This document shows, one piece after another, positions 1 through 64,000 of a stretch of DNA of 64,000 nt. Made by a program: the position numbers and the translations under genes. The notes beneath the pieces were generated by a model. The model made no database searches and was not told the origin of the DNA. It worked only from the letters and a program-made list of their open reading frames with translations. The first letter of the stretch is position 1. Each line of letters starts with the position of its first letter. Source of the DNA: Bifidobacterium sp. WK012_4_13 (GTDB lineage: Bacteria > Actinomycetota > Actinomycetes > Actinomycetales > Bifidobacteriaceae). The DNA is taken from NCBI RefSeq assembly GCF_041080835.1, contig NZ_CP129683.1:2356001-2420000 (forward strand). The letters run 5' to 3'.

Positions 1-249
1 GCGACGTTTGATGTCATATGCCGTGGGGCTCATGGGCCTGCCGAAGACGGCCACCTTGCCTGACTCGTAGCTGAGCAAGGCCAGGATGCAGTTGATCGCC
101 GTGGTCTTTCCCGAACCATTCGGTCCAAGCAGCCCGAAGATCTCACCTCGTCGCACGCTGAGATCGAAGTGGTCGAGGGCGAGCATGGCTCCGTAGCGCT
201 TGACGAGATTCCTGACCGAGATTGCGTCCTGCATGGTATCTGTGTCCAT
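1..249 (-). CDS. ABC transporter ATP-binding protein, 3' part beyond window
   Basis: This is the first 83 codons of an ABC ATPase that runs off the left edge. The translation begins MDTDTMQDAISVRNLVKRYG and carries a Walker A motif (GLLGPNGSGKTT) near residue 40, which identifies the nucleotide-binding subunit. Walker B and the signature motif lie outside the window. The ATG at 249 is used; a second in-frame ATG follows at residue 6. The gene is divergent from the histidine kinase/response regulator pair, with about 160 bp between them. That layout is common for drug or peptide exporters controlled by a LiaS/DesK-type sensor. The link is inferred from position, and the substrate is unknown. 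Confidence 0.85.
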   Translation of the reverse strand, partial: MDTDTMQDAISVRNLVKRYGAMLALDHFDLSVRRGEIFGLLGPNGSGKTTAINCILALLSYESGKVAVFGRPMSPTAYDIKRR

Positions 250-412
250 ACCGCAATGTTCGCACAAGGTCTTGGTGGAAAACAGTGATGCGCGTCATTG
301 CGCGGCATGACAATTGTCATGCATCCCCTCGCTCGGCGTAACCTTGGCTTAGGGCATTGCAAAGGGTGACTGTGGTGAGTGACTGTTTTGAGTGACGGTG
401 GAGGGAGCGGCC

Positions 413-1783
413 ATGATGCGTGGGGCATACAAGTTCGTGCTGTGGCTGCTATGCATATCGCTTGCGATGCTCCGCGATGGCAGCTCGCTGTCGGTGGCCT
501 TCGTGTTCGCGATATTCGTGTCGCTGTCAGCGGCTGCACTGTCCGAATGGCTTGCGCCACATCGTCTGGCTGCATGCTGCGAAGCCGCGTTGGCAGTGCT
601 GGCCTTGGCGATTCCGCAGATGATCGCGTTTCTGCCGCTGTTCTCCTTCGATGTGGCATCGGCGATGGCTACATGGTGCATGCTGCAGAGGCGCCCAGAT
701 GCGAGCCTGGACAAGGGAGCCTTCTCATTGCGGGCATCCTGGATTGAGTATGGCATGTGTGCATGCATCGGCATCGCCGTCATGGCATCGTTGGGCCTGG
801 GAACGGCGTTTGAGGTCGAACCGGCCATGCTTCGCCTGACGCTGTTCTGCCTGTGCGCATTGAACATCTTCTCTGGTTTCGCGCTGACGCTGATTCCAAG
901 GATGAGGCGGCGTGCCTTGCTGTCGCAGGACGAAGTGCGGGAGATTCGACGCCGGATGCGAAACGAGGCATATGACGCCGAGGACGAGCGTAGAAATGCT
1001 ATGCATGAGGCGACTCTTGCGGAACGAACGAGGATCGCCCGCGAGATCCATGACGGGGTCGGGCATCTGCTGACCAGAGGAATCATGCAGTCGCACACAT
1101 CGCAGGTGGTTGCCTCGATGGCTGGCGATGAGACGAACGCCCGGGGTTTCCGTGCAGTCGAAGATACATTTGCCGAGGCGATGAATGCCGTCAGGCAGAC
1201 AGTTCACGATCTGGACGACAGCGGCAACGATTTCGCCCTGCAGATCGGATCCGCTGCGAAGGTCCTGCAGTCAGTCGCGCAGGGTCCCGAGGTTACGCTG
1301 GAGAATGAGATTCAGCAGGCGCCGGCTCCCGTGACACGGTGCCTTGCGATGACGGTGCGGGAATCGTTGAACAACGTGCTTCGCCACAGCGATGCTCGTC
1401 ATGTCGAAATCGTGCTGAGAGACATGCCTGCATTGTGGCAGTTGGTGGTGCAGGACGATGGAAGCGTAAGGCAGGATGAAGCCCGAAATGGCAGTGTCGG
1501 GCCAAGGCAGGCCGTTCGCGACATCAGAGGGATGGGGCTTGCCGATATCGAGTCCCGCGCCCGGGAGCTTGGTGGCAATGCCCTATGCGGACCGAACGCG
1601 CGCGGGTGGCGGGTCTTCGTATCGCTGCCCAAGGCTCCATGGAGCAACGCGGGCGGCGTGCGACATCAGGAAGGTCATGTTCGGGACGAACGCGACCCGC
1701 ATGATGTCGAAGTGTCTGGCAATCTGCAATCGGAGCTGCATATGGGGATCGATGCAACGAGCATCATGAAAGGAACGCAATGA
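413..1783 (+). CDS. Two-component sensor histidine kinase (HisKA_3 / NarL-type)
   Basis: This 456-residue membrane sensor kinase has about five hydrophobic segments in the first 165 residues with almost no extracellular domain, so it probably senses within the membrane. A HisKA_3 dimerisation box follows (ERTRIAREIHDGVGHLL, phospho-acceptor His about residue 213). The HATPase domain has an N-box (RESLNNVLRHSDARH) and a G-box (GMGLADIESRARELGG). The ATG at 413 is chosen because GGAGGG lies about 8 bases upstream; a GTG at 392 is in frame but has a poorer site. The stop overlaps the response regulator start by 4 bases (ATGA), so the two are translationally coupled. The target is probably the divergent ABC transporter, by inference. 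Confidence 0.9.
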   Translation: MMRGAYKFVLWLLCISLAMLRDGSSLSVAFVFAIFVSLSAAALSEWLAPHRLAACCEAALAVLALAIPQMIAFLPLFSFDVASAMATWCMLQRRPDASLDKGAFSLRASWIEYGMCACIGIAVMASLGLGTAFEVEPAMLRLTLFCLCALNIFSGFALTLIPRMRRRALLSQDEVREIRRRMRNEAYDAEDERRNAMHEATLAERTRIAREIHDGVGHLLTRGIMQSHTSQVVASMAGDETNARGFRAVEDTFAEAMNAVRQTVHDLDDSGNDFALQIGSAAKVLQSVAQGPEVTLENEIQQAPAPVTRCLAMTVRESLNNVLRHSDARHVEIVLRDMPALWQLVVQDDGSVRQDEARNGSVGPRQAVRDIRGMGLADIESRARELGGNALCGPNARGWRVFVSLPKAPWSNAGGVRHQEGHVRDERDPHDVEVSGNLQSELHMGIDATSIMKGTQ

Positions 1784-2445
1784 AAGTCGCCGTCGTCGAT
1801 GATGACCCAATAGTGTGCTCATCAATTGCAACCATGATCGACCAAGTCGGGGCAGGGGAGACTCTGTGGACGGCGAATGACGGCGAGCAGGCCATCAGAC
1901 ACTATGCGAGCCAACGCCCGGATGTGCTGCTCATGGACATTCAGATGCCGACGATGGGCGGACTCGATGCGGCAAGGAGCATACTTCAATCTGACCCGAC
2001 CGCGAAGATTCTTTTCCTCACCACATTCGCGGACAGACAATACATACAGGAGGCGCTTGGCATAGGAGGCCGTGGATATCTGATCAAGCAGGATGTCGCG
2101 TCTATCATCCCCGCTGTGCGGACCGTTCTCGCCGGCGAGATAGTCCTTGGTTCCAAAGCCTTGTCCCATCTCGAACTCGGCGAGACGGAAAAGGCCTCAT
2201 CCGATGATCGACCGAATGCCGGCCGGACTGGTCTGCCCGCCGACGACCCCTTCTCGAGTCTGACGAATCGCGAACGGCGCATCAGCGCACTGATCGCAGA
2301 AGGTCTCGATAACCACGACATCGCACGGCAGCTGTATCTGAGCGAGGGCACCGTCCGCAATCGGATAAGCGAGATTCTTGCAAAGCTCGGTCTTGCCAAC
2401 CGTACTCAGATCGCGATTCTCTGGCTTCGCACTTTGCCAAGATAG
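1780..2445 (+). CDS. NarL/LuxR-family response regulator
   Basis: This 221-residue DNA-binding response regulator has a receiver domain with the acidic pocket DDD at residues 7-9, the phosphorylated Asp at 53 (LLMDIQM) and the conserved Lys in GYLIKQD. A LuxR-type helix-turn-helix fills the C-terminus (LTNRERRISALIAEGLDNHD, then LSEGTVRNRISEILAKLG). It overlaps the upstream kinase gene by 4 bases, the usual cognate arrangement. An unusually long, polar linker (about residues 130-160) joins the two domains. Targets cannot be read from sequence; the divergent ABC transporter promoter is the natural candidate. Confidence 0.93.
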   Translation: MKVAVVDDDPIVCSSIATMIDQVGAGETLWTANDGEQAIRHYASQRPDVLLMDIQMPTMGGLDAARSILQSDPTAKILFLTTFADRQYIQEALGIGGRGYLIKQDVASIIPAVRTVLAGEIVLGSKALSHLELGETEKASSDDRPNAGRTGLPADDPFSSLTNRERRISALIAEGLDNHDIARQLYLSEGTVRNRISEILAKLGLANRTQIAILWLRTLPR

Positions 2446-2533
2446 GAGCGCATTCGCAAGGCTCTGTAGAGGTTCGGCAGAGGAGTCCGAGCGATTTCGG
2501 CGAGTTCACAGGCGTGGCATAGACTTGGGTGAC

Positions 2534-4423
2534 ATGTGTGGAATCGTTGGATTTGCGGGAAATAGAACGGCCTGTGGCAAACCCCTTGAGGTATGCATGC
2601 AGGGATTGAAACGCCTTGAATATAGGGGATATGACTCGGCGGGTGTCGCCTTGGCTGCCCCTGGAATGGACAGGGTCGCCTGGCGCAAGAAGGCAGGGCG
2701 TCTGGATAGGCTGGTCGATGACCTGAAGGCCAAGCCAATGCCCGATGCCACGGTTGCGATCGGCCATACGCGCTGGGCCACGAATGGTGTTCCGAGCGAT
2801 GTGAACGCCCATCCCCATATGAGTCAGGACGGCAAGATCGCCGTGATACACAACGGCATCATCGAGAATGCCTCGGAGCTCAAGTTCAATCTCGAGACTG
2901 AGGGCTACACCTTTGCATCAAGCACCGATACCGAGGTGGCGGCAAAGCTGCTGGGCAAGATCGCCAACGAGATCCTGGACAGGGAAGGCGCGCCGGATCT
3001 ATTCAAGGCCATGCGCCGTGTGGCGCGCATGCTCACCGGCGCATTCACGCTCCTCGCGGTGGACAGCCGCCAGCCGGACATCGTCGTCGGCGCACGCCAT
3101 GACTCCCCTCTGGTCGTAGGCCTTGGAGATGGCGAGAACTACCTTGGGTCGGATGTCGCGGCCTTCGTCGCATATACCAAGCATGCGATGGAACTTGGCC
3201 AGGACGAGGCCGTATGCATCAGTGGAGACACCGTCGTGGTCACCGACTTCGAGGGCAACGTCGTTTCGGATCCCAAGCGGTTCACCGTGGACTGGGATGC
3301 TTCCGCTGCAGAGAAGGGTGGATGGGATTCGTATATGGATAAGGAAATCCATGAGGATCCCGCCGCGGTCTCCGAAACCCTTCTCGGCCGTTTCGATCCC
3401 AAGGGCAATCTCGATCTCGACGAGGTGCACATTGACGAGGATGTCTTCCGTCAGGTCGACAAGATCATCGTGATAGCATGTGGGACTGCCTCATATGCTG
3501 GGCTGGTCGCCAAATACGCGATCGAGCATTGGGTCAGGATTCCCGTCGAGGTCGAACTGGCGCATGAGTTCCGATATCGCGACCCGATTCTGACGCCAAG
3601 GACACTGGTGGTTGCGATTTCCCAGTCAGGCGAGACCATGGACACGCTCATGGCCCTTCGACACGCCCGTGAGCAGGGGTCACGCGTGCTCGCGATCTGC
3701 AATACGCAGGGTTCCACGATTCCACGCGAGTCCGATGCCGTGCTGTACACGCATGCCGGACCAGAGATCGCGGTCGCTTCGACAAAGGCTTTCGTCGCGC
3801 AGATCGTCGCCGCATATCTTCTGGGCCTATATCTCGCTCAGGTCAAGGGCACCATGTTCCGCGACGAGATTCGTCACATCGTCACCGATCTGAAGGCCAT
3901 GCCCGAGAAGATCCAATGGGTTCTTGACACTCAGGCGGATACGGTGAGCAAGACCGCCAGACAGATGCTCAACGCGCACTCGTTCATCTTCCTGGGCCGT
4001 CATGTCGGTTATCCGGTCGCCATGGAAGGTGCGTTGAAGCTCAAGGAAATCGCCTACACATTCAGCGAGGGCTTCGCTGCCGGGGAATTGAAGCATGGTC
4101 CCATCGCGCTGGTCGATGAGGGCGAGCCGGTCGTGTGCATCGTTCCAAGCCCCCGTGGCCGCGATGTGCTGCACAGCAAGATGATTTCCTCCATCGAAGA
4201 GGTGAAGGCCCGCGGTGCGTTCACGATTGCCATCGCCGAGGAGGGCGATGAATCGGTTGCGAACTATGCCGATGTCACCTTCTGGCGTCCTCAGTGCCCG
4301 ACCTTGCTCAGCCCACTCGTCGATGTGGTTCCGTTGCAGCTCTTTGCCATGGATATGTCGATGCTCAAGCAGAACGATGTCGACAAGCCCCGCAATCTTG
4401 CGAAGTCTGTGACTGTGGAATAG
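2534..4423 (+). CDS. glmS: Glutamine-fructose-6-phosphate aminotransferase (isomerizing)
   Basis: GlmS makes glucosamine-6-phosphate from fructose-6-phosphate and glutamine, the first step of UDP-GlcNAc and peptidoglycan precursor synthesis. The 629-residue protein has a class II glutamine amidotransferase domain starting at the nucleophile Cys2 (MCGIVGFAGN), then two SIS sugar-isomerase domains (ACGTASYAG; SQSGETMDTL; the C-terminal end DKPRNLAKSVTVE is typical). The ATG at 2534 is fixed by the requirement that Cys follow the initiator Met; the open frame extends upstream but that part overlaps the response regulator gene. No glmS ribozyme is apparent in the short 88-base leader. Confidence 0.97.
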   Translation: MCGIVGFAGNRTACGKPLEVCMQGLKRLEYRGYDSAGVALAAPGMDRVAWRKKAGRLDRLVDDLKAKPMPDATVAIGHTRWATNGVPSDVNAHPHMSQDGKIAVIHNGIIENASELKFNLETEGYTFASSTDTEVAAKLLGKIANEILDREGAPDLFKAMRRVARMLTGAFTLLAVDSRQPDIVVGARHDSPLVVGLGDGENYLGSDVAAFVAYTKHAMELGQDEAVCISGDTVVVTDFEGNVVSDPKRFTVDWDASAAEKGGWDSYMDKEIHEDPAAVSETLLGRFDPKGNLDLDEVHIDEDVFRQVDKIIVIACGTASYAGLVAKYAIEHWVRIPVEVELAHEFRYRDPILTPRTLVVAISQSGETMDTLMALRHAREQGSRVLAICNTQGSTIPRESDAVLYTHAGPEIAVASTKAFVAQIVAAYLLGLYLAQVKGTMFRDEIRHIVTDLKAMPEKIQWVLDTQADTVSKTARQMLNAHSFIFLGRHVGYPVAMEGALKLKEIAYTFSEGFAAGELKHGPIALVDEGEPVVCIVPSPRGRDVLHSKMISSIEEVKARGAFTIAIAEEGDESVANYADVTFWRPQCPTLLSPLVDVVPLQLFAMDMSMLKQNDVDKPRNLAKSVTVE

Positions 4424-4472
4424 CGAGGTCGGCAAGTCAAAGGCAGCGTTCACGCAACAGGAGTTCAAGACC

Positions 4473-5351
4473 ATGGAAACTCTCGAAAAACGGCATCGTT
4501 GGGTCACGGACGAACCCACGATACCGTTTCCATTGCGAATTCTGTATCAGAATGACGCCATCGTGGCTGTCGACAAACCCCATTTCCTCCCTACCACGCC
4601 GCGCGGCATGTGGTATCGCTCAACGGCGCTCATGCGGCTGCGCGAGATGTTCCATAACGACCAGATCACCCCAGCGCACCGACTTGATCGGGCCACCGCC
4701 GGTGTCGTGCTTTTCGTGAGCAGACCTGAACTGCGCGGCGCATATCAGATGCTGTTTCAACATCATCAGGTGCGAAAAAGCTATGAATGCATTGCTCCGG
4801 CACGCCCCGTGCAACGGCCACACTTTGGCACAGTGCAGCCGCTCGATGTGCCCTCGGTTTTTCCGCTGAAGCGCATGTCTCGCATCACCAAGCATCGCGG
4901 CATTCTGCAAGCGTTTGAATCAAGCGGCACGGCAAACAGCACCACGATTATCGAACTATCAGACAACCAGGATGCGGTGCTCGCAGCAAACGAGCATCTG
5001 CTCTCAACGCGAGGAGAAGTCGCGGCACATCAGCTGTATCGCGTCTATTCGCTCCGACCGCTGACAGGAAAGACGCACCAGCTTCGCGTCCATATGAACT
5101 CAATCGGACTGCCCATTGCAGGTGATGATCTCTATCCAAGCATTCGCATGCATGCCAATGCAGACGGTACAGCCGCACCTGACGACTTTGCACATCCCTT
5201 GCAATTGGTGGCACGAAGCCTCGAATTCATCGATCCAATCAGCAATGAATTGCGCCGCTTTGAATCCGAAATCCCCTTGGAAATCAGAGACGAAACGACG
5301 TTCAGCGCAATTCCTGCACCGAAGAGCGTTCGACAAGCTCGGCGGGAATGA
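4473..5351 (+). CDS. RluA-family pseudouridine synthase
   Basis: This 292-residue RNA pseudouridine synthase carries the family catalytic motif AHRLDRATAG, with the catalytic Asp at about residue 72. The fold-typical segments VDKPHFLPTTP and LTGKTHQLRVHM follow. There is no N-terminal S4 domain. Which uridine in rRNA or tRNA it modifies cannot be said. It lies 49 bases after glmS on the same strand. Its last 50 bases overlap the 3' end of the convergent LacI gene, so the two coding sequences share DNA on opposite strands. Confidence 0.92.
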   Translation: METLEKRHRWVTDEPTIPFPLRILYQNDAIVAVDKPHFLPTTPRGMWYRSTALMRLREMFHNDQITPAHRLDRATAGVVLFVSRPELRGAYQMLFQHHQVRKSYECIAPARPVQRPHFGTVQPLDVPSVFPLKRMSRITKHRGILQAFESSGTANSTTIIELSDNQDAVLAANEHLLSTRGEVAAHQLYRVYSLRPLTGKTHQLRVHMNSIGLPIAGDDLYPSIRMHANADGTAAPDDFAHPLQLVARSLEFIDPISNELRRFESEIPLEIRDETTFSAIPAPKSVRQARRE

Positions 5352-6318
5352 CCCGCTTTATGCCAACCTCCGGCGGTTTGCCTTCGCATGCCTGAAGCAC
5401 CATCGAAAAAGCCTGTTTTGCGATCTCGGAGAAATGAAGTCTCATCGTTGACAGTGTCAAATGGGGGACCGTTCCGCACAAGGAATCATCGACTCCGATC
5501 ACGCTGATATCCTCCGGCACTCGCTTTCCCATGCTGATGATGCCCTGAATCGCACCGTAGGCCATCTGATCGTTGGAGGCAAAGATTGCGGTGCAATGCG
5601 GGTCTTGTGCCAACCTTCGGCCCGCGGCATAGCCGCTGTCGGCATTCCAATCACCCTGAATGACTGCGGGAATCGGTCTGTCTTGCTGCACGAGAGTATC
5701 CTTCCAGCCTCGCTGACGGCTCACCGCCGCCTGGGAATGCTGCGGACCGGCGATGTGATACACGGTCTTATGGCCTTTGCTGAGCAGATAGTCAGTTGCT
5801 GTTGATGCACAGCCATATTGGTCATCATCAATGGTCGGGCAATGATCTGCCGGACCTTCGGTTATCAAGATGACTGGTAGATCCTTGGGAGGGACGAAAC
5901 CGGCAAAATCTCCGACGCGCTGCTCCAACACGAGAATTACGCCGTCGACCGGCAATTTTTTCATCTGTTCCACGGCGTGCTGCAATGGTTGCTCAATGTG
6001 GGAGTCCATGGTCAGCACGGTCGTTGCATATCCGCGTGATACGGCGCATGTGGTGATGCCTTCCAAAATGCTCATGTTGCCATAGGTGTTCATGTTGAAC
6101 ATCGCAACGCCAATGTTCATGAAACGGCCATGCTTCAAGGCCCTTCCCGCAAAATTCGGACGGTATCCAAGCTTTTGCATCGCTTGCTGCACTCGGTCTC
6201 TGGTGGCCGGCTTCACTGCCTGGCTGCCATTTGAAACTCGGGACACGGTTTGAGGCGAAACTCCTGCTTCTTTTGCAACGTCTTGCATAGATGCCCAACG
6301 GGCGCGTTTTCCTGCCAT
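5302..6318 (-). CDS. LacI-family transcriptional regulator of the galactoside locus
   Basis: This 338-residue repressor has an N-terminal LacI helix-turn-helix (MQDVAKEAGVSPQTVSRVSN), the hinge helix (FAGRALKHGR region) and a periplasmic-binding-protein-like effector domain (GVDDSLCGTVPHLT near the C-terminus). The ATG at 6318 is preferred over the upstream in-frame start at 6375 because it has an AGGA site and fits family length. It is divergent from the permease/beta-galactosidase operon. LacI-type palindromes lie in that operon's promoter and before the binding-protein gene, so local control is likely. The 3' end overlaps the convergent pseudouridine synthase gene by 50 bases. Confidence 0.93.
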   Translation of the reverse strand: MAGKRARWASMQDVAKEAGVSPQTVSRVSNGSQAVKPATRDRVQQAMQKLGYRPNFAGRALKHGRFMNIGVAMFNMNTYGNMSILEGITTCAVSRGYATTVLTMDSHIEQPLQHAVEQMKKLPVDGVILVLEQRVGDFAGFVPPKDLPVILITEGPADHCPTIDDDQYGCASTATDYLLSKGHKTVYHIAGPQHSQAAVSRQRGWKDTLVQQDRPIPAVIQGDWNADSGYAAGRRLAQDPHCTAIFASNDQMAYGAIQGIISMGKRVPEDISVIGVDDSLCGTVPHLTLSTMRLHFSEIAKQAFSMVLQACEGKPPEVGIKRVIPAELVERSSVQELR

Positions 6319-6403
6319 TGTTCCTGTATACCTCACTTTCTCTACTTTTTGAGTGGAGCCGGTTGAATATTTCATCGCATAGTGCGAAAAGCTCAGGCAA
6401 TGC

Positions 6404-6422
6404 TATAATGGTTGCGTAAACA
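6404..6422 (+). promoter_or_regulatory. Promoter -10 and LacI-type operator before the permease operon
   Basis: A perfect -10 hexamer TATAAT (6404-6409) is immediately followed by TGGTTGCGTAAACA (6409-6422). That resembles the stronger palindrome TGTTTGCGCAAACA found before the binding-protein gene, with two mismatches. Repressor bound here would cover the transcription start. No good -35 box is visible. Confidence 0.6.
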
Positions 6423-6496
6423 TTTCTTAGGATCTCCCACAAGGCTGTGTCATCGAAGACAGGCATATGGGGTTTCAAGCGAGAAGAGGGTGACCT

Positions 6497-7429
6497 ATGA
6501 CGGTACCTGGTATTCCAACAGTAAGGAAGGCAAGCTCCCTGCGAAAGATGAAAATGGGCGGAAGCAGCTGGGACTGGCGTGGCTGGAAGTTCATGCTGCC
6601 TTTCGCCTTGGTGTTCGTCTTTGTCTTCATCGTGCCGATCATCTATGCCATTTGGATTTCGTTCTACCAAACGCGCATGATCGGCGGAACCGTGTTCGTG
6701 GGCTTGGCAAATTATGTGCGGCTGATCCAGGATGCGCAATTCTGGAGCAGCGTTCGGCGTGTAGCACTATTTACGATAGTCCAGGTGCCCATCATGCTGT
6801 TTCTGTCCGCTGCAATGGCATTGGCGCTTGACAGCATGAAACTCCACGGTTCGCGATTCTTCCGCATATCGACATTCCTTCCCTATGCGGTGCCCGCCGT
6901 GGTGTCCACATTGATCTGGGGCTTCGTATACGGCGCAAAGTATGGTCTTGTCGGTTCAATCAACGACTTCTTCGGAACGAGCCTCGACGTGCTCGCCCCA
7001 TCGGTGTTGCTCGCTGCAATCGGCAACATCGTCACGTGGGAGTTCACCGGATACAACATGCTGATCTTCTATTCAAGCCTTTCGACGATTCCGCATTCGC
7101 TCTATGAAGCGGCATCCATTGACGGAGCAAGCGAGTGGCAGATCGTTCGTCGCATCAAATTGCCTGAGCTGCGAGGATCTCTTGCAATCACGGTGATCTT
7201 CAGCATCATTGGCAGCTTCCAGCTCTTCAACGAGCCAAGCATCCTGCAGAACATGGTTCCAGGAAACGCGGTCACCACGTATTACACACCGAATATGTAT
7301 GCCTACAACCTGAGTTTCTCAGGCAACCAATCCAACTATGCGGCAGCGCTGGCCATCGTCATGGCCATCATCACGATGGGCATCGCCTATGCCGTCCAGC
7401 TTCGTAGCATGAGGGAGCAGATGAAGTGA
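6497..7429 (+). CDS. Sugar ABC transporter permease (MalF type)
   Basis: This is a 310-residue integral membrane subunit of a CUT1 carbohydrate importer. There are six predicted transmembrane segments starting with MLPFALVFVFVFIVPIIYAI, and the EAA loop is seen as EAASIDGASEWQIVRRIKLP at about residues 203-222. It is first in an operon with a second permease and a GH42 beta-galactosidase. The stop overlaps the next start by 4 bases. No ATPase gene is in the locus, so a shared MsmK/MalK-type ATPase elsewhere must energise it. The substrate is probably a galactoside or galacto-oligosaccharide, judged by the neighbour. Confidence 0.93.
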   Translation: MTVPGIPTVRKASSLRKMKMGGSSWDWRGWKFMLPFALVFVFVFIVPIIYAIWISFYQTRMIGGTVFVGLANYVRLIQDAQFWSSVRRVALFTIVQVPIMLFLSAAMALALDSMKLHGSRFFRISTFLPYAVPAVVSTLIWGFVYGAKYGLVGSINDFFGTSLDVLAPSVLLAAIGNIVTWEFTGYNMLIFYSSLSTIPHSLYEAASIDGASEWQIVRRIKLPELRGSLAITVIFSIIGSFQLFNEPSILQNMVPGNAVTTYYTPNMYAYNLSFSGNQSNYAAALAIVMAIITMGIAYAVQLRSMREQMK

Positions 7430-8445
7430 GCGAAATACAGAACAAGTCAACAAGCTCTGTGCTGCAAGCAACGGAAGTCGAAGACTTGCGAGGCGTTGAG
7501 CGCCAATCGAGAATAAACGAAAAGAACCGCGCGCGCAGAACCTCACAGGATGAGCGAGCCGAACGTCGCAGAGCCAGCAAGTCAGGGTTCTCAAACCCAG
7601 CGAATCCGCGCCGTTCCATGCTGCTGACGCTCATCTGCGGTCTGTTCGTCATCTACTGCCTCTTCCCATTCCTGTATCTGCTGGTGAATTCCACCAAGAC
7701 ACAGGGCGATTTCACATCGACTTTCGGGCTCGGTTTCGGCCATGAGTTTGCGCTCTGGGACAATCTCAAAACCGTGTTCACCTATCAAGACGGCATATTC
7801 GGCAGGTGGCTCATCAATACGCTCCTTTATGTGGTCGTTGGTGCGGGCGGAGCAACGTTGCTCGCGATCATGGGCGGATATGCGTTGGCAAAGTTCAGAT
7901 TCCCTGGCAGAAAGGCCGTGTTCGTAGTCGTCATCGGTGCGATCAGCGTGCCAGGCATCGCCTTGGCCGTGCCTCAGTTCCTGCTCTTTGCAAAGCTCGG
8001 ACTCACCAACACACCATGGGCAATGATCATTCCAAGCCTTATCAGCCCCTTCGGCCTCTATTTGATGTGGATTTTCAGCGATCAGGCCGTGCCTACAGAG
8101 CTGCTCGAAGCGGCGCGCGTCGATGGCGCCGGAGAGTTCCGCACTTTTTGGCAAGTAAGTCTGCCGTTACTGGCACCTGGCATCGTCACAACTTCGCTGT
8201 TCACGATCGTCGCCACATGGAACAACTACTTCCTGCCATTGATTATGTTGAAGGATTCCAGCTGGTACCCATTGACGATAGGTCTGAATCAATGGAAGGA
8301 CCAGGCCAGCACTGCTGGAGGCCAGGCGATTCAGAACCTTGTCGTCACCGGTTCGCTCGTAACGATCATTCCTCTTGTCATCGCGTTCCTGCTGCTGCAG
8401 CGGTATTGGCAGTCGGGTCTCGCCGCTGGCGCAGTGAAAGAATAG
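7426..8445 (+). CDS. Sugar ABC transporter permease (MalG type)
   Basis: This is a 339-residue second membrane subunit of the CUT1 importer. It starts at GTG 7426, overlapping the upstream permease by 4 bases. The N-terminus is unusual: about 60 charged, polar residues precede the first membrane segment (LICGLFVIYCLFPFLYLLVN). The EAA loop is visible as LLEAARVDGAGEFRTFWQVS. It partners the MalF-type protein and the lipoprotein binding protein encoded after the beta-galactosidase. Confidence 0.93.
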   Translation: MSEIQNKSTSSVLQATEVEDLRGVERQSRINEKNRARRTSQDERAERRRASKSGFSNPANPRRSMLLTLICGLFVIYCLFPFLYLLVNSTKTQGDFTSTFGLGFGHEFALWDNLKTVFTYQDGIFGRWLINTLLYVVVGAGGATLLAIMGGYALAKFRFPGRKAVFVVVIGAISVPGIALAVPQFLLFAKLGLTNTPWAMIIPSLISPFGLYLMWIFSDQAVPTELLEAARVDGAGEFRTFWQVSLPLLAPGIVTTSLFTIVATWNNYFLPLIMLKDSSWYPLTIGLNQWKDQASTAGGQAIQNLVVTGSLVTIIPLVIAFLLLQRYWQSGLAAGAVKE

Positions 8446-8448
8446 TGA

Positions 8449-10761
<2,313 letters not shown>

Positions 10762-10803
10762 CGATTTCGCTGAGTCGAAGGCAATTCCTTCGGCTCTCCG
10801 CGC

Positions 10804-10892
10804 TGTTCGCGCAAACAGGGGAAAGAAGCTTCATCTACGAAAGAAACTCCAAATTGTTTGCGCAAACATATTGGATAATGATATCGTAAACA
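10804..10892 (+). promoter_or_regulatory. LacI-type operator cluster before the binding-protein gene
   Basis: A perfect 14-bp palindrome TGTTTGCGCAAACA lies at 10855-10868. A one-mismatch copy TGTTCGCGCAAACA is at 10804-10817, and a weaker site TGATATCGTAAACA at 10879-10892. The centres are about 51 and 24 bp apart. The binding-protein gene therefore has its own regulated promoter, probably under the LacI protein encoded at 5302-6318. Confidence 0.75.
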
Positions 10893-11004
10893 TAGTTGAT
10901 ATTCCAATGATTTTAATAAGAATTGAAGAGTTATGGGCTCACGTGGAAAAGAAGCTGAGAAGCAACCGATCTGTGGGGCAAAATATCAATAAGGAGAATG
11001 AACA

Positions 11005-12345
11005 ATGAAGTTCACAAAACGAGCAGTCGCCTTGGTCGGCGCTATGATCATGCTTGCTCCACTGGTGGCATGCGGATCGGGAAGTTCCTCGAGTTCCAGC
11101 ACTGGCACGACCTCGATTACCGTGTGGTCATGGGATTCGACGGTGCCTCTTACCGTGGCCGCATTCGAGAAGGCCAATCCAAACATCAAGGTCAAGGTCA
11201 CCAACGCAGGTACCAACAAGGATGAATATACCGCTCTGAACAATGCAATGTCAGCAGGCAAGGGTGCGCCGGACATTGCCCAGATCGAATATTATGCGCT
11301 GCCTCAATATGTGATCGGTGGGGACTTGGAGAACCTTTCCAGTCTGGGCGCATCGTCTTACAAGAGCTTCTACACCCCTGGCACATGGAGTTCGGTCAAC
11401 ATCAATGGCGGAGTATATGCATTGCCTATGGATTCTGGACCAATGGCGCTGTTCTATAACAAGGAAGTCTTTGACAAGGCAGGCATCACCTCGGCCCCGA
11501 CAACGTGGGACGAGTATTACCAGGACGCGAAGAAAATACGTGCAATCGGCTCGTACATCACGTCCGATACCGGTGATGCCGGCTTCTTCGATTCCATGAC
11601 CTGGCAGGCGGGCGCCACTCCGTTCGCAACCAGCAAGGATGGGAAGACCGTAACCATTGATCTCACTTCGGATGCAGGCGTGAAGAAGTGGGTCAGCTAC
11701 TGGCAGAAGATGATTAGCGAAGGCTTGATTGACACCAAGACCGCGGGCTGGTCGGATGACTGGAACAAGAGCCTTGGCGATGGCTCCATTGCGTCCTTGC
11801 TCACCGGGGCTTGGATGCCGAATGATTTGCTGTCGGGAGCTCCTGAGGCATCTGGCAAGTGGAGAGTAGCGCTCATGCCAACGTGGACTTCGGGCAGCAC
11901 GGCTAATTCCGAGAACGGTGGTTCTTCACTCGCGGTCATCAAGTCGAGCGATGACGCGAAGGTCAAGGCCGCATACAAGTTCGTGCAATACGTTACGCAC
12001 AACTCGGCCGGCATCAAGACCAGGGTCGATGCCGGAGCGTTCCCATCCGACACCAAGACGCTTGCATCCAGCGACTTCTTGGATAAGACCACATTGACGG
12101 ATTCGAATGGCAAGACCAACGAATACTTTGGCGGTCAGGAATACAACAAGGTGCTGGCACAGGCTGCATCTGATGTGGTTACCGGATACAAGTTCCTTCC
12201 CTTCGAAGTGTATGCCCGCAATGTTTTTGCCGATGATGCCGGTGCCGCGTTCACCGGTAAATCGATTACGCTGAGTCAGGGCATTGCCGCTTGGCAGGCG
12301 AATCTCAAGAAATATGCTGAAAGTCAGGGTTATACCGTGAAGTGA
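11005..12345 (+). CDS. Carbohydrate ABC transporter substrate-binding lipoprotein
   Basis: This 446-residue CUT1-family binding protein is anchored as a lipoprotein. The signal peptide ends in the lipobox LVAC with lipidated Cys23, followed by a Gly/Ser/Thr linker. The mature fold shows ITVWSWDSTVPLTVAAFEKA and a typical GKWRVALMPTW domain. It starts at ATG 11005 with AAGGAG upstream. It lies downstream of the beta-galactosidase but behind a separate promoter/operator region, allowing higher expression than the permeases. It feeds the permease pair at 6497-8445. Confidence 0.95.
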   Translation: MKFTKRAVALVGAMIMLAPLVACGSGSSSSSSTGTTSITVWSWDSTVPLTVAAFEKANPNIKVKVTNAGTNKDEYTALNNAMSAGKGAPDIAQIEYYALPQYVIGGDLENLSSLGASSYKSFYTPGTWSSVNINGGVYALPMDSGPMALFYNKEVFDKAGITSAPTTWDEYYQDAKKIRAIGSYITSDTGDAGFFDSMTWQAGATPFATSKDGKTVTIDLTSDAGVKKWVSYWQKMISEGLIDTKTAGWSDDWNKSLGDGSIASLLTGAWMPNDLLSGAPEASGKWRVALMPTWTSGSTANSENGGSSLAVIKSSDDAKVKAAYKFVQYVTHNSAGIKTRVDAGAFPSDTKTLASSDFLDKTTLTDSNGKTNEYFGGQEYNKVLAQAASDVVTGYKFLPFEVYARNVFADDAGAAFTGKSITLSQGIAAWQANLKKYAESQGYTVK

Positions 12346-12358
12346 CGTACGGCAATGA

Positions 12359-12485
12359 CTCGAGATTCCAAGTTTTGAGAGTTCATCAAAGTACAAAGAC
12401 CCTATTTTTGGCTTAACTTCGACGAGAACAAGCCAAAAATAGGGTCTTTGTACTTCCACTAGTTCTCAAAACTTGCAAACTCGAG
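12359..12485. repeat. Long intergenic palindrome A (also bidirectional terminator candidate)
   Basis: The arms are about 56 bp with roughly eight mismatches; the inner 26 bp are perfectly complementary around a 15-base loop. It lies between the convergent binding-protein gene and coaX. The outer part shares CAAGTTTTGAGA and AAGTA.AAA with the other palindromes (B-H), but the inner stem (GACCCTATTTTTGGCTT) is its own. Confidence 0.8.
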
Positions 12486-12532
12486 ACGATATCTCTATAC
12501 ATTGCTAGAAACGACCACATATCAATGAGAAC

Positions 12533-13303
12533 TTACCGATTTCTGTTCCGATCATAGATCATCTGCATGCCCTTGAAGATCAGATTGGGATCATAGATGT
12601 CAATGACGTCCGTTTCTCCTTCGATGATGCGTCCGAGGCCGCCGGTTGCGACGACCTTGAAGCTTTCGTTGGTTTCGGCTCGGAACTGCTTGACCGTGCG
12701 CTCGATTCCGCCGAGGAAGTTATAGAACAATCCCGCCTGCATGGCCGTTCTCGTATCGGTGGCGAAAACAGACTTGGGTCTGGTGATTTCGACCTCGGGC
12801 AGCTGTGCGGTCTTGTTCGACAGCGCCGAGGCTCCACTTCGGATGCCGACCGAAATGAGGCCGGCTGTTATCGTTCCCTTGTCGGTCACATAGTTATAGG
12901 TGGTGGCCGTGCCGAAATCCAGAACCAGCAGCGGTCCGCCATACGATCCATATGCCCCTACGCAGTCGCACAGGCAATCTGCGCCGAGCGATCGTGGATC
13001 ATCCATGCGAATGTTGATGCCGGTCTTGATGCCAGGGCCAACCACGATTGGCTCAACGCCAAAGAACTTGATGATTGCAGCGCGGAATGAGTGCATCACG
13101 TTGGGCACCACGGAAGAGATGATCACATCTTCAACATCGTCGTTGGAGTAGCTGCTCATCTGAAGGAATCCGCTGATCATCATGCCATATTCATCGGAGG
13201 TGTGGCTCACCGAGCTGGTCATGCGGTAGTTGGCAACGATGTTGCCGCCTTCGAGAAAGCCGAGCACAATGTCGGTGTTTCCAATATCAACGGCAATCAG
13301 CAT
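12533..13303 (-). CDS. coaX: Type III pantothenate kinase
   Basis: CoaX phosphorylates pantothenate in the first step of coenzyme A synthesis. The 256-residue protein has the family ASKHA phosphate-binding motif at the N-terminus (MLIAVDIGNTDIVLGFLEGG), the DPRSLGADCLCDCVGAYG segment with catalytic Asp, and the C-terminal VVATGGLGRIIEGET loop. Type III kinases are insensitive to CoA feedback. It stands alone on the minus strand between the galactoside locus and the peptide-transport operon. Confidence 0.96.
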   Translation of the reverse strand: MLIAVDIGNTDIVLGFLEGGNIVANYRMTSSVSHTSDEYGMMISGFLQMSSYSNDDVEDVIISSVVPNVMHSFRAAIIKFFGVEPIVVGPGIKTGINIRMDDPRSLGADCLCDCVGAYGSYGGPLLVLDFGTATTYNYVTDKGTITAGLISVGIRSGASALSNKTAQLPEVEITRPKSVFATDTRTAMQAGLFYNFLGGIERTVKQFRAETNESFKVVATGGLGRIIEGETDVIDIYDPNLIFKGMQMIYDRNRNR

Positions 13304-13578
13304 AAGCAGTCCTTTTCCAATGCAGGCGCGTGTTCTCTGTCACTGTATCGCAACTTGAAGCGACTGCCGAACGTGAGCCGGCCGATTGCGCATGATGTAC
13401 AAATTCACTTCGCGGGAATTGCCGGGAACGCGCTATCATGGTGGGGTGATGGTCGACCTCATAAGGCGGCCAATCAGCATCACACCGCTAACGTTGACGG
13501 ATGCGACGGATTGCCGTGAATGGGGGCGAGTGCGATACATGCAAATAATTCAATATGTAACACACAAGAGAGAGCATA

Positions 13579-15276
13579 ATGGCTGAAAACTCAAACAGCG
13601 GGGATGCGACGAGCACCACGACTGAATCAACGGAACAATTCAAGGCTCAGGGCATTGCGCCAGATTCAAACGATCAGGCAGATCTAGGCAGTCGCAATGT
13701 GTCAGGCGATCAGTCAGGATCGACTGACGAATCACTGAATTCATATCAGAGGCAGCGCAAAGGCATGCCATCCTGGGCATGGATCATAGCTGCGATAGCA
13801 GCTGTGGCGATTGTAGTTGGGGGCGTGTTCGCATATCAACGCAACAATTCAGGCAGCGATGCCGCTGCCGCATCAGACTCGATTGCCATTGGACTGACAC
13901 TGGCTCCAACCAATCTTGACATTCGCAATGAGGCGGGTACCGCTCTCGATCAGGCTCTGATCGGCAATGTCTATGAGGGTCTGGTGGCTCGAAATTCCGA
14001 AAACACCGTCATTCCTGCACTGGCGAAGTCATGGACGGTATCCAGCGATGCCAAGACCTATACCTTCGAGCTCAATGCCGACGAGCATTTCTCGAACGGC
14101 GATGCCTTGGATTCCAAAGACGTTGTCTGGTCGCTCGACTCGGTGATCAAGAACGAATATCAGGATTATCAGGTTCTTGCCAACGTTGACTCCATTGCTG
14201 CAGATGGTGCGAATACCGTTGTCTTGAAGCTCAAGAAGCCTGATGCGACGCTGCTGTGGAACCTCACAGGGCGAGCAGGTCTCGTCTTCGACGAGGACGC
14301 TTCGTATGATGCCAAGACGCAGGCCATTGGTTCTGGCCCATATTTGCTGAAAAGTTTCAAGCAGAACGAATCGTTGACCTTGACGGCCAACACGAAGTAC
14401 TGGGGAAGTCACCAGGCAAAGACCAAGACGGTCGTGCTCAGATACATCACGGACACCAATGCTGCAATCAATGCGCTGAAGGGCAACAGCATTCAGGTCC
14501 TTGCCCCGATAACGGAGAATCTCTCCGCATCGATTGCAAAAGACAGCAATTATGTCGTCAAGGCTGGCAACGACACCGACAAGTTCGTGCTTGCCTTCAA
14601 CGGCAAGGGTTCGAAAACATCGGACAAACGCGTTCGAGAGGCAATTCGCTATGCGATTGACAATAAGGCACTGATTTCTTCGCGTGGTGGTGCGGACGCA
14701 GCTCTAGGCGGTCCGATTCCATCGTTGGATCCCGGATATGAGGATCTCACGAATCTCTATCCATACGATCAGTCGAAGGCTAAGAAGTTGTTGGCCGAGG
14801 CCGGATACAGCACTTCCAATCCATTGAAGCTCAACTTTGAATATGCGAATATCTATGGCACCGATCTTGGCAATCAGCTCCGTTCACAGCTCAAGGCCGT
14901 AGGCATTGACTTGAATGTCAAGGTTGTCGAGTTCTCTGCCTGGCTGCAGGATGTCTATACCAACAAGAACTATGACCTTTCTTTGGTCGACCACAACGAA
15001 AGTCACGATTTCTACAATTGGGCCAATCCCGAATACTACTTCAATTACGACAACAAGCAGGTTCAGGAACTCTATGCCAAGGCTGTCGCGTCCACTTCGG
15101 ATGCCGAGTATGAATCGTATCTGAAGAAGGCTGCCCGCTTGGTTTCCGAAGATGCGCCTGCTGACTGGCTGTTCAACTACCGCGTCACCACGGCATATCG
15201 CAAGGGCGTCACCGGCTTCCCGCTCAATCTCAACCAGTCGCTGCTGCCTTTGTGGAACGTTCAATACAAGGCCTAA
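13579..15276 (+). CDS. Peptide ABC transporter substrate-binding protein (SBP family 5)
   Basis: This 565-residue extracellular oligopeptide-binding protein has family 5 features such as IGNVYEGLVARNSENT and the DLSLVDHNESHDFYNWANP region. Instead of a lipobox it has a long polar cytoplasmic N-terminus (about 60 residues, Ser/Thr/Asp rich). One membrane anchor follows (WAWIIAAIAAVAIVVGGVFA, about residues 66-87), so it is a signal-anchored binding protein. It is first in a five-gene operon with two permeases and two ATPases. Peptide or nickel specificity cannot be told apart by eye; peptides are the default for this gene order. Confidence 0.92.
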   Translation: MAENSNSGDATSTTTESTEQFKAQGIAPDSNDQADLGSRNVSGDQSGSTDESLNSYQRQRKGMPSWAWIIAAIAAVAIVVGGVFAYQRNNSGSDAAAASDSIAIGLTLAPTNLDIRNEAGTALDQALIGNVYEGLVARNSENTVIPALAKSWTVSSDAKTYTFELNADEHFSNGDALDSKDVVWSLDSVIKNEYQDYQVLANVDSIAADGANTVVLKLKKPDATLLWNLTGRAGLVFDEDASYDAKTQAIGSGPYLLKSFKQNESLTLTANTKYWGSHQAKTKTVVLRYITDTNAAINALKGNSIQVLAPITENLSASIAKDSNYVVKAGNDTDKFVLAFNGKGSKTSDKRVREAIRYAIDNKALISSRGGADAALGGPIPSLDPGYEDLTNLYPYDQSKAKKLLAEAGYSTSNPLKLNFEYANIYGTDLGNQLRSQLKAVGIDLNVKVVEFSAWLQDVYTNKNYDLSLVDHNESHDFYNWANPEYYFNYDNKQVQELYAKAVASTSDAEYESYLKKAARLVSEDAPADWLFNYRVTTAYRKGVTGFPLNLNQSLLPLWNVQYKA

Positions 15277-15302
15277 GGACCGTTTGCAACCATGGAATAT
15301 AT

Positions 15303-16289
15303 ATGTTGAGATTTCTGCTTCGGCGTCTGGCCCTGCTGCTGGCAGCGTTGTTTGGCATGTCGGTGCTGATTTTTCTGGCACTTCGCATATTGCCAGGCGA
15401 TGTTGCCTCGGTTATGGCAGGGCTTAACGCCACTCCTGCCCGCGTTGCCAGGCTGCGTCAGGAACTGGGGCTGAATCGTTCATATCTGCAGCAATATTTC
15501 GAATGGGCGGGGAATGTCGTGCACGGCAATCTGGGCATTTCCGTGCTGACTGGCCGCGATGTCGGTGTGCAGATTGTCTCGCGCATGCAAATCACTTTTC
15601 CATTGATTCTGATTGGTTTGCTGATTGCATGCCTGATTGGCATTCCACTGGGCGCGGCTTCGATTGTGGCCCGCTCAGCACGCGTTCGCCAGAGCTTGCA
15701 TCTGCTGGCCCTCACAGGCGGTGCGATTCCTGCACTGTGGGGTGCGATGCTTCTCATTCTGCTGTTTTCCAAAGGCTCCGGCCTGATTGCGCTGTTCCCG
15801 TCGCAGGGCTTTCCCGATGCAGGCTGGGCGCAAGCTGGTTCGGCCCTCGCATCGCTGATGCTGCCTGCCGTTACGGTTGGCATCATCGTGGGGTCGAGCA
15901 TCATGCGATACACGCGCTCGGCACTGCAGGAAATGCTTTCATCCGAATTCGTGGACATGGGCATGGCATGCGGCATGACTCGGGTCCAGGCTGTCCTGCG
16001 CATTGGTTTGCGTGTGGTTTCGCCGCAATTGGTGTCGGTGATCGGGCTCACCTTTGCCGAAATGATAACCGGAGTGATGGTGATCGAGAACCTGTTCGCG
16101 CTGCCTGGCATCGGTTCGATGCTGGTGACGGACGTTGGCAATCGCGATTTGCTGACCGTCCAAAGCGAGCTCTTCGTGCTTGCCGCATTCTTCCTGTGCA
16201 TCGGCTTTGTGGTGGATGTGCTTCATCGCGTGCTTGATCCTCGACTCAAAGGTGCCGGTCTGTTGGCAACGGCTGGGGGTGCGCAATGA
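15303..16289 (+). CDS. Peptide ABC transporter permease (DppB type)
   Basis: This 328-residue membrane protein starts MLRFLLRRLALLLAALFGMS, the classical DppB/OppB start. It carries the conserved DPP permease loop (ARVARLRQELGL) and the EAA-like segment EFVDMGMACGMTRVQAVLRI. The ATG at 15303 is used because the open frame upstream overlaps the previous gene and lacks sense as a permease N-terminus. Its stop overlaps the next start by 4 bases. Confidence 0.92.
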   Translation: MLRFLLRRLALLLAALFGMSVLIFLALRILPGDVASVMAGLNATPARVARLRQELGLNRSYLQQYFEWAGNVVHGNLGISVLTGRDVGVQIVSRMQITFPLILIGLLIACLIGIPLGAASIVARSARVRQSLHLLALTGGAIPALWGAMLLILLFSKGSGLIALFPSQGFPDAGWAQAGSALASLMLPAVTVGIIVGSSIMRYTRSALQEMLSSEFVDMGMACGMTRVQAVLRIGLRVVSPQLVSVIGLTFAEMITGVMVIENLFALPGIGSMLVTDVGNRDLLTVQSELFVLAAFFLCIGFVVDVLHRVLDPRLKGAGLLATAGGAQ

Positions 16290-17233
16290 ATCGGAGTGAT
16301 ATTGGCAGGAAGCCAGGCAAACAGGTGCGATTTGCGAGCAAGCTGCGCATTGTGCTGCGCTCCATATGGCATCGGGGTGAAGGCAAGTTTGCGCTGATGG
16401 TCCTTGGCCTGTGGCTTGCAGTTGCGGCCGTTTCGCTGTTCTGGACTCCATGGTCGCTGTGGTGGACAGACGGATATCATGTGTGGCAGAAGCCGTCGCC
16501 GAGTCACATTCTCGGTACGGACGGTACGGGCGCCGATGTGCTGAGCTGGCTGATGGCGGGCTCTCGGACCAATCTGCTGATCTGTGTGCTGACGGTGCTG
16601 GTGACCGCGGTGTTTGGGCTGCTGCTCTTGGCTGCGATGCTTGCTCGCACCGCATTGTTTGCTCAAGCATCAGTCGTTGTCATCGATGCCTTGATTTCGC
16701 TGCCCACAGTGCTGATTGCCTTGATTCTGGCAGTTCCCTTCGGGCCGAGCGTTGCCGTGATCGTCGCAGCATGCGGTTTTGGATATGGTTTGAATCTTGC
16801 CCGCATCGCACGCCCGCAAGCCATGCTCGTTGCCCGTTCAGGATACGTCGAGTCGGCATTGTCAAACGGCGCGAGTGCGGCAAGCGTGTTCTCTCGGCAT
16901 GTGATACCCAACATCATGCCCATCATGATGGTGCAGCTTTCGATTTCTGCGGGAACGGTTGTCTTGGCCGAATCGGGTCTTACCTACTTGGGGATCGGCG
17001 TGCAGAGTGGGGTACCGTCATGGGGTCATAGCCTGGCGACGTCGGTCACCTTCATCAACGTGTACCCGATTACAGTTGTGTGGCCAGGCTTGATCATTAC
17101 TTGCGTCGTGCTCGCGCTCAATGTGTTCGGCGATGCGCTGCGCGATTGTGCGGATCCGTTGAGCAATCCCGAATTGCGTGCCGTGCGAGGGCGCGTCGAA
17201 GCCTCGAAGGGGAGTGAGGCGGAATATGTCTGA
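16286..17233 (+). CDS. Peptide ABC transporter permease (DppC type)
   Basis: This 315-residue second permease contains the DppC hallmark HILGTDGTGADVLSWLMAGSR early and the EAA loop (ARSGYVESALSNGASAASVF). The membrane segments match the family pattern. It overlaps DppB by 4 bases and the first ATPase by 8 bases, so the operon is tightly coupled. Confidence 0.93.
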   Translation: MNRSDIGRKPGKQVRFASKLRIVLRSIWHRGEGKFALMVLGLWLAVAAVSLFWTPWSLWWTDGYHVWQKPSPSHILGTDGTGADVLSWLMAGSRTNLLICVLTVLVTAVFGLLLLAAMLARTALFAQASVVVIDALISLPTVLIALILAVPFGPSVAVIVAACGFGYGLNLARIARPQAMLVARSGYVESALSNGASAASVFSRHVIPNIMPIMMVQLSISAGTVVLAESGLTYLGIGVQSGVPSWGHSLATSVTFINVYPITVVWPGLIITCVVLALNVFGDALRDCADPLSNPELRAVRGRVEASKGSEAEYV

Positions 17234-18074
17234 CAATGTGCATGGGCAGATTCATGGCAATGCGCTTACCGTTCGTGATGTGGATGTCCGCATTGCGTCC
17301 CACCCGATTCTTGATTCAGTCTCGTTGGATGTTGCCCCGCATGAACGTGTCGGCCTGATTGGGTCGTCGGGTTCAGGAAAGTCGATGCTGGCGCGCGCGA
17401 TTCTCGGTCTGCTGCCAGCGAATGCTCATGCTCAAGGTTCGATTGATCTTTTTGGAGACGAACTCATCGGTGCTTCCGAGCGCGAGATGGCCGATCTTCG
17501 CGGTCGAATCGTCAGCGTGGTCTTCCAAAATCCGGCCGTTGCGCTCAATCCGGTGATGAAGGTCGGCAAGCAGATCGAGCTGCCTTTGCGATTGCATTAC
17601 GACATTCCGGCCCACGAACGGTTGCATCGAGTCCAAGCCATGCTCGACAAGGTCGGATTGCCTCACGACGTTCTCAATGTCTATCCTCACGAGTTGTCAG
17701 GTGGCCAGCAGCAGCGCGTGGCCATCGCCACTGCGCTCATCACATCGCCGCGTTTCATCATTGCCGACGAGCCGACCACGGCGCTCGATTCTATCACCCA
17801 GCTGCACATCATCGATGTGCTGGTTGAACTTGTTGATAGGGCGGGTGCTTCGCTGCTGTTCATCACGCATGATTTTGGGGTTCTGGCCCATGCCACGCAG
17901 CGCTGCTATGTGATTGACCGTGGGCGTGTGGTCGAAAGTGGGCCGACCAAGCAGCTGCTTTCCAATCCTAAGCAGTCTGTCACGCGACAATTGGCGGAAT
18001 CGGCTGAAGAATTGAAATTCAATGGCCTGCGCGCTGACCTTGACGAAACGAATGGGAGTGGTGACGATGAATGA
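17226..18074 (+). CDS. Peptide ABC transporter ATP-binding protein (DppD type)
   Basis: This 282-residue nucleotide-binding subunit has Walker A GSSGSGKSM, Q-loop VVFQNPAVALNP, signature LSGGQQQR and Walker B FIIADEPTTALD. The start at 17226 has GAGG 6-8 bases upstream; the longer frame from 17178 would lie inside the permease gene. The C-terminal oligopeptide-family extension is short. It pairs with the next gene to form the ATPase heterodimer. Confidence 0.93.
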   Translation: MSDNVHGQIHGNALTVRDVDVRIASHPILDSVSLDVAPHERVGLIGSSGSGKSMLARAILGLLPANAHAQGSIDLFGDELIGASEREMADLRGRIVSVVFQNPAVALNPVMKVGKQIELPLRLHYDIPAHERLHRVQAMLDKVGLPHDVLNVYPHELSGGQQQRVAIATALITSPRFIIADEPTTALDSITQLHIIDVLVELVDRAGASLLFITHDFGVLAHATQRCYVIDRGRVVESGPTKQLLSNPKQSVTRQLAESAEELKFNGLRADLDETNGSGDDE

Positions 18075-18960
18075 TGAGCGTGTAGCGTTGTCTCACAACG
18101 ATCCTGAGTCGGGTGTGCCCTTGCTGGAGTTGAGCCACGCGAGCAAGAATTACCGTGCCCACGGCTCGTGGAGCAGGCTTATGGGTGGTTCGCGAGATGA
18201 CTCATCCAAATCAGGTCAGGCTGGGCGCATCGCTCTCGACGATGTTTCGGTGTCGCTCAACTCTGGCGAATGCCTTGCGATCATTGGCGAGTCAGGGTCG
18301 GGGAAGACGACCTTGACAAGAATCATGCTCGGTTTGCTCGCTCCAACCACCGGGGAGCTCCGTTATCAGGGCAGACCTGCGCCGATTGATGCTGAAGCGT
18401 GGAAACAGTTGCGCCGAGAGTCTTCGATGATCTTTCAAAACCCATATTCATCGCTCGACCCGCGCTGGACTGTTCGAAAATCGTTGAAAGAGGCTTTGTC
18501 GCTGCGATTTGGACGCAGTTTGCACGCTCCTGAGATTGAAGAGCGGTGCGTTGCCATGCTCGATGATGTCGGCCTGGATGGTCGCGTCGTTCTTGACCGA
18601 TATCCAATCGACCTTTCCGGCGGGCAGGCTCAGCGTGTGGCGATAGCACGAGCCATCATCGATGAGCCAGAGATACTGCTGGCAGACGAGCCGATGAGCG
18701 CCGTCGATGTGACCGCCCGCGTCCAGATCTTGCACACCTTGCAAGAGATACGTGATTCACGCAATATTGTGCGAAACGGCGAGCGAAAGGCGCTCAGCAT
18801 GATTTTCGTCTCCCACGATATCGGCATGGTGCAGCATATTGCCGACCGTATCGTGGTGCTGAAGCACGGGCGCATCATCGAACAGGGCACTTGCCGTAAT
18901 CTGCTCGGCAACCCCCAGCATCCCTACACCAAGGAGCTTCTCAAGGCCGCTACGCTGTGA
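18067..18960 (+). CDS. Peptide ABC transporter ATP-binding protein (DppF type)
   Basis: This 297-residue ATPase, last gene of the peptide-transport operon, has Walker A GESGSGKTTL, Q-loop MIFQNPYSSLDP, signature LSGGQAQR and Walker B ILLADEPMSAVD. The oligopeptide transporter tail NPQHPYTKELLKA is present at the C-terminus. The start at 18067 overlaps the previous gene by 8 bases. Confidence 0.94.
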   Translation: MNDERVALSHNDPESGVPLLELSHASKNYRAHGSWSRLMGGSRDDSSKSGQAGRIALDDVSVSLNSGECLAIIGESGSGKTTLTRIMLGLLAPTTGELRYQGRPAPIDAEAWKQLRRESSMIFQNPYSSLDPRWTVRKSLKEALSLRFGRSLHAPEIEERCVAMLDDVGLDGRVVLDRYPIDLSGGQAQRVAIARAIIDEPEILLADEPMSAVDVTARVQILHTLQEIRDSRNIVRNGERKALSMIFVSHDIGMVQHIADRIVVLKHGRIIEQGTCRNLLGNPQHPYTKELLKAATL

Positions 18961-19438
18961 AAGCCAGGTGACTGCAATTCTTTCGAATCCGGTGATTGAA
19001 GAGTTCTGAATGGGATTGTTATGCTATGTTTCAGCGCTATGTGATTGACAGACACGCCGAGGTCTTGGGTGTGATACATTGTTTGTCATGACGTTTTTCT
19101 CATGTTGTTGTCGTTAACCGACGCCCTAGGCGAGCGGTTTTCGACGCATAATTTGAGATAGAACGCATTCTTTCATGTGAGTGATTCATGGTTTGCCGAT
19201 TGTTTGTTGGCTGCGAATTTTTGAGAGTTTTCGAATCACGGCATTTGCGTATAAATATTGCAGAATCTATGCACGTTGGTGCATGGATGTGTGTGTGAAT
19301 GTATCTCGTTACCGTTGGTGATTGCTTGTAAGGCGCAGATTGGGACATTGTCGACCGATCTAGGGTGAATACAATTTAAAAAATTTCGTACACCTAATCA
19401 AACAGATAATCATAGATTCGTATAGATAACGAGGAATT
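18961..19438 (+). other. 478-bp intergenic region before cysK
   Basis: This stretch is AT-richer than its neighbours and holds no convincing gene. It must contain the cysK promoter; the last 60 bases before the start are strongly AT-rich. No T-box consensus, no SAM riboswitch core and no clear terminator could be recognised by eye. Confidence 0.5.
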
Positions 19439-20443
19439 ATGAGCATTGCAAACAGCATTACCGAACTCATTGGCAATACGCCGCTGGTGAGGCTGCACCA
19501 TGTCACGGACGACGTACGCGCTCAGATTGCAGTGAAGGTCGAATATCTTAACCCCGGTGGCTCATCGAAGGATCGCATCGCTGAGCGCATCATCACCAAG
19601 GCAGAAGAGGAGGGGAAGCTTCTTCCTGGAGGCACGATTGTCGAGCCCACGAGCGGCAACACCGGTGTTGGCTTGGCACTGGTCGCCCAGCAGCACGGAT
19701 ATCACATGATTTTTGTGGTTCCAGACAAGGTCTCCGAAGACAAGCGTGCGGTGTTGCAGGCGTATGGAGCGCAAGTCGTGGTGACTCCGACGCAGGTCGA
19801 ACCGAACGATCCGCGTTCGTATTATTCGGTTTCTGACAGGCTCGCCCAAGAGATACCAGGTGCGTACAAGCCCAATCAATACCAGAACATGAACGGCCCT
19901 GCCAGCCACTATCACACCACAGGCCCAGAGATTTGGGACGCAACCGATCGCAGGATCACTCATTTCGTAGCGGGAATCGGCACTGGAGGCACGATTACCG
20001 GTACGGGCAGATTCTTGAAGGATGCTTCTGGGGCTTCGGTTCAGGTGATTGGTGCCGACCCGCAGGGTTCGATATATTCCAACCCCTCAGACGTGCATCA
20101 GTACTTCATCGAAGGCGTTGGCGAAGATTTCTATCCGAAGACCTATGACCCATCGGTGGTCGATGAAGTCGTTCAGGTGAGCGATGCCGAAGCTTTCGAG
20201 ATGACCAGAAGACTTGCGCGAGAAGAGGGCTTGCTGGTTGGCGGGTCTTCGGGGATGGCCGTTGTGGCGGCATTGAAGGCTGCGAGGATGCATGATCTTG
20301 GCCCGGACGATCTGATGGTCGTGCTGCTGCCGGATTCGGGACGCGGGTATCTTTCCAAGATTTTCTCGGACTCGTGGATGCGAAGCCACGGTTTCGGAGA
20401 TGTGGTGGAACGAACGGCAGCGCCTCAACTGGTGCAGCAATAG
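19439..20443 (+). CDS. cysK: Cysteine synthase / cystathionine beta-synthase
   Basis: This 334-residue PLP enzyme of fold type II has the cofactor Lys in the GGSSKDRIA motif at about residue 45, the substrate loop EPTSGNTGVGLAL and the phosphate-binding GIGTGGTITGTG. It lacks the C-terminal CBS (Bateman) domains of eukaryotic cystathionine beta-synthase. Standing just before a cystathionine gamma-synthase/lyase gene, it may act in transsulfuration (homocysteine plus serine to cystathionine) as well as, or instead of, O-acetylserine sulfhydrylation. Sequence alone does not separate these. The start has GAGG directly upstream. Confidence 0.9.
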   Translation: MSIANSITELIGNTPLVRLHHVTDDVRAQIAVKVEYLNPGGSSKDRIAERIITKAEEEGKLLPGGTIVEPTSGNTGVGLALVAQQHGYHMIFVVPDKVSEDKRAVLQAYGAQVVVTPTQVEPNDPRSYYSVSDRLAQEIPGAYKPNQYQNMNGPASHYHTTGPEIWDATDRRITHFVAGIGTGGTITGTGRFLKDASGASVQVIGADPQGSIYSNPSDVHQYFIEGVGEDFYPKTYDPSVVDEVVQVSDAEAFEMTRRLAREEGLLVGGSSGMAVVAALKAARMHDLGPDDLMVVLLPDSGRGYLSKIFSDSWMRSHGFGDVVERTAAPQLVQQ

Positions 20444-20554
20444 AAGCCGAACGGGCTTGCAATCGGCAGAGAACAGCGTTGCAGAAGGCAATAATAGCAA
20501 GCTTCAACCGAAAACAACGGAATTTGTAAACAACGGAATTATAAGGAAAGAATC

Positions 20555-21724
20555 ATGGCGCACAATTTTGACGATTCAGCTTTGGCAACACGAGCAATCC
20601 ATGCAGGTCAGGAACCTGATGCGGCGACGGGCGCGGTCGTGCCGCCAATCTATATGACTTCCACCTTCAAGCAGGATGGCGTGGGCAAGATGCGAGGCGG
20701 ATATGATTACAGCCGTTCGGTCAACCCGACCAGAGACGTGTTCGATGCCCAGTTGGCGGCGGTCGAAGGGGCACAATACGCGGTTGCGCTGTCGTCTGGG
20801 CTTGCCGCAATTGATGTGCTGCTACGGTCGACGTTGCAGCCGGGTGATTCGATTCTGTTGGGTGATGATGTGTATGGCGGAACATACAGACTCTTGAGCA
20901 AGGTATTCGTACCGTGGGGCATTCATTTGGAAGTCGTTGACGTGACTGATCTTGACGCGGTTCGCAGCAAATTGTCTGAGCGCCATTTTGCTGTGGTATG
21001 GGTGGAGACGCCCTCGAATCCTCTGCTGCGAATCACCGACATATGGGCAACTGCATCGTTGGCACATGAGTTTGGAACGAAAATCGTCGTTGACAACACC
21101 TTTGCGTCACCGGTTTTGCAGCACCCGCTTGATGACGGTGCCGACGCCGTGGTGTATTCGACGACCAAATATATCGGCGGCCATTCCGATGTGGTTGGTG
21201 GGGCGATTCTGCTCAACGACCCACAGGTCTATGAGAAAGTCACCTTCCTGCAGAACGCTGCAGGTGCCGTGCCTTCACCATTCGATTCATGGTTGACGAC
21301 TCGCGGCTTGAAGACTTTGGATATGCGCGTCAAGCGGCACAGTGCGAACGCCTTGGCGCTTGCCCAGCATTTGGAAAATGCTCCGCAGATTGAACGCGTG
21401 CTCTACCCAGGTCTCGAATCCCATCCAGGGCACGACATAGCAGCCCGTCAGATGCATGGCGGCTTTGGGGGAGTGCTGTCGGTTCAGTTGAAGGATGGTT
21501 TGGAAGCGGCAAAGACCTTCGTCTCCCGTACCAAGGTCTTCACGCTTGCAGAATCGCTGGGAGGGGTTGAATCATTGATCGAGCATCCTGCCGCCATGAC
21601 CCACGCCTCGGTATCTGGAACGGCGCTTCAGGTTCCCGATAATCTTGTCCGACTCTCCGTGGGCATCGAATCCGTCGACGATCTCATCGAAGACATCGAC
21701 CAGGCTCTCGATCTGCGCTCCTGA
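20555..21724 (+). CDS. metB: Cystathionine gamma-synthase/gamma-lyase (Cys/Met metabolism PLP enzyme)
   Basis: This 389-residue PLP enzyme of the Cys/Met metabolism family carries the cofactor lysine in YSTTKYIGGHSDVVGG. The N-terminus FDDSALATRAIHAGQEPDAA and the later ESLGGVESLIEHPAAMTHAS are family signatures. It forms or cleaves cystathionine. It follows the cysK-like gene by 111 bases on the same strand and has a clear AAGGAAAG ribosome binding site. Synthase versus lyase activity is undecided. Confidence 0.9.
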   Translation: MAHNFDDSALATRAIHAGQEPDAATGAVVPPIYMTSTFKQDGVGKMRGGYDYSRSVNPTRDVFDAQLAAVEGAQYAVALSSGLAAIDVLLRSTLQPGDSILLGDDVYGGTYRLLSKVFVPWGIHLEVVDVTDLDAVRSKLSERHFAVVWVETPSNPLLRITDIWATASLAHEFGTKIVVDNTFASPVLQHPLDDGADAVVYSTTKYIGGHSDVVGGAILLNDPQVYEKVTFLQNAAGAVPSPFDSWLTTRGLKTLDMRVKRHSANALALAQHLENAPQIERVLYPGLESHPGHDIAARQMHGGFGGVLSVQLKDGLEAAKTFVSRTKVFTLAESLGGVESLIEHPAAMTHASVSGTALQVPDNLVRLSVGIESVDDLIEDIDQALDLRS

Positions 21725-21900
21725 CATCCTGCCCCATTCTGCCCCATCCGTCTCGGCAAGTACGGTGCGGCCTTCTCAGGCATGCCCTCTCAACTGGGCC
21801 TTCTCAGGCCTGCCATGCAATGGTCGCTGCAGTGCTTGGCTGAAACTGTTGCTTGGCGTGGGACTGGAACTTGACCTGGGTCTGACTTAGAGTGAGGTGC

Positions 21901-23871
21901 ATGGTTGATGATGGTGTTCGCGCGCAGGCTGCGCTGCATCGTTATTTCGGCTATGAATCCTTCAGAAAAGGGCAGAAGGGCGTGGTTTCGGCCATCATGG
22001 AAGGTCGCGACTCCTTGGCCGTGATGCCGACCGGAGCTGGAAAGTCAGTCTGCTATCAGATTCCATCGGTGCTGCTTCCTGGGTTGACGATCGTTATTTC
22101 GCCACTGCTTTCGCTGATGCGCGATCAGGTCGACGCCTTGGATGACGCCGGCATAGCCGCGGCGTTCCTGAATTCGACCCAGACCTTCGATGAGCAGCGT
22201 GAAGTCATGCGGGTGGCGCGAGACAGGGGATGCCACCTCCTCTATGTCGCGCCCGAACGGCTGACCGAGCCTCATTTCGTAGAGACATGCAGACATCTGG
22301 ACATATCGGTCATAGCGGTGGACGAGGCTCACTGCATATCGCAGTGGGGACAGGATTTCCGCCCTGCCTATCTTGACATCGGCTCATTCATCGCCGCACT
22401 TCCCAGACGCCCGGTCGTCGCAGCCTTCACCGCGACCGCGACCGAGAAGGTGCAGGACGACATCGTTCGAATCCTGCAGCTTAGCGATCCTCTCCTCACC
22501 GTCACAGGCTTTGACAGGCCCAATCTCTTCCTGGACGTTCAACGCATGTCCAAGTCAGAGAAAGAGGCCTGGATCCTGCGCTACGTTTCAGACCATGCAG
22601 ACGAATCGGGCATCATCTATTGCTCGACACGCAAGGAAACCAACGAGCTGACAGATCGATTGCAGTCCGAAGGCATTCGTGCTGCCCGATACCATGCCGG
22701 ACTGACCCATCAGGAACGCCGTGAATCGCAGCACGCCTTCGTCAACGATGACATCCAGGTCGTCGTGGCTACCAATGCCTTTGGCATGGGCATCGATAAG
22801 TCGAACGTTCGATATGTGATTCACCACAACATGCCTGAAAGCATCGAGGCCTATTATCAGGAAGCGGGAAGAGCCGGGCGAGACGGCGAGATGTCACGTT
22901 GCACGCTGCTGTGGAACGAGTCGGACATCGTCCTGAGAAGACGGCTGCTTCAGTCCGGTGGCGCGAACGACCATCTCACCGAGGAAGAGGAAATGCGGGT
23001 CCAGCAGACTCGCGGCAGGCTGCTTCAGGCCATGATCGGCTATTGCCGCACCGTTTCGTGCCTTCATCGCTACATTCTTGACTATTTCGGTCAGCGCCGT
23101 GCCGGATCGGTTCAGGGGGAGCGCGCGTCTGAAGAGAAGTCTTCGAGTCCGGCTTCGTCTGGGGATGAATCCACATCCATGCAATCGGAGCAGAGCGTTT
23201 CGCCACTGCCATGCGGGCGCTGTTCGAACTGCATGAGTTCGGTGAGAAGCGACGATGTCACGAAGATCGCGCTCGCGATAGGCAGGTGTGTGAGCGCCAC
23301 CAATCAGCGCTTCGGCATGACGATGATCGTGCGCATCCTGCGTGGATCACAATCCCAGCAGCTTCTGCAACTGGGGCTGGAAAGAACGCCCCTTTTCGCA
23401 GCATTGAAGGAGCAGTCCGAGGCCACGGTTCGAGATGTGCTGAACCAGATGACTATTGACGACCTGCTTGCCGTCACACCTGGCCGCATGCCCATCATCG
23501 TTTTCGGAACCGAGGCATCGAGGATGGTCGCACCCGGTTTCCACTATGAGATCAAGCATGCCGTCCGCAGAAAGAGTGCGAGGAAGACTCTTGCTCCAGG
23601 TGCTGCGATTCGTGATGAGCAGGATCGTTCCGGTGAGAATCCGATGGACGAGGATCTCTTCCAACGGCTTCGGGCGGTACGCAAGGAGATCGCCACCGAG
23701 ATCGGGAAGCCGCCATATATCGTCTTTTCCGACCGTAGCCTGCGCGACATGGTTCGTCATCGTCCGACGGACAGGGATTCCATGCTTCAGGTCAACGGTG
23801 TCGGCGAGCATAAGTGGGATAGCTACGGACAGCGTTTCGCCGATGCCATCGCTGAGTTCGAGGCGCAGTGA
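21901..23871 (+). CDS. recQ: ATP-dependent DNA helicase RecQ
   Basis: This 656-residue superfamily 2 helicase acts in recombination and repair. Motif I is MPTGAGKSVCYQIP; motif II (DEAH) with the RecQ aromatic loop is AVDEAHCISQWGQDFRPAY. Motif VI is YYQEAGRAGRDG. A zinc-binding region (Cys in SCLHRY and the pair in LPCGRCSNC), a winged-helix region and a C-terminal HRDC domain (LFQRLRAVRKEIATEIGKPP) follow. A polar Ser/Glu-rich insertion splits the zinc region. ATG 21901 is preferred to GTG 21892 because GAGG lies just before it. Confidence 0.95.
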   Translation: MVDDGVRAQAALHRYFGYESFRKGQKGVVSAIMEGRDSLAVMPTGAGKSVCYQIPSVLLPGLTIVISPLLSLMRDQVDALDDAGIAAAFLNSTQTFDEQREVMRVARDRGCHLLYVAPERLTEPHFVETCRHLDISVIAVDEAHCISQWGQDFRPAYLDIGSFIAALPRRPVVAAFTATATEKVQDDIVRILQLSDPLLTVTGFDRPNLFLDVQRMSKSEKEAWILRYVSDHADESGIIYCSTRKETNELTDRLQSEGIRAARYHAGLTHQERRESQHAFVNDDIQVVVATNAFGMGIDKSNVRYVIHHNMPESIEAYYQEAGRAGRDGEMSRCTLLWNESDIVLRRRLLQSGGANDHLTEEEEMRVQQTRGRLLQAMIGYCRTVSCLHRYILDYFGQRRAGSVQGERASEEKSSSPASSGDESTSMQSEQSVSPLPCGRCSNCMSSVRSDDVTKIALAIGRCVSATNQRFGMTMIVRILRGSQSQQLLQLGLERTPLFAALKEQSEATVRDVLNQMTIDDLLAVTPGRMPIIVFGTEASRMVAPGFHYEIKHAVRRKSARKTLAPGAAIRDEQDRSGENPMDEDLFQRLRAVRKEIATEIGKPPYIVFSDRSLRDMVRHRPTDRDSMLQVNGVGEHKWDSYGQRFADAIAEFEAQ

Positions 23872-23970
23872 CATTTCTCGCAGAGCGTCGTATGCGGCCT
23901 CGCTCCCATGCGCTGTCGAAGCCCGCGTTAAGATTTCATAGAGTAATCCATGTTGTAGAAAGGGAGCATC

Positions 23971-24453
23971 ATGAGTGACAAGCCCGTTGTTGAAAGTTTC
24001 CAACTCGACCATACCAAGGTGAAGGCGCCGTATGTCCGTCTCATCGATGAGGAGCAGGGACCCAATGGCGATGTGATCTCGAATTACGACCTGCGTCTTG
24101 TGCAGCCTAACGAGAATGCCATTCCGACCGCAGGACTGCACACGATCGAGCATACGATCGCCGTGCTGCTGCGCGAACGCATTCCGGGCTACATCGACTG
24201 CTCGCCGTTCGGCTGCCGTACTGGCTTCCACCTGCTGACATGGGGGCGTCACAGCACCGAGGACGTCGCCAAGGCACTCAAGGAATCGCTGTCCTTCATT
24301 GCTGACGAAGCCACCTGGGACGACGTTCCTGGAACCGAAATCACCAGCTGCGGCAACTATCGCGACCATAGCCTCTTCTCTGCGAAGCAGTGGTCAAGGG
24401 ACATCGTGGACGCTGGAATCAGCTCCGACCCATATGTTCGCAAGGTAGTCTGA
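23971..24453 (+). CDS. luxS: S-ribosylhomocysteine lyase (AI-2 synthase)
   Basis: LuxS cleaves S-ribosylhomocysteine to homocysteine and the AI-2 precursor DPD, in the activated methyl cycle. The 160-residue protein has the metal ligands His57 and His61 in HTIEH and Cys127 in [10 protein letters not shown]. The catalytic Cys82 is in FGCRTGF. Product homocysteine can feed the cysK/metB-encoded sulfur enzymes about 2-4 kb upstream. Confidence 0.97.
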
Positions 24454-24488
24454 TTTTCTCTCGATACGATTTCTAGGAGTTCCATATC

Positions 24489-25025
24489 GTGCAGCAAGAA
24501 GCGCCAAGCAACCGTCATGTTCGTCATGCAACGAGGGCTGATTACGATTCGATTCTGAAGATATATGCCCATGCGCGTGATGTGATGAAGCGCAATGGGA
24601 ATCCTTCTCAATGGGGTGACATATATCCGCTGGCGAGTGATGTGCTGCACGATATCGAGCTCAATCGTTCGATGCTTCTGGTTGACGATGATTCTCAGAA
24701 CGGGGTCGAGCGGCTCCTGGGCGTGTTCGCCATATGCAAGGGATCCGATCCGACGTATGCGAGCATCGATGGCGCCTGGCTGGATGACGATCCATACGTT
24801 GCCTTTCATCGGGTGGCATCCTCAGGGTTGGCGAGGCATACGGCCCATGACATGATCGACTGGGCCGTTCGTCACTATCGCAACGTTCGGGCGGATACGC
24901 ACGAGAACAACCTTGCGATGCAGCACATCTTCGAGTCCTCAGGGTTCGCACGTTGCGGAATCATCACCCTGCCGCCACGGGAGATAGGAATCCGTGAAAG
25001 AATCGCGTTTCAAAGGCATATCTGA
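24489..25025 (+). CDS. GNAT-family N-acetyltransferase
   Basis: This 178-residue acetyltransferase of the GNAT fold begins RHATRADYDSILKIYAHARDVM and ends RADTHENNLAMQHIFESSGFARCGII, the typical acetyl-CoA-binding and C-terminal strand region. It starts at GTG 24489 behind TAGGAG. It follows luxS by 35 bases on the same strand and may be cotranscribed. The acceptor substrate is unknown. Confidence 0.85.
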   Translation: MQQEAPSNRHVRHATRADYDSILKIYAHARDVMKRNGNPSQWGDIYPLASDVLHDIELNRSMLLVDDDSQNGVERLLGVFAICKGSDPTYASIDGAWLDDDPYVAFHRVASSGLARHTAHDMIDWAVRHYRNVRADTHENNLAMQHIFESSGFARCGIITLPPREIGIRERIAFQRHI

Positions 25026-25075
25026 AGGAATGTCTGATTGAATTCGCGCGGCAAGGTGGCCGATTCGGGCGTGCA

Positions 25076-25185
25076 TTCAAGTTTTTGGCACTTGCCCAAG
25101 TAGAAACGCCGGTTTGGGGCTTTATGCCGGTCGACGATTCAACGATTTCACGGCTTTCTACTTGGGCAAGTGCCAAAAACTTGAA
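25076..25185. repeat. Long intergenic palindrome B
   Basis: The arms are 31 bp and perfectly complementary (25076-25106 and 25155-25185), with a 48-base loop. It contains the family motif CAAGTTTTTGGCACTTG and lies between the GNAT gene and alr. Confidence 0.9.
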
Positions 25186-25241
25186 AACTCGTCGCGCGTG
25201 GCAGATATTCCGTCACAGATTCGTCTCAATATGGGGTCACA

Positions 25242-26609
25242 ATGGTTGCCATGACACTGAGTGCATCCCCGGAATGGGATTTTTCGTCGAAATCAGGCAA
25301 GTCGAACTACGATGCAGCCCGCCGTGGCTATCCGGCGCAGGCCATAGTCGATCTGGCCGCATTGAAAGGTAATATGCAGCACATCGTAGAGGTGTGCGGA
25401 GGTGCGAAATCCTCCACGGCCGTCATGGGCGTCGTCAAGGCGGATGCATATGGCCACGGTCTGATTCCAGCGGCGCTCGCCGCACTCGCAGGCGGCGCGA
25501 CCTGGCTCGGCACAGCCCAGCCGCGAGAGGCTCTGCTGCTGCGAAAGGCGGGTATCGGTCCGGACCGTTGCCATGTGCTGACGTGGATGTACAGCGGTAT
25601 CGAGGCGCCATTCGAGGAGCTGATCGCCAACGACATCGACATATCCGTCGGCTCGCTGGCGGGCATCGATGCGCTCGCCAAGGCCGCACGAACGGTCGGT
25701 ACGCCTGCCCGCGTCCATGTCAAGGTCGATACCGGTTTCGGACGCAACGGCTTCACCCCGCAGATCTTCGACCAGGCCCTTGCGCTGCTGAAGCGGTATT
25801 CGAGCGAAGGATGTCTGCACGTGGTCGCCCAGTGGAGCCATCTTGCCGTCGCCGACATGCCGAAGGTCCCCGCATTCGTCGCGTCCACCGAAGCTCAGAT
25901 CGACACCTTCAATGACTTCACCAGACGCATGGAACGGGCAGGACTGGCACCGGAGATTCGCCATCTCGCCAACACCGCAGCAACCCTGAGCCGACCAGAA
26001 ATCCACTTCGAACTCGTGCGCCCGGGCATCGCGCTCTATGGCTATGAGCCGGATCCCTCAATGGGAACGCCGAAGGACTTTGGCCTCAAGCCGGCCATGA
26101 CGTTGCAGGCTCAGCTTTCAACCGTCAAGGACTTGGAAGAGGGACACAGCATTTCTTATGGCAAGACATACCTGACCGAATCGGAAACCAGTTCTGCGAT
26201 TCTGCCTATTGGATACGCTGATGGAGTGCATCGCTCAGCCTCGGGATTCGATCGGGAAGGCTCCATGCACGCCACTCATCTCGGCGGACCGGTGTGCATC
26301 ATGACCAACGACGGGCCAAAGATCGTGCGTGTTTCAGGCCGTGTGTGCATGGACCAGTGCGTCTTGGATTTGCGCGGGAAAGCCGCTGACCTGAACGTTC
26401 ATGAAGGCGATACCGTCACCGTTTTTGGACCTGGAAGGGGTGTGCGCTTCAATGAGCCCACGGCAGACGACTGGGCGCAGTCGGCGGATACCATCAGCTA
26501 CGAGATCTTCACATGCCTGAGAAGTCGAATTCCTCGACTATATCTCCATGCGAACGACTCGCTGCCTGCCGATGACATCGCGAAACTGGACCCGAATTCA
26601 CTACTCTAG
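25242..26609 (+). CDS. alr: Alanine racemase
   Basis: Alr makes D-alanine for peptidoglycan. The 455-residue protein has the PLP lysine (about residue 66) in the canonical motif MGVVKADAYGHG. The catalytic tyrosine region is ISYGKTYLTES and the C-terminal RVSGRVCMDQCVLDL is typical. It is longer than the usual 370-390 residues, with about 25 extra N-terminal residues and a polar C-terminal tail. An alternative in-frame ATG three codons later is possible. Confidence 0.95.
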   Translation: MVAMTLSASPEWDFSSKSGKSNYDAARRGYPAQAIVDLAALKGNMQHIVEVCGGAKSSTAVMGVVKADAYGHGLIPAALAALAGGATWLGTAQPREALLLRKAGIGPDRCHVLTWMYSGIEAPFEELIANDIDISVGSLAGIDALAKAARTVGTPARVHVKVDTGFGRNGFTPQIFDQALALLKRYSSEGCLHVVAQWSHLAVADMPKVPAFVASTEAQIDTFNDFTRRMERAGLAPEIRHLANTAATLSRPEIHFELVRPGIALYGYEPDPSMGTPKDFGLKPAMTLQAQLSTVKDLEEGHSISYGKTYLTESETSSAILPIGYADGVHRSASGFDREGSMHATHLGGPVCIMTNDGPKIVRVSGRVCMDQCVLDLRGKAADLNVHEGDTVTVFGPGRGVRFNEPTADDWAQSADTISYEIFTCLRSRIPRLYLHANDSLPADDIAKLDPNSLL

Positions 26610-26690
26610 TACGAGACAACTGCATCCTTCGGCAGAACTCTTGTAGCTGAATCCCACGCCATTCATCGGGGTTTGTGGTGATATAGAGCC

Positions 26691-27149
26691 ATGACACAAT
26701 ATAAAGGTAATGAACCGAAAAGCATTGCATACACCGCCGTTGCAGATGTGACGGGTGGCCGGAATGGAAGAGGAGTCAGCACAGAGCCTGATCTGGATCT
26801 GAAGCTCGACACCCCTGTCGCGATGGGTGGCAAGGGCGAGGGAACCAATCCCGAGCAGCTCTTCGCCATCGGCTGGGGAGCCTGCTTCCAGGGCGCCCTT
26901 GGCCTTGCAGGCAAGGAGATGCGCATCGCGGGAAGCAAGCTGGCACAGTGCAAGCTGCGCTCGCACGTATCCATCGGCGATGAAGGCGAGTCCTTCGGCA
27001 TCAAGGCAAAGATGGAAGTCTATCTGCCTGGCATCGACAGGGAGACCGCCGAGAAGCTCGTGGATCGCACGCAGCAGCTGTGCCCATATTCCAAGGCAAC
27101 CGCTGGAAACGTCCCAACCGAGATCGTGGTTGTGGACTCGCTTGACTAA
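26691..27149 (+). CDS. OsmC/Ohr-family organic hydroperoxide reductase
   Basis: This 152-residue thiol peroxidase of the Ohr subgroup has a peroxidatic Cys at about residue 65 (GWGACFQGALG) and the resolving Cys in LCPYSKAT. GGKGEGTNPEQLFAIGW is the Ohr signature. It reduces organic hydroperoxides with thiol cofactors in the cytoplasm. It stands alone downstream of alr, followed by a terminator-like hairpin. Confidence 0.9.
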   Translation: MTQYKGNEPKSIAYTAVADVTGGRNGRGVSTEPDLDLKLDTPVAMGGKGEGTNPEQLFAIGWGACFQGALGLAGKEMRIAGSKLAQCKLRSHVSIGDEGESFGIKAKMEVYLPGIDRETAEKLVDRTQQLCPYSKATAGNVPTEIVVVDSLD

Positions 27150-27179
27150 TCGGTGACAGCAATTGTGACCGTATCTGAG

Positions 27180-27235
27180 ACAAAGGTTGGGGACCCTGTA
27201 AACTTGTGATTCCACGAGTTTATGGGGTCTTTGTC
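27180..27235 (+). terminator. Terminator-like hairpin after the Ohr gene
   Basis: A stem of 17 bp with two or three mismatches or G-U pairs (27192-27208 and 27213-27229) has a short loop and ends in TCTTTGTCATT. It starts about 30 bases after the Ohr stop codon. Confidence 0.6.
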
Positions 27236-27260
27236 ATTCCGTTCCAAGTGTTCGATGGCA

Positions 27261-27365
27261 TGAATGCACTCTGTTGAATGCACTCAGTTGAATGCACTCT
27301 GTTGAACGCGATTGGATGGATATGAAGTGACGAGTACGACGTGATAAGTGCGACGTGATAAGTGC
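27261..27365. repeat. Two 14-bp tandem repeat blocks before dgt
   Basis: Block 1 (27261-27302) is TGAATGCACTCTGT three times, the middle copy with one change. Block 2 (27338-27365) is GACGTGATAAGTGC twice, exact. The units are unrelated but equal in length. They lie between the Ohr-gene hairpin and the dgt start, in a region otherwise without genes. Confidence 0.85.
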
Positions 27366-27452
27366 AGAAGTTCCCATTAGCCAGCATCGCGTAGTATTTC
27401 CTGTAGATATGGTGTCAGGTCGTGGGCGCATATAACTATGTCGGGAGTGGCG

Positions 27453-28760
27453 ATGCATGAGAACGCGAGTATTCAGGCACATACGTCGGGTGAAGACGTT
27501 CTGATCGCCGAAGGCTATGTCGCCCATGATGAGGAACGATGGGCTCCAGAGCCTCCGAAATCTCGGAGCAGAACGGCGTTCGAAAGAGATCGCGCCCGTC
27601 TCGTGCATTCATCGGCTCTCCGCAGACTCGGTGCGAAGACGCAGATTCTGGTTGCCGGAACCGACGACTTTGCACGAACACGACTCACGCACACCTTGGA
27701 AGTCGCGCAGATCGGCAGACAGATTGGCGGACTGCTGGGCTGCGATCCGGATGTCGTTGACTGCGCCTGCCTGGCTCATGATTTGGGACATCCTCCATTC
27801 GGTCATAATGGAGAGCACGCCCTTGCCGAAGTCGCTGAGTCCATCGGTGGGTTTGAAGGCAACGCACAGACGCTGAGGCTGCTGACACGCCTCGAACCGA
27901 AGATATTCCATCCAGATGGGCGCAGCGCGGGCGTGAACCTCACACGCGCCGCATTGGATGCGACGGTCAAGTATCCTTGGACTCTGGCCGAGGCCGCCCA
28001 ACATCCGAAGGGGGAGCGTAGCAAGAAATTCTGCGTATACCCCGACGATGTGGACGTGTTCCGCTGGCTGAAGCAGGGCGCGCCAGTCAATGCACGCCCG
28101 ATGGAATGTCAGGTCATGGATCTTGCCGACGACATTGCATACAGCGTCCATGATGTCGAGGATGCGATTGTGTCCGGCTATTTCAATCCTGTCAGTCTCG
28201 CAGATTCCAGGACAGTCGACAGCATCGTGACGATGACCCGAGAATGGTATGGACAGCAATGGAATCCCGACCAACTGGTAGAGGCTTTCACGCGATTGCG
28301 GTCTGAACGGCTCTTCCCGGCACATTTCAACGGTTCGAGGCAATCTCTGGCACAGTTGAAGAACATAACCAGCGCTCTCATAGGTCGCTTCTCCGGCTCG
28401 GTTGAGAATGCGACACGTGAACGCTTCGGCTACTCGAATCTGACCCGCTACTCCGCCTCTGTGGTCGTTCCTGATGAAACGGCATATGAAATCGTCGCTT
28501 TGAAAGGCATCTCCGTCTACTTTGTGATGGCACCTCGCGAGCACGAGCCATTCCATGCCGAGCAGCTTCGCATCGTGACCGATCTGGTCGATGTGATGAT
28601 GCGTGATTCGCCGCGCCCATCGGAAGCCCTGGAAGCGGTGTTCCTCGAGGATTGGAACGAGGCCACGAACGACGACGAACGCCTCCGCGTCGCCATCGAC
28701 CAGGTCGCCAGCCTTACGGACGGCTCGGCACTGGCCCTGCATTCGATTCTGTGCGATTGA
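27453..28760 (+). CDS. dgt: Deoxyguanosinetriphosphate triphosphohydrolase-like protein
   Basis: This 435-residue HD-domain dNTP triphosphohydrolase releases tripolyphosphate from dGTP or other dNTPs. Metal-binding His and HD residues are in TRLTHTLEVAQIG and CLAHDLGHPPFGHNGE, with a distal Asp in MDLADDIAYSVHDVEDA. The ATG at 27453 is preferred over 27438 because GGGAG sits about 7 bases before it. In actinobacteria this gene often precedes dnaG; here dnaG lies 22 kb away. Confidence 0.93.
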   Translation: MHENASIQAHTSGEDVLIAEGYVAHDEERWAPEPPKSRSRTAFERDRARLVHSSALRRLGAKTQILVAGTDDFARTRLTHTLEVAQIGRQIGGLLGCDPDVVDCACLAHDLGHPPFGHNGEHALAEVAESIGGFEGNAQTLRLLTRLEPKIFHPDGRSAGVNLTRAALDATVKYPWTLAEAAQHPKGERSKKFCVYPDDVDVFRWLKQGAPVNARPMECQVMDLADDIAYSVHDVEDAIVSGYFNPVSLADSRTVDSIVTMTREWYGQQWNPDQLVEAFTRLRSERLFPAHFNGSRQSLAQLKNITSALIGRFSGSVENATRERFGYSNLTRYSASVVVPDETAYEIVALKGISVYFVMAPREHEPFHAEQLRIVTDLVDVMMRDSPRPSEALEAVFLEDWNEATNDDERLRVAIDQVASLTDGSALALHSILCD

Positions 28761-28846
28761 GACACCGCTCTGCTTGAAGTTCGGGTCTGAAGGAATGACG
28801 CGCGGAACTTTCATGGATTTTCCGCCCAATCTGTCGGAATTTCATC

Positions 28847-28968
28847 CGAGTTTGCAAGTTTTTGGCACTTGTCCAAGTAGAAACGCTTGATATGCCCGTG
28901 ACGGCGGTCGGTCTGATGCCGTTTTCGCGTGTTTGTACTTTGGCGAGTGCCAAAAACTTGCAAACTCG
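28847..28968. repeat. Long intergenic palindrome C
   Basis: The arms are 38 bp (28847-28884 and 28931-28968) with four differences, two of which would be G-U pairs in RNA. They carry the family motif GCAAGTTTTTGGCACTTG. It lies between dgt and the surface-protein leader. Confidence 0.88.
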
Positions 28969-29205
28969 CTCTGAGCTTTCCATTTTGGCGCTGTTTCTGA
29001 CATGGAACTCTTCTTCTGAGGTGGTGCTCTGCGAGGCGATTCTGCCGATGGAATACATTATGTATAATGTTGTACATTTGGTATTGATATAAATCTGTTG
29101 TCATGAGTCGGCCTTCGTAAGTTGGCTGTCATGCGTTTGGGATGTCCGGTCGCATGGCACTTGTGGTTTTGTCGGATAGAGCTTGCCGGTTTCCTTCCAT
29201 TTCGC

Positions 29206-29216
29206 GGGGGGGGGGG
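29206..29216 (+). promoter_or_regulatory. Eleven-G homopolymer, candidate phase-variation tract
   Basis: Eleven consecutive G lie 53 bases before the chosen start codon of the surface-protein gene. Homopolymers of this length slip during replication. Depending on which start is used, the tract is in the untranslated leader or inside the N-terminal coding sequence. Confidence 0.65.
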
Positions 29217-29269
29217 CGTTTTGCCTCTCTTGTCTTGTGTGGTGGTGGGTGTGGGTCAGGGGTGTGTGT

Positions 29270-32200
29270 ATGGTGCGTGGTGCTTTCGGACGGTTCGTCT
29301 CGCTGCTTTGTGCGTGCGGGCGCGTGCTCGCCGGTGATTTCTCCCGTCCTCTCCTGATTTCTCTCCGTTCGTTGCGGTCGCGCTGGCTGGTGACGGTGGC
29401 GGTGTCGTGGGTGGCGCTGGTGATCGGCGTGGTGGGTTTGGTGCAGGTGTCGTCGTTCTTCTCGGATCTGAAGTCGTTGGTTGCGTTCCAGGACACGCTG
29501 CTGAAGACGAGCGTGCCGCTGGACGTCAAGAACCTGAAGCTGGACACACATATCGGGGTGCTCGAGGACGACGATCCCACCGAGGCCGAAACCGATGCGG
29601 CATCCGTGGCGAACGTGGGCTTCGAGCGTCTGGTCTTGAGCGACGTGGCGACCCTCTCGTTCGACGTGGCGTTTGGGGGCGATCCCGGCGATGGCGCGGC
29701 GAACATGAAGGGCAGCATGATCAAGATCGCGTGGGGCGACCCGGATGACGCGCTGCCGGTCAGTGGCTACTTCTACCTGTATCCGTCGAACTGGACGGCG
29801 GCCAACATCCGCAACGACGTGAACAACGGGGCGAATGCTTCGCTGAACAAGACGGACGACGTGCTGGACCTGCCGATGAACGACGGGGACGTGTACGCGC
29901 AGGGCCAGGCGTACGTGTTCCAGGACACGGACGCTTTCCTCGTCCATGCCAGCGAGGTGAACGCATCGGACGGGGACCCGGCCAATGACAGGTCGAGCCA
30001 GACCTTCACGTTCAAGGTGGCGTTCGTGCGCGACTACGCGGCCGGTTCGGACGGCAACAGCCAGTTGCAGGCGGATTTCATGCAGTTCGATGGCAGGCGC
30101 CTGCATGTGGATGTGTCCGCGAACTCGCGGACCGGCATGAACAGGAAGGAACTCGAGCTCAAGGCCAAGATCACGCCCACGATGGTCGCGGGCACGACCG
30201 GCGAGGCTGAGGCCACGAAGTATTGGGGCAACGCCAATGCTGCGCTGAACATCACCAAGGGCAGCACGGAGACCGTGACCTATGTCGATGCGGCAAGCGC
30301 GACGGCGCTCGATTCGTCGGGCAACACCTTCACGGCGGCGGGAGGCACAATCAACACGCTCACCGAGGCGGTCACGGTGCCTACGAGCTGGAACGGCATG
30401 CCGGTGCTGGGCAGCTGGGACGTGTCCCTCGCCAAGGACCAGACCGCGATGGCGTACTACACGGATTCGAAGGCGGGCACGGCGAGCAAGCATGACCTCT
30501 ATGTCGCGGGCCGTCAGGGGGTGCTGGCGAGCAACGCGAACAGTCTGTTCCATTCCTTCCGCTCCATCAGCTTCGACCTTGGCCTGCTCGATGTGTGCGA
30601 GAGCGAGGACATGAGATACATGTTTCATAACGTGCAGATGGTCAGGGACGGCTTCTTCGACATCTCGCACTTCCGCACGCGCAACACGACCACGATGGTC
30701 GAGATGTTCCATTACTTCGGGGATTCGGCGGCTGATGGCGTCAGGCTGAAGCATATCGACATGTCGTATGGCGGGTTCGCCGACCAGAGCAAGCCCAACG
30801 TGGGTGCGTGGGACACGTCGAGCGTGGTCAACACGTCGAACATGTTCAGATATGTGTATTACGTCGAGAGCATCGACGTGACGGGCTGGGACCTGAGCCA
30901 GAAGACCAACATCGTGCTGAACAACATGTTCGAGAACGCGCAGCGACTCAAGACGCTCACGGGGCTGGGCACATGGAAGACCGACGGCGTGAGCAGCACG
31001 GCCAGCATGTTCGTCAACTGGGCGACCCAGGTGACGACCTTCACCGAGGCTGACGTGCTTGATCTCGGCGCCGACACCACAAACGGGTATTGGAACGTGT
31101 CCAGGCTCACGGCCGCGAACAACATGTTCGCCGGTGCGAACAAGATCAGAAGCATCGACGTGACGGGCTGGGACCTGAGCGCGGCCAACGCCCGTTCGAC
31201 CATCAGCACCGCTTCCATGTTCCAGAACACGAGCATGCTCTCGAAGATCGTAGGCATCGCTTCGTGGAAGACGGGCGGCGTACGCTACATGAATACGATG
31301 TTCCAAGGGTGGTGCAGCAACGCTGCTGCATGCGCCGGTGTGACGCTCGACCTGCACGCGCAGGGCGCCGACGTGTGGGACATGTCGACTGTCGAGAGCA
31401 CGTTCGCGATGTTTTCCGGCGCGACCTACGTCACGCAGGTCAATGTCACTGGCTGGCAGACCGTCAAGGTCACCACCATGGCGAACATGTTCGATGCCAC
31501 GACCAGGCTGTGCGTCATCCCCGGGATTTCGGGCCTGAAGACCAACGCGGTGACCAATGTGTCTGCGATGTTCTACCGGTGGGCGCAGGATGCCACCTGC
31601 GCGGGAGTGACCCTTGACCTGCACGCCCAGGCTGGCGGCGTGTGGGACATGTCGAAGGTCACGACGGCGGCAGCAATGTTCAAGGAGGCCACCAGGGTAG
31701 AGGGTCTCGACGTGGCTGGCTGGACGTTTCCCACGCTCAGCGGCACGAACGGCGGCGTGACCCTGGCGGAGATGTTCCGCTCCACCACGATGCTCAGCTC
31801 GTTCACCGGCATCGAGACCTGGGACACCACCGGAGTGTGGAGCACCTCGTACATGTTCGCTGGCTGGGCGAGCGGGGTCACGTTCTCGGCCGCCGTGGCC
31901 TGCGACCTGTGCATTCCGACCAGCGGCAACGCTTGGGATGTGACGAAGGTGACGAACGCGTCATACATGTTCGTCGACGCGGCCAAGGCGCGCACGATCG
32001 ACGCGACCGGATGGCAGTTCACCGCGCCGACGAACAACGTGAACCTCGAGGGCATGTTCCAGAACACGTATCTGCTCGAGACGATCACGGGCATCTCCGA
32101 CTGGCCGACAAGCTCGGTGACGAATATCGCGCGCATGTTCTATCAGTGGGGCAACAACGTGCCGACGGTCAGCCTGTCGATCACGCTCGATGCGAAGGCT

Positions 32201-35200
32201 GGCGGCGTGTGGGACGTGTCGCGGGTGACGAACGCCTCGTACATGTTCTATAACGTCGACAAAACGCACACGGTGCATGCGGACGGCTGGGAGTTCATCG
32301 CCCCGTCGAACAACGTGACGCTGAACAACATGTTCAACGAGGCCACGAACCTTCAGACCATCGACGGAATCACGAGCTGGGAGACCACGGCCGTCACGAA
32401 CCTGTCTTCCATGTTCCTCAGCTGGGGCAACGGCCTGACCGCAGCGAGCCTCAATCTGCGCACCAGTGGCGATGCGTGGGACACGGGCAGAGTCACCACC
32501 GCTGCGAACATGTTCAACAATGCTGCCAAGATGACGCACGTGGACACGACGGGCTGGGACTTCAGCGATGACACGGGGCGGACGGGCATCAACCTCGAGG
32601 CGATGTTCCGAGACACCGCCAAGCTGCAGGAAATAACTGGCATCACGGACTGGCCCACGACCGGCGTGAGCAACATCCTCACGATGTTCTTCCAGGCGGG
32701 CGATGGCGCGCAGACGACTCTGGAGCTCGACCTACACACCAACGGCGACAGCTGGAACGTGGCGCGCGTCACGAATCTGGGTTCGGCGCTGAACTGGAAC
32801 AATCCATACACGCCAAAGGACAACGGAACCTTCACCGGTTCGCGCTTCACCAAAATCGATGTCACAGGCTGGGACGTCTCCTTGGTCACAACGATGGACT
32901 CGACCTTCAAGGACACGTACCGTCTTGCCGAGATCGATGGCATCAGCGAGTGGAAGACCGCGAGCCTGGTACGCACGCAGGGCATGTTCTGGGGGCATGG
33001 AACCTCGGTCACCTATGATCCTGACGTCGTCAACCTGGACCTGCATTCGCGGGCCGACGGTTCGTGGGACACGTTGAAGCTGACGGACACGTATGCCATG
33101 TTCAAGAATGCAAGCACGATTCACCGCATCGATGCGACGGGCTGGGACTTCAGCGACACGACAGGGCGCACGGGCATCAGATTCGAGATGATGTTCCAGA
33201 ACACCAGCAAGCTGCATGCAGTGGAGGGAATCACCGGCTGGACGACGAGCGGCGTCGCGAACGTTGCTGCCATGTTCATGGCCTCGGGAGATGCTGCGAA
33301 GACGACGCTGGAACTCGATCTGCACACCGATGGTGCCGTATGGAACATGGCGAGGGTGACGAACCTGGGGAGCGATTGGAATTACAATCCGCCTTACACC
33401 GGCTCGGACAACGGCATGTTCACTGACTCCCGCTTCACCAGGATCGATGTCACGGGCTGGGACGTCACGAACGTGACAACGATGGATTCGCTGTTCAAGA
33501 ACATGTACAATCTGACCGACATCGCGGGGATCGGCACATGGAGCACCCCGAGCCTGGTACGGACACGAAGCACTTTCGAAGCCACGAGAGTGCTGAAGAA
33601 ACTTGACCTGAGCGGATTCGACATGAGCTCGGTGACGGCCATCGACCGCATGTTCCGATACACGTATGTGCTTGAGGAGCTCAAGATCGGTACCAGCTTC
33701 ATTATCGGCGTAAGCACATCCGTCGGCGATGCGGGTACGCAGATGGGGCGGGACGTTCCTGGCTACACGGGCAAGTGGTTCCGCGACCTGCATCCGACCG
33801 ATCTGGACACTCCGGTGAACATCTTTGCACAGGGCACGACGGTCGCGCAGGGGACCTGGTATCCAGAGCATACGGTGTCGCTGACCCTGGACGGCAACTG
33901 GACGGGCAAGCCTGCCGATCCGGTGAAAGCCATCAAGTATGGTGACGCGAGCGTGCCAACGTTCGCGAAGCCGACGCGCACGGGCTGGGTGTTCGAGGGT
34001 TACTGGACGGGCAAGGGCGCGGCCGACGGCGAAGTAACGGGCGATCAGGTGGTCGATGACACGGGTGCGTACGTGGACGCGATAGGATACGTCACCTCTG
34101 GCATCGGATGGACACGCTATGCGGATACGACGCTCTACGCGAAGTGGAAGGAGGCGACGTACTCGATCACGGTGAATCTGACCCGTAATGAGACCACGGC
34201 GCAGCGTGTGAACGTGTGGCTGGATTCGGATGGCGTGTCGGGTGACGAGACGTATACCGGCGCAGGCGGCTACTGGCGTGCTGCGTCGGGCACCTACAAC
34301 AGCTTCGTGATCATCGGCGTGCCGTACACGAAGACGAAGGGCAAGGTCATGGCCGAGTACATAGATGCGGGCACCTACAACCTGACCACGGGCGCGCATA
34401 CGGCCACGTCGACCGGCCAAGGCACGGCCGTGACGGTTGCGACCTATGCAGCGAACGTGACTTCGGCCCAGACCCACGCGCTGAAGATAGCGCAGCTCTA
34501 TTCGATCACGTACTCCCGTTCGACCACGCCGAGCGGCGCGTCGGGCACACTGCCAAGCGCGCAGACCAAGATCCACGGCACGGCCATCACCCTGGGCACG
34601 AACAACAGCACGGTGACCGGCTACACGAAGAACGGGTGGTACACCACGGCCACCGGCGCGGGCGGCACCGCATACGCCAACGGCGCCAGCTACGCGACCA
34701 ACGCCGCGCTGACCCTGTACGAGGCGTGGATCGTGAAGACGAACGTGATCACGCTGGATAGCCAGGGCGCGACCAGCGCGGGTACCACGGGCTATACGGC
34801 GACCTTCGGCACCACGGCTCCGGCGCTTACCGCGCCAACGAAGACGGGTCAGACCTTTGAGGGCTATTACTCTGCTGTTGACGGTGGTGGCGTACAGGTG
34901 CTGACCAGCGCGATGGAGTATCCGACGACGGTGGCTGGATTTGTCAATACGGGCAGATGGGCGCGGACGGACGAGGCTGCGGTAACGCTCTACGCCAAGT
35001 GGACGGTGACTGTAGCATTCAAGTCGTATGACGGCGCCTCGGACGTGCTGAGCAGCGTCGTGCTCGAGCCTGGCAGCAACTACACGATTCCCGCAGCGCC
35101 TGCGGTCATGAACCAGGTGTTCGTGGGGTGGGCGGAAACCGCGAACGTTTCGAGAATAACCGCGTTGTATACCGATGCGGCGAATACGGTGCGGGCGCCA

Positions 35201-36010
35201 CTCAGCGAGCTTGACCGCACGTACATAGGAAACAGCAAAGGTACGGAGCTCACCAACGTGACGGCTCATACGACCCTTCATGCCGTGTATCTCAAGACTT
35301 TGGCGGGAACGTCGACGCCCAGCGAGAGCGCGCCTGAGAATCAGGAGTTCATCTGGGCGAATGCTGTCTGGCGTGTGCTGGCAGCCGATGGACCCAGACG
35401 CTTGGTGCTCAAGGCGACGGCATTGACATCACTTGAATCCGGGATGGGTACCGCCAACAACGACCGCCCGTATTATCCTTACATAATTTCGAGAGATACT
35501 TTCTTCAGCTCTAGCGGTTCGAATGGATATGAGGACAGTGGGGGAGCACCGGGGAACGGAATAAGAGGTAGAGTTGATTATTACTACACCAACTATCTCA
35601 CTGCCTATGATTCCAGTGTCTTACCAGTCACATTGAACAACCCGACATTGTCCCAGTGGAACTCTTGCACTGGGAACAGCTTGAACTGGGACAGCTACCC
35701 TGGCATTAGCGACTGGTGGACCAGCTCATGCTTTGCCACGACGGTGGGCAGCGGCGCTAAGCAGGCTTTCCAACTCTCGTACGGCGACATCAACAGCACC
35801 CCAGGGATGGGACTATCTGGCAAGACTAGCTCCGCACTGTTGCGCTTTACTGGCGACTGGGGTTACTACTACCAAACTAATACCCGATCGTTTGGCGGCG
35901 GATCTACGTATTCGGGAGCCGTCTCCGGGTCGGGAGAACTTGACAGGCGGTATAACTATCTCCAAAGCGACATGATCTGTGCAAGACCTGCCCTATGGCT
36001 TACGTTGTAA
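29270..36010 (+). CDS. Giant BspA-type (DUF285) repeat surface protein
   Basis: This predicted cell-surface protein has 2246 residues. Order: a basic N-terminus; one membrane anchor (about residues 39-61, LVTVAVSWVALVIGVVGLVQ); a beta-rich region to about 380; then roughly 30 BspA-like/DUF285 repeats to about 1470. Each repeat has an xMF motif and a DVTGWD- or WDTS-type turn. Listeria-Bacteroides type beta-grasp repeats occupy about 1530-2010 (VFEGYWTGKG, TLYAKW). A C-terminal domain of about 230 residues ends ARPALWLTL. No LPXTG sorting signal is present, so attachment would be through the N-terminal anchor. ATG 29270 has AGGGG 8 bases upstream; the frame is open further upstream through a G11 tract. 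Adhesion or host binding is inferred from the family. Confidence 0.85.
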   Translation: MVRGAFGRFVSLLCACGRVLAGDFSRPLLISLRSLRSRWLVTVAVSWVALVIGVVGLVQVSSFFSDLKSLVAFQDTLLKTSVPLDVKNLKLDTHIGVLEDDDPTEAETDAASVANVGFERLVLSDVATLSFDVAFGGDPGDGAANMKGSMIKIAWGDPDDALPVSGYFYLYPSNWTAANIRNDVNNGANASLNKTDDVLDLPMNDGDVYAQGQAYVFQDTDAFLVHASEVNASDGDPANDRSSQTFTFKVAFVRDYAAGSDGNSQLQADFMQFDGRRLHVDVSANSRTGMNRKELELKAKITPTMVAGTTGEAEATKYWGNANAALNITKGSTETVTYVDAASATALDSSGNTFTAAGGTINTLTEAVTVPTSWNGMPVLGSWDVSLAKDQTAMAYYTDSKAGTASKHDLYVAGRQGVLASNANSLFHSFRSISFDLGLLDVCESEDMRYMFHNVQMVRDGFFDISHFRTRNTTTMVEMFHYFGDSAADGVRLKHIDMSYGGFADQSKPNVGAWDTSSVVNTSNMFRYVYYVESIDVTGWDLSQKTNIVLNNMFENAQRLKTLTGLGTWKTDGVSSTASMFVNWATQVTTFTEADVLDLGADTTNGYWNVSRLTAANNMFAGANKIRSIDVTGWDLSAANARSTISTASMFQNTSMLSKIVGIASWKTGGVRYMNTMFQGWCSNAAACAGVTLDLHAQGADVWDMSTVESTFAMFSGATYVTQVNVTGWQTVKVTTMANMFDATTRLCVIPGISGLKTNAVTNVSAMFYRWAQDATCAGVTLDLHAQAGGVWDMSKVTTAAAMFKEATRVEGLDVAGWTFPTLSGTNGGVTLAEMFRSTTMLSSFTGIETWDTTGVWSTSYMFAGWASGVTFSAAVACDLCIPTSGNAWDVTKVTNASYMFVDAAKARTIDATGWQFTAPTNNVNLEGMFQNTYLLETITGISDWPTSSVTNIARMFYQWGNNVPTVSLSITLDAKAGGVWDVSRVTNASYMFYNVDKTHTVHADGWEFIAPSNNVTLNNMFNEATNLQTIDGITSWETTAVTNLSSMFLSWGNGLTAASLNLRTSGDAWDTGRVTTAANMFNNAAKMTHVDTTGWDFSDDTGRTGINLEAMFRDTAKLQEITGITDWPTTGVSNILTMFFQAGDGAQTTLELDLHTNGDSWNVARVTNLGSALNWNNPYTPKDNGTFTGSRFTKIDVTGWDVSLVTTMDSTFKDTYRLAEIDGISEWKTASLVRTQGMFWGHGTSVTYDPDVVNLDLHSRADGSWDTLKLTDTYAMFKNASTIHRIDATGWDFSDTTGRTGIRFEMMFQNTSKLHAVEGITGWTTSGVANVAAMFMASGDAAKTTLELDLHTDGAVWNMARVTNLGSDWNYNPPYTGSDNGMFTDSRFTRIDVTGWDVTNVTTMDSLFKNMYNLTDIAGIGTWSTPSLVRTRSTFEATRVLKKLDLSGFDMSSVTAIDRMFRYTYVLEELKIGTSFIIGVSTSVGDAGTQMGRDVPGYTGKWFRDLHPTDLDTPVNIFAQGTTVAQGTWYPEHTVSLTLDGNWTGKPADPVKAIKYGDASVPTFAKPTRTGWVFEGYWTGKGAADGEVTGDQVVDDTGAYVDAIGYVTSGIGWTRYADTTLYAKWKEATYSITVNLTRNETTAQRVNVWLDSDGVSGDETYTGAGGYWRAASGTYNSFVIIGVPYTKTKGKVMAEYIDAGTYNLTTGAHTATSTGQGTAVTVATYAANVTSAQTHALKIAQLYSITYSRSTTPSGASGTLPSAQTKIHGTAITLGTNNSTVTGYTKNGWYTTATGAGGTAYANGASYATNAALTLYEAWIVKTNVITLDSQGATSAGTTGYTATFGTTAPALTAPTKTGQTFEGYYSAVDGGGVQVLTSAMEYPTTVAGFVNTGRWARTDEAAVTLYAKWTVTVAFKSYDGASDVLSSVVLEPGSNYTIPAAPAVMNQVFVGWAETANVSRITALYTDAANTVRAPLSELDRTYIGNSKGTELTNVTAHTTLHAVYLKTLAGTSTPSESAPENQEFIWANAVWRVLAADGPRRLVLKATALTSLESGMGTANNDRPYYPYIISRDTFFSSSGSNGYEDSGGAPGNGIRGRVDYYYTNYLTAYDSSVLPVTLNNPTLSQWNSCTGNSLNWDSYPGISDWWTSSCFATTVGSGAKQAFQLSYGDINSTPGMGLSGKTSSALLRFTGDWGYYYQTNTRSFGGGSTYSGAVSGSGELDRRYNYLQSDMICARPALWLTL

Positions 36011-36077
36011 TGGTTGCATCGATTGGTTCACGTTCTCGTAGAGAGGGCATCGGCTGTGTGCGTTCTGCGCATGGTGA

Positions 36078-36350
36078 TGGCGTGACCGTTTCGCTGCTAC
36101 GACAGGTTCTGGGACAAAGCAGGCATTCGCCCTTTCAATTGGCGATATCAGAACTACCTTGGGTCTTCCTTCTGATTTGAATCCGCTGCTTCAAAGTTTT
36201 AGCGATATGACCGGGTACTGGTTGCGCTCACCTGCTCACCATAATAAAGCCACAACGGTTAGTCCGCTTCCTTCCAACGTCAGCGAGAGAAGTGTGCGCA
36301 ACGAGACAGCGGCCGCCCGTCCTGCCATGTGGGTCGAGATACCCCAGTAG
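36078..36350 (+). pseudogene. Decayed second copy of the surface protein C-terminal domain
   Basis: The frame starting near 36078 reads RFAATTGSGTKQAFALSIGD, matching CFATTVGSGAKQAFQLSYGD in the C-terminal domain of the preceding gene. It ends AARPAMWVEIPQ, parallel to ARPALWLTL there. It has no start codon or upstream domain, and a stop precedes it. It looks like a fragment left by duplication or recombination of the 3' end. It could also serve as a silent donor for C-terminal exchange. Confidence 0.75.
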
Positions 36351-36604
36351 TTGTGATTGGCAGCTCTCTATCCGTCCCGCTTTGTGGATGGTGCCGACGC
36401 TGTAGCCATGGCCTGGGTGTCTGCGTGGTTGCGGCGGGGTTGCTGCCGTATTGGACGCTAAAATTCCGGTTCGACATGCTTCGATCCGTTTCTCGGAGAG
36501 GGAGGGGTTGTACCCGATTCTGTCCGTTCGGGGTCGTCCGTGCTCCGAAGGGAAGGCAATCCCACTGGCCCGCGCCCAGCCTCTCCTGCTGCATCTCCCT
36601 CAGG

Positions 36605-36740
36605 GCGATGCAGCATCTCTTGGTCTTGAGATGCAGCATCTCTCGTGCAGAGATGCTGCATCTGTCGGTGTGGAGACGCGACTTCTGTGAGTGTGGAGAT
36701 GCGGCATCACTCGGGAAGCGATGTGACATGCCGTCGCCGT
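36605..36740. repeat. Degenerate 22-23 bp tandem array with internal palindromes
   Basis: About six head-to-tail units begin at 36605, 36628, 36650, 36673, 36696 and 36718. The core is GAGATGCAGCATCTC, itself a palindrome around its central base, followed by a TCGGTGTG-like tail. Units are contiguous with no spacers. Confidence 0.75.
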
Positions 36741-36802
36741 GCGCAGGCGCATTATCTGCGTTCGCGGGTTGTCTGCTGGCGGTATTTGGCGTGCTTTTGC
36801 AT

Positions 36803-36900
36803 TGTTGTGGCCGGTTTTCAGGAAAGTGCCGGTATCTAGGCGTTTTTGCACCGTAGTTTCAACGTTCTCAAAGGTCGATTCTGAAACAGGGCCACAAAAA
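36803..36900. repeat. 98-bp dispersed repeat, copy 1
   Basis: This segment is about 85% identical by eye to 37384-37481 in the same orientation. Shared blocks include CCGGTTTTCAGGA and AAAGGTCGATTCTGAAAC. The complementary strand keeps the same peptide frame in both copies (ESTFENVETTV and DTGT.LKTG). Confidence 0.8.
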
Positions 36901-37044
36901 TACGATTTCACCTGTTTTCTCCGATATTTCTTCTGGCGCTTCTCCTTTTCTTGCCCGTTTCTCAGCGGCTTCGGCTCTTTGCAGGGCTTTCCGATCTTGT
37001 TCCTCTCGCTTTTGGCGTGCTGTCGAGCTTCTTCCACTCCCACT

Positions 37045-37156
37045 TTGCAAGTTTTGAGAACTTGGCAAAGTATAAACGCCCCAAATCGGCTTGAATCCGA
37101 CCGCCGTCATGCCGTTTCCGACGGTTTGTACTTCGCCAAGTGCCCAAAACTTGCAA
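37045..37156. repeat. Long intergenic palindrome D
   Basis: This 112-bp element has 33-bp imperfect arms starting TTGCAAGTTTTGAGAACTTG. The loop core AAATCGGCTTGAAT and GCCGTTTCCGACGGTTTG closely resembles those of E and F. Confidence 0.85.
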
Positions 37157-37251
37157 TGCGGACCCGATGGCAAGGTGTGCAGCATCCATTTGGCGTATGG
37201 GTTGGTGAAGATTCTTGAACGATGCTTCCCACGTCATCCCGGGCGTCCCTT

Positions 37252-37353
37252 TGTCATCCCGAGCGAAGTCGAGGGATCTCTCGACTACGGCTACGCCTCC
37301 GCTCGAGATGACGGGGGAAGCATGTGTGGCGTGACGGGGGAAGCATGTGTGGC
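37252..37353. repeat. REP-like inverted repeat followed by a 23-bp direct repeat
   Basis: The segment from GTCATCCCGAGCG to CTCGAGATGAC (37252-37311) can fold on itself with GTCATC/GATGAC and TCGAG/CTCGA pairing. It resembles intergenic elements seen in many unrelated bacteria. It runs into two exact tandem copies of a 23-bp unit (37308-37330 and 37331-37353) beginning TGACGGGGGAAGC. Confidence 0.65.
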
Positions 37354-37383
37354 GTGACGGTGTGGTTTGGCTTGAGGGTTTTA

Positions 37384-37481
37384 TGTTGTTGCCGGTTTTC
37401 AGGATAGTGCCGGTATCAACGCATTGGCGCACTGTGGTTTCAACGTTTTCAAAGGTCGATTCTGAAACGAGGCAGCAAAAT
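37384..37481. repeat. 98-bp dispersed repeat, copy 2
   Basis: This is the second copy of the 36803-36900 element, in the same orientation. It lies just upstream of an AT-rich segment carrying two small genes. Confidence 0.8.
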
Positions 37482-37703
37482 AATGTCCATGTGACCCTCG
37501 TTTTGCTAAGTATCCGACTTTTCAAGGATTGAAAATCCCTTTGGCTCACTTCTAGCAGGTGTGAGCCAATTGCAGACTGGATACTCCTGATTCGAATTAA
37601 CTCGTGTACTATTTTTTATATCCTGTCAAATTATTTTGGTTATGCAATGCAACAATCCAAGGTCAATCTGGCGCCGAGCATTTCTTTCCAAGAAAGATTC
37701 ATT

Positions 37704-37889
37704 ATGAGCGATTTGGATTGGTTCTCAGGAGCAGGTCGACGCCCTTGGACAAATTCATCGAATGAACAAGATTCGCTTGCAAAGCAGATCAATTTCTCAT
37801 TTGATTATGTTGAGATCATGGATCTACGCAATCAGAGCCATAGCGGTTATCGTGCGGTGCACCGGGAGGACTCATGGAAGGCATTCTGA
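37704..37889 (+). CDS. Small hypothetical protein
   Basis: This is a 61-residue frame (MSDLDWFSGAGRRPW...) in an AT-rich stretch unlike its surroundings. No family is recognised. It is acidic and polar with no membrane segment. The start at ATG 37704 has an AAGAAAGA site; the frame is open back to 37647. It overlaps the next small gene by 16 bases, which supports coupling. Likely acquired. Confidence 0.45.
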   Translation: MSDLDWFSGAGRRPWTNSSNEQDSLAKQINFSFDYVEIMDLRNQSHSGYRAVHREDSWKAF

Positions 37890-38152
37890 TTAAATACAAC
37901 CGCAAGAACGGCGAACGCATCGTACATGAATTTAAAGGGGACGATGGTTATCTTGAGGCAATGCAGACCAAGACGTTCCTAGAATCCATCTCACAGCCTC
38001 AGGCAGACTGGGAGGTCGTTGTTATCGGATCCGATTCGATAGCGACGGTGGAAAGGACCCATTCGAGATATTTTTCCGGTAGGGATGTCACTTCAGATTA
38101 TGCCGATGTGAAGTACGTATATAGGACTGCAGGGAAACCATCAATCTCTTAG
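37874..38152 (+). CDS. Small hypothetical protein
   Basis: This 92-residue soluble protein (MEGILIKYNRKNGERIVHEF...) has a good ribosome binding site, GGGAGG 6 bases before ATG 37874. It has a plausible alternating beta pattern (WEVVVIGSDSIATVERT) and no recognised domain. It overlaps the upstream small gene by 16 bases. Base composition is AT-rich relative to the window, suggesting transfer. A palindrome (E) follows it. Confidence 0.6.
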   Translation: MEGILIKYNRKNGERIVHEFKGDDGYLEAMQTKTFLESISQPQADWEVVVIGSDSIATVERTHSRYFSGRDVTSDYADVKYVYRTAGKPSIS

Positions 38153-38608
38153 AGTGTGACTTTCGAATATTCAATGCTTGGAGTAATCGGATATGATGTC
38201 TCGTCTGACTTCCTCATGGTTGTGATGAAGTGTCGGCGTGGCAACATGCGAAAATGTGGAACTCACCGTTGTGACACAGATGGCGTATAAATACTCCTGA
38301 CCACCGGTGTGAGTGTGGACGCACCCACTTTGCAAGTTTTGGGCACTTGTTGAAGTATAAACGCTCCGAATCGGCTTGAATTCGACCGCCGCCATGCCGT
38401 TTTCAGCGGTTTATTCTTTGCCAAGTGCCAAAAACTTGCAACTCCGGACCTTCTGCAATGAACGATGCCGCGGATTTCCATACGGATTCAGATTTGAAGC
38501 GCTAAGAGAGCCAATAGGTTTAATCGGTTTAATAAACGGTCTATGACTTCTTGCGTGATATTCGGCGGGTGTGATGGATGCGTCATCGTGACGGTCTGAA
38601 TTGTGGGG
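38153..38608. other. 456-bp intergenic stretch
   Basis: Apart from palindrome E it holds no gene I can support. It separates the small gene pair from the convergent tetR gene. Confidence 0.6.
38330..38441. repeat. Long intergenic palindrome E
   Basis: This 112-bp element has arms starting TTGCAAGTTTTGGGCACTTG and ending CAAGTGCCAAAAACTTGCAA. Its loop core GAATCGGCTTGAATTCGACC is near-identical to that of D and F. The middle of the stem has mismatches. It lies between convergent genes. Confidence 0.87.
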
Positions 38609-39166
38609 TTATAGTCGGGCAGGAAGTGCAACGGCAGTTCTCAAGGACAACGAGGCGATGATCTCATCGCTGAGTGCTGCAGGTTTGATGGCGTCTCCAT
38701 GCTGCAGATGGAATCGAAGGATGTTCCATAAGCCGCCGATCATCAGCAGGTCGATGTGCTTTTCATCGCCAAGCTCGCCGTCATGCCAAGGAAGAGGCTG
38801 CAATGGCAACAGTTCGATGAGTCGTCTGGTCTGAACGTCGAGCACTGAGCCCAGGAGGTTGTTGCGCTGCAATACTCTCAGCGTGGGCGCAGATGCGTTC
38901 CAGAACGTGAAATAGTGAATGAGAAGATCTCTGAAATCCACGAACCCGAGTTGTTTCGCCTGAGCCAGGTACTGATCCACCAGTTCACAGATGTACTCGT
39001 CTATCACATCTTGCTTGCCATGAAAGTTCTTGTAGAACGTTTTCCTCGACACGCCAGCCGAGGCGGCGATCTCGGATATCGTGATCTCGTTGAAGCTGCT
39101 CGTCCTCAGCTTGCAGAGCAGCGCAGCCACTATCATGCTTCTGGATCTCATCGCCGTCGAATTCAT
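38609..39166 (-). CDS. TetR-family transcriptional regulator
   Basis: This 185-residue regulator has an N-terminal TetR helix-turn-helix (FNEITISEIAASAGVSRKTF, then YKNFHGKQDVIDEY). ATG 39166 is chosen: it has AGGA upstream and removes an N-terminal extension (open to 39259) that would run through the operator. It is divergent from the HXXEE membrane protein gene, and a near-perfect 24-bp palindrome lies between them, so it probably represses that gene. The ligand is unknown. Confidence 0.88.
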   Translation of the reverse strand: MNSTAMRSRSMIVAALLCKLRTSSFNEITISEIAASAGVSRKTFYKNFHGKQDVIDEYICELVDQYLAQAKQLGFVDFRDLLIHYFTFWNASAPTLRVLQRNNLLGSVLDVQTRRLIELLPLQPLPWHDGELGDEKHIDLLMIGGLWNILRFHLQHGDAIKPAALSDEIIASLSLRTAVALPARL

Positions 39167-39247
39167 CAATCCTGCCTCTTCCGAAAGGTTACAGAAGCAC
39201 GAATCTGTAACTGTCATCGTCTGATTGCCGGAATCGATCATACAGTA

Positions 39248-39271
39248 AATAGGTAACATATGTAACCTATT
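39248..39271. promoter_or_regulatory. Palindromic operator between tetR and the HXXEE gene
   Basis: A 24-bp palindrome centred on CATATG matches its complement at 22 of 24 positions (half-site AATAGGTAACAT). It ends just before the AAGGAG ribosome binding site of the divergent gene. This is the classical position for a TetR-family operator. Confidence 0.75.
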
Positions 39272-39282
39272 AAGGAGTGGAT

Positions 39283-39804
39283 ATGGAAATGTTCCTAAGC
39301 TACTGGATTCTGCCGATTCTGTTCATACTGCATGATTTCGAAGAGATGATAGCGATGCCGATTTGGAAGAGAAGGCACCGTCGGATGCTTTCGACCATGA
39401 GCAAGCCATTTTTCGGCGCAGTCTCCAATGGGCAGGCGTTCTCGTGCGGAGTTCTGGAAGAAATGACGATTCTTCTCGTTGTTTCCGCCATCTGCAGCGT
39501 AACGAACGACAGCACGCTCTATCTTGCATTCTGCATTGCATACGCGTCACATTTCATCATGCACTATCGCATGTGCATGCAGATGAGGGCATATGTGCCT
39601 GGCGTGGTCTCCGCCACGATAGAGATGCCGGTGATGATCTGGCTCATCATCTCATACTGGCATATGGGACAGGCGACGTTGGAGACATTTCTCGCCTATC
39701 AGGCGGTGGTGCTGCTCTTCGTCTATGCGAATCTCCTGATCATGCACAGGTTGATGCCTGCAATCCAATCAAGGCTCCTGGCTTATGCCAATGACCCTGC
39801 CTAA
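39283..39804 (+). CDS. HXXEE-domain membrane protein
   Basis: This 173-residue polytopic membrane protein has the motif HDFEE (HXXEE) at about residue 15 (LHDFEEMIAMPIWKRR) and four or so hydrophobic segments. The family is of unknown function, with the His/Glu residues possibly binding metal. ATG 39283 follows AAGGAG by 5 bases; ATG 39289 is an alternative. It probably forms a self-contained unit with the divergent TetR regulator. Confidence 0.8.
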   Translation: MEMFLSYWILPILFILHDFEEMIAMPIWKRRHRRMLSTMSKPFFGAVSNGQAFSCGVLEEMTILLVVSAICSVTNDSTLYLAFCIAYASHFIMHYRMCMQMRAYVPGVVSATIEMPVMIWLIISYWHMGQATLETFLAYQAVVLLFVYANLLIMHRLMPAIQSRLLAYANDPA

Positions 39805-40021
39805 TGCGCGGACCTGATTCGTGGGACGGACAGCGCTGATCTGTTGCCTATACTCATGCTGGTGGAAAGCCGGTGAACGGGGCGATTGTCCGCGACTGCC
39901 ATGCATCGTCCGGTCGTTACACGGCGACTGAACTCACCGCCATGCACCTGTCTGCACACTCGGCATGCTCTCTCGAACGCATGAAGTTCATCGGCGGAAC
40001 CTCCATGATCGCGGCCAGCGC

Positions 40022-40375
40022 CTAGCCATTCGTGAGCTGAACATACTCAACCACATTCCCATCGGGATGCCTGGCGACCAGCCGCGGGCCATTCGGACCT
40101 GGATCGGGCCCCTCCAGCAGTTCTCCGCCAGCACGGGCGACTGCTTCCACGACCCTGCCCATATCGTGAACATTGACCGTGGCGACATGGGCACGCACCT
40201 CGGCATCGGCACCCTGCAGCAGAAGGAACGCCCCCACCTTTGCCAGACGAACCCCGTCATGGGAAAACATCAGAGGAGAGTCATCTCCGGTCAATTCCTC
40301 ATACAATGGCAAAGCGCCATCCAGATCGTCCACATAGACACGAGCAAGCACGCTGATAATATTGTCATCCATCAC
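40022..40375 (-). CDS. VOC-family (glyoxalase/bleomycin-resistance-like) protein
   Basis: This 117-residue protein of the vicinal-oxygen-chelate fold starts ISVLARVYVDDLDGALPLYE and ends ARHPDGNVVEYVQL, the typical beta-alpha-beta-beta-beta pattern with the terminal metal-ligand region. The substrate is unknown. It is monocistronic on the minus strand. Confidence 0.85.
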   Translation of the reverse strand: MMDDNIISVLARVYVDDLDGALPLYEELTGDDSPLMFSHDGVRLAKVGAFLLLQGADAEVRAHVATVNVHDMGRVVEAVARAGGELLEGPDPGPNGPRLVARHPDGNVVEYVQLTNG

Positions 40376-40417
40376 GCCTCCCTAGACGTGCTTCCATCTT
40401 CCCACGGCGTTCCCGTG

Positions 40418-40612
40418 TCCGCCCAGTCTGCACGGGAACAGCGCGAGCCCAGCGACAGTATCCTGCTGGATGGTCGGTATAGGGATCGCCAGTTGAAGGG
40501 CGATGCGCGCAGATTCAGGGAATTGCATATTCAGGGTGATTGGCTTCTGGTATACCGAGTCGAAGGGGAGCAAGTCATCCTCGCACGCACCGGCACGCAT
40601 GATGGCCTCTCG
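40418..40612 (+). pseudogene. YafQ-type toxin remnant (C-terminal half)
   Basis: The plus-strand frame reads LKGDARRFRELHIQGDWLLV then ILARTGTHDGL. This parallels the intact YafQ at 41310 (LKGELAGFRELHIQADWLLI, TTGSHDDLF). The N-terminal half and any start codon are missing. The final active-site Phe is Ser here. It has no adjacent antitoxin, so it is a dead copy. Confidence 0.75.
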
Positions 40613-40831
40613 CAAGGGTGGACTGTTCGCGATTATCGTGCCTTTGCAACGCTCGATTCTTCCCGCCGTGTGATATGTCCGTGTGACTCGACCGTCTGAT
40701 GTGCCGGTTGTTCAGATGTTGTCGTTCCAAGCCGTGCTTCTCGCGTTTTGTGAACTTGGCGTATGACTGAGGGGCATGAATCGCGCAGATTACCGTGATT
40801 CGTTCCAATTCCATCGTATGGTGAGCCCACT

Positions 40832-40943
40832 TTGCAAGTTTTTGGCACTTGGCAAAGTATAAACGCTCCAAATCGGCTTGAATCAGACCACCGTGATGCC
40901 GTTTTCGCCGGTTTGTACTTGGCCAAGTGCCAAAAACTTGCAA
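40832..40943. repeat. Long intergenic palindrome F
   Basis: This 112-bp element has arms TTGCAAGTTTTTGGCACTTG and the matching CAAGTGCCAAAAACTTGCAA, with a stem of about 30 bp. The loop core AAATCGGCTTGAAT is as in D. It lies between the toxin remnant and the dinJ promoter. Confidence 0.9.
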
Positions 40944-40970
40944 GTTGAGTCTGTTGAATGCGAAATCTGA

Positions 40971-41040
40971 AATTTATTGTATGTTCAATGTATAAGTATC
41001 ATATGTATAAATGGTATACAATAGCATTGTAAATGCATGA
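40971..41040 (+). promoter_or_regulatory. AT-rich promoter/operator of the toxin-antitoxin module
   Basis: A strongly AT-rich stretch carries repeated half-sites (TTGTATGT, GTATACAA, CATTGTAA) and a -10-like TATAAAT. This fits autoregulation by a DinJ-type antitoxin. Exact operator boundaries cannot be set. Confidence 0.5.
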
Positions 41041-41065
41041 CGAGTGAGGAAAGGAGGTGAGAGAA

Positions 41066-41317
41066 ATGAGTACTACGACGATTGCGATTCGTACCGACGA
41101 GGAGACGAAGCGCGAGGCTCAGAAACTGTTCAAATCAATGGGAATGGACATGAGCACCGCGATCAACATGTTCCTGCGTCAGACCATCAGCGAGCATCGC
41201 TTGCCATTCCGGCCTGGCTTGAGTCGATTCGAGCGTGAGGTTCTCGATGCTGCAAGCGAACCGGCGCAGAAAGTTGAAAGCCTGGAGGAATTTATCAAGG
41301 AGATTCGTGATGCTTAA
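41066..41317 (+). CDS. dinJ: RelB/DinJ-family antitoxin
   Basis: This 83-residue antitoxin has an N-terminal ribbon-helix-helix DNA-binding motif (TTTIAIRTDEETKREAQKLF, then MSTAINMFLRQTI) and a C-terminal toxin-binding tail. ATG 41066 follows GGAGGTG. It overlaps the toxin gene by 8 bases. It probably represses its own promoter. Confidence 0.93.
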   Translation: MSTTTIAIRTDEETKREAQKLFKSMGMDMSTAINMFLRQTISEHRLPFRPGLSRFEREVLDAASEPAQKVESLEEFIKEIRDA

Positions 41318-41591
41318 ATACATCAAGCGCCCCGCTTCTTTCCTGCGACAAGTGAAAAAGCTGAAACGTAAGCACTATGACATAGCTCTTTTGAAAAATG
41401 CCATTCGTAGCATCATGCTGAATAATGCTCAGAAGCTTGCTACTAAGTACCGCGACCATGCGCTCAAAGGTGAGCTCGCGGGCTTCAGAGAGCTCCATAT
41501 CCAAGCCGACTGGCTTCTGATCTATAAGATCGAGTATGACACGCTGACTCTGGTGGTCATCACCACCGGAAGCCATGACGACCTATTCTGA
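41310..41591 (+). CDS. yafQ: YafQ-family mRNA interferase toxin
   Basis: This 93-residue RelE-superfamily endoribonuclease acts on ribosome-bound mRNA. The YafQ active-site set is visible: His in YRDHALKG, His and Asp in RELHIQADW, and the terminal His and Phe in GSHDDLF. It starts inside the end of the antitoxin gene (8-base overlap), the standard coupled arrangement. Confidence 0.93.
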   Translation: MLKYIKRPASFLRQVKKLKRKHYDIALLKNAIRSIMLNNAQKLATKYRDHALKGELAGFRELHIQADWLLIYKIEYDTLTLVVITTGSHDDLF

Positions 41592-41687
41592 CCCGAGTGC
41601 GATTGACCCCGGGCAATCCCAAGCTGCGCTTGATCATCGTGCCTCGCCACGGTCATCTCGTTCTACCGTATGTTGATGATGCCTAGG

Positions 41688-41719
41688 CTGCCAGGCCTCC
41701 TTTGGATGGGACCTGGCAG
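41688..41719 (-). terminator. Hairpin after gnd
   Basis: An 8-bp perfect stem CTGCCAGG/CCTGGCAG with a 16-base loop lies 10 bases beyond the gnd stop codon. No U tract is clear. Confidence 0.5.
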
Positions 41720-41728
41720 ACGTAGAGC

Positions 41729-43171
41729 TCAGTTCTGTTGAATCTCTTGACGGTCAGTATCGGCCCATAGCGTATGGAAAACACCTGGTACGCCGACTTT
41801 GCGATACGTGTGAGCGCCGAAAAGATCACGTTGCCCCTGAATGAGCGATGTTGGCAAACGCGGTGAGCGCAAGCCGTCATAGTAGGCCAAGGAGCTGGTG
41901 AACCCTGGTATCGGGATTCCTCCTTGGGTGGCGAGAGAGATCACTGCGCGCCATGAGTCTTGCGCCTTGCCTATCACCGTTCTGAAGGAGGAGTCGAATA
42001 GGAGAGAGGTTGTTTGCCTGCCCGAGGCATACGCATCTGAGATCCGGTCCAGGAATTCGGCACGGATAATGCAGCCTCCACGCCAGATGCGGGCTACCGC
42101 TCCCAGGTCTATGTTCCAGCCATATTGTTGCGCTCCGGCGGCGATCTCATCAAATCCCTGAGCATATGCGACTATCTTTGATGCATACAAGGCCTTGCGC
42201 ACTTCCTCCACGAAAGTCCCCTCGTTCTGTTGTGCTATCGAAAAATCAGGACCTGGCAGGTTGATCTTGCGGGCTTCGGCACGCTGGGCGCTCTGGCCCG
42301 ACAATCCTCTGGCGAACACTGACTCGGAGATGCTCGTTACCGGAATGGCAAGGTCCAAGGCTGTCTGCACCGTCCACGTGCCTGTGCCTTTCATGCCAGC
42401 CTCATCGAGTACGACATCCACGAATGGCAATCCTGTTCGTGCATCCACCTGTCGTAAGACATCGGACGTTATCTCAATCAGATACGAATTCAGTTCTCCC
42501 AGATTCCACTGTGCGAACACGTCAGCGATCTGTGATGGCGTCATTCCCATACCACGGCGGAGTAGGTCATAGCTTTCTGCGATCAATTGCATGTCAGCAT
42601 ATTCGATGCCATTGTGCACCATTTTCACGAAATGGCCGGCGCCGTTCTCGCCGATATGCGTTACACACGGTTCCCCTTCTGCGACTGCTGCAATGGACTT
42701 GAGGATCGGTTCAAGGACCTTCCAGGAATCCTCCGTGCCTCCGGGCATGATGGATGGACCATTGAGCGCTCCTTCCTCCCCACCTGAGATACCCATGCCG
42801 ACGAAGTGCAATCCTTGGGCACGAGCTTCTTTCTCTCGACGGATCGTGTCTTTGAAATACGAGTTTCCACCATCTACGATGATGTCTCCTGGTTCCATTG
42901 CGTCTGCAAGTTCCTTGATGACCGCATCCGTCGCCGCTCCCGCTTTGACCATGATGATAACAGTGCGCGGCCGTTTCAGTGCTGCCAAAAAATCTTCGAT
43001 TGTCTCTGCTGGGACGAATGTTCCCTCCGACCCGTGAGCTGTGATCAGATGACGCGTTCGTGTGGGAGTGCGATTGAATACAGCGACCGAATTGCCATGA
43101 TGAGCAAGATTTCTTGCGAGATTTCCTCCCATCACTCCGAGTCCGTACACGCCGATTTGTGCTTGCACCAT
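41729..43171 (-). CDS. gnd: 6-phosphogluconate dehydrogenase (decarboxylating)
   Basis: Gnd oxidises 6-phosphogluconate to ribulose-5-phosphate and CO2 with NADP. The 480-residue protein starts MVQAQIGVYGLGVMGGNLAR (nucleotide-binding GxGxxG), has IIMVKAGAATD and the catalytic region GHFVKMVHNGIEYADMQLIA. ATG 43171 matches family N-termini; the frame extends upstream without sense. It ends the sugar-acid pathway encoded in this cluster and is separated from the upstream operon by a strong hairpin. Confidence 0.96.
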   Translation of the reverse strand: MVQAQIGVYGLGVMGGNLARNLAHHGNSVAVFNRTPTRTRHLITAHGSEGTFVPAETIEDFLAALKRPRTVIIMVKAGAATDAVIKELADAMEPGDIIVDGGNSYFKDTIRREKEARAQGLHFVGMGISGGEEGALNGPSIMPGGTEDSWKVLEPILKSIAAVAEGEPCVTHIGENGAGHFVKMVHNGIEYADMQLIAESYDLLRRGMGMTPSQIADVFAQWNLGELNSYLIEITSDVLRQVDARTGLPFVDVVLDEAGMKGTGTWTVQTALDLAIPVTSISESVFARGLSGQSAQRAEARKINLPGPDFSIAQQNEGTFVEEVRKALYASKIVAYAQGFDEIAAGAQQYGWNIDLGAVARIWRGGCIIRAEFLDRISDAYASGRQTTSLLFDSSFRTVIGKAQDSWRAVISLATQGGIPIPGFTSSLAYYDGLRSPRLPTSLIQGQRDLFGAHTYRKVGVPGVFHTLWADTDRQEIQQN

Positions 43172-43253
43172 GATTTGACCTTTCCATATGTGTGCCTGGG
43201 GGCAGGTTTTCTGATGGATGCCCTGCCTGATGACTGTTATTCGTGACAATGAC

Positions 43254-43292
43254 GGCTTGGGGTGCACGAGGCTGTCTCATGCACCCCAAGCC
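43254..43292 (-). terminator. Strong hairpin between the FAH gene and gnd
   Basis: A 13-bp perfect stem (GGCTTGGGGTGCA paired with TGCACCCCAAGCC) has a 13-base loop. It lies downstream of the fumarylacetoacetase-family gene and upstream of gnd. A short array TCAAATAC three times (43316-43339) lies beside it. Confidence 0.7.
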
Positions 43293-43343
43293 TTGATCCG
43301 ATAATCCTGCAGTATTCAAATACTCAAATACTCAAATACTCGA

Positions 43344-44105
43344 TCAGGATTGTGATGCTGAACCCGAAAGTGCGACAACTGGATTCTCGAGCGTCCCGAT
43401 CTGGGGGATGGTGATGCTTACATTTTGCCCCGGCATAACCGGCGCAGCGGTCTGCGGCGAACCTGTGAGAAGGACATCTCCTGGCCCGAATGTCAGATAC
43501 TTGGTGAGGTAGGACACCTGCTCGGCAATGGTCCATGCGAGGCCGGCAGTCGATCCCGACGCTGCCTGCACACCATCGATGGCAACGTCAATCGGCGCAT
43601 TATCCCAGGAAATATCCGTCTCGATAACGGGACCAAGAGGGGTAAAGCCATCTCCATTCTTGACCTGCGTCATTTTCTCATCAAGGGGAATCTGGTCAAT
43701 GGCAGTGACGTCGTTGCCTATCGTTGCTCCGAGTATTGCTGCAGGGACTTCTTCCGGTGAAAGTCTACGTGCAAAGTTCCGAAACACGATGGCCAGTTCA
43801 CCTTCGATATTGACTGCGCCTAAGCCGGTATCAATCTCAATCGGACTTCCCGGGCCGACAACGGTGCGTGACGACTTGGAAAATGCCTGAGGAGGGATTT
43901 TGCGATCTTCTGGTCCTGAGTTATGGGCCATTCCAAGAACGATACGTGGAACGGTGGGGGCCAGGAGCCGTGCCTGCGCTAGAGGAATCCTTTCTCCAGT
44001 CTTGATGAGCTCTGTATCGAACATATCTCGTATCACAGCCCATGATTCTCCTTCAAGAACCGCCGGAGCTGGACCATGAACAGTGCTGATGCGTGCAAGT
44101 TTCAT
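43344..44105 (-). CDS. Fumarylacetoacetate hydrolase-family protein
   Basis: This 253-residue protein has the FAH C-terminal fold, with the metal site region GAVNIEGELAIVFRNFARRL and the family motif GATIGNDVTAIDQIP. Known members hydrolyse or decarboxylate acylpyruvates or act as hydratase/isomerase on keto acids. It sits inside the idonate operon, so its substrate may be a ketogluconate-derived compound, but no such step is needed in the standard route. The exact reaction is open. Confidence 0.85.
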   Translation of the reverse strand: MKLARISTVHGPAPAVLEGESWAVIRDMFDTELIKTGERIPLAQARLLAPTVPRIVLGMAHNSGPEDRKIPPQAFSKSSRTVVGPGSPIEIDTGLGAVNIEGELAIVFRNFARRLSPEEVPAAILGATIGNDVTAIDQIPLDEKMTQVKNGDGFTPLGPVIETDISWDNAPIDVAIDGVQAASGSTAGLAWTIAEQVSYLTKYLTFGPGDVLLTGSPQTAAPVMPGQNVSITIPQIGTLENPVVALSGSASQS

Positions 44106-44120
44106 TTGAATTCTTTCTTG

Positions 44121-45188
44121 TTATCTTTTGTCAATCGTCGGTGTCGATGGTTCGGAAAGGTCAATGACAACTTTTCCTGATGCTTTCGCATCCGCGGCTC
44201 GGTCAAATGCGGCGACGACTTCGTCGAGACCGAAGACATCCGTGACAATCTGCTCGAGATCGTCATCAGAGGCGAGCAGCGTAACAGCCTCGGTAATCTC
44301 ATCGTTGAAGCGGAATGCTCCACGCACGTCGATTTCGCGCGAGATGAGTTGGGACAGGTCTACGGAAATCAATCCCGCTGGTAACATGCCTACCTGAACG
44401 ACGACTCCTCCCGGCACTGCCGATGCAATGGCAGTTGAGACGGCTGACGGTGATCCAGAGCATTCGATTACGAGGTCGAAGGATTGCTTCGGCGGGTTGC
44501 CGCCATTCCTGTCAATGAGGTATGTGTCGGTAACACCGAGGGCTGCCGCTCGAGCAAGAGGCTCAGGAATGACATCACTCGATGCGACCTGTGACGCGCC
44601 AAGTGCAACGGCTGCTCCCGCTGCGAGCAATCCCACGGGTCCGGCACCTGAGACAAGGACCCGTTTGCCCCTTACCCCACCACCGCGGTTGAGTGCATGA
44701 AGAGCCACGCCAAGAGGTTCGGCGAGAACGGCACGACGTAATGGCAGGCCAGCGGGGAGTGCCCTGATTTGATCCGAGCGGACAACGATGAATTCGCTCA
44801 TCCCGCCCTGGGTGTGCGGCTGTGTGGCGGCACTTCCCAGATAGCGGCTTCCAGGCCAGATGCTCGGACGATCCTCGAGACCGGGTAGCGCCATCCCTGG
44901 AGTTGCAGGATGGATGGCTACCGGGGTGTTGTGGGGAAGGGTATCCGCGCCGGAACGGGTATCGCGTTCGACCGTGCCAACGATCTCATGGCCAACGACA
45001 AGCGGTTCCCGTATTGCGAACGCACCCACGCTTCCTTCGTGATAGTAATGGAGATCGGATCCACATATTCCAGCGTATTTTACGCGGATAAGTACTTCAC
45101 CTGTGTGTGGTATCGGGATCGGGCGCTTTTCGATTTGCAAATCGCCTGCACCACGGACTACGACAGCGTTCATTGATTGAGAAGACAT
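44121..45188 (-). CDS. idnD: L-idonate 5-dehydrogenase-like zinc alcohol dehydrogenase
   Basis: This 355-residue MDR-family dehydrogenase is predicted to oxidise L-idonate to 5-keto-D-gluconate. The catalytic zinc site is in GICGSDLHYYHEGSVGAF and VVGHEIVGTV; the Rossmann motif is VSGAGPVGLLAAG. The lobe that normally carries four structural-zinc cysteines has none here (HPATPGMALPGLEDRPSIWP), so only the catalytic zinc is expected. The start at 45188 is one base past the idnO stop, so the genes are contiguous in the operon. Confidence 0.85.
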   Translation of the reverse strand: MSSQSMNAVVVRGAGDLQIEKRPIPIPHTGEVLIRVKYAGICGSDLHYYHEGSVGAFAIREPLVVGHEIVGTVERDTRSGADTLPHNTPVAIHPATPGMALPGLEDRPSIWPGSRYLGSAATQPHTQGGMSEFIVVRSDQIRALPAGLPLRRAVLAEPLGVALHALNRGGGVRGKRVLVSGAGPVGLLAAGAAVALGASQVASSDVIPEPLARAAALGVTDTYLIDRNGGNPPKQSFDLVIECSGSPSAVSTAIASAVPGGVVVQVGMLPAGLISVDLSQLISREIDVRGAFRFNDEITEAVTLLASDDDLEQIVTDVFGLDEVVAAFDRAADAKASGKVVIDLSEPSTPTIDKR

Positions 45189-45189
45189 G

Positions 45190-45966
45190 TCAGACCACCG
45201 CCGTCATTCCGCCGTCAACGAATAGGGTCTGTCCATTGACAAAGTCAGATGCCGGTGAGGACAGGAACAGGAGTGTCCCGACAAGATCCTCGACTTGGCC
45301 CCAGCGAGCTGCCGGAGTGCGTCCTTGTACCCAGGCGGTAAATGCAGGATCCTCTACAAGACTCTTGGTAAGTTCCGTTTGGATATATCCCGGTGCAAGC
45401 GCATTGACCTGGATTCCAGAGGGCCCCAGGTCGGCGCACAGTCCGCGAGTGAGCATGACTATTCCACCCTTGGTGGCGGAATATGGCGTTATCCCTGGGC
45501 GGGCGAGACGACTCTGAACAGAAGCGATGTTGATTATCTTGCCTGATTTCTGTTCTATCAGCGTCTGAGCTGCACGTTGAGCGACAAGGAAAGCACCGGT
45601 GAGATTGACGGATACCACGGCATTCCAGTCCTTTGCAGGAAATTCTGTCAAAGGATGACGGATCTGTATTCCAGCATTATTGACGAGAATGTCGAGTCCG
45701 CCAAGTGCCTCGATCGCTGAATCCACTCCATCCGCGACGGCATGCTCATCCGTGATATCAAAAGTTGCCGTCCGTACCGTTGCCTGTGTCTCGTCGCGGA
45801 TAGATTGGGCTGCCCTCTCTACTTCCTGTGCATGACGCCCATGGATGACGACATCCGCTCCAGCCTTGGCGAGTCCGCGTGCAAGGGCAAATCCAATGCC
45901 GCGACTCGATCCTGTGACGAGTGCCTTGCGCCCGGCAATGTTAAATGATGATGATGTTACTTTCAT
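45190..45966 (-). CDS. idnO: Gluconate 5-dehydrogenase-like SDR
   Basis: This 258-residue short-chain dehydrogenase is predicted to reduce 5-ketogluconate to D-gluconate. The cofactor motif TGSSRGIGFALARGLAKAGA includes an Arg after the second Ser, which suits NADP(H). The active site is PYSATKGGIVML with Ser in IASVQSR. It overlaps the MFS gene by 4 bases and abuts idnD. The IdnO assignment rests on the IdnO-like N-terminus and context. Confidence 0.87.
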   Translation of the reverse strand: MKVTSSSFNIAGRKALVTGSSRGIGFALARGLAKAGADVVIHGRHAQEVERAAQSIRDETQATVRTATFDITDEHAVADGVDSAIEALGGLDILVNNAGIQIRHPLTEFPAKDWNAVVSVNLTGAFLVAQRAAQTLIEQKSGKIINIASVQSRLARPGITPYSATKGGIVMLTRGLCADLGPSGIQVNALAPGYIQTELTKSLVEDPAFTAWVQGRTPAARWGQVEDLVGTLLFLSSPASDFVNGQTLFVDGGMTAVV

Positions 45967-47498
45967 GCGATCTGCTCCTTTGCAGCGTTCTTGATATCAG
46001 TGTGTTCTGCGGTGGTGATGGCGGGGATGGGATTCTCTATGGTGCCAAGAATCGCGGTGCGAGACTCCTCTGCCATCGACGTCTTCTTAACGGCGATGTT
46101 GGTAAAGGCGATGCTTTCATTGGAAGGGGATGCCTTGCTCGTCTGCCCGGCATCTTCAACGGCAGACAGGTCCCGGCCCTTCGTTTCTGGAACGAAGAAA
46201 GTCGTGACAAAGGTGATCAAGCCCAGCACTGCCACATAGACGGCCGGCGCGATCCACGACTCGTGCGTCACGTAGAGAAGCCAAGAACCGAGAATCGGTG
46301 CAATGCCACCTGCGAGAACTGCTGACACTTCGCGTGAAACGGCAACGCCGATGTATCGACGTCTGCTGCCGAACAGCTCTGGCATGAATGCGCATTGCGA
46401 GCCGAGCATGATGCATACACCGAAACTGATCGCTATGGTGATAATCACCATAGCTGCGGCTATGCTCCCCTTAGTAAGCAGATACCATCCAGGGAACGAC
46501 ACGAGGACAACTACTGCTGCACCAATTCTGTATACGATACGACGACCATATATGTCAGAGAGATGCCCTGCCCAAGGCACGGTGAACAAAGCAACGACGG
46601 AGGCGACTGCAACGGCAAGCGATCCCCAGGTCTTTGTCAGCCCGTAGGTGACGGCGAACGATACCGCAAGTGTCTGGAAAAGGTATGAGCCACCATTCTC
46701 GGCCATGCGCAGCCCTATTCCCTTGAGGACCATTCCCTTTGAATCTGCAAGAAGTTCTTTGAGTGGATGTTCCGAAACATTGTCTTCACTCTTGAGCGTT
46801 TCGAATGTCGGACTTTCGGCCAGCCTCTCTCTGATCCATACGCTTAAGACAATCAGCATGATTGAGACCAGGAAGGGAACGCGCCATAGCCACGACATGA
46901 GTACCGAATCGGGAGCGAGCGAGACCAGTGCGACGACGCCGGACGATAGGAGAGTTCCAAGATAGATGCCGACGAAGGGGAGCGCTGAAATAAAGCCCCG
47001 ACTCCTGACTGGCGCATATTCAGCCATCAAAGTCGTAGACCCCGCCTGTTCCGCACCCGCGCCGAAGCCCTGAATCAAACGCAGGAGCACAAGAAGAATT
47101 GGAGCCCACATGCCGATCTGTTCGCCGGTGGGAAGCAGTCCAATAAGTGTAGTGGAACCTCCCATCAGCAGAATGGTAGTGATGAGCACTTGTTTACGGC
47201 CAAGGCGATCACCTATGGAGCCAAAGACGAGGGCCCCGAGGGGACGGGCGAGAAAGCCGACCCCGAATGTGGCGAACGATGCTATCAGTGCGAGGCTGGA
47301 AGGGAGAGCAGGAAAGAACAGCTTCCCAAAAATCAGTGCCGATGCCAGACCGTACAGTGCAAAATCGTAGTATTCCAGAGCGCTTCCGGCTGATGTGGCA
47401 AGCGTTGCTCTTCTGAGATTGGCCTCATATTCGCGTTCTTTATCAGTAGGTGCATCTGAGCCTTCAAGCGGATTCGATTGCGTTCCATAACCGTTCAT
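45963..47498 (-). CDS. MFS metabolite:H+ symporter, sugar-acid uptake
   Basis: This 511-residue major facilitator protein has 12 predicted membrane segments. It carries metabolite:H+ symporter signatures (SALEYYDFALYGLASALIFG; GSIGDRLGRKQVL; LLRLIQGFGAGAEQAGSTTL). ATG 47498 follows AAGGAGG by 8 bases; an upstream ATG at 47534 is less suitable. First gene of the idonate operon, so it probably imports idonate, ketogluconate or gluconate. It replaces the GntP-type carrier used in E. coli. An IclR-type palindrome lies about 120 bases upstream. Confidence 0.88.
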   Translation of the reverse strand: MNGYGTQSNPLEGSDAPTDKEREYEANLRRATLATSAGSALEYYDFALYGLASALIFGKLFFPALPSSLALIASFATFGVGFLARPLGALVFGSIGDRLGRKQVLITTILLMGGSTTLIGLLPTGEQIGMWAPILLVLLRLIQGFGAGAEQAGSTTLMAEYAPVRSRGFISALPFVGIYLGTLLSSGVVALVSLAPDSVLMSWLWRVPFLVSIMLIVLSVWIRERLAESPTFETLKSEDNVSEHPLKELLADSKGMVLKGIGLRMAENGGSYLFQTLAVSFAVTYGLTKTWGSLAVAVASVVALFTVPWAGHLSDIYGRRIVYRIGAAVVVLVSFPGWYLLTKGSIAAAMVIITIAISFGVCIMLGSQCAFMPELFGSRRRYIGVAVSREVSAVLAGGIAPILGSWLLYVTHESWIAPAVYVAVLGLITFVTTFFVPETKGRDLSAVEDAGQTSKASPSNESIAFTNIAVKKTSMAEESRTAILGTIENPIPAITTAEHTDIKNAAKEQIA

Positions 47499-47619
47499 AT
47501 TGTCTGCCTCCTTGCAGAATGTATACAAACTCACAGAGTGCCGACTGTTCGCTGAGAGCTACGTCGTCGCGAAGCATCATCGTCTCCGTGGTAACGTCAG
47601 TGTATACCCTATTGAATGA

Positions 47620-47637
47620 CGTACAACATATTGAACA
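47620..47637 (-). promoter_or_regulatory. IclR-type operator and promoter before the idonate operon
   Basis: The 18-bp site CGTACAACATATTGAACA resembles TGTTCAACATGTAGAACA between gntK and the 2-hydroxyacid dehydrogenase gene. It overlaps the probable -35 (ATGTTG on the minus strand) 17 bases from a -10 (TATACA, complement of 47601-47606). Confidence 0.6.
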
Positions 47638-47808
47638 TTTGGATCATCGAGTCTTCATTCGAAGGCAGGCTGTGCGATGTTCGAAGAGCTTCATGCGTCG
47701 ATGATGTTGCAAGCTGCGATGATTGCATGAATCAGATATGCCTCTGCTGAGGCAACAGTCTCTCAGAGTGAGTGGAGATGCGTCCTGAGCCGCTGCCCGA
47801 TGACCGAA

Positions 47809-48621
47809 CTACTTCATTGCATTACAAGACATTGGATTGCCGAGTGCGTGGGCCATGTCTTGTAGGGCGGCGACGGTTTCATCGATGGTGGCCTGGTCTG
47901 GTATGGAATCGCGCCTGCGTTCGATGATTGAAACGCCAACGGCCATGGGCTGACCATCCCTAAGCTGCGGTCGGATGGGAACCGCAATGCCGAAAACGGT
48001 GGAGAACACCTCGCCGTAGTCAATGCTGTATCCGCGGTCTCTGGCAGATTGCACCTTCGCTTGAAGGTCCTTGACCGTGGGGGTCGAATGCTCCGTGAGA
48101 ATGGGGAGATTCTGTTCGCCCTCATATCGCATCGCAATCTGTTCCGGTGTGAGCACCATAAGGAGTGCGCCGCCTAATGCGGTGGCGGACGCAGGAAAAC
48201 GATCGCCAACCGCAGCAGTCAGAACGAGGGGCGTCGCACCTTCATACCGGGCGAGGTAGAGAACGTCATGTCCTTCGAGGGTAGCAAGCTGTACAAGCCG
48301 ATGACGCAAGACCTCGGATTCCGTGCACAGCCTATAAAATTCCCGGATCTCGTCGAAGGATGATAGGTATGCGCCACCTAATTCCACGGTACGCAGACCG
48401 AGCACGAAACCTCGTGAGTCTCGTCGGATCATTCTGGCAGCTTCAAGAATGACACAGATATTTGAGGTCGAGGATTTCGCCGCACCGATACGATCGGCGA
48501 TCTCCGTAAGCGACAAGGCGGTTCCTCGTGATTCGGCGAGCACATCGAGAATTCGCATTGCACGAGCAGCGGCAGGTGCCAAATTCGCTACATTGTCGGA
48601 ATCTCCTCTGTCCGCCGTCAT
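47809..48621 (-). CDS. IclR-family transcriptional regulator
   Basis: This 270-residue regulator has an N-terminal winged helix (ALSLTEIADRIGAAKSSTSN) and an IclR effector domain with LATLEGHDVLYLARYEG, ALGGALL and the C-terminal GVSIIERR region. ATG 48621 is preferred (GGGAG about 10 bases upstream, family length); ATG 48669 would add 16 residues. It lies between the idonate operon and gntK, and near-identical palindromes in both promoters make it the likely local regulator, possibly sensing a keto-acid. Confidence 0.88.
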   Translation of the reverse strand: MTADRGDSDNVANLAPAAARAMRILDVLAESRGTALSLTEIADRIGAAKSSTSNICVILEAARMIRRDSRGFVLGLRTVELGGAYLSSFDEIREFYRLCTESEVLRHRLVQLATLEGHDVLYLARYEGATPLVLTAAVGDRFPASATALGGALLMVLTPEQIAMRYEGEQNLPILTEHSTPTVKDLQAKVQSARDRGYSIDYGEVFSTVFGIAVPIRPQLRDGQPMAVGVSIIERRRDSIPDQATIDETVAALQDMAHALGNPMSCNAMK

Positions 48622-48723
48622 ATCGGTGCCGCTCCCTAAGTGTCGTCCTGTGCCTCGCAGTGTGCGCATGGCATCTTTTTCAGTATACGTGGACGCTAAG
48701 AGTGGAATCGATAGGATGCCAAC

Positions 48724-49323
48724 TCATTTGTCTTTCGAAGCCAGCCAGGTGACAACGGCATCGATGATGCGTTCCGGTGGCCATTGTGCCGCAATGATGC
48801 AACCAGACTCGTCACTCCGCAGAGGTTCGAGAGTTGCCAATTGCGATTTCAAAAGGGAGACGGGCATATAGTGTCCAGTCCGTTGGGTCATCCGATTCTC
48901 TGCCATGGCTGGATCGAGATCCAATTCGATGAAACACACGTTTCCAGATGTTCCGCGCAGAACATCACGGTAGCAGTGGCGTAAGGCGGAGCAGGCGATG
49001 ACGCTGCCATGGCCTTCGAGTTCCTGTTCGTCCATCCATGTCCGGATGCGATGCAGCCAAGGCCAACGATCTTCATCGGTGAGTGCAATCCCGCGAGACA
49101 TCTTGGAGCGCGCGTAGTCAGTGTGATAGTCGTCACCTTCCGCAAATGGCACGTTAAGACGTTCGGCGAGCAGGGTCGCGACCGTCGTTTTGCCTACTCC
49201 CGACGCGCCCATGATGACAACATGCCGGATTGACTTCTGACGCGGAGCTGCGTGGCTCGTCGAAAGTCCCTTGGAAGTATGTGATGCCAAATGTGAAGGA
49301 CCGATTCCTCTTTGATAGGTCAT
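48724..49323 (-). CDS. gntK: Gluconokinase
   Basis: GntK phosphorylates D-gluconate to 6-phosphogluconate. The P-loop is VIMGASGVGKTT, followed by FAEGDDYHTDYARSKMSRGI, and the gluconokinase segment IACSALRHCYRDVLRG is clear. The start is uncertain. ATG 49323 lies about 8 bases after a -10-like TATGAT, so the message might be leaderless there; about 25 poorly conserved residues precede the core. The gene is divergent from the 2-hydroxyacid dehydrogenase and shares its operator. Confidence 0.92.
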   Translation of the reverse strand: MTYQRGIGPSHLASHTSKGLSTSHAAPRQKSIRHVVIMGASGVGKTTVATLLAERLNVPFAEGDDYHTDYARSKMSRGIALTDEDRWPWLHRIRTWMDEQELEGHGSVIACSALRHCYRDVLRGTSGNVCFIELDLDPAMAENRMTQRTGHYMPVSLLKSQLATLEPLRSDESGCIIAAQWPPERIIDAVVTWLASKDK

Positions 49324-49348
49324 GGAAAAAATCATATCACAAAAAACA

Positions 49349-49390
49349 ACATACAGAACGTTGTTCAACATGTAGAACATCGAGTATGAT
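49349..49390. promoter_or_regulatory. Divergent promoter with IclR-type operator (gntK / dehydrogenase)
   Basis: TGTTCAACATGTAGAACA (49362-49379) is an 18-bp palindrome with one mismatched pair. Direct repeats ACATACAGAAC (49349-49359) and ACATGTAGAAC (49368-49378) lie 19 bp apart. A -10 TATGAT (49385-49390) serves the plus-strand gene with a 17-base spacer from within the operator. Confidence 0.65.
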
Positions 49391-49452
49391 GAAGGCATCC
49401 GCTCCACAGCGGACATGTCCCAAAGATGCAACATGAAGAAAGCCGGATTACA

Positions 49453-50499
49453 ATGTCACACTTACGCGTCGTGGTAGCCACACCACTCAAGGATGAAGAC
49501 CTGCACATTATTGAGTCTCGTGAACCCCGTCTGGAACTCATCAAGGACGACTCCCTCCTGCCGCCGATGAGATGGGCCGCAGATTATGAAGGTGATCCTT
49601 CGTTCCATCGAACCCCCGAACAGGAACAGCGCTTCCACGAACTCATTGATTCCGCTGACGTTCTCTATGGAATCCCAGACGTCAAGCCCAAAGAATTGGC
49701 CCGTGCCATTCGATCGAATCCGCGTCTTCGCTGGGTCCAGATCATGGCAGCAGGCGGTGGCTCGCAAGTCAAGGCAGCAGGGCTTACTCAGGAGGAACTC
49801 AATCGCGTAATCTTCACCACAGGTTCTGGAGTCCATGCAGGGCCTCTGTCAGAATTTGCTCTTTTCGGACTGTTCGCTGGAGCGAAGAACCTTCCTAAGC
49901 TCCTCAGTCAGAAGAAGAGCAAGGAATGGTCCGGGCGCTGGCCGATGGAACAGGTCAGTGAACTGACCATCCTCGTTCTTGGGCTCGGCCATCTTGGACG
50001 TGAAATTGCCCGCAAGGCAGCAGCTCTTGGAGCCACGGTCATCGGCGTCGACCGTGGGACTGATTCTGTGCCGTTCGTAGATAAGGTGTTTGATTCGAGT
50101 CACATTTTGGAAGCGGCATCTCACGCCAATGCAATTGTGAATACACTTCCCGGAACTGCTGCCACCAACGGACTCGTAAACGCAGACGTATTTGCGGCGC
50201 TTCGACCGGGAACGATTCTCGCATCAATCGGTCGTGGCACGGTCATCGATGAGCCTGCGCTCATCGATGCCCTGCGTTCAGGGCAGATTGGCTTCGCGGC
50301 CCTCGATGTTTTTGCGGTTGAGCCACTTGCGCAATCGAGTCCATTGTGGGATATGCCCAACGTGATCGTCAGTCCTCATACGGCAGCGAACAGTCCTCAC
50401 GAGGAACGACTCATTGCCGAACTGTTCGCGGATAATGCCACTCGATTCCTCGATGGAAAACCGCTGAAGAATGTTGTCAACACAGTCGAATTCTACTGA
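49453..50499 (+). CDS. D-isomer-specific 2-hydroxyacid dehydrogenase
   Basis: This 348-residue NAD(P)-dependent dehydrogenase has the Rossmann motif LVLGLGHLGREIA. The catalytic Arg is in LASIGRGTVIDEPALI, the Glu in FAVEPLAQSSP and the His in IVSPHTAANSP. It may interconvert 2-ketogluconate and gluconate or another 2-keto/2-hydroxy acid. The shared operator with gntK ties it to sugar-acid metabolism. ATG 49453 is chosen; an in-frame ATG at 49426 is closer to the promoter and cannot be excluded. Confidence 0.88.
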   Translation: MSHLRVVVATPLKDEDLHIIESREPRLELIKDDSLLPPMRWAADYEGDPSFHRTPEQEQRFHELIDSADVLYGIPDVKPKELARAIRSNPRLRWVQIMAAGGGSQVKAAGLTQEELNRVIFTTGSGVHAGPLSEFALFGLFAGAKNLPKLLSQKKSKEWSGRWPMEQVSELTILVLGLGHLGREIARKAAALGATVIGVDRGTDSVPFVDKVFDSSHILEAASHANAIVNTLPGTAATNGLVNADVFAALRPGTILASIGRGTVIDEPALIDALRSGQIGFAALDVFAVEPLAQSSPLWDMPNVIVSPHTAANSPHEERLIAELFADNATRFLDGKPLKNVVNTVEFY

Positions 50500-50954
50500 T
50501 ATTTGATGATTCCGGCGGAGCGCAATCGACGTGATTCATTGCGCGCCGCTGAAATCGGGCCTGCATGAAAACTGGCAGAACTGAACGGATATGCACATGC
50601 TGCATTCACTCGCTCAACGAGTGCTTCGAGATGCCTGTATTTTCCCTGATCTGCTCATGTTGCGCCATTTCTCATGGACATCACCAACGTGGACATCACC
50701 AACGTGGGCATCACCAATGTGGGCATCACCAATGTGACGTGAATTCAAAAACTTGCATGCCCATCTCCTTCGTGGATGGGAAGAGCCGTTCGTTCGCAAG
50801 AACCTTCGCATTAGGCCAGTCTCCTGCATGGATCTTCAATATTGATGGAACGCATGCGAATAACGGCATTCGCATGCTTGCGACCATGTGTGACGGATGA
50901 AGCCCATCTCGAATGCGCCGCGCGGTATCCGAATATTCGGCTAAGGTGAAGCGT
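50500..50954 (+). other. 455-bp intergenic region before dnaG
   Basis: It contains a 15-bp tandem array and no gene that I can support. The open frames on both strands owe their length to the array. The dnaG promoter is not obvious. Confidence 0.6.
50676..50735. repeat. Four 15-bp tandem repeats before dnaG
   Basis: GGACATCACCAACGT occurs twice exactly, then GGGCATCACCAATGT twice exactly, head to tail. The two-plus-two pattern suggests duplication of a unit followed by divergence and a second duplication. Confidence 0.92.
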
Positions 50955-53018
50955 ATGGCAGGGATGATTGTTAAAGAGGATATCGAGAAGGTGCGGGCAT
51001 CCGCTGACCTGTATGACATCGTGTCTGCAGACGTGACCTTGAAGGCTTCCGGCGCGGGCACTTTCATGGGACTCTGCCCATTCCACGACGAGAAGACGCC
51101 GAGCTTTTCGGTGCGTCCCACGATGGGCGTCTGGCACTGCTTCGGCTGCGGGCGCGGCGGCGATCTGTTCGGCTACGTCGAGGAGCACGAGAATGTCGGT
51201 TTCGGCGAGGCCGTAGGCATTCTGGCCGACAAGTACCATATCGAACTGCATTACGATTCCGAAGGTCCGCAGAAGCCTCAGGGCTCGACCCGTTCAAGGC
51301 TTCTGGAGGCGAACGAGGAGGCGCAGCGCTTCTTCGTCTCGCAGATCATGACGAGTGACGCGCTCGCGGCGCGAAAGCTGCTTGGGGGCAGAAACTTCTC
51401 TCAGGCTGATTCCGAGCAGTTCGGATGTGGCTTCGCGCCTCGTGGCTGGGACAATCTCGTGCGCCACTTGGCTTCCAAGGGATTCACGCAGAAGGAGATG
51501 CTCGATGCAGGTTTGGCCCGTCAGGGTCAGCGCGGCATCTATGACTATTTCCGTGGGCGGGTAACCTGGCCGATTCGTGATTCTACGGGCCGGACCCTCG
51601 GTTTCGGCGCACGCATGCTGTTTGACGACGATACGATTCAGGCGAAATACATCAACACCCCTGATACCCAGCTCTATCGCAAAAACCAAGTATTGTACGG
51701 GATTGATCTGGCTAAAACGGCGATTGTGAAGAAGCGCCAGGTCGTGATCGTCGAAGGCTATACCGATGTGATGGCTTGTCATCTGGCAGGCATCGACACG
51801 GCTGTCGCCACATGCGGCACTGCCTTCGGGTTGGAGCACGCGAAGATCGTGCGGCGCTTGATCGCCGACGATTCGCTTGGTGGCATTCAGCTTGTCGGTC
51901 CTGTCAAGGGATCCCGCGTCATCTTCACCTTCGATGGCGATGCGGCGGGGCAGAAGGCGGCGCTTCACGCCTTCGGGCTTGACGGCTCCTTCCTCACGCA
52001 GACCTTCGTCGCCGTGGCGGACGACAATCTCGACCCATGTGACCTGCGCATACAGCGAGGCGACGCTGCGGTGCGGGCCTTGGTCGAGAAGCCACAGCCC
52101 CTCTATGACTTTGTGATCGACACCGCCATCGACGCCTTCGGCACGCAATACACGACCGGGCGCATGGGCGCGGTCAAGGCTGTGGCGCCGATCATCGCCC
52201 AGATTCGCGACCGATCGCTGGTGGATATGTATGCTCGCAAGGCCGCAAGACACATTGGTGTTGAAGGCGAACTCATGTCGCGGGAGACCATGGCTGCCAG
52301 GCGACAGGCCCATGTGCGCGACGAGGATGCCTATGCAGTGCGCCCTTCCCGGCAACGCTATGAGCCGGAGCGCGGTACTCAGGCGATGGCGAATGCGCAG
52401 ATGGCTCAGCGCAGAGGACTGCAGCGGCAGGACGCCATGCAGCAAGGGTATTTCAAGATCGACGATGCCGTGTTCATCTGCGAACAGCAGTTCATGGGCA
52501 TCCTGATTCAGATTCCGCGCGCTGTGAATGCCGACATGGCGCAGCAGCTTTCGGAGGAGAGCTTCGTCACGCCGGTATTCCGCTCATTGTTCCAAGTGTT
52601 CGAAACGGTTGGAGGACTTCCCGCTGAAGATATGCCGCAAGGTCTGTGGATGCATAATCTGATCAAGGGGGCCGGGCCGGCGCTTGAACCGGTGATCAAT
52701 GAGCTTGCGGTCATGCCGTTGCCATTGCCGCAGCCTGACACTGAAAATACCTCCGAACGCGCGAGCGACGAGCAGCCTGCCCACACAGCCGCGGCCGTGC
52801 AGTTGCGTCCCGCAAGCGACACTGAGAAGCAATACGCCTCAGAGCTGCTCGTCCGACTTCTCGACATGGGATTCATGAGGAAAATCGCCTACGCCAAGTC
52901 ACGCATGAACCGTCTGCCCGATGGTGAGGAGAAATTCAAGCTTCTGGGTAGCATCACGACGATGGAAACCGCCAGGAAGGATCTTCAGGCACAGATTTTC
53001 GGCAATACCGTCGGCTGA
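50955..53018 (+). CDS. dnaG: DNA primase
   Basis: DnaG makes RNA primers at the replication fork. The 687-residue protein has the N-terminal CHC2 zinc finger (GLCPFHDEKTPSFSV, then WHCFGCGRGGD), the primase catalytic core, the TOPRIM motif VVIVEGYTDVMACHLAGI and the second acidic motif FTFDGDAAGQKAA. A helicase-interaction domain follows. ATG 50955 with AAGGTG 6-8 bases upstream is preferred over 50913. A polar insertion (about residues 590-620) lies before the last helical segment. Confidence 0.96.
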   Translation: MAGMIVKEDIEKVRASADLYDIVSADVTLKASGAGTFMGLCPFHDEKTPSFSVRPTMGVWHCFGCGRGGDLFGYVEEHENVGFGEAVGILADKYHIELHYDSEGPQKPQGSTRSRLLEANEEAQRFFVSQIMTSDALAARKLLGGRNFSQADSEQFGCGFAPRGWDNLVRHLASKGFTQKEMLDAGLARQGQRGIYDYFRGRVTWPIRDSTGRTLGFGARMLFDDDTIQAKYINTPDTQLYRKNQVLYGIDLAKTAIVKKRQVVIVEGYTDVMACHLAGIDTAVATCGTAFGLEHAKIVRRLIADDSLGGIQLVGPVKGSRVIFTFDGDAAGQKAALHAFGLDGSFLTQTFVAVADDNLDPCDLRIQRGDAAVRALVEKPQPLYDFVIDTAIDAFGTQYTTGRMGAVKAVAPIIAQIRDRSLVDMYARKAARHIGVEGELMSRETMAARRQAHVRDEDAYAVRPSRQRYEPERGTQAMANAQMAQRRGLQRQDAMQQGYFKIDDAVFICEQQFMGILIQIPRAVNADMAQQLSEESFVTPVFRSLFQVFETVGGLPAEDMPQGLWMHNLIKGAGPALEPVINELAVMPLPLPQPDTENTSERASDEQPAHTAAAVQLRPASDTEKQYASELLVRLLDMGFMRKIAYAKSRMNRLPDGEEKFKLLGSITTMETARKDLQAQIFGNTVG

Positions 53019-53040
53019 GTGATCGGCTGAGTGATCCATG

Positions 53041-53150
53041 TTGCAAGTTTTTGGCACTTGCTGAAGTATAAACGCGCAAAAACCTTGATGCGGCGTACGG
53101 AACGAAGCCGATCTGAGGCTGTTATATCCGAACAAGTGCCAAAAACTTGA
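53041..53150. repeat. Long intergenic palindrome G
   Basis: The outer arms CAAGTTTTTGGCACTTG (53044-53060) and CAAGTGCCAAAAACTTG (53133-53149) are perfectly complementary over 17 bp. The inner part is more diverged than in D-F. It starts about 25 bases after the dnaG stop. Confidence 0.88.
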
Positions 53151-53309
53151 AGGTCCGATGCGATTGCTCTCCGAATATGCAGAGCGATGGAAGATTCTGT
53201 GGCATAATGCTTGCAAATGTTCGCATATGTTCGAAAATGCAGTCCCATCCACGCATATGAAACTCGCGCACGCCTCTATCCGTGGGTGTGACTACAATAG
53301 TTCTGGTTT

Positions 53310-53383
53310 GGCCCCGTAGCTCAGTTGGATAGAGCGTGTGACTTCTAATCTCAAGGTCGTCGGTTCGAACCCGACCGGGGTCA
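53310..53383 (+). tRNA. tRNA-Arg (anticodon TCT)
   Basis: The full cloverleaf can be drawn: acceptor GGCCCCG with CGGGGTC (one G-U pair), U8 A9, D stem GCTC/GAGC, anticodon loop CTTCTAA with anticodon TCT at 53344-53346, T stem GTCGG/CCGAC with loop TTCGAAC, discriminator A. The anticodon stem has one T-T mismatch. CCA is not encoded. It reads AGA (and AGG by wobble). Confidence 0.95.
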
Positions 53384-53587
53384 CGATTCTTTCTGCATCA
53401 ATGATTGCAAGGCAAGGCATTCGCTTGGATGGAGCCTGGGATTTGGGTGTAGCTTGGGGTTTCGTGCCCGATGCCCGATGCATCAGGACTTTGGCCACTT
53501 CTTTGCAAGGCCGCCACTTTTTATAAGACAGTCGCTTGTTTGTATGACAATCGCTTCTTTGTAAGACTGAGGCATTACACTTCAACT

Positions 53588-55516
53588 GTGCATACCAAAA
53601 GCCGCGCCTGGCCATGGACTCTGATGGCAGCCATCGCAGTGTTGACAAGCGCAATTCTTCAGATTTCGTTCGCACTGACCGCCAAGACTCCTTCATTTCC
53701 CTTCGATGAACTCACATTGCTGCAATACTCGAAGTACTTTTCGGGAACGGGAATGAATCTACCGGTTTCCGGACCAGGATATTTCCCGGGCTGGGCCATC
53801 GTGATGGCACCATTGTGGTGGATCACATCAGACCCCTTGACGATGTACCGCTACGCCATCGGACTCGGTGTGCTCATCGGCGTTGCGACGATCTGGCCGC
53901 TGAGTCATGTAATTGAACGTTTGAAGCTTCGACGTCCGCAGGCGATTGCCGTTGCAGGCGTAGTGATGTGCATGCCTTCCCGCGTCGTGCAGGCCGGATA
54001 CGCGATGAGCGAGAAGCTTCTGTGTCTTCTCATCGTCTGCACTGCCCTCGCCGCATATCGCCTGTGGGAGGAGACGACCTATCGGCGCGCGGCGATGTTC
54101 GGCATACTGGTGAGCCTGACTGTCCTTACGCATGCAAGGGCGATCGTGGTGCTGCCCATCTCGGTGGCATGGCTTCTGATCTTCTTCAGGCGAGACAGGA
54201 GACTCGCGATAATCTCCTCATGCGCCACAGCGCTGCTCGGAGCGTCGGCTTTCGCACTATCCATTGAGGTGAACCAGCACCTGTTGCAATTTCAGTTCAC
54301 CCAGGGCTACAGCGTCGCAGGTAACCTGTTTTCCGGAGCGAGCATCATCCTGCGCACATTTCTTGGGCAGTCCTGGTACCAGATCGTATCGAGCCTTGGC
54401 ATTGTCGTCGTCGGCCTGGTCGCCATGGTGAGATGGGTTGCGTCGGATTGGCGTAGCAACAAGCAGATCGGCGCTCATGCGTGGATGCTCACGGTCAGTG
54501 TCGGCGCATTCATGCTATCGGTTATTGCCTGGTCGAATTCCGATGGATTGTTCCCCCAGACAGGAAGGGGACGATTGGACGCAGCGATATATGGAAGATA
54601 CGGCGACCCGTTCACGATGCTGCTCGTGGCGGCAGGGCTTGCCGCCATAGTACGTGGTCTGCGCTACGCGCCTCTGATATGGTCGCTATGCGTCAATGGC
54701 GTGATCTTAGCCGCCACCGTACTCTGGGTGGCTCCGAATGCCAATACATGGGGGATCGTCACTCCCGCCCATATCCCCGGAATCCTACCGTGGGGCTCAT
54801 CGCTGCCATATCCGCAGAGTCTGGAACCAGGATGGCTTCCCTCCGTGTATCAGAAATACGGCACATGGAGCTGGATGATGCCCAGCTGGACGAATCGGAA
54901 TCGATTCTGGCTTCATGCTTCGTCAGCGACCCTGGTCTTTCTTATCTTGCTCTGCATTGCCGTGATCTGCGTGAACCGATTGCGAAGGCATGCACAGTCT
55001 GGCAGCGATGTTCCATCAAGGTCATCGGTTCCGGGGGCGTCGAATCCCTTGGAGGCGCAATCCAAGGGCCTCTCACGATCGCGTCTTCTGCATTCAGCCA
55101 TGACGAAGACCCTCTGCGTCATGTTGATTCTTGCCTGCTGTGCAGGAAGCTATGCCGCGATTCCCATGGTCCGCAACTTTCAGCTGAAGGATGGCGGCAA
55201 GCCGAGCGTCGTTCAATCCATTCAAGACATTGACAGGCGATACGGTACGATGAGCGTGGCGTTCGACACCAGCTGCACCCCACATCGCGGCAGCAAGGGG
55301 TGGGCGATGAACGCGTTCTCATTCTGGCTTCAGTCGGATGACTTCTCCCTGACCTCCCATCCACGGCGTACGAAGGCCCAACTGTTGATCAGCTGCAGCG
55401 ACTTCAAGGAAACGACTCATATGGATGTCAAGGCGGTCTCTGGTGCGAACAGCATCGGATATCAGCTTTGGGTGCTTCCGGGCGACCAGCAGAGTCTTCT
55501 CAGTGAACTTGAATGA
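53588..55516 (+). CDS. Polytopic membrane protein, GT-C glycosyltransferase-like
   Basis: This protein of about 642 residues has ten or more predicted membrane segments. The first external loop has an acidic DE pair (FPFDELTLLQYSKYFSG) placed as in GT-C fold lipid-sugar glycosyltransferases. The last 150 residues form a soluble, probably extracytoplasmic domain after a final membrane segment (TKTLCVMLILACCAGSYA). GTG 53588 is the best in-frame start near the first membrane segment but lacks a good ribosome site, and the frame is open back to 53471. A role in cell-wall glycan or glycolipid synthesis is inferred, and no exact family is recognised. Confidence 0.65.
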   Translation: MHTKSRAWPWTLMAAIAVLTSAILQISFALTAKTPSFPFDELTLLQYSKYFSGTGMNLPVSGPGYFPGWAIVMAPLWWITSDPLTMYRYAIGLGVLIGVATIWPLSHVIERLKLRRPQAIAVAGVVMCMPSRVVQAGYAMSEKLLCLLIVCTALAAYRLWEETTYRRAAMFGILVSLTVLTHARAIVVLPISVAWLLIFFRRDRRLAIISSCATALLGASAFALSIEVNQHLLQFQFTQGYSVAGNLFSGASIILRTFLGQSWYQIVSSLGIVVVGLVAMVRWVASDWRSNKQIGAHAWMLTVSVGAFMLSVIAWSNSDGLFPQTGRGRLDAAIYGRYGDPFTMLLVAAGLAAIVRGLRYAPLIWSLCVNGVILAATVLWVAPNANTWGIVTPAHIPGILPWGSSLPYPQSLEPGWLPSVYQKYGTWSWMMPSWTNRNRFWLHASSATLVFLILLCIAVICVNRLRRHAQSGSDVPSRSSVPGASNPLEAQSKGLSRSRLLHSAMTKTLCVMLILACCAGSYAAIPMVRNFQLKDGGKPSVVQSIQDIDRRYGTMSVAFDTSCTPHRGSKGWAMNAFSFWLQSDDFSLTSHPRRTKAQLLISCSDFKETTHMDVKAVSGANSIGYQLWVLPGDQQSLLSELE

Positions 55517-55640
55517 CCCATGATGTGTGTTCGGCATCATGCGATTGGTTCCCGACGCTTCGCAATCAACGTAGTTCACGTCGTTTTCTTCACTCGTGCG
55601 TAGAGTAGGCAGGGTCACATCGTTCGGATTGCGAGGTCAT

Positions 55641-56174
55641 ATGTCGTTATTGAATCGGAATGAACATAAATCAACGCCCTCAACTGACCAGCCAGTGGTT
55701 GCTGTGGTGATGGGATCGTCGAGCGACTGGGAAACCATGAAGCATGCTTGCCAGATTCTCGATGATTTTCATATTCCTTACATGAAAAAAGTCATTTCTG
55801 CACATCGCACGCCTGAGCTCATGGCAGATTTCGCGCACCATGCACGAGAGAATGGGCTGAAGGTCATCATTGCGGGAGCAGGTGGCGCCGCGCACTTGCC
55901 GGGCATGGTGGCGGCTCAGACGACGCTTCCAGTGATTGGAGTTCCCGTTCAATCCCATGCATTGAGTGGTTGGGATTCGCTGCTTTCCATAGTGCAGATG
56001 CCTGGAGGCATACCGGTCGCAACGACGGCCATCGGCAATTCCGGGGCGACGAACGCGGGAATCCTGGCAGTGAGCATCCTTTCGACGAGCGACTCCACTT
56101 TGGCCGATGCGCTCGCGGCATTCCGTGAAGAGCTCAAGGAGAAGGTCGAGGAATCAAATGCCGAGCTTAAGTGA
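55641..56174 (+). CDS. purE: N5-carboxyaminoimidazole ribonucleotide mutase
   Basis: PurE rearranges N5-CAIR to CAIR in purine synthesis. The 177-residue protein has [30 protein letters not shown] and [20 protein letters not shown], all diagnostic. The last residues are a charged helix ([15 protein letters not shown]). ATG 55641 has GAGG upstream. It overlaps purK by 17 bases. Confidence 0.97.
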
Positions 56175-57330
56175 AGAGACCAAGGGACGAATCACGATGC
56201 TTCAGCCTGGTGCCACGATAGGCATCGTCGGCGGAGGTCAGCTTGGTCGCATGATGGCTCTGGCCGCGAAATATCACGGATTCCGAATCGGCGTTCTCGA
56301 TCCGACACCGGACTGTCCGACGGCGCAGGTCGGTGACTTCCAGATCACCGCGGACTACGACGACAGACACGCCATACACGAGCTTGCCGAACGCAGCGAT
56401 GTGCTGACCTATGAGTTTGAGAACGTCGATGCCGATGCCCTTGACGAGGTTCGTGGCAAGACCGCCGTTCCACAAGGCACAGATCTCTTGCGCGTCACCC
56501 AGGACAGAGTCTTCGAGAAGCAGTTCATCAACGATCATGGAACGCAGACGGCACCGTGGCGCCAGGTAGACGATCTCGGTCAGTTGTCTGCTGCCATCAG
56601 GGATCTCGGATACCCCGCAGTGTTGAAGACGCGGCGTGGCGGATACGATGGGCATGGGCAGCTGGTGCTGCGCAGCGATGACGACCTTGACATAGTACGA
56701 AAGCGCGAGAAGGATACCGGCATATTCCCTCCGTCGATCCTGGAAGGATTCGTCGACTTCGCATTCGAGGCTTCGATTCTGATCTCTGGCAATGGCAAGG
56801 ATTTCGTCACCTTCCCGATCGTGCGCAACGAGCACCGTCACAACATCCTTCATCTGACCATCGCTCCGGCAATCGTCGACGAGGAGGTAGCCGAAGAGGC
56901 CGAGGCACTTGCATTCAGGCTTGCGAAGGGCTTCGAACTCGCAGGGACGCTCGCAATAGAGCTGTTCATCACGCGGGACAACAAGGTCATCGTCAACGAG
57001 CTCGCCCCACGTCCGCATAATTCCGGGCACTACACCATCGAGGCTTGCTCGATGAGCCAGTTCGACGCGCATATCCGAGGCATAGCCGGATGGCCGCTGC
57101 CCAAGCCGGAACTGCTCAGCCCAGCGGTCATGGCCAACGTCCTCGGTCAGCATGTCGCTCCCACCAGGGCACTGATAGGAGCGCACCCGGAATGGAATCT
57201 GCACGATTATGGCAAGGCAGAGGTGAAGCAGAATCGCAAGATGGGTCATATCACCGTGCTTGCTGAAGACACGGATGCCGCGGTCGAGGAACTGGAAGCC
57301 ACAGGATGCTGGTCAGATCTTGAGGATTGA
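56158..57330 (+). CDS. purK: N5-carboxyaminoimidazole ribonucleotide synthase
   Basis: PurK uses ATP and bicarbonate to carboxylate AIR, feeding PurE. The 390-residue ATP-grasp enzyme has the N-terminal motif [30 protein letters not shown] and the metal-binding [21 protein letters not shown] 56158 follows GAGGA by 6 bases and overlaps purE. ATG 56197 (MLQPGATIG) is nearly as good and would give 377 residues. Confidence 0.96.
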
Positions 57331-57337
57331 AGCCTTA

Positions 57338-57370
57338 TGATCGCAGGCGCATGGGGCACGCCTGCGATCA
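57338..57370 (+). terminator. Hairpin after purK
   Basis: A 12-bp perfect stem TGATCGCAGGCG/CGCCTGCGATCA with a 9-base loop begins 8 bases after the purK stop. There is no U tract. Confidence 0.65.
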
Positions 57371-57445
57371 GCTTCAGGCGAGTCGATTGATTCCTGATGC
57401 GTGTCTGCGATACATTGGAACGGAAGGCAGAGCATAAGGAGCGAT

Positions 57446-57841
57446 ATGACCGAGCATGTAATACGGCAGACGAAGCAGAAGGATGCAGTTCGAAAAGCTC
57501 TCCGCGCCTCAGGCGACTTCGTGACCGCCCAGGAATTGCATCGTCAGCTTGAGGATGATGGTTCGACGATCGGTCTGGCAACGGTCTATCGGCAATTGAA
57601 CCTGCTGGCAGAGGTCGGGCAGGCGGACACGATTCAGCTCAATGGCTCTCAGATGTTCAGAATGTGCGAGGATACGAGCCATCATCATCATCTGGTATGC
57701 ACGCACTGTGGCAAGACGGTTGAAATCGAGCCGCCCGATGAGACGTGGCTGAGAAAGACCGCTGCCGCGCACGGTTTCACGGTGAGCTCCCATACTTTGG
57801 AACTGTTCGGACTCTGCGAAGACTGTCAACAGGGTCAATAG
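57446..57841 (+). CDS. Fur-family metal-responsive regulator
   Basis: This 131-residue repressor has a winged helix (DFVTAQELHRQLEDDGSTIG, then LATVYRQLNLLAEVG). Metal ligands are in SHHHHLVCTHCGKTVEIE and the C-terminal LCEDCQQG, whose two CxxC pairs form a structural zinc site. Its short size and Cys content resemble zinc-uptake (Zur) types, but Fur versus Zur cannot be decided. ATG 57446 follows AAGGAG. Confidence 0.93.
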   Translation: MTEHVIRQTKQKDAVRKALRASGDFVTAQELHRQLEDDGSTIGLATVYRQLNLLAEVGQADTIQLNGSQMFRMCEDTSHHHHLVCTHCGKTVEIEPPDETWLRKTAAAHGFTVSSHTLELFGLCEDCQQGQ

Positions 57842-57852
57842 CGGGTCCTGGA

Positions 57853-57982
57853 AAATCGAGATTGCGAGTTTTGCGGCAATTTCAAAGTATCAACCGCTGA
57901 AATCGGCTTTCTGCCCATGGCACTTCAACGGTTTTGCACCTCGTATACTTTGAAATTGCCGCAAAACTCGCAATCTCGATTT
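57853..57982. repeat. Long intergenic palindrome H (variant stem)
   Basis: The arms are 38 bp and perfectly complementary (57853-57890 and 57945-57982), with a 54-base loop. The stem sequence (GCGAGTTTTGCGGCAATTTC) differs widely from B-G. The flanking core (CAAAGTATCAACCG, AAATCGGCTT, AACGGTTTTGCAC) matches D-F. It lies between the convergent fur-like and mprF-like genes. Confidence 0.92.
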
Positions 57983-58017
57983 AAAAGCCTCATGAACAGG
58001 GCAATATCTTCGAATTT

Positions 58018-60774
58018 TCAGTGATTCAGCATGTTTCGAATCTGGCTTGGCTTCAGATCTGGCAGATATGCCTCCAGAACCGCCAGCCCCATCGGCAGCA
58101 GCCTCGAGACATCCGGATAGCAGATGTAGACAGGCTCTTCATGAGGTTGGAATCGCTTCTTGAACTGGAACAGTGAGTTAAAGCCATATGACGGTTCCAT
58201 GATGTCGGCAACGATCTGCAAGGCATGATGCAAGGCGGCTGAATCTTCCCCGTCATCGACCGGAGATCCCGCCAGCGGAGCCGCGGAAAGACTCATGAAT
58301 TCCGCAGTGCCACCCTCTTTCAGGCGTTGGGCCATGCGTGCGATGAGGAATTCCATTATTCCATTCGGACTGTCGATGCGATGACGCATGAAGTCAAGCG
58401 TCCAACCGACGATCTGGCCGTTCCTCCATGTGGGCAGCCAGCTTGTCACACCCTGCACCACGTTATCGGCATCGATCGCATACAGCATCATCACGCGAGG
58501 GTCACGAAGCTCATCGATGCCGCCAAGCGTGAATTTCATCTCAGGCAGCGATTTCAGGTTCGCCCACTGCTCGGAGATGTCGACGATCTGCGACTGAATT
58601 TCGCGCGGACTGCCGCTGAAGTCAGCATAGACATCACGGATTCCTTCGCGGTTGGCCTTGTTGATGGCGGTTCGTATCGCCTGCCACTTCTTTCCCTTGG
58701 TCTGCCACAGACGAGGATCGACCACCATCTCGCTGCCGACCTGAATCGAAGACCATCCCTGGTCCAGAAGAGCCTGCCGCGTGGCATCGTGCACACTGTA
58801 GAACACGGGTGAGAGCGAGTGCTCATAGCAGAAGTGGGTGAATCCCTGAAGATCGTCGAGGTACTCACCGGGATCTCCGAATGGCCCCGTCGTCGTGAGT
58901 GCTATTCCGTGGGAGACGCGGTATGCGACGGAAGAGCGGCCCGTGGGGGAGAACCAGTACCTGTTGCCCTCCCATGTGGTCATGAATGACATGGACTCTC
59001 CGCCAAGTTCCACAAGAGAGCCTGCGAGCTTTCGCTCGCCTGCATTCTCCGCAACCGAGGTTCGCATCCATCTGGAGACCACGACTATCAGCACCAGCCA
59101 GAAGATTATTCCAATGCATTGCCGGACGAGTTCAGCCGCGAAGGTGGTCGTCCGCAGCACTGCCTGCGAGGTGTTGAGGAATCCCATCGGGATGAATGTC
59201 TGTGGCAGTTGTGAAAGCAGTGAGGACCAGTGGGCGTGAGGAAGGAATGAGGTCGGGTTGAGCAGACCGAAGCCCAGATAGAATGCGCTCAGTGCAAGAG
59301 CGGTGGCTATGATCGCAGACAGTCCTCTCCACAGCGCGCCGCGTTCGGTCGGAACGTTGAACAGCCGAATGTTATGCCGAATGACGATGGCGAAGGCAAG
59401 CGGCGGGAGCACTGTCATGAGCATCGAGGGAAGCAGTCCATGCCGGTATGCCTGGAATGCCACCATGTCGTTCTGGACGCTGGACAGAAGATAATAGAGG
59501 AACGAGAAGAGCACGATTCCGGAATTGACGATGATCGCAGACCATGCCGCCACGCGCCGTCCCCTATACATGCCCCAGCTGATGATGAGCAGCACGATCG
59601 TCGGGAGTATGGCGCGTATGATGCTTCCCGAAGTCGAAATGTGATAGAGATTGAATTCCTGGTAGCAGCTGCTTTTCGACGCCGTTCTCAGACAGGCCAT
59701 GAGTCGGGCGTCGTTGATGGTTCCGGGGCCGGTGAGCAGACCAAGGGCGCTCAAGGCGCCCCTGTGGGCATGGGATACGGTTGCCACGATCGGTCCGAGG
59801 GACAATACGACGGATATCGAAGAAAGTAGACTCCGGCGTTCATGGGCGCTGCTCGAAGCCCAGTGCTCTCTGCTGTCTTGCGGGCCATGCCATACGTAGC
59901 CGATGAATTGCCCGACCAATGCAGCCACGAGAAGGCAGTAATCCCCAGGGTCACCGGTATATAGCAGAGCGATGAGAACTGCCATGTAGCCAATCAGCCG
60001 TATTCTTCTTCTCCAGATGAAGCTGCTGAAGGCGCTTGCCGCCATCAAGGCCCCGAATATCATCACCAAGGGGCTCATCGTCATCCGTGCGTGGGATGCG
60101 TTCTGCCACATGCCACCAAGCCAGTTGATGAACAGGCAGAGGAACAGCCCGATGACTGCGCCTGACATTCCCGAAATCAGGCATGCCAGGAGCGTCCGTC
60201 TGCGACCAAGCCTTGGTTCCGCAATCGCAAGAATGGTGAAGATGATGATGACATCCATTATTAGGCGATATGTGCTTGTGGAAATGAACAGCGTTGCGAT
60301 GAGTCCGATCATCTGCAGCGTGACGCTCGGCGGCTGTGGGGAGACGGCACCATTGGCGATGTGCCCGCCCGTCATGAGGAGCTGATCGTATGTCGTGGAA
60401 AAATACAGACTGTCTTGCGGAATTCGGAAAAGCACGCGCCAGAGCAGAAAGACGATGTTGATCACGGCGACGCTTCCGGATACCCACACCGCGAGCTGAC
60501 GCTTGAGCAGCCAGCTGCGTGCATCCTGAACCAATCCTGTCCATCCGTTGCCGGACTGTGACCGCTGATCCTCGTATCGGGCTTTCCCTGGGTCCGTGCT
60601 CCTCTGGGCGTTCGCAGCGCTTGATGCGGCCCCTGAACTCTCCGCCTGCTCGCGATGCTGCGCCGCATCGGCGCCTTCATCATGCTCAGATACGGAATCA
60701 GGCATATGCCTTTCAGATTCTGCCATATGTGTTGGTGCTTCCCTTGCTCTCTGTGGATGCGGATGCCGGACCAT
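58018..60774 (-). CDS. MprF-like membrane protein with DUF2156 (aminoacyl-phosphatidylglycerol synthase-like)
   Basis: This 918-residue protein has a polar N-terminus and a first block of about six membrane segments that resembles a rhomboid-like domain. More membrane segments follow, then a cytoplasmic DUF2156/MprF-type C-terminal domain of about 300 residues. The domain starts near SFMTTWEGNRYWFSPTGRSS and includes KGKKWQAIRTAINKANREG and DFMRHRIDSPNGIMEFLIAR. Family members transfer an amino acid from tRNA to phosphatidylglycerol, altering surface charge. ATG 60774 (GAAGG 8 bases upstream) is chosen over TTG 60834. It lies downstream of an esterase gene on the same strand, and the pair may add and remove aminoacyl groups. 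Confidence 0.82.
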   Translation of the reverse strand: MVRHPHPQRAREAPTHMAESERHMPDSVSEHDEGADAAQHREQAESSGAASSAANAQRSTDPGKARYEDQRSQSGNGWTGLVQDARSWLLKRQLAVWVSGSVAVINIVFLLWRVLFRIPQDSLYFSTTYDQLLMTGGHIANGAVSPQPPSVTLQMIGLIATLFISTSTYRLIMDVIIIFTILAIAEPRLGRRRTLLACLISGMSGAVIGLFLCLFINWLGGMWQNASHARMTMSPLVMIFGALMAASAFSSFIWRRRIRLIGYMAVLIALLYTGDPGDYCLLVAALVGQFIGYVWHGPQDSREHWASSSAHERRSLLSSISVVLSLGPIVATVSHAHRGALSALGLLTGPGTINDARLMACLRTASKSSCYQEFNLYHISTSGSIIRAILPTIVLLIISWGMYRGRRVAAWSAIIVNSGIVLFSFLYYLLSSVQNDMVAFQAYRHGLLPSMLMTVLPPLAFAIVIRHNIRLFNVPTERGALWRGLSAIIATALALSAFYLGFGLLNPTSFLPHAHWSSLLSQLPQTFIPMGFLNTSQAVLRTTTFAAELVRQCIGIIFWLVLIVVVSRWMRTSVAENAGERKLAGSLVELGGESMSFMTTWEGNRYWFSPTGRSSVAYRVSHGIALTTTGPFGDPGEYLDDLQGFTHFCYEHSLSPVFYSVHDATRQALLDQGWSSIQVGSEMVVDPRLWQTKGKKWQAIRTAINKANREGIRDVYADFSGSPREIQSQIVDISEQWANLKSLPEMKFTLGGIDELRDPRVMMLYAIDADNVVQGVTSWLPTWRNGQIVGWTLDFMRHRIDSPNGIMEFLIARMAQRLKEGGTAEFMSLSAAPLAGSPVDDGEDSAALHHALQIVADIMEPSYGFNSLFQFKKRFQPHEEPVYICYPDVSRLLPMGLAVLEAYLPDLKPSQIRNMLNH

Positions 60775-60821
60775 ACGAACAGCCTTCGTCCAGAATTCCC
60801 TGTTCCACCCCTTGTGATCTA

Positions 60822-60889
60822 GACTTTCATGCAAGCTTGACTTTCATGCAAGCCTGACTTTCATGCAAGCCTGACTTTCATCCAAGCTT
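60822..60889. repeat. Four 17-bp tandem repeats at the esterase/mprF-like boundary
   Basis: GACTTTCATGCAAGCTT and three near-identical units run head to tail (60822, 60839, 60856, 60873). The stop codon of the esterase gene lies in the last unit. On the minus strand each unit offers a stop in the esterase frame, so changes in copy number would leave that protein almost unchanged. Confidence 0.93.
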
Positions 60890-62266
60890 GACTTCCTCAA
60901 GATTCGAATACTCGCTGACCGGTCTGCTGTCGGATCCGAGACCCATCTGCGCGCACAACCAATAGATTCCCGGGACTAGCGCGCTTTTCACGGTATGCCA
61001 GTCATGACCGCTTCCCTTGGTGATGATGGCCTGAACCTTCATGCCTGCCTTTTTGGCCGCAGCTCCGATGACCTTGATGTTCTCGACCGATTCTGAATCC
61101 TGATCTCCGGCAGCGCTGAACATCGTCTGCGTCGAAGGCGAATGCTGCGCTATCGCATTCACGGGGATCTGTGCCTCGTAGGCTTTTCGATCGCCGTTGA
61201 AGAAGCGTCTTATCATGCTCTTCTCACTCCCGTCGGTCGGTTTCATCTCGCCATCGACGGGGAACATGTGCCCATATATCTTCGGATTTCGAGGGCCAAG
61301 CTGCGTGGTGCAGGTTCCGCCCTGTGAAAATCCACCAATGGTCCAGTACTTGGCCGAGGTCTCGACTGGAAGCGTGGACTTTATCCAATCGGTCACATCC
61401 TTGGTGATGAATGTGGCCGCATTGCCATACACTGTTGAATCCACGCATAAGGTATTATGCAATGCCGAGCCGTTCTGATCCGGAGACACGACGATTGGTG
61501 CAAGACCGTCATGTGCCTGCGCATATTCGTTCATGACACGCGAGATGCCGCTTGCCGTGAACATTCGGTCGGGGCTTCCTGGCTGGCCACCGAGCATGAT
61601 CATTACCGGAAGCCTCGGGGGAGTGCTCGAAAGCGCCGCTGGAGGCAGATAGATATCGGCCTCGCGTGCATCGAAGTGGGAGATCGTTGCGGGAATCGCA
61701 TACGATCTCTCGATGCCGTGCTGTGGATGTGCAGGAGCCTTCCCCTCCGCGGCAAGTGTCTTCCATTGGGCCATGCTCATGTCTGCGTTGTGAATCGTGG
61801 AGGGTTTCAGCTCAGCATAGGTCGGTACTCCGAGCACGCTGCCGACGATGGTGTATTCGCCATAGGCCGCATTCACGCGAATCGCAGTGTTGAGAATCGC
61901 GATTGGAATCATGATGCAGGCGAGCGTTCGTCTCCAGTTCCGGGAGAGCACGCAGCAGGAGATGGACAGCGCAACGATTCCAAAGCCAATGGCGACATTG
62001 CGGATCACATCAAAGCCAAGACTCACGCCGAACAGCACATATACGTCCGAAACGAGCCACGTCGCTGTCCAACCTATAGCCGCGCTGGCAAGGGTGACGA
62101 CCAATTCCAAGAGCAGACGCCTGGCATTCCCCAGCCGACCCTTGCGGTTGGAAAAGTCAATTATCTGGCTTATGACGAGAATCGCGAATCCAATGATGCT
62201 CACCCATAGAACGGTGCTTGGAAACCAGCCGCTGAGCAGCCTGATCTTCGCTATTTCCTCCAGCAT
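60878..62266 (-). CDS. Membrane-anchored alpha/beta hydrolase (esterase)
   Basis: This 462-residue protein has four N-terminal membrane segments followed by an esterase domain facing outside. The nucleophile Ser is in TIGGFSQGGTCTTQL; the catalytic His is probably in KGSGHDWHTVKSAL. The fold resembles esterase D and mycolyltransferase-type hydrolases. Hydrolases next to aminoacyl-phosphatidylglycerol synthases remove the lipid-linked amino acid in some actinobacteria and enterococci, so that role is a reasonable inference here. The stop lies in a 17-bp tandem repeat shared with the downstream leader. Confidence 0.82.
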   Translation of the reverse strand: MLEEIAKIRLLSGWFPSTVLWVSIIGFAILVISQIIDFSNRKGRLGNARRLLLELVVTLASAAIGWTATWLVSDVYVLFGVSLGFDVIRNVAIGFGIVALSISCCVLSRNWRRTLACIMIPIAILNTAIRVNAAYGEYTIVGSVLGVPTYAELKPSTIHNADMSMAQWKTLAAEGKAPAHPQHGIERSYAIPATISHFDAREADIYLPPAALSSTPPRLPVMIMLGGQPGSPDRMFTASGISRVMNEYAQAHDGLAPIVVSPDQNGSALHNTLCVDSTVYGNAATFITKDVTDWIKSTLPVETSAKYWTIGGFSQGGTCTTQLGPRNPKIYGHMFPVDGEMKPTDGSEKSMIRRFFNGDRKAYEAQIPVNAIAQHSPSTQTMFSAAGDQDSESVENIKVIGAAAKKAGMKVQAIITKGSGHDWHTVKSALVPGIYWLCAQMGLGSDSRPVSEYSNLEEVKLG

Positions 62267-62437
62267 TGCACCCCATCTCCCTTGGGCAGACTGAATCTAT
62301 CCACATCACGAGGATAGTGCGCTGGATATGGAATCGATCGAATATGTGAAAGCGAAGGCTGTAAATCTAGCATTTCCTTCACATTCATGGCGTCCTTTAA
62401 GATTTATTGTCGTGGTTGCTTGAAAGAATTGGCGCTT

Positions 62438-64000
62438 ATGCCTAAGTTTTTTGAATGGGGACATGCTCATAGAGACGCACAAGTGAAAAAGGATCAGGAC
62501 GCGCCGGCACAGGAGACGTCAAAGGAGACCGTGAATGAGAAGGCGAAGGAGACCGATGCCCGAAGAGTGAGGATTTCCCTCGGCGCATCGCGATTCTCGA
62601 ACTGGACATATGCGATTCTGTTTCTGATCGTAGATATCGTCGGCGTTGCGATTCTCCAGTGGGCTGTCACGATTTCAAGCTCAAGGGTTGCGCTTTCCAG
62701 CCCACTCATAGGGCTGTGGGGCTTCATATCGACGATGTGGACCGATCGCAGATTCGTCTTCATCCTGAATCTGATCGTTCTTGGCCTTGTCTATGGCATC
62801 ATTCTGTTCATAACCAACAGGTTCTGGGTGGCGTCGCCGATCTTCATCATCGGGTGCACGGTTGTGGGCATTATCGAGCATATGAAGGTGATCTCCCGAT
62901 ACGAGACCGTGCTTCCCTCGGATATGGACTTTCTTCATTCCGATGCAGGAACGGTCGCGACCTTCCTTCCTGCCGGATCTCAATGGACCATCCTATGGGC
63001 GGTCGTTGCCCTGCTGGTCCTTGTCGGACTGTGCATCTTCATCAACCATATGGATTTGCGACGTGGACGCGTCCTCACTGTGAAGAGCAGAGCCCTGAAT
63101 GCGACCGGACGGATCGCCGGCATCCTTGTGTCCGGACTGATCCTCACGCTTTTCTCGATTGCGGTCGGCACTGTCGGAACATGGGCAAATACGACGGCGA
63201 AGTTCATGGGAGACATCCCCTCGATGTGGGATTCCGTCTATGACGCTCAGCGCAACGGTACGCTGATAGCCTTCCTGCGTCAGCTGAATCCCAAGGTGAT
63301 GGACGAGCCAAGCGGATATAGCGAAGCCACGATGAAGCGCATCGCCAAGCGATACGAGGCAGAGGCGAACTCCATCAATGCGAGCAGGAAGAACTATGAG
63401 AACGACAGTTCGGTCATCTATATACTGTCTGAGTCATTCTCCGACCCCACCCGCGTTCCCGGATTGAGCATCAATCAGGATCCGATGCCAAAGATCAGAG
63501 CCATCAAGCAGAAGACGACCAGTGGCCTGATGCTCTCAAGCGGCTATGGCGGAGGCACCGCAAACCTTGAATTCCAGGCACTGACTGGCCTGAGCATGGC
63601 AAACTTCGATTCCTCACTCACAAGCCCATATCAGCAGCTGATTCCCTCACTGTCCTGGACTCCCTCGGTGAACCAGAGTTGGAGCTCCAAGAATGCAGTC
63701 GCCTTCCACCCGTATGAGTCCTCCATGTATTCTCGTTCCACCGTGTACAAGAAGTTCGGCTTTTCGAACTTCTACACCCTTGAGAAGCCCGATGTCATCA
63801 AGTACCAGAACAAGCTGGACAACAGCCCATATGTGAGTGACGAGTCGGCGTACAAGAGCGCTTTGGAGGAGATGCAGTCGACGAAGAGCAATCAGTTCGT
63901 GCAGATCGTGACCATGCAGAATCACATGCCATACAACAACTGGTATGCCAACAATCAGTTCCAGGTTTCGGCATCCTCGGGCTCGGCCGCCCTGGGCAGC
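62438..64000 (+). CDS. LTA synthase-family sulfatase-domain protein, 3' end beyond window
   Basis: The first 521 codons are present and the frame is still open at the window edge. A charged cytoplasmic N-terminus (about 60 residues) is followed by five membrane segments. An extracellular alkaline-phosphatase-like domain then starts near SVIYILSESFSD (metal-ligand Glu). The catalytic nucleophile Thr, about residue 374, is in GYGGGTANLEFQALTGLSM. Such enzymes polymerise glycerol-phosphate from phosphatidylglycerol into lipoteichoic acid. It is divergent from the esterase/MprF-like pair, which also acts on phosphatidylglycerol. The ribosome site is weak (GAAAGAA). Confidence 0.88.
   Translation, partial: MPKFFEWGHAHRDAQVKKDQDAPAQETSKETVNEKAKETDARRVRISLGASRFSNWTYAILFLIVDIVGVAILQWAVTISSSRVALSSPLIGLWGFISTMWTDRRFVFILNLIVLGLVYGIILFITNRFWVASPIFIIGCTVVGIIEHMKVISRYETVLPSDMDFLHSDAGTVATFLPAGSQWTILWAVVALLVLVGLCIFINHMDLRRGRVLTVKSRALNATGRIAGILVSGLILTLFSIAVGTVGTWANTTAKFMGDIPSMWDSVYDAQRNGTLIAFLRQLNPKVMDEPSGYSEATMKRIAKRYEAEANSINASRKNYENDSSVIYILSESFSDPTRVPGLSINQDPMPKIRAIKQKTTSGLMLSSGYGGGTANLEFQALTGLSMANFDSSLTSPYQQLIPSLSWTPSVNQSWSSKNAVAFHPYESSMYSRSTVYKKFGFSNFYTLEKPDVIKYQNKLDNSPYVSDESAYKSALEEMQSTKSNQFVQIVTMQNHMPYNNWYANNQFQVSASSGSAALGS

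Follow-up and report, generated by a model that had tools for sequence, protein, structure and literature searches.

The analysed window, a 64,000-nt stretch of a Bifidobacterium chromosome, contains eight inverted repeats (A to H, Table 1), all at the positions given in the original prediction, and the perfect palindromes of B (31 bp) and H (38 bp) were confirmed. Eight such repeats are far beyond chance. A structure-only scan returned 15 family palindromes in a 208-kb block of the same genome and 18 in a 210-kb block of a relative (G018), with none in two block-shuffles of each.

Table 1. Location and arm sequences of the palindromic elements in the window
Element	Position	Inverted repeat	Strand	Arms
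A	12360..12484	12359-12485	.	26-bp perfect inner arms (AAGTACAAAGACCCTATTTTTGGCTT); mismatches in outer arms
B	25069..25192	25076-25185	.	D1 (CAAGTTTTTGGCACTTG), 31 bp perfect
C	28846..28969	28847-28968	.	D1; intact CGAG...CTCG ends
D	37039..37162	~37040-37161	.	GAGAACTTG / GGGCACTTG
E	38324..38447	38330-38441	.	mixed: left D2, right D1
F	40826..40949	40832-40943	.	D1
G	53035..53158	28-bp core 53044-53149	.	D1; further in, strong mismatch
H	57856..57979	perfect 38-bp palindrome 57853-57982	.	D3 (GCGAGTTTTGCGGCAATT)

The outer arm GCAAGTTTTTGGCACTTG had been ascribed to most copies; A and H carry other arm sequences, and the loop core ascribed to D, E, F and H differs by one base in E, where it reads GAATCGGCTT. 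The two arms of a copy had been said to change together, which holds in the arm core, whereas further in many copies have mismatches. Element A is an outlier: its inner-half identity is 17/20, whereas none of the 79 further copies measured in this genome exceeds 11. Each element had also been placed behind the 3' end of a plus-strand gene or remnant. Genes were called with our own simple codon-score caller rather than taken from a curated annotation, and by these calls a plus-strand gene lies to the left of seven of the eight elements, with a weak minus-strand call beside F and with D about 1 kb beyond its gene. Since copies in other parts of the genome lie behind genes of either strand, the plus-strand rule is an effect of the window.

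Extent and anatomy of the repeat family

Further genomic copies had been expected, and at least 80 are dispersed in the genome (80 family places in the 533 kb searched), scattered from 45 kb to 2.41 Mb rather than clustered in an array. Extrapolated, these counts would give roughly 175-200 copies per genome. In each copy the outer arm varies in sequence between dialects; inside it lie a conserved box (AAGTA...TACTT) and a loop of lesser symmetry, in which the motifs AAATCGGC, AAATCGTTGA and TTTTTGGCTT recur. The anchor-to-anchor span is exactly 104 nt in 36 of the first 42 copies measured. The ends, CGAG...CTCG, are sharp: across 90 elements the information falls from 0.75 to 0.03 bit directly outside CGAG, and the outward profile terminates in CGAG at -10 to -7 and not in a GTAG tag. 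Element F and the copy at 206573 are alike at 81% over 241 bp, and this match ends 4 bp inside the modelled right end. Like MITEs of the ERIC, RUP and Correia type, the elements are short, non-coding and bounded by terminal inverted repeats. There is no clear target-site duplication among 104 elements: at the boundary, repeats of 1-9 bp in the flanks are about as frequent as expected, apart from small excesses at 2 bp (12 against 7.5 expected) and 4 bp (3 against 0.4). Searches of open-licence literature that named the genus found no description of such a repeat family, and this large intergenic family of ~120-base palindromes in a bifidobacterial chromosome is apparently undescribed.

Copies lie mainly 3' of genes, and genes and promoter-side gaps are avoided. 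The neighbouring genes are in tandem around 48 of the 80 copies, convergent around 24 and divergent around 7, with one copy at an edge; a gene 3' end lies at a median distance of 66 bp, a 5' end at 210.5 bp. As originally proposed, the elements stay out of genes (only 2 of 80 copies overlap a called gene, and the overlap is no more than 4 bases). By eye, the listed genes between close elements resemble ordinary genes for housekeeping or secreted proteins and not transposases, and a composite mobile unit was rejected.

Distribution, syntenic gaps and arm dialects

The family is patchily distributed across species. Two models detected it in 5 of 27 Bifidobacterium genomes searched, three of which, B. 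aquikefiri among them, carry it densely, and the other 22 gave no match; B. mongoliense has four family places. Weak relatives occur in Enorma. Among 296 genomes of Actinomycetota, searched under stricter filters with at most 12 candidates scored per genome in the matches shown, this genome alone matched at E 1e-4, and a single exact double-arm pattern, which covers D1-like arms, had no match in viral contigs.

Of 106 gaps syntenic between this genome and G018, 11 hold an element here and 15 in G018, and 8 are common to both where 1.56 would be expected (P=2.9e-6). With the three shared gaps known before the block was chosen left out, the comparison is 5 against 0.93 expected (P=4e-4), and in long non-divergent gaps alone, again leaving out those three, P is about 0.01. 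In the syntenic gaps, 3 of 12 elements of this genome and 7 of 16 of G018 are absent from the other species. Seventeen pairs of family elements lie in orthologous gaps, two of them cross-pairs from a single gap that holds two elements per species; the loops of 11 pairs are no more alike than those of random pairs, and these could be independent insertions. The proposed comparison of empty and filled sites bore out presence and absence at syntenic gaps, but none of 10 candidate occupied/empty gaps aligned to a clean insertion junction.

Arm dialects D1 and D2 occur in this genome only, D4-D6 in relatives only and D3 in both, and several dialects stand side by side within each genome. Arm covariation exceeds that in shuffles on three of five measures. 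The two measures that relatedness inflates least are not clearly above shuffles (pairs changed on both sides, 24 against 23.2, 224/500 shuffles; further pair types, 67 against 62.2, 36/500 shuffles). The G018 ortholog of element H has a loop homologous to that of H. Across six orthologous pairs with homologous loops, arm identity is 130/144 within a copy and 112/144 between species (p=0.006, although the cells are not independent). Between species, the halves of the palindromes tend to change jointly. Only one locus (2066462 here, 654774 in G018) clearly changed both arms with the loop kept; there the loop and both flanks are alike and the arms changed together. At 1980063 here and 571375 in G018, the switch is in one G018 arm only.

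Proposed copying as DNA and its alternatives

We give about even odds (roughly 0.5) that the elements are copies of a single family of palindromic repeats, non-coding, ~120 bp long and with discrete ends, which spread as DNA, similar to REP/REPIN elements or palindromic MITEs, with concerted arms and without a RAYT found. The original prediction had offered either a mobile, MITE-like element or a structured 3' UTR or small RNA under selection for folding. The dispersed copies, sharp ends, patchy species distribution, syntenic presence and absence, and avoidance of genes and promoter sides speak for the mobile half. The RNA-level half is not borne out.

If the elements acted at the RNA level, as structured hairpins in 3' UTRs or as small RNAs with a role in transcript protection or processing, selection on the RNA fold would keep the arms complementary. 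Elements do sit close behind gene 3' ends, in part at positions common to two species, and show arm covariation on three of five measures; the folds predicted for 42 copies are strong (-30.7 to -72.9 kcal/mol, energies calculated without a shuffle control). The loop also tends weakly to be oriented opposite to neighbouring genes (opposite in 31 and the same in 17 with all 80 copies scored, p=0.06; 10 and 2 at the strictest of four cuts, p=0.04, uncorrected). However, on the transcript strand in tandem contexts there are 83 G.U against 104 A.C mismatches, with no G.U excess, and the loop orientation is not clearly fixed; folding of the sense-strand RNA was rejected on these two counts. A run of at least four T within 12 nt of either end is found in 10 of 112 elements; the other 102 are without one, and ordinary intrinsic terminators, already discounted in the original prediction, were rejected. 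With no preference for G.U pairs and few U tracts, selection on an RNA fold is unsupported. The 22 genus genomes that the models did not match also count against it, as does Rfam, which at gathering score gave nothing in the window except one tRNA. We consider an RNA-level role unlikely. DNA-level copying or correction accounts for the arm covariation at least as well as selection on folded RNA, and the family resembles mobile repeats copied and corrected as DNA more than RNA switches.

Were the elements ordinary MITEs, derived from a DDE-type insertion sequence by internal deletion and with terminal repeats as transposase binding sites, the likeness of the two arms would come solely from each one fitting the site of its own dialect's transposase. 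Arm cores are conserved inside each dialect, dialects are species-specific, and the sharp ends and dispersal fit as well. This is set against the lack of a clear target-site duplication, a quasi-palindromic whole element of near-constant length with inner motifs recurring across dialects, and one copy that combines a D3 arm with a D4 arm. In addition, a search of the genome with element F (40 of 66 candidates scored) gave 94 rows at 40 places of ~104-122 bp each, and no longer unit sharing the element ends was seen. This explanation, too, appears improbable.

The arm might instead be the binding site of a chromosomal protein, such as a nucleoid or segregation factor, whose changes of specificity the dialects track. 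Most D1 arms contain a short inverted repeat of their own, CAAGT-N7-ACTTG, AAGTA recurs in copies of every dialect listed, and gaps are common to both species. Yet the several dialects per genome would require several paralogous factors, and, as noted above, not every element in a syntenic gap recurs in the other species. Such domesticated sites seem more doubtful still. A REPIN/RAYT system in the strict sense, which the many extragenic inverted doublets with long hairpins recall, is very improbable and a RAYT origin was rejected, given that the RAYT transposase PF01797 was unmatched in 27 of 27 genus genomes, all five element carriers included (the control was positive in 5 of 14 named genomes), and that elements end in CGAG, not GTAG.

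Integron attC sites were also rejected: no integrase passed the TIGR02249 cut-off in three of three genomes (all had sub-threshold matches, and control genomes likewise had none over the cut-off), and the copies are dispersed. SbcCD loss was dismissed as the reason for palindrome survival. TIGR00619 had no match in any of the 27 genomes and therefore does not distinguish carriers from non-carriers.

For repeats that spread as DNA, we suspect that a trans-acting, hairpin-recognising enzyme is needed for movement. The arms may stay complementary because one arm is the template for correcting the other, by template switching at quasipalindromes or by conversion from other copies, and dialects could therefore spread arm by arm. 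Element A, with a perfect inner 26 bp and a mismatched outer arm, is what a templated correction tract would look like. More tentatively, and with some doubt, these repeats may represent a new class of dispersed bacterial palindromes that evolves arm by arm. In this scenario, the first arm would acquire a dialect from another genomic copy and the second would then be rewritten via a DNA hairpin to match it, so that in each species both arms would be reset at loci that stay fixed. A single-stranded or cruciform DNA intermediate would serve both movement and correction, with a putative non-RAYT enzyme common to some bifidobacteria and perhaps Coriobacteriia. The family would be a large one for bifidobacteria, with an extrapolated copy number of the order of 150-200 per genome, not found in the literature searched. 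It offers natural, replicated loci for separating RNA-structure selection from DNA-level arm correction, two easily confused causes of covarying stems, because the arms of orthologous copies can be set side by side across related species.

Relation to known palindromic repeats

ERIC repeats duplicate a TA target. The family described here has no TA or other clear target duplication, and each genome contains several arm dialects, the two arms of a copy being alike. As described in PMC2267715, ERIC repeats are intergenic, up to 127 bp long and form a single long stem-loop, and in this they resemble the many ~120-127 bp intergenic palindromes here.

REPINs, as presented in PMC3116915, are extragenic inverted doublets that fold into one hairpin and occur in many copies and several sequence groups per genome. 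The family here likewise consists of multi-copy extragenic inverted doublets with a stable predicted hairpin and several sequence groups. It differs in having no RAYT match in 27 genomes, ends of CGAG where REPINs have a GTAG tag (PMC3733652), arms of ~30 bp, a conserved inner AAGTA box and a near-constant length. The CGTC-tagged REPs of PMC3733652 are, like our family, palindromic and without a known dedicated transposase, but they are units of 20-40 bp with a CGTC tag; the main text of that paper contains neither 'Bifidobacter' nor 'Actinobacteria'.

Correction of one arm from the other has precedents. In quasipalindrome template switching, as described in PMC7202029 for reporters and single loci in E. 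coli and other hosts, imperfect palindromes are made more nearly perfect by copying arm from arm, and nematomorph mitochondria have coding palindromes with concerted arms and substitutions at paired positions (as reported in PMC6649704). In contrast to both, correction in the family described here would act across a dispersed chromosomal repeat family.

Extent of the palindrome family

An inverted-repeat finder placed palindromes at 12359, 25076, 28847, 37045, 38330, 40832, 53041 and 57853 (elements A to H), as originally predicted. The family to which they belong is real and large. R1, a covariance model built from 39 gapless copies (alignment A2), produced at least 150 strand hits against the genome of Bifidobacterium sp. 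WK012_4_13 (own genome), and 160 strand hits, equal to 80 places, in 54 sequences fetched from it (533 kb). The covariance search proposed in the original prediction has yielded many further copies. With element F as query, the own genome returned 94 rows, or at least 40 places (40 of 66 candidates scored). A structure-only scan found 15 family palindromes in an own 208-kb block, and 18 plus two unrelated ones in a 210-kb block of G018, the relative used for synteny; two shuffles of each block contained none. Extrapolation from block density (15-17 elements per 208 kb, in a block not chosen blind, which takes in three gaps whose sharing with G018 was known beforehand) and from the 8 elements in the 64-kb window suggests a genome total of roughly 175-200 copies.

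The predicted location outside genes holds, given that only 2 of 80 copies overlap a called gene, and by no more than 4 bases, as does the lack of U tracts (T runs at only 10 of 112 elements). The common outer arm does not extend to A and H, whose arms differ, and the rule that all elements follow a plus-strand gene or remnant is doubtful at F, where the left neighbour is no clear plus-strand gene. The loop core of E is read here as GAATCGGCTT, a minor correction. A stretch with only weak coding calls (window 36010-41066) carries D, E and F within 3.9 kb; beside it is a called reading frame of 2246 aa (29270-36010).

Five of the 27 genomes searched within the genus match R1, and again R2, a more diverse model of 148 rows. 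By both models the own genome, G018 and G015 are dense carriers, with hits at or near the maximum number scored; the hits in G015 agree in coordinates and scores with those in the B. aquikefiri record, which indicates that this is the B. aquikefiri genome; G007 (12 strand hits with R1, 2 with R2) and G017 (10 and 5) are weak ones. B. mongoliense has four places, with GAGAACT arms on both sides. Models tuned to known dialects may understate the spread, because palindromes with other arms occur in 80-kb samples. The sample from G004 held two with a different arm, GTGTAGGG, perhaps one more dialect beyond the reach of the models; G007 had one possible relative, G001 one palindrome unlike the family, and G017 and G022 no such palindrome in 80 kb each. 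Under stricter filters, the own genome alone matched at E 1e-4 among 296 Actinomycetota genomes. Enorma massiliensis, from another class, gave 36 weak strand hits (best E 1.4e-5), and the two palindromes inspected there, both at one locus, have the loop stretch TTCTACCTGCGCTTTTG in common; they could represent a sister family in Coriobacteriia.

Anatomy, dialects and genomic setting

The AAGTTTT and AAAACTT anchors are exactly 104 nt apart in 36 of the 42 first copies. From the outside inwards, an element consists of CGAGATT, an arm core, three variable bases, AAGTAT and a less symmetric part containing AAATCGGC, AAATCGTTGA or TTTTTGGCTT, often centred on CG-N2-CG. Conservation ends abruptly at CGAG (0.75 bit at -10, 0.03 at -11; 90 elements). 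No clear target duplication was seen in 104 elements, among which 4-bp boundary repeats numbered 3 against 0.4 expected.

We distinguish six arm-core dialects, with labels coined here. The own genome (93 elements) has D1 41, D2 15, D3 26 and mixed 11; G018 (46) has D3 16, D5 13, D6 10, D4 2 and mixed 5; and B. aquikefiri (7) has D3 4, D5 2 and mixed 1. These counts omit palindromes without a dialect match on either arm, at least three of which in G018 resemble close D3 variants.

Palindromic features and arm-core dialects
Feature	Location	Extent	Arms
Extra inverted repeat near D	window 37222-37323	24 bp, 88%	not of the family
G004 palindrome	L149:4667-4770	104 nt	TTGTGTAGGG or TTTGTGTAGGG, AGTA inside
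G004 palindrome	L150:1632-1751	120 nt	TTGTGTAGGG or TTTGTGTAGGG, AGTA inside
Enorma palindrome	L065:508-650		GGGCA, inner AGTA box
Enorma palindrome	L065:4539-4683		GGGCA, inner AGTA box
Twin element	L042:3991-4461 (own genome near 689710)
Twin element	L049:3636-4122 (own genome near 1593900)
Three-element locus	L045:3995-7867 (own genome)
Dialect D1			TTTTTGGCACT
Dialect D2			related forms
Dialect D3			TTTTGCGGCA
Dialect D4			TTTTGCGGCCTT
Dialect D5			TTTTGTTGCCTT
Dialect D6			TCATTGTGAACT

The 80 copies lie in tandem (48), convergent (24) and divergent (7) gaps, with one at an edge, compared with 121, 38 and 48 for all gaps >150 bp at the same loci. Gene 3' ends lie at a median distance of 66 bp (n=96), 5' ends at 210.5 bp (n=62). 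Such placing is usual for extragenic repeats and is by itself no argument for function. The twin elements are identical and continue into an identical right flank (221 bp without a difference; with the element counted in, 487 bp at 94%), and the left flanks share only 4 bases; this is a duplication with one end coinciding with the element end. At the three-element locus the neighbouring genes resemble, by eye, valyl-tRNA synthetase, chorismate mutase and transcription terminator Rho.

Orthologous sites and arms that change in concert

The collinear block comprises 175 genes in the own genome and 171 in G018, of which 122 pair as reciprocal best hits (median identity 89.5%). In it, 12 of 15 own elements fall in syntenic gaps, 9 opposite a G018 element and 3 not; of 18 G018 elements 16 do so, 9 opposite an own element and 7 not. 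Eight of 106 syntenic gaps are doubly occupied against 1.56 expected (P=2.9e-6), and the excess persists in long, non-divergent gaps alone (P=2e-4 to 5e-4). Without the three previously known shared gaps, 5 remain against 0.93 expected (P=4e-4; about 0.01 for long non-divergent gaps). A wider set comprises 18 pairs in orthologous gaps, two being cross-pairs from a single gap with two elements; one involves an unrelated palindrome, leaving 17 family pairs. Six of these 17 show loop homology beyond the null. For the remaining 11, divergence or independent insertion may be the explanation, which makes inheritance in place a weaker claim.

Comparing arms cell by cell in the 6 pairs with homologous loops gives 130/144 matches between the two arms within a copy and 112/144 between corresponding arms of the two species (p=0.006). 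Across 16 pairs (dropping the unrelated pair and one without an anchor, with cross-pairs retained) the figures are 336/384 and 241/384. The p values of such arm comparisons are optimistic, because cells are not independent. Individual loci illustrate the pattern. Own 2066462 and G018 654774 can be aligned in the loop and in both flanks, and the arms read AATTCC in both own arms and CTTTTT in both of G018. At own 1980063 and G018 571375, one G018 arm still has the D3 form and the other D4. For element H, the ortholog in G018 has a loop homologous to its own, and the inner bases of both arms differ between the two. In element A the inner 26 bp form a perfect palindrome, with TTTTTGGCTT in both halves and mismatches further out; its inner identity is 17/20, compared with at most 11 in the other 79 own copies. 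This is how a templated correction tract would be expected to look. Template switching makes quasipalindromes more perfect in E. coli, according to PMC7202029, and mitochondrial palindromes have concerted arms with pairing preserved, according to PMC6649704.

Across copies, double-change cells number 112 against 69.5 in shuffles (0/500), and the covariation score and percentage paired are also above shuffles. Relatedness inflates all three, so it is the orthologous pairs that carry the argument for concerted arms. Neither pairs with double changes (24 against 23.2; 224/500) nor further pair types (67 against 62.2; 36/500) clearly exceed shuffles. These flat measures and the previously known shared gaps weaken single arguments; the other tests still agree in direction.

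DNA palindromes, RNA hairpins and known repeats

The elements could instead act as RNA, as 3' UTR hairpins or small RNAs. Selection on an RNA fold would favour G.U, and transcript-strand mismatches in tandem contexts (118 elements) comprise 83 G.U, 104 A.C and 242 others; G.U not exceeding A.C counts against such selection. Loops point with the neighbouring genes in 17 cases and against them in 31 (p=0.06). We favour REP/MITE-like DNA palindromes with concerted arm evolution, and infer both their movement and the correction of their arms.

The SbcD exonuclease family (TIGR00619) was matched in none of the 27 genus genomes (13 of 14 controls match, 8 over the cut-off), and the genus may be permissive for palindromes. 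As a mark of carriers this absence was rejected, given that all 27 genomes are without a match.

Searches of open-licence papers naming the genus turned up no such family. The elements behave like REPINs as described in PMC3116915 in that they form a hairpin, end sharply, leave no clear duplication, lie outside genes and come in species dialects. They differ from REPINs in their tag and in that the defining RAYT was not found (PF01797, 0 of 27 genomes); for these reasons membership is not claimed. What is notable in an otherwise familiar kind of extragenic palindrome is that both arms change in concert at orthologous loci.
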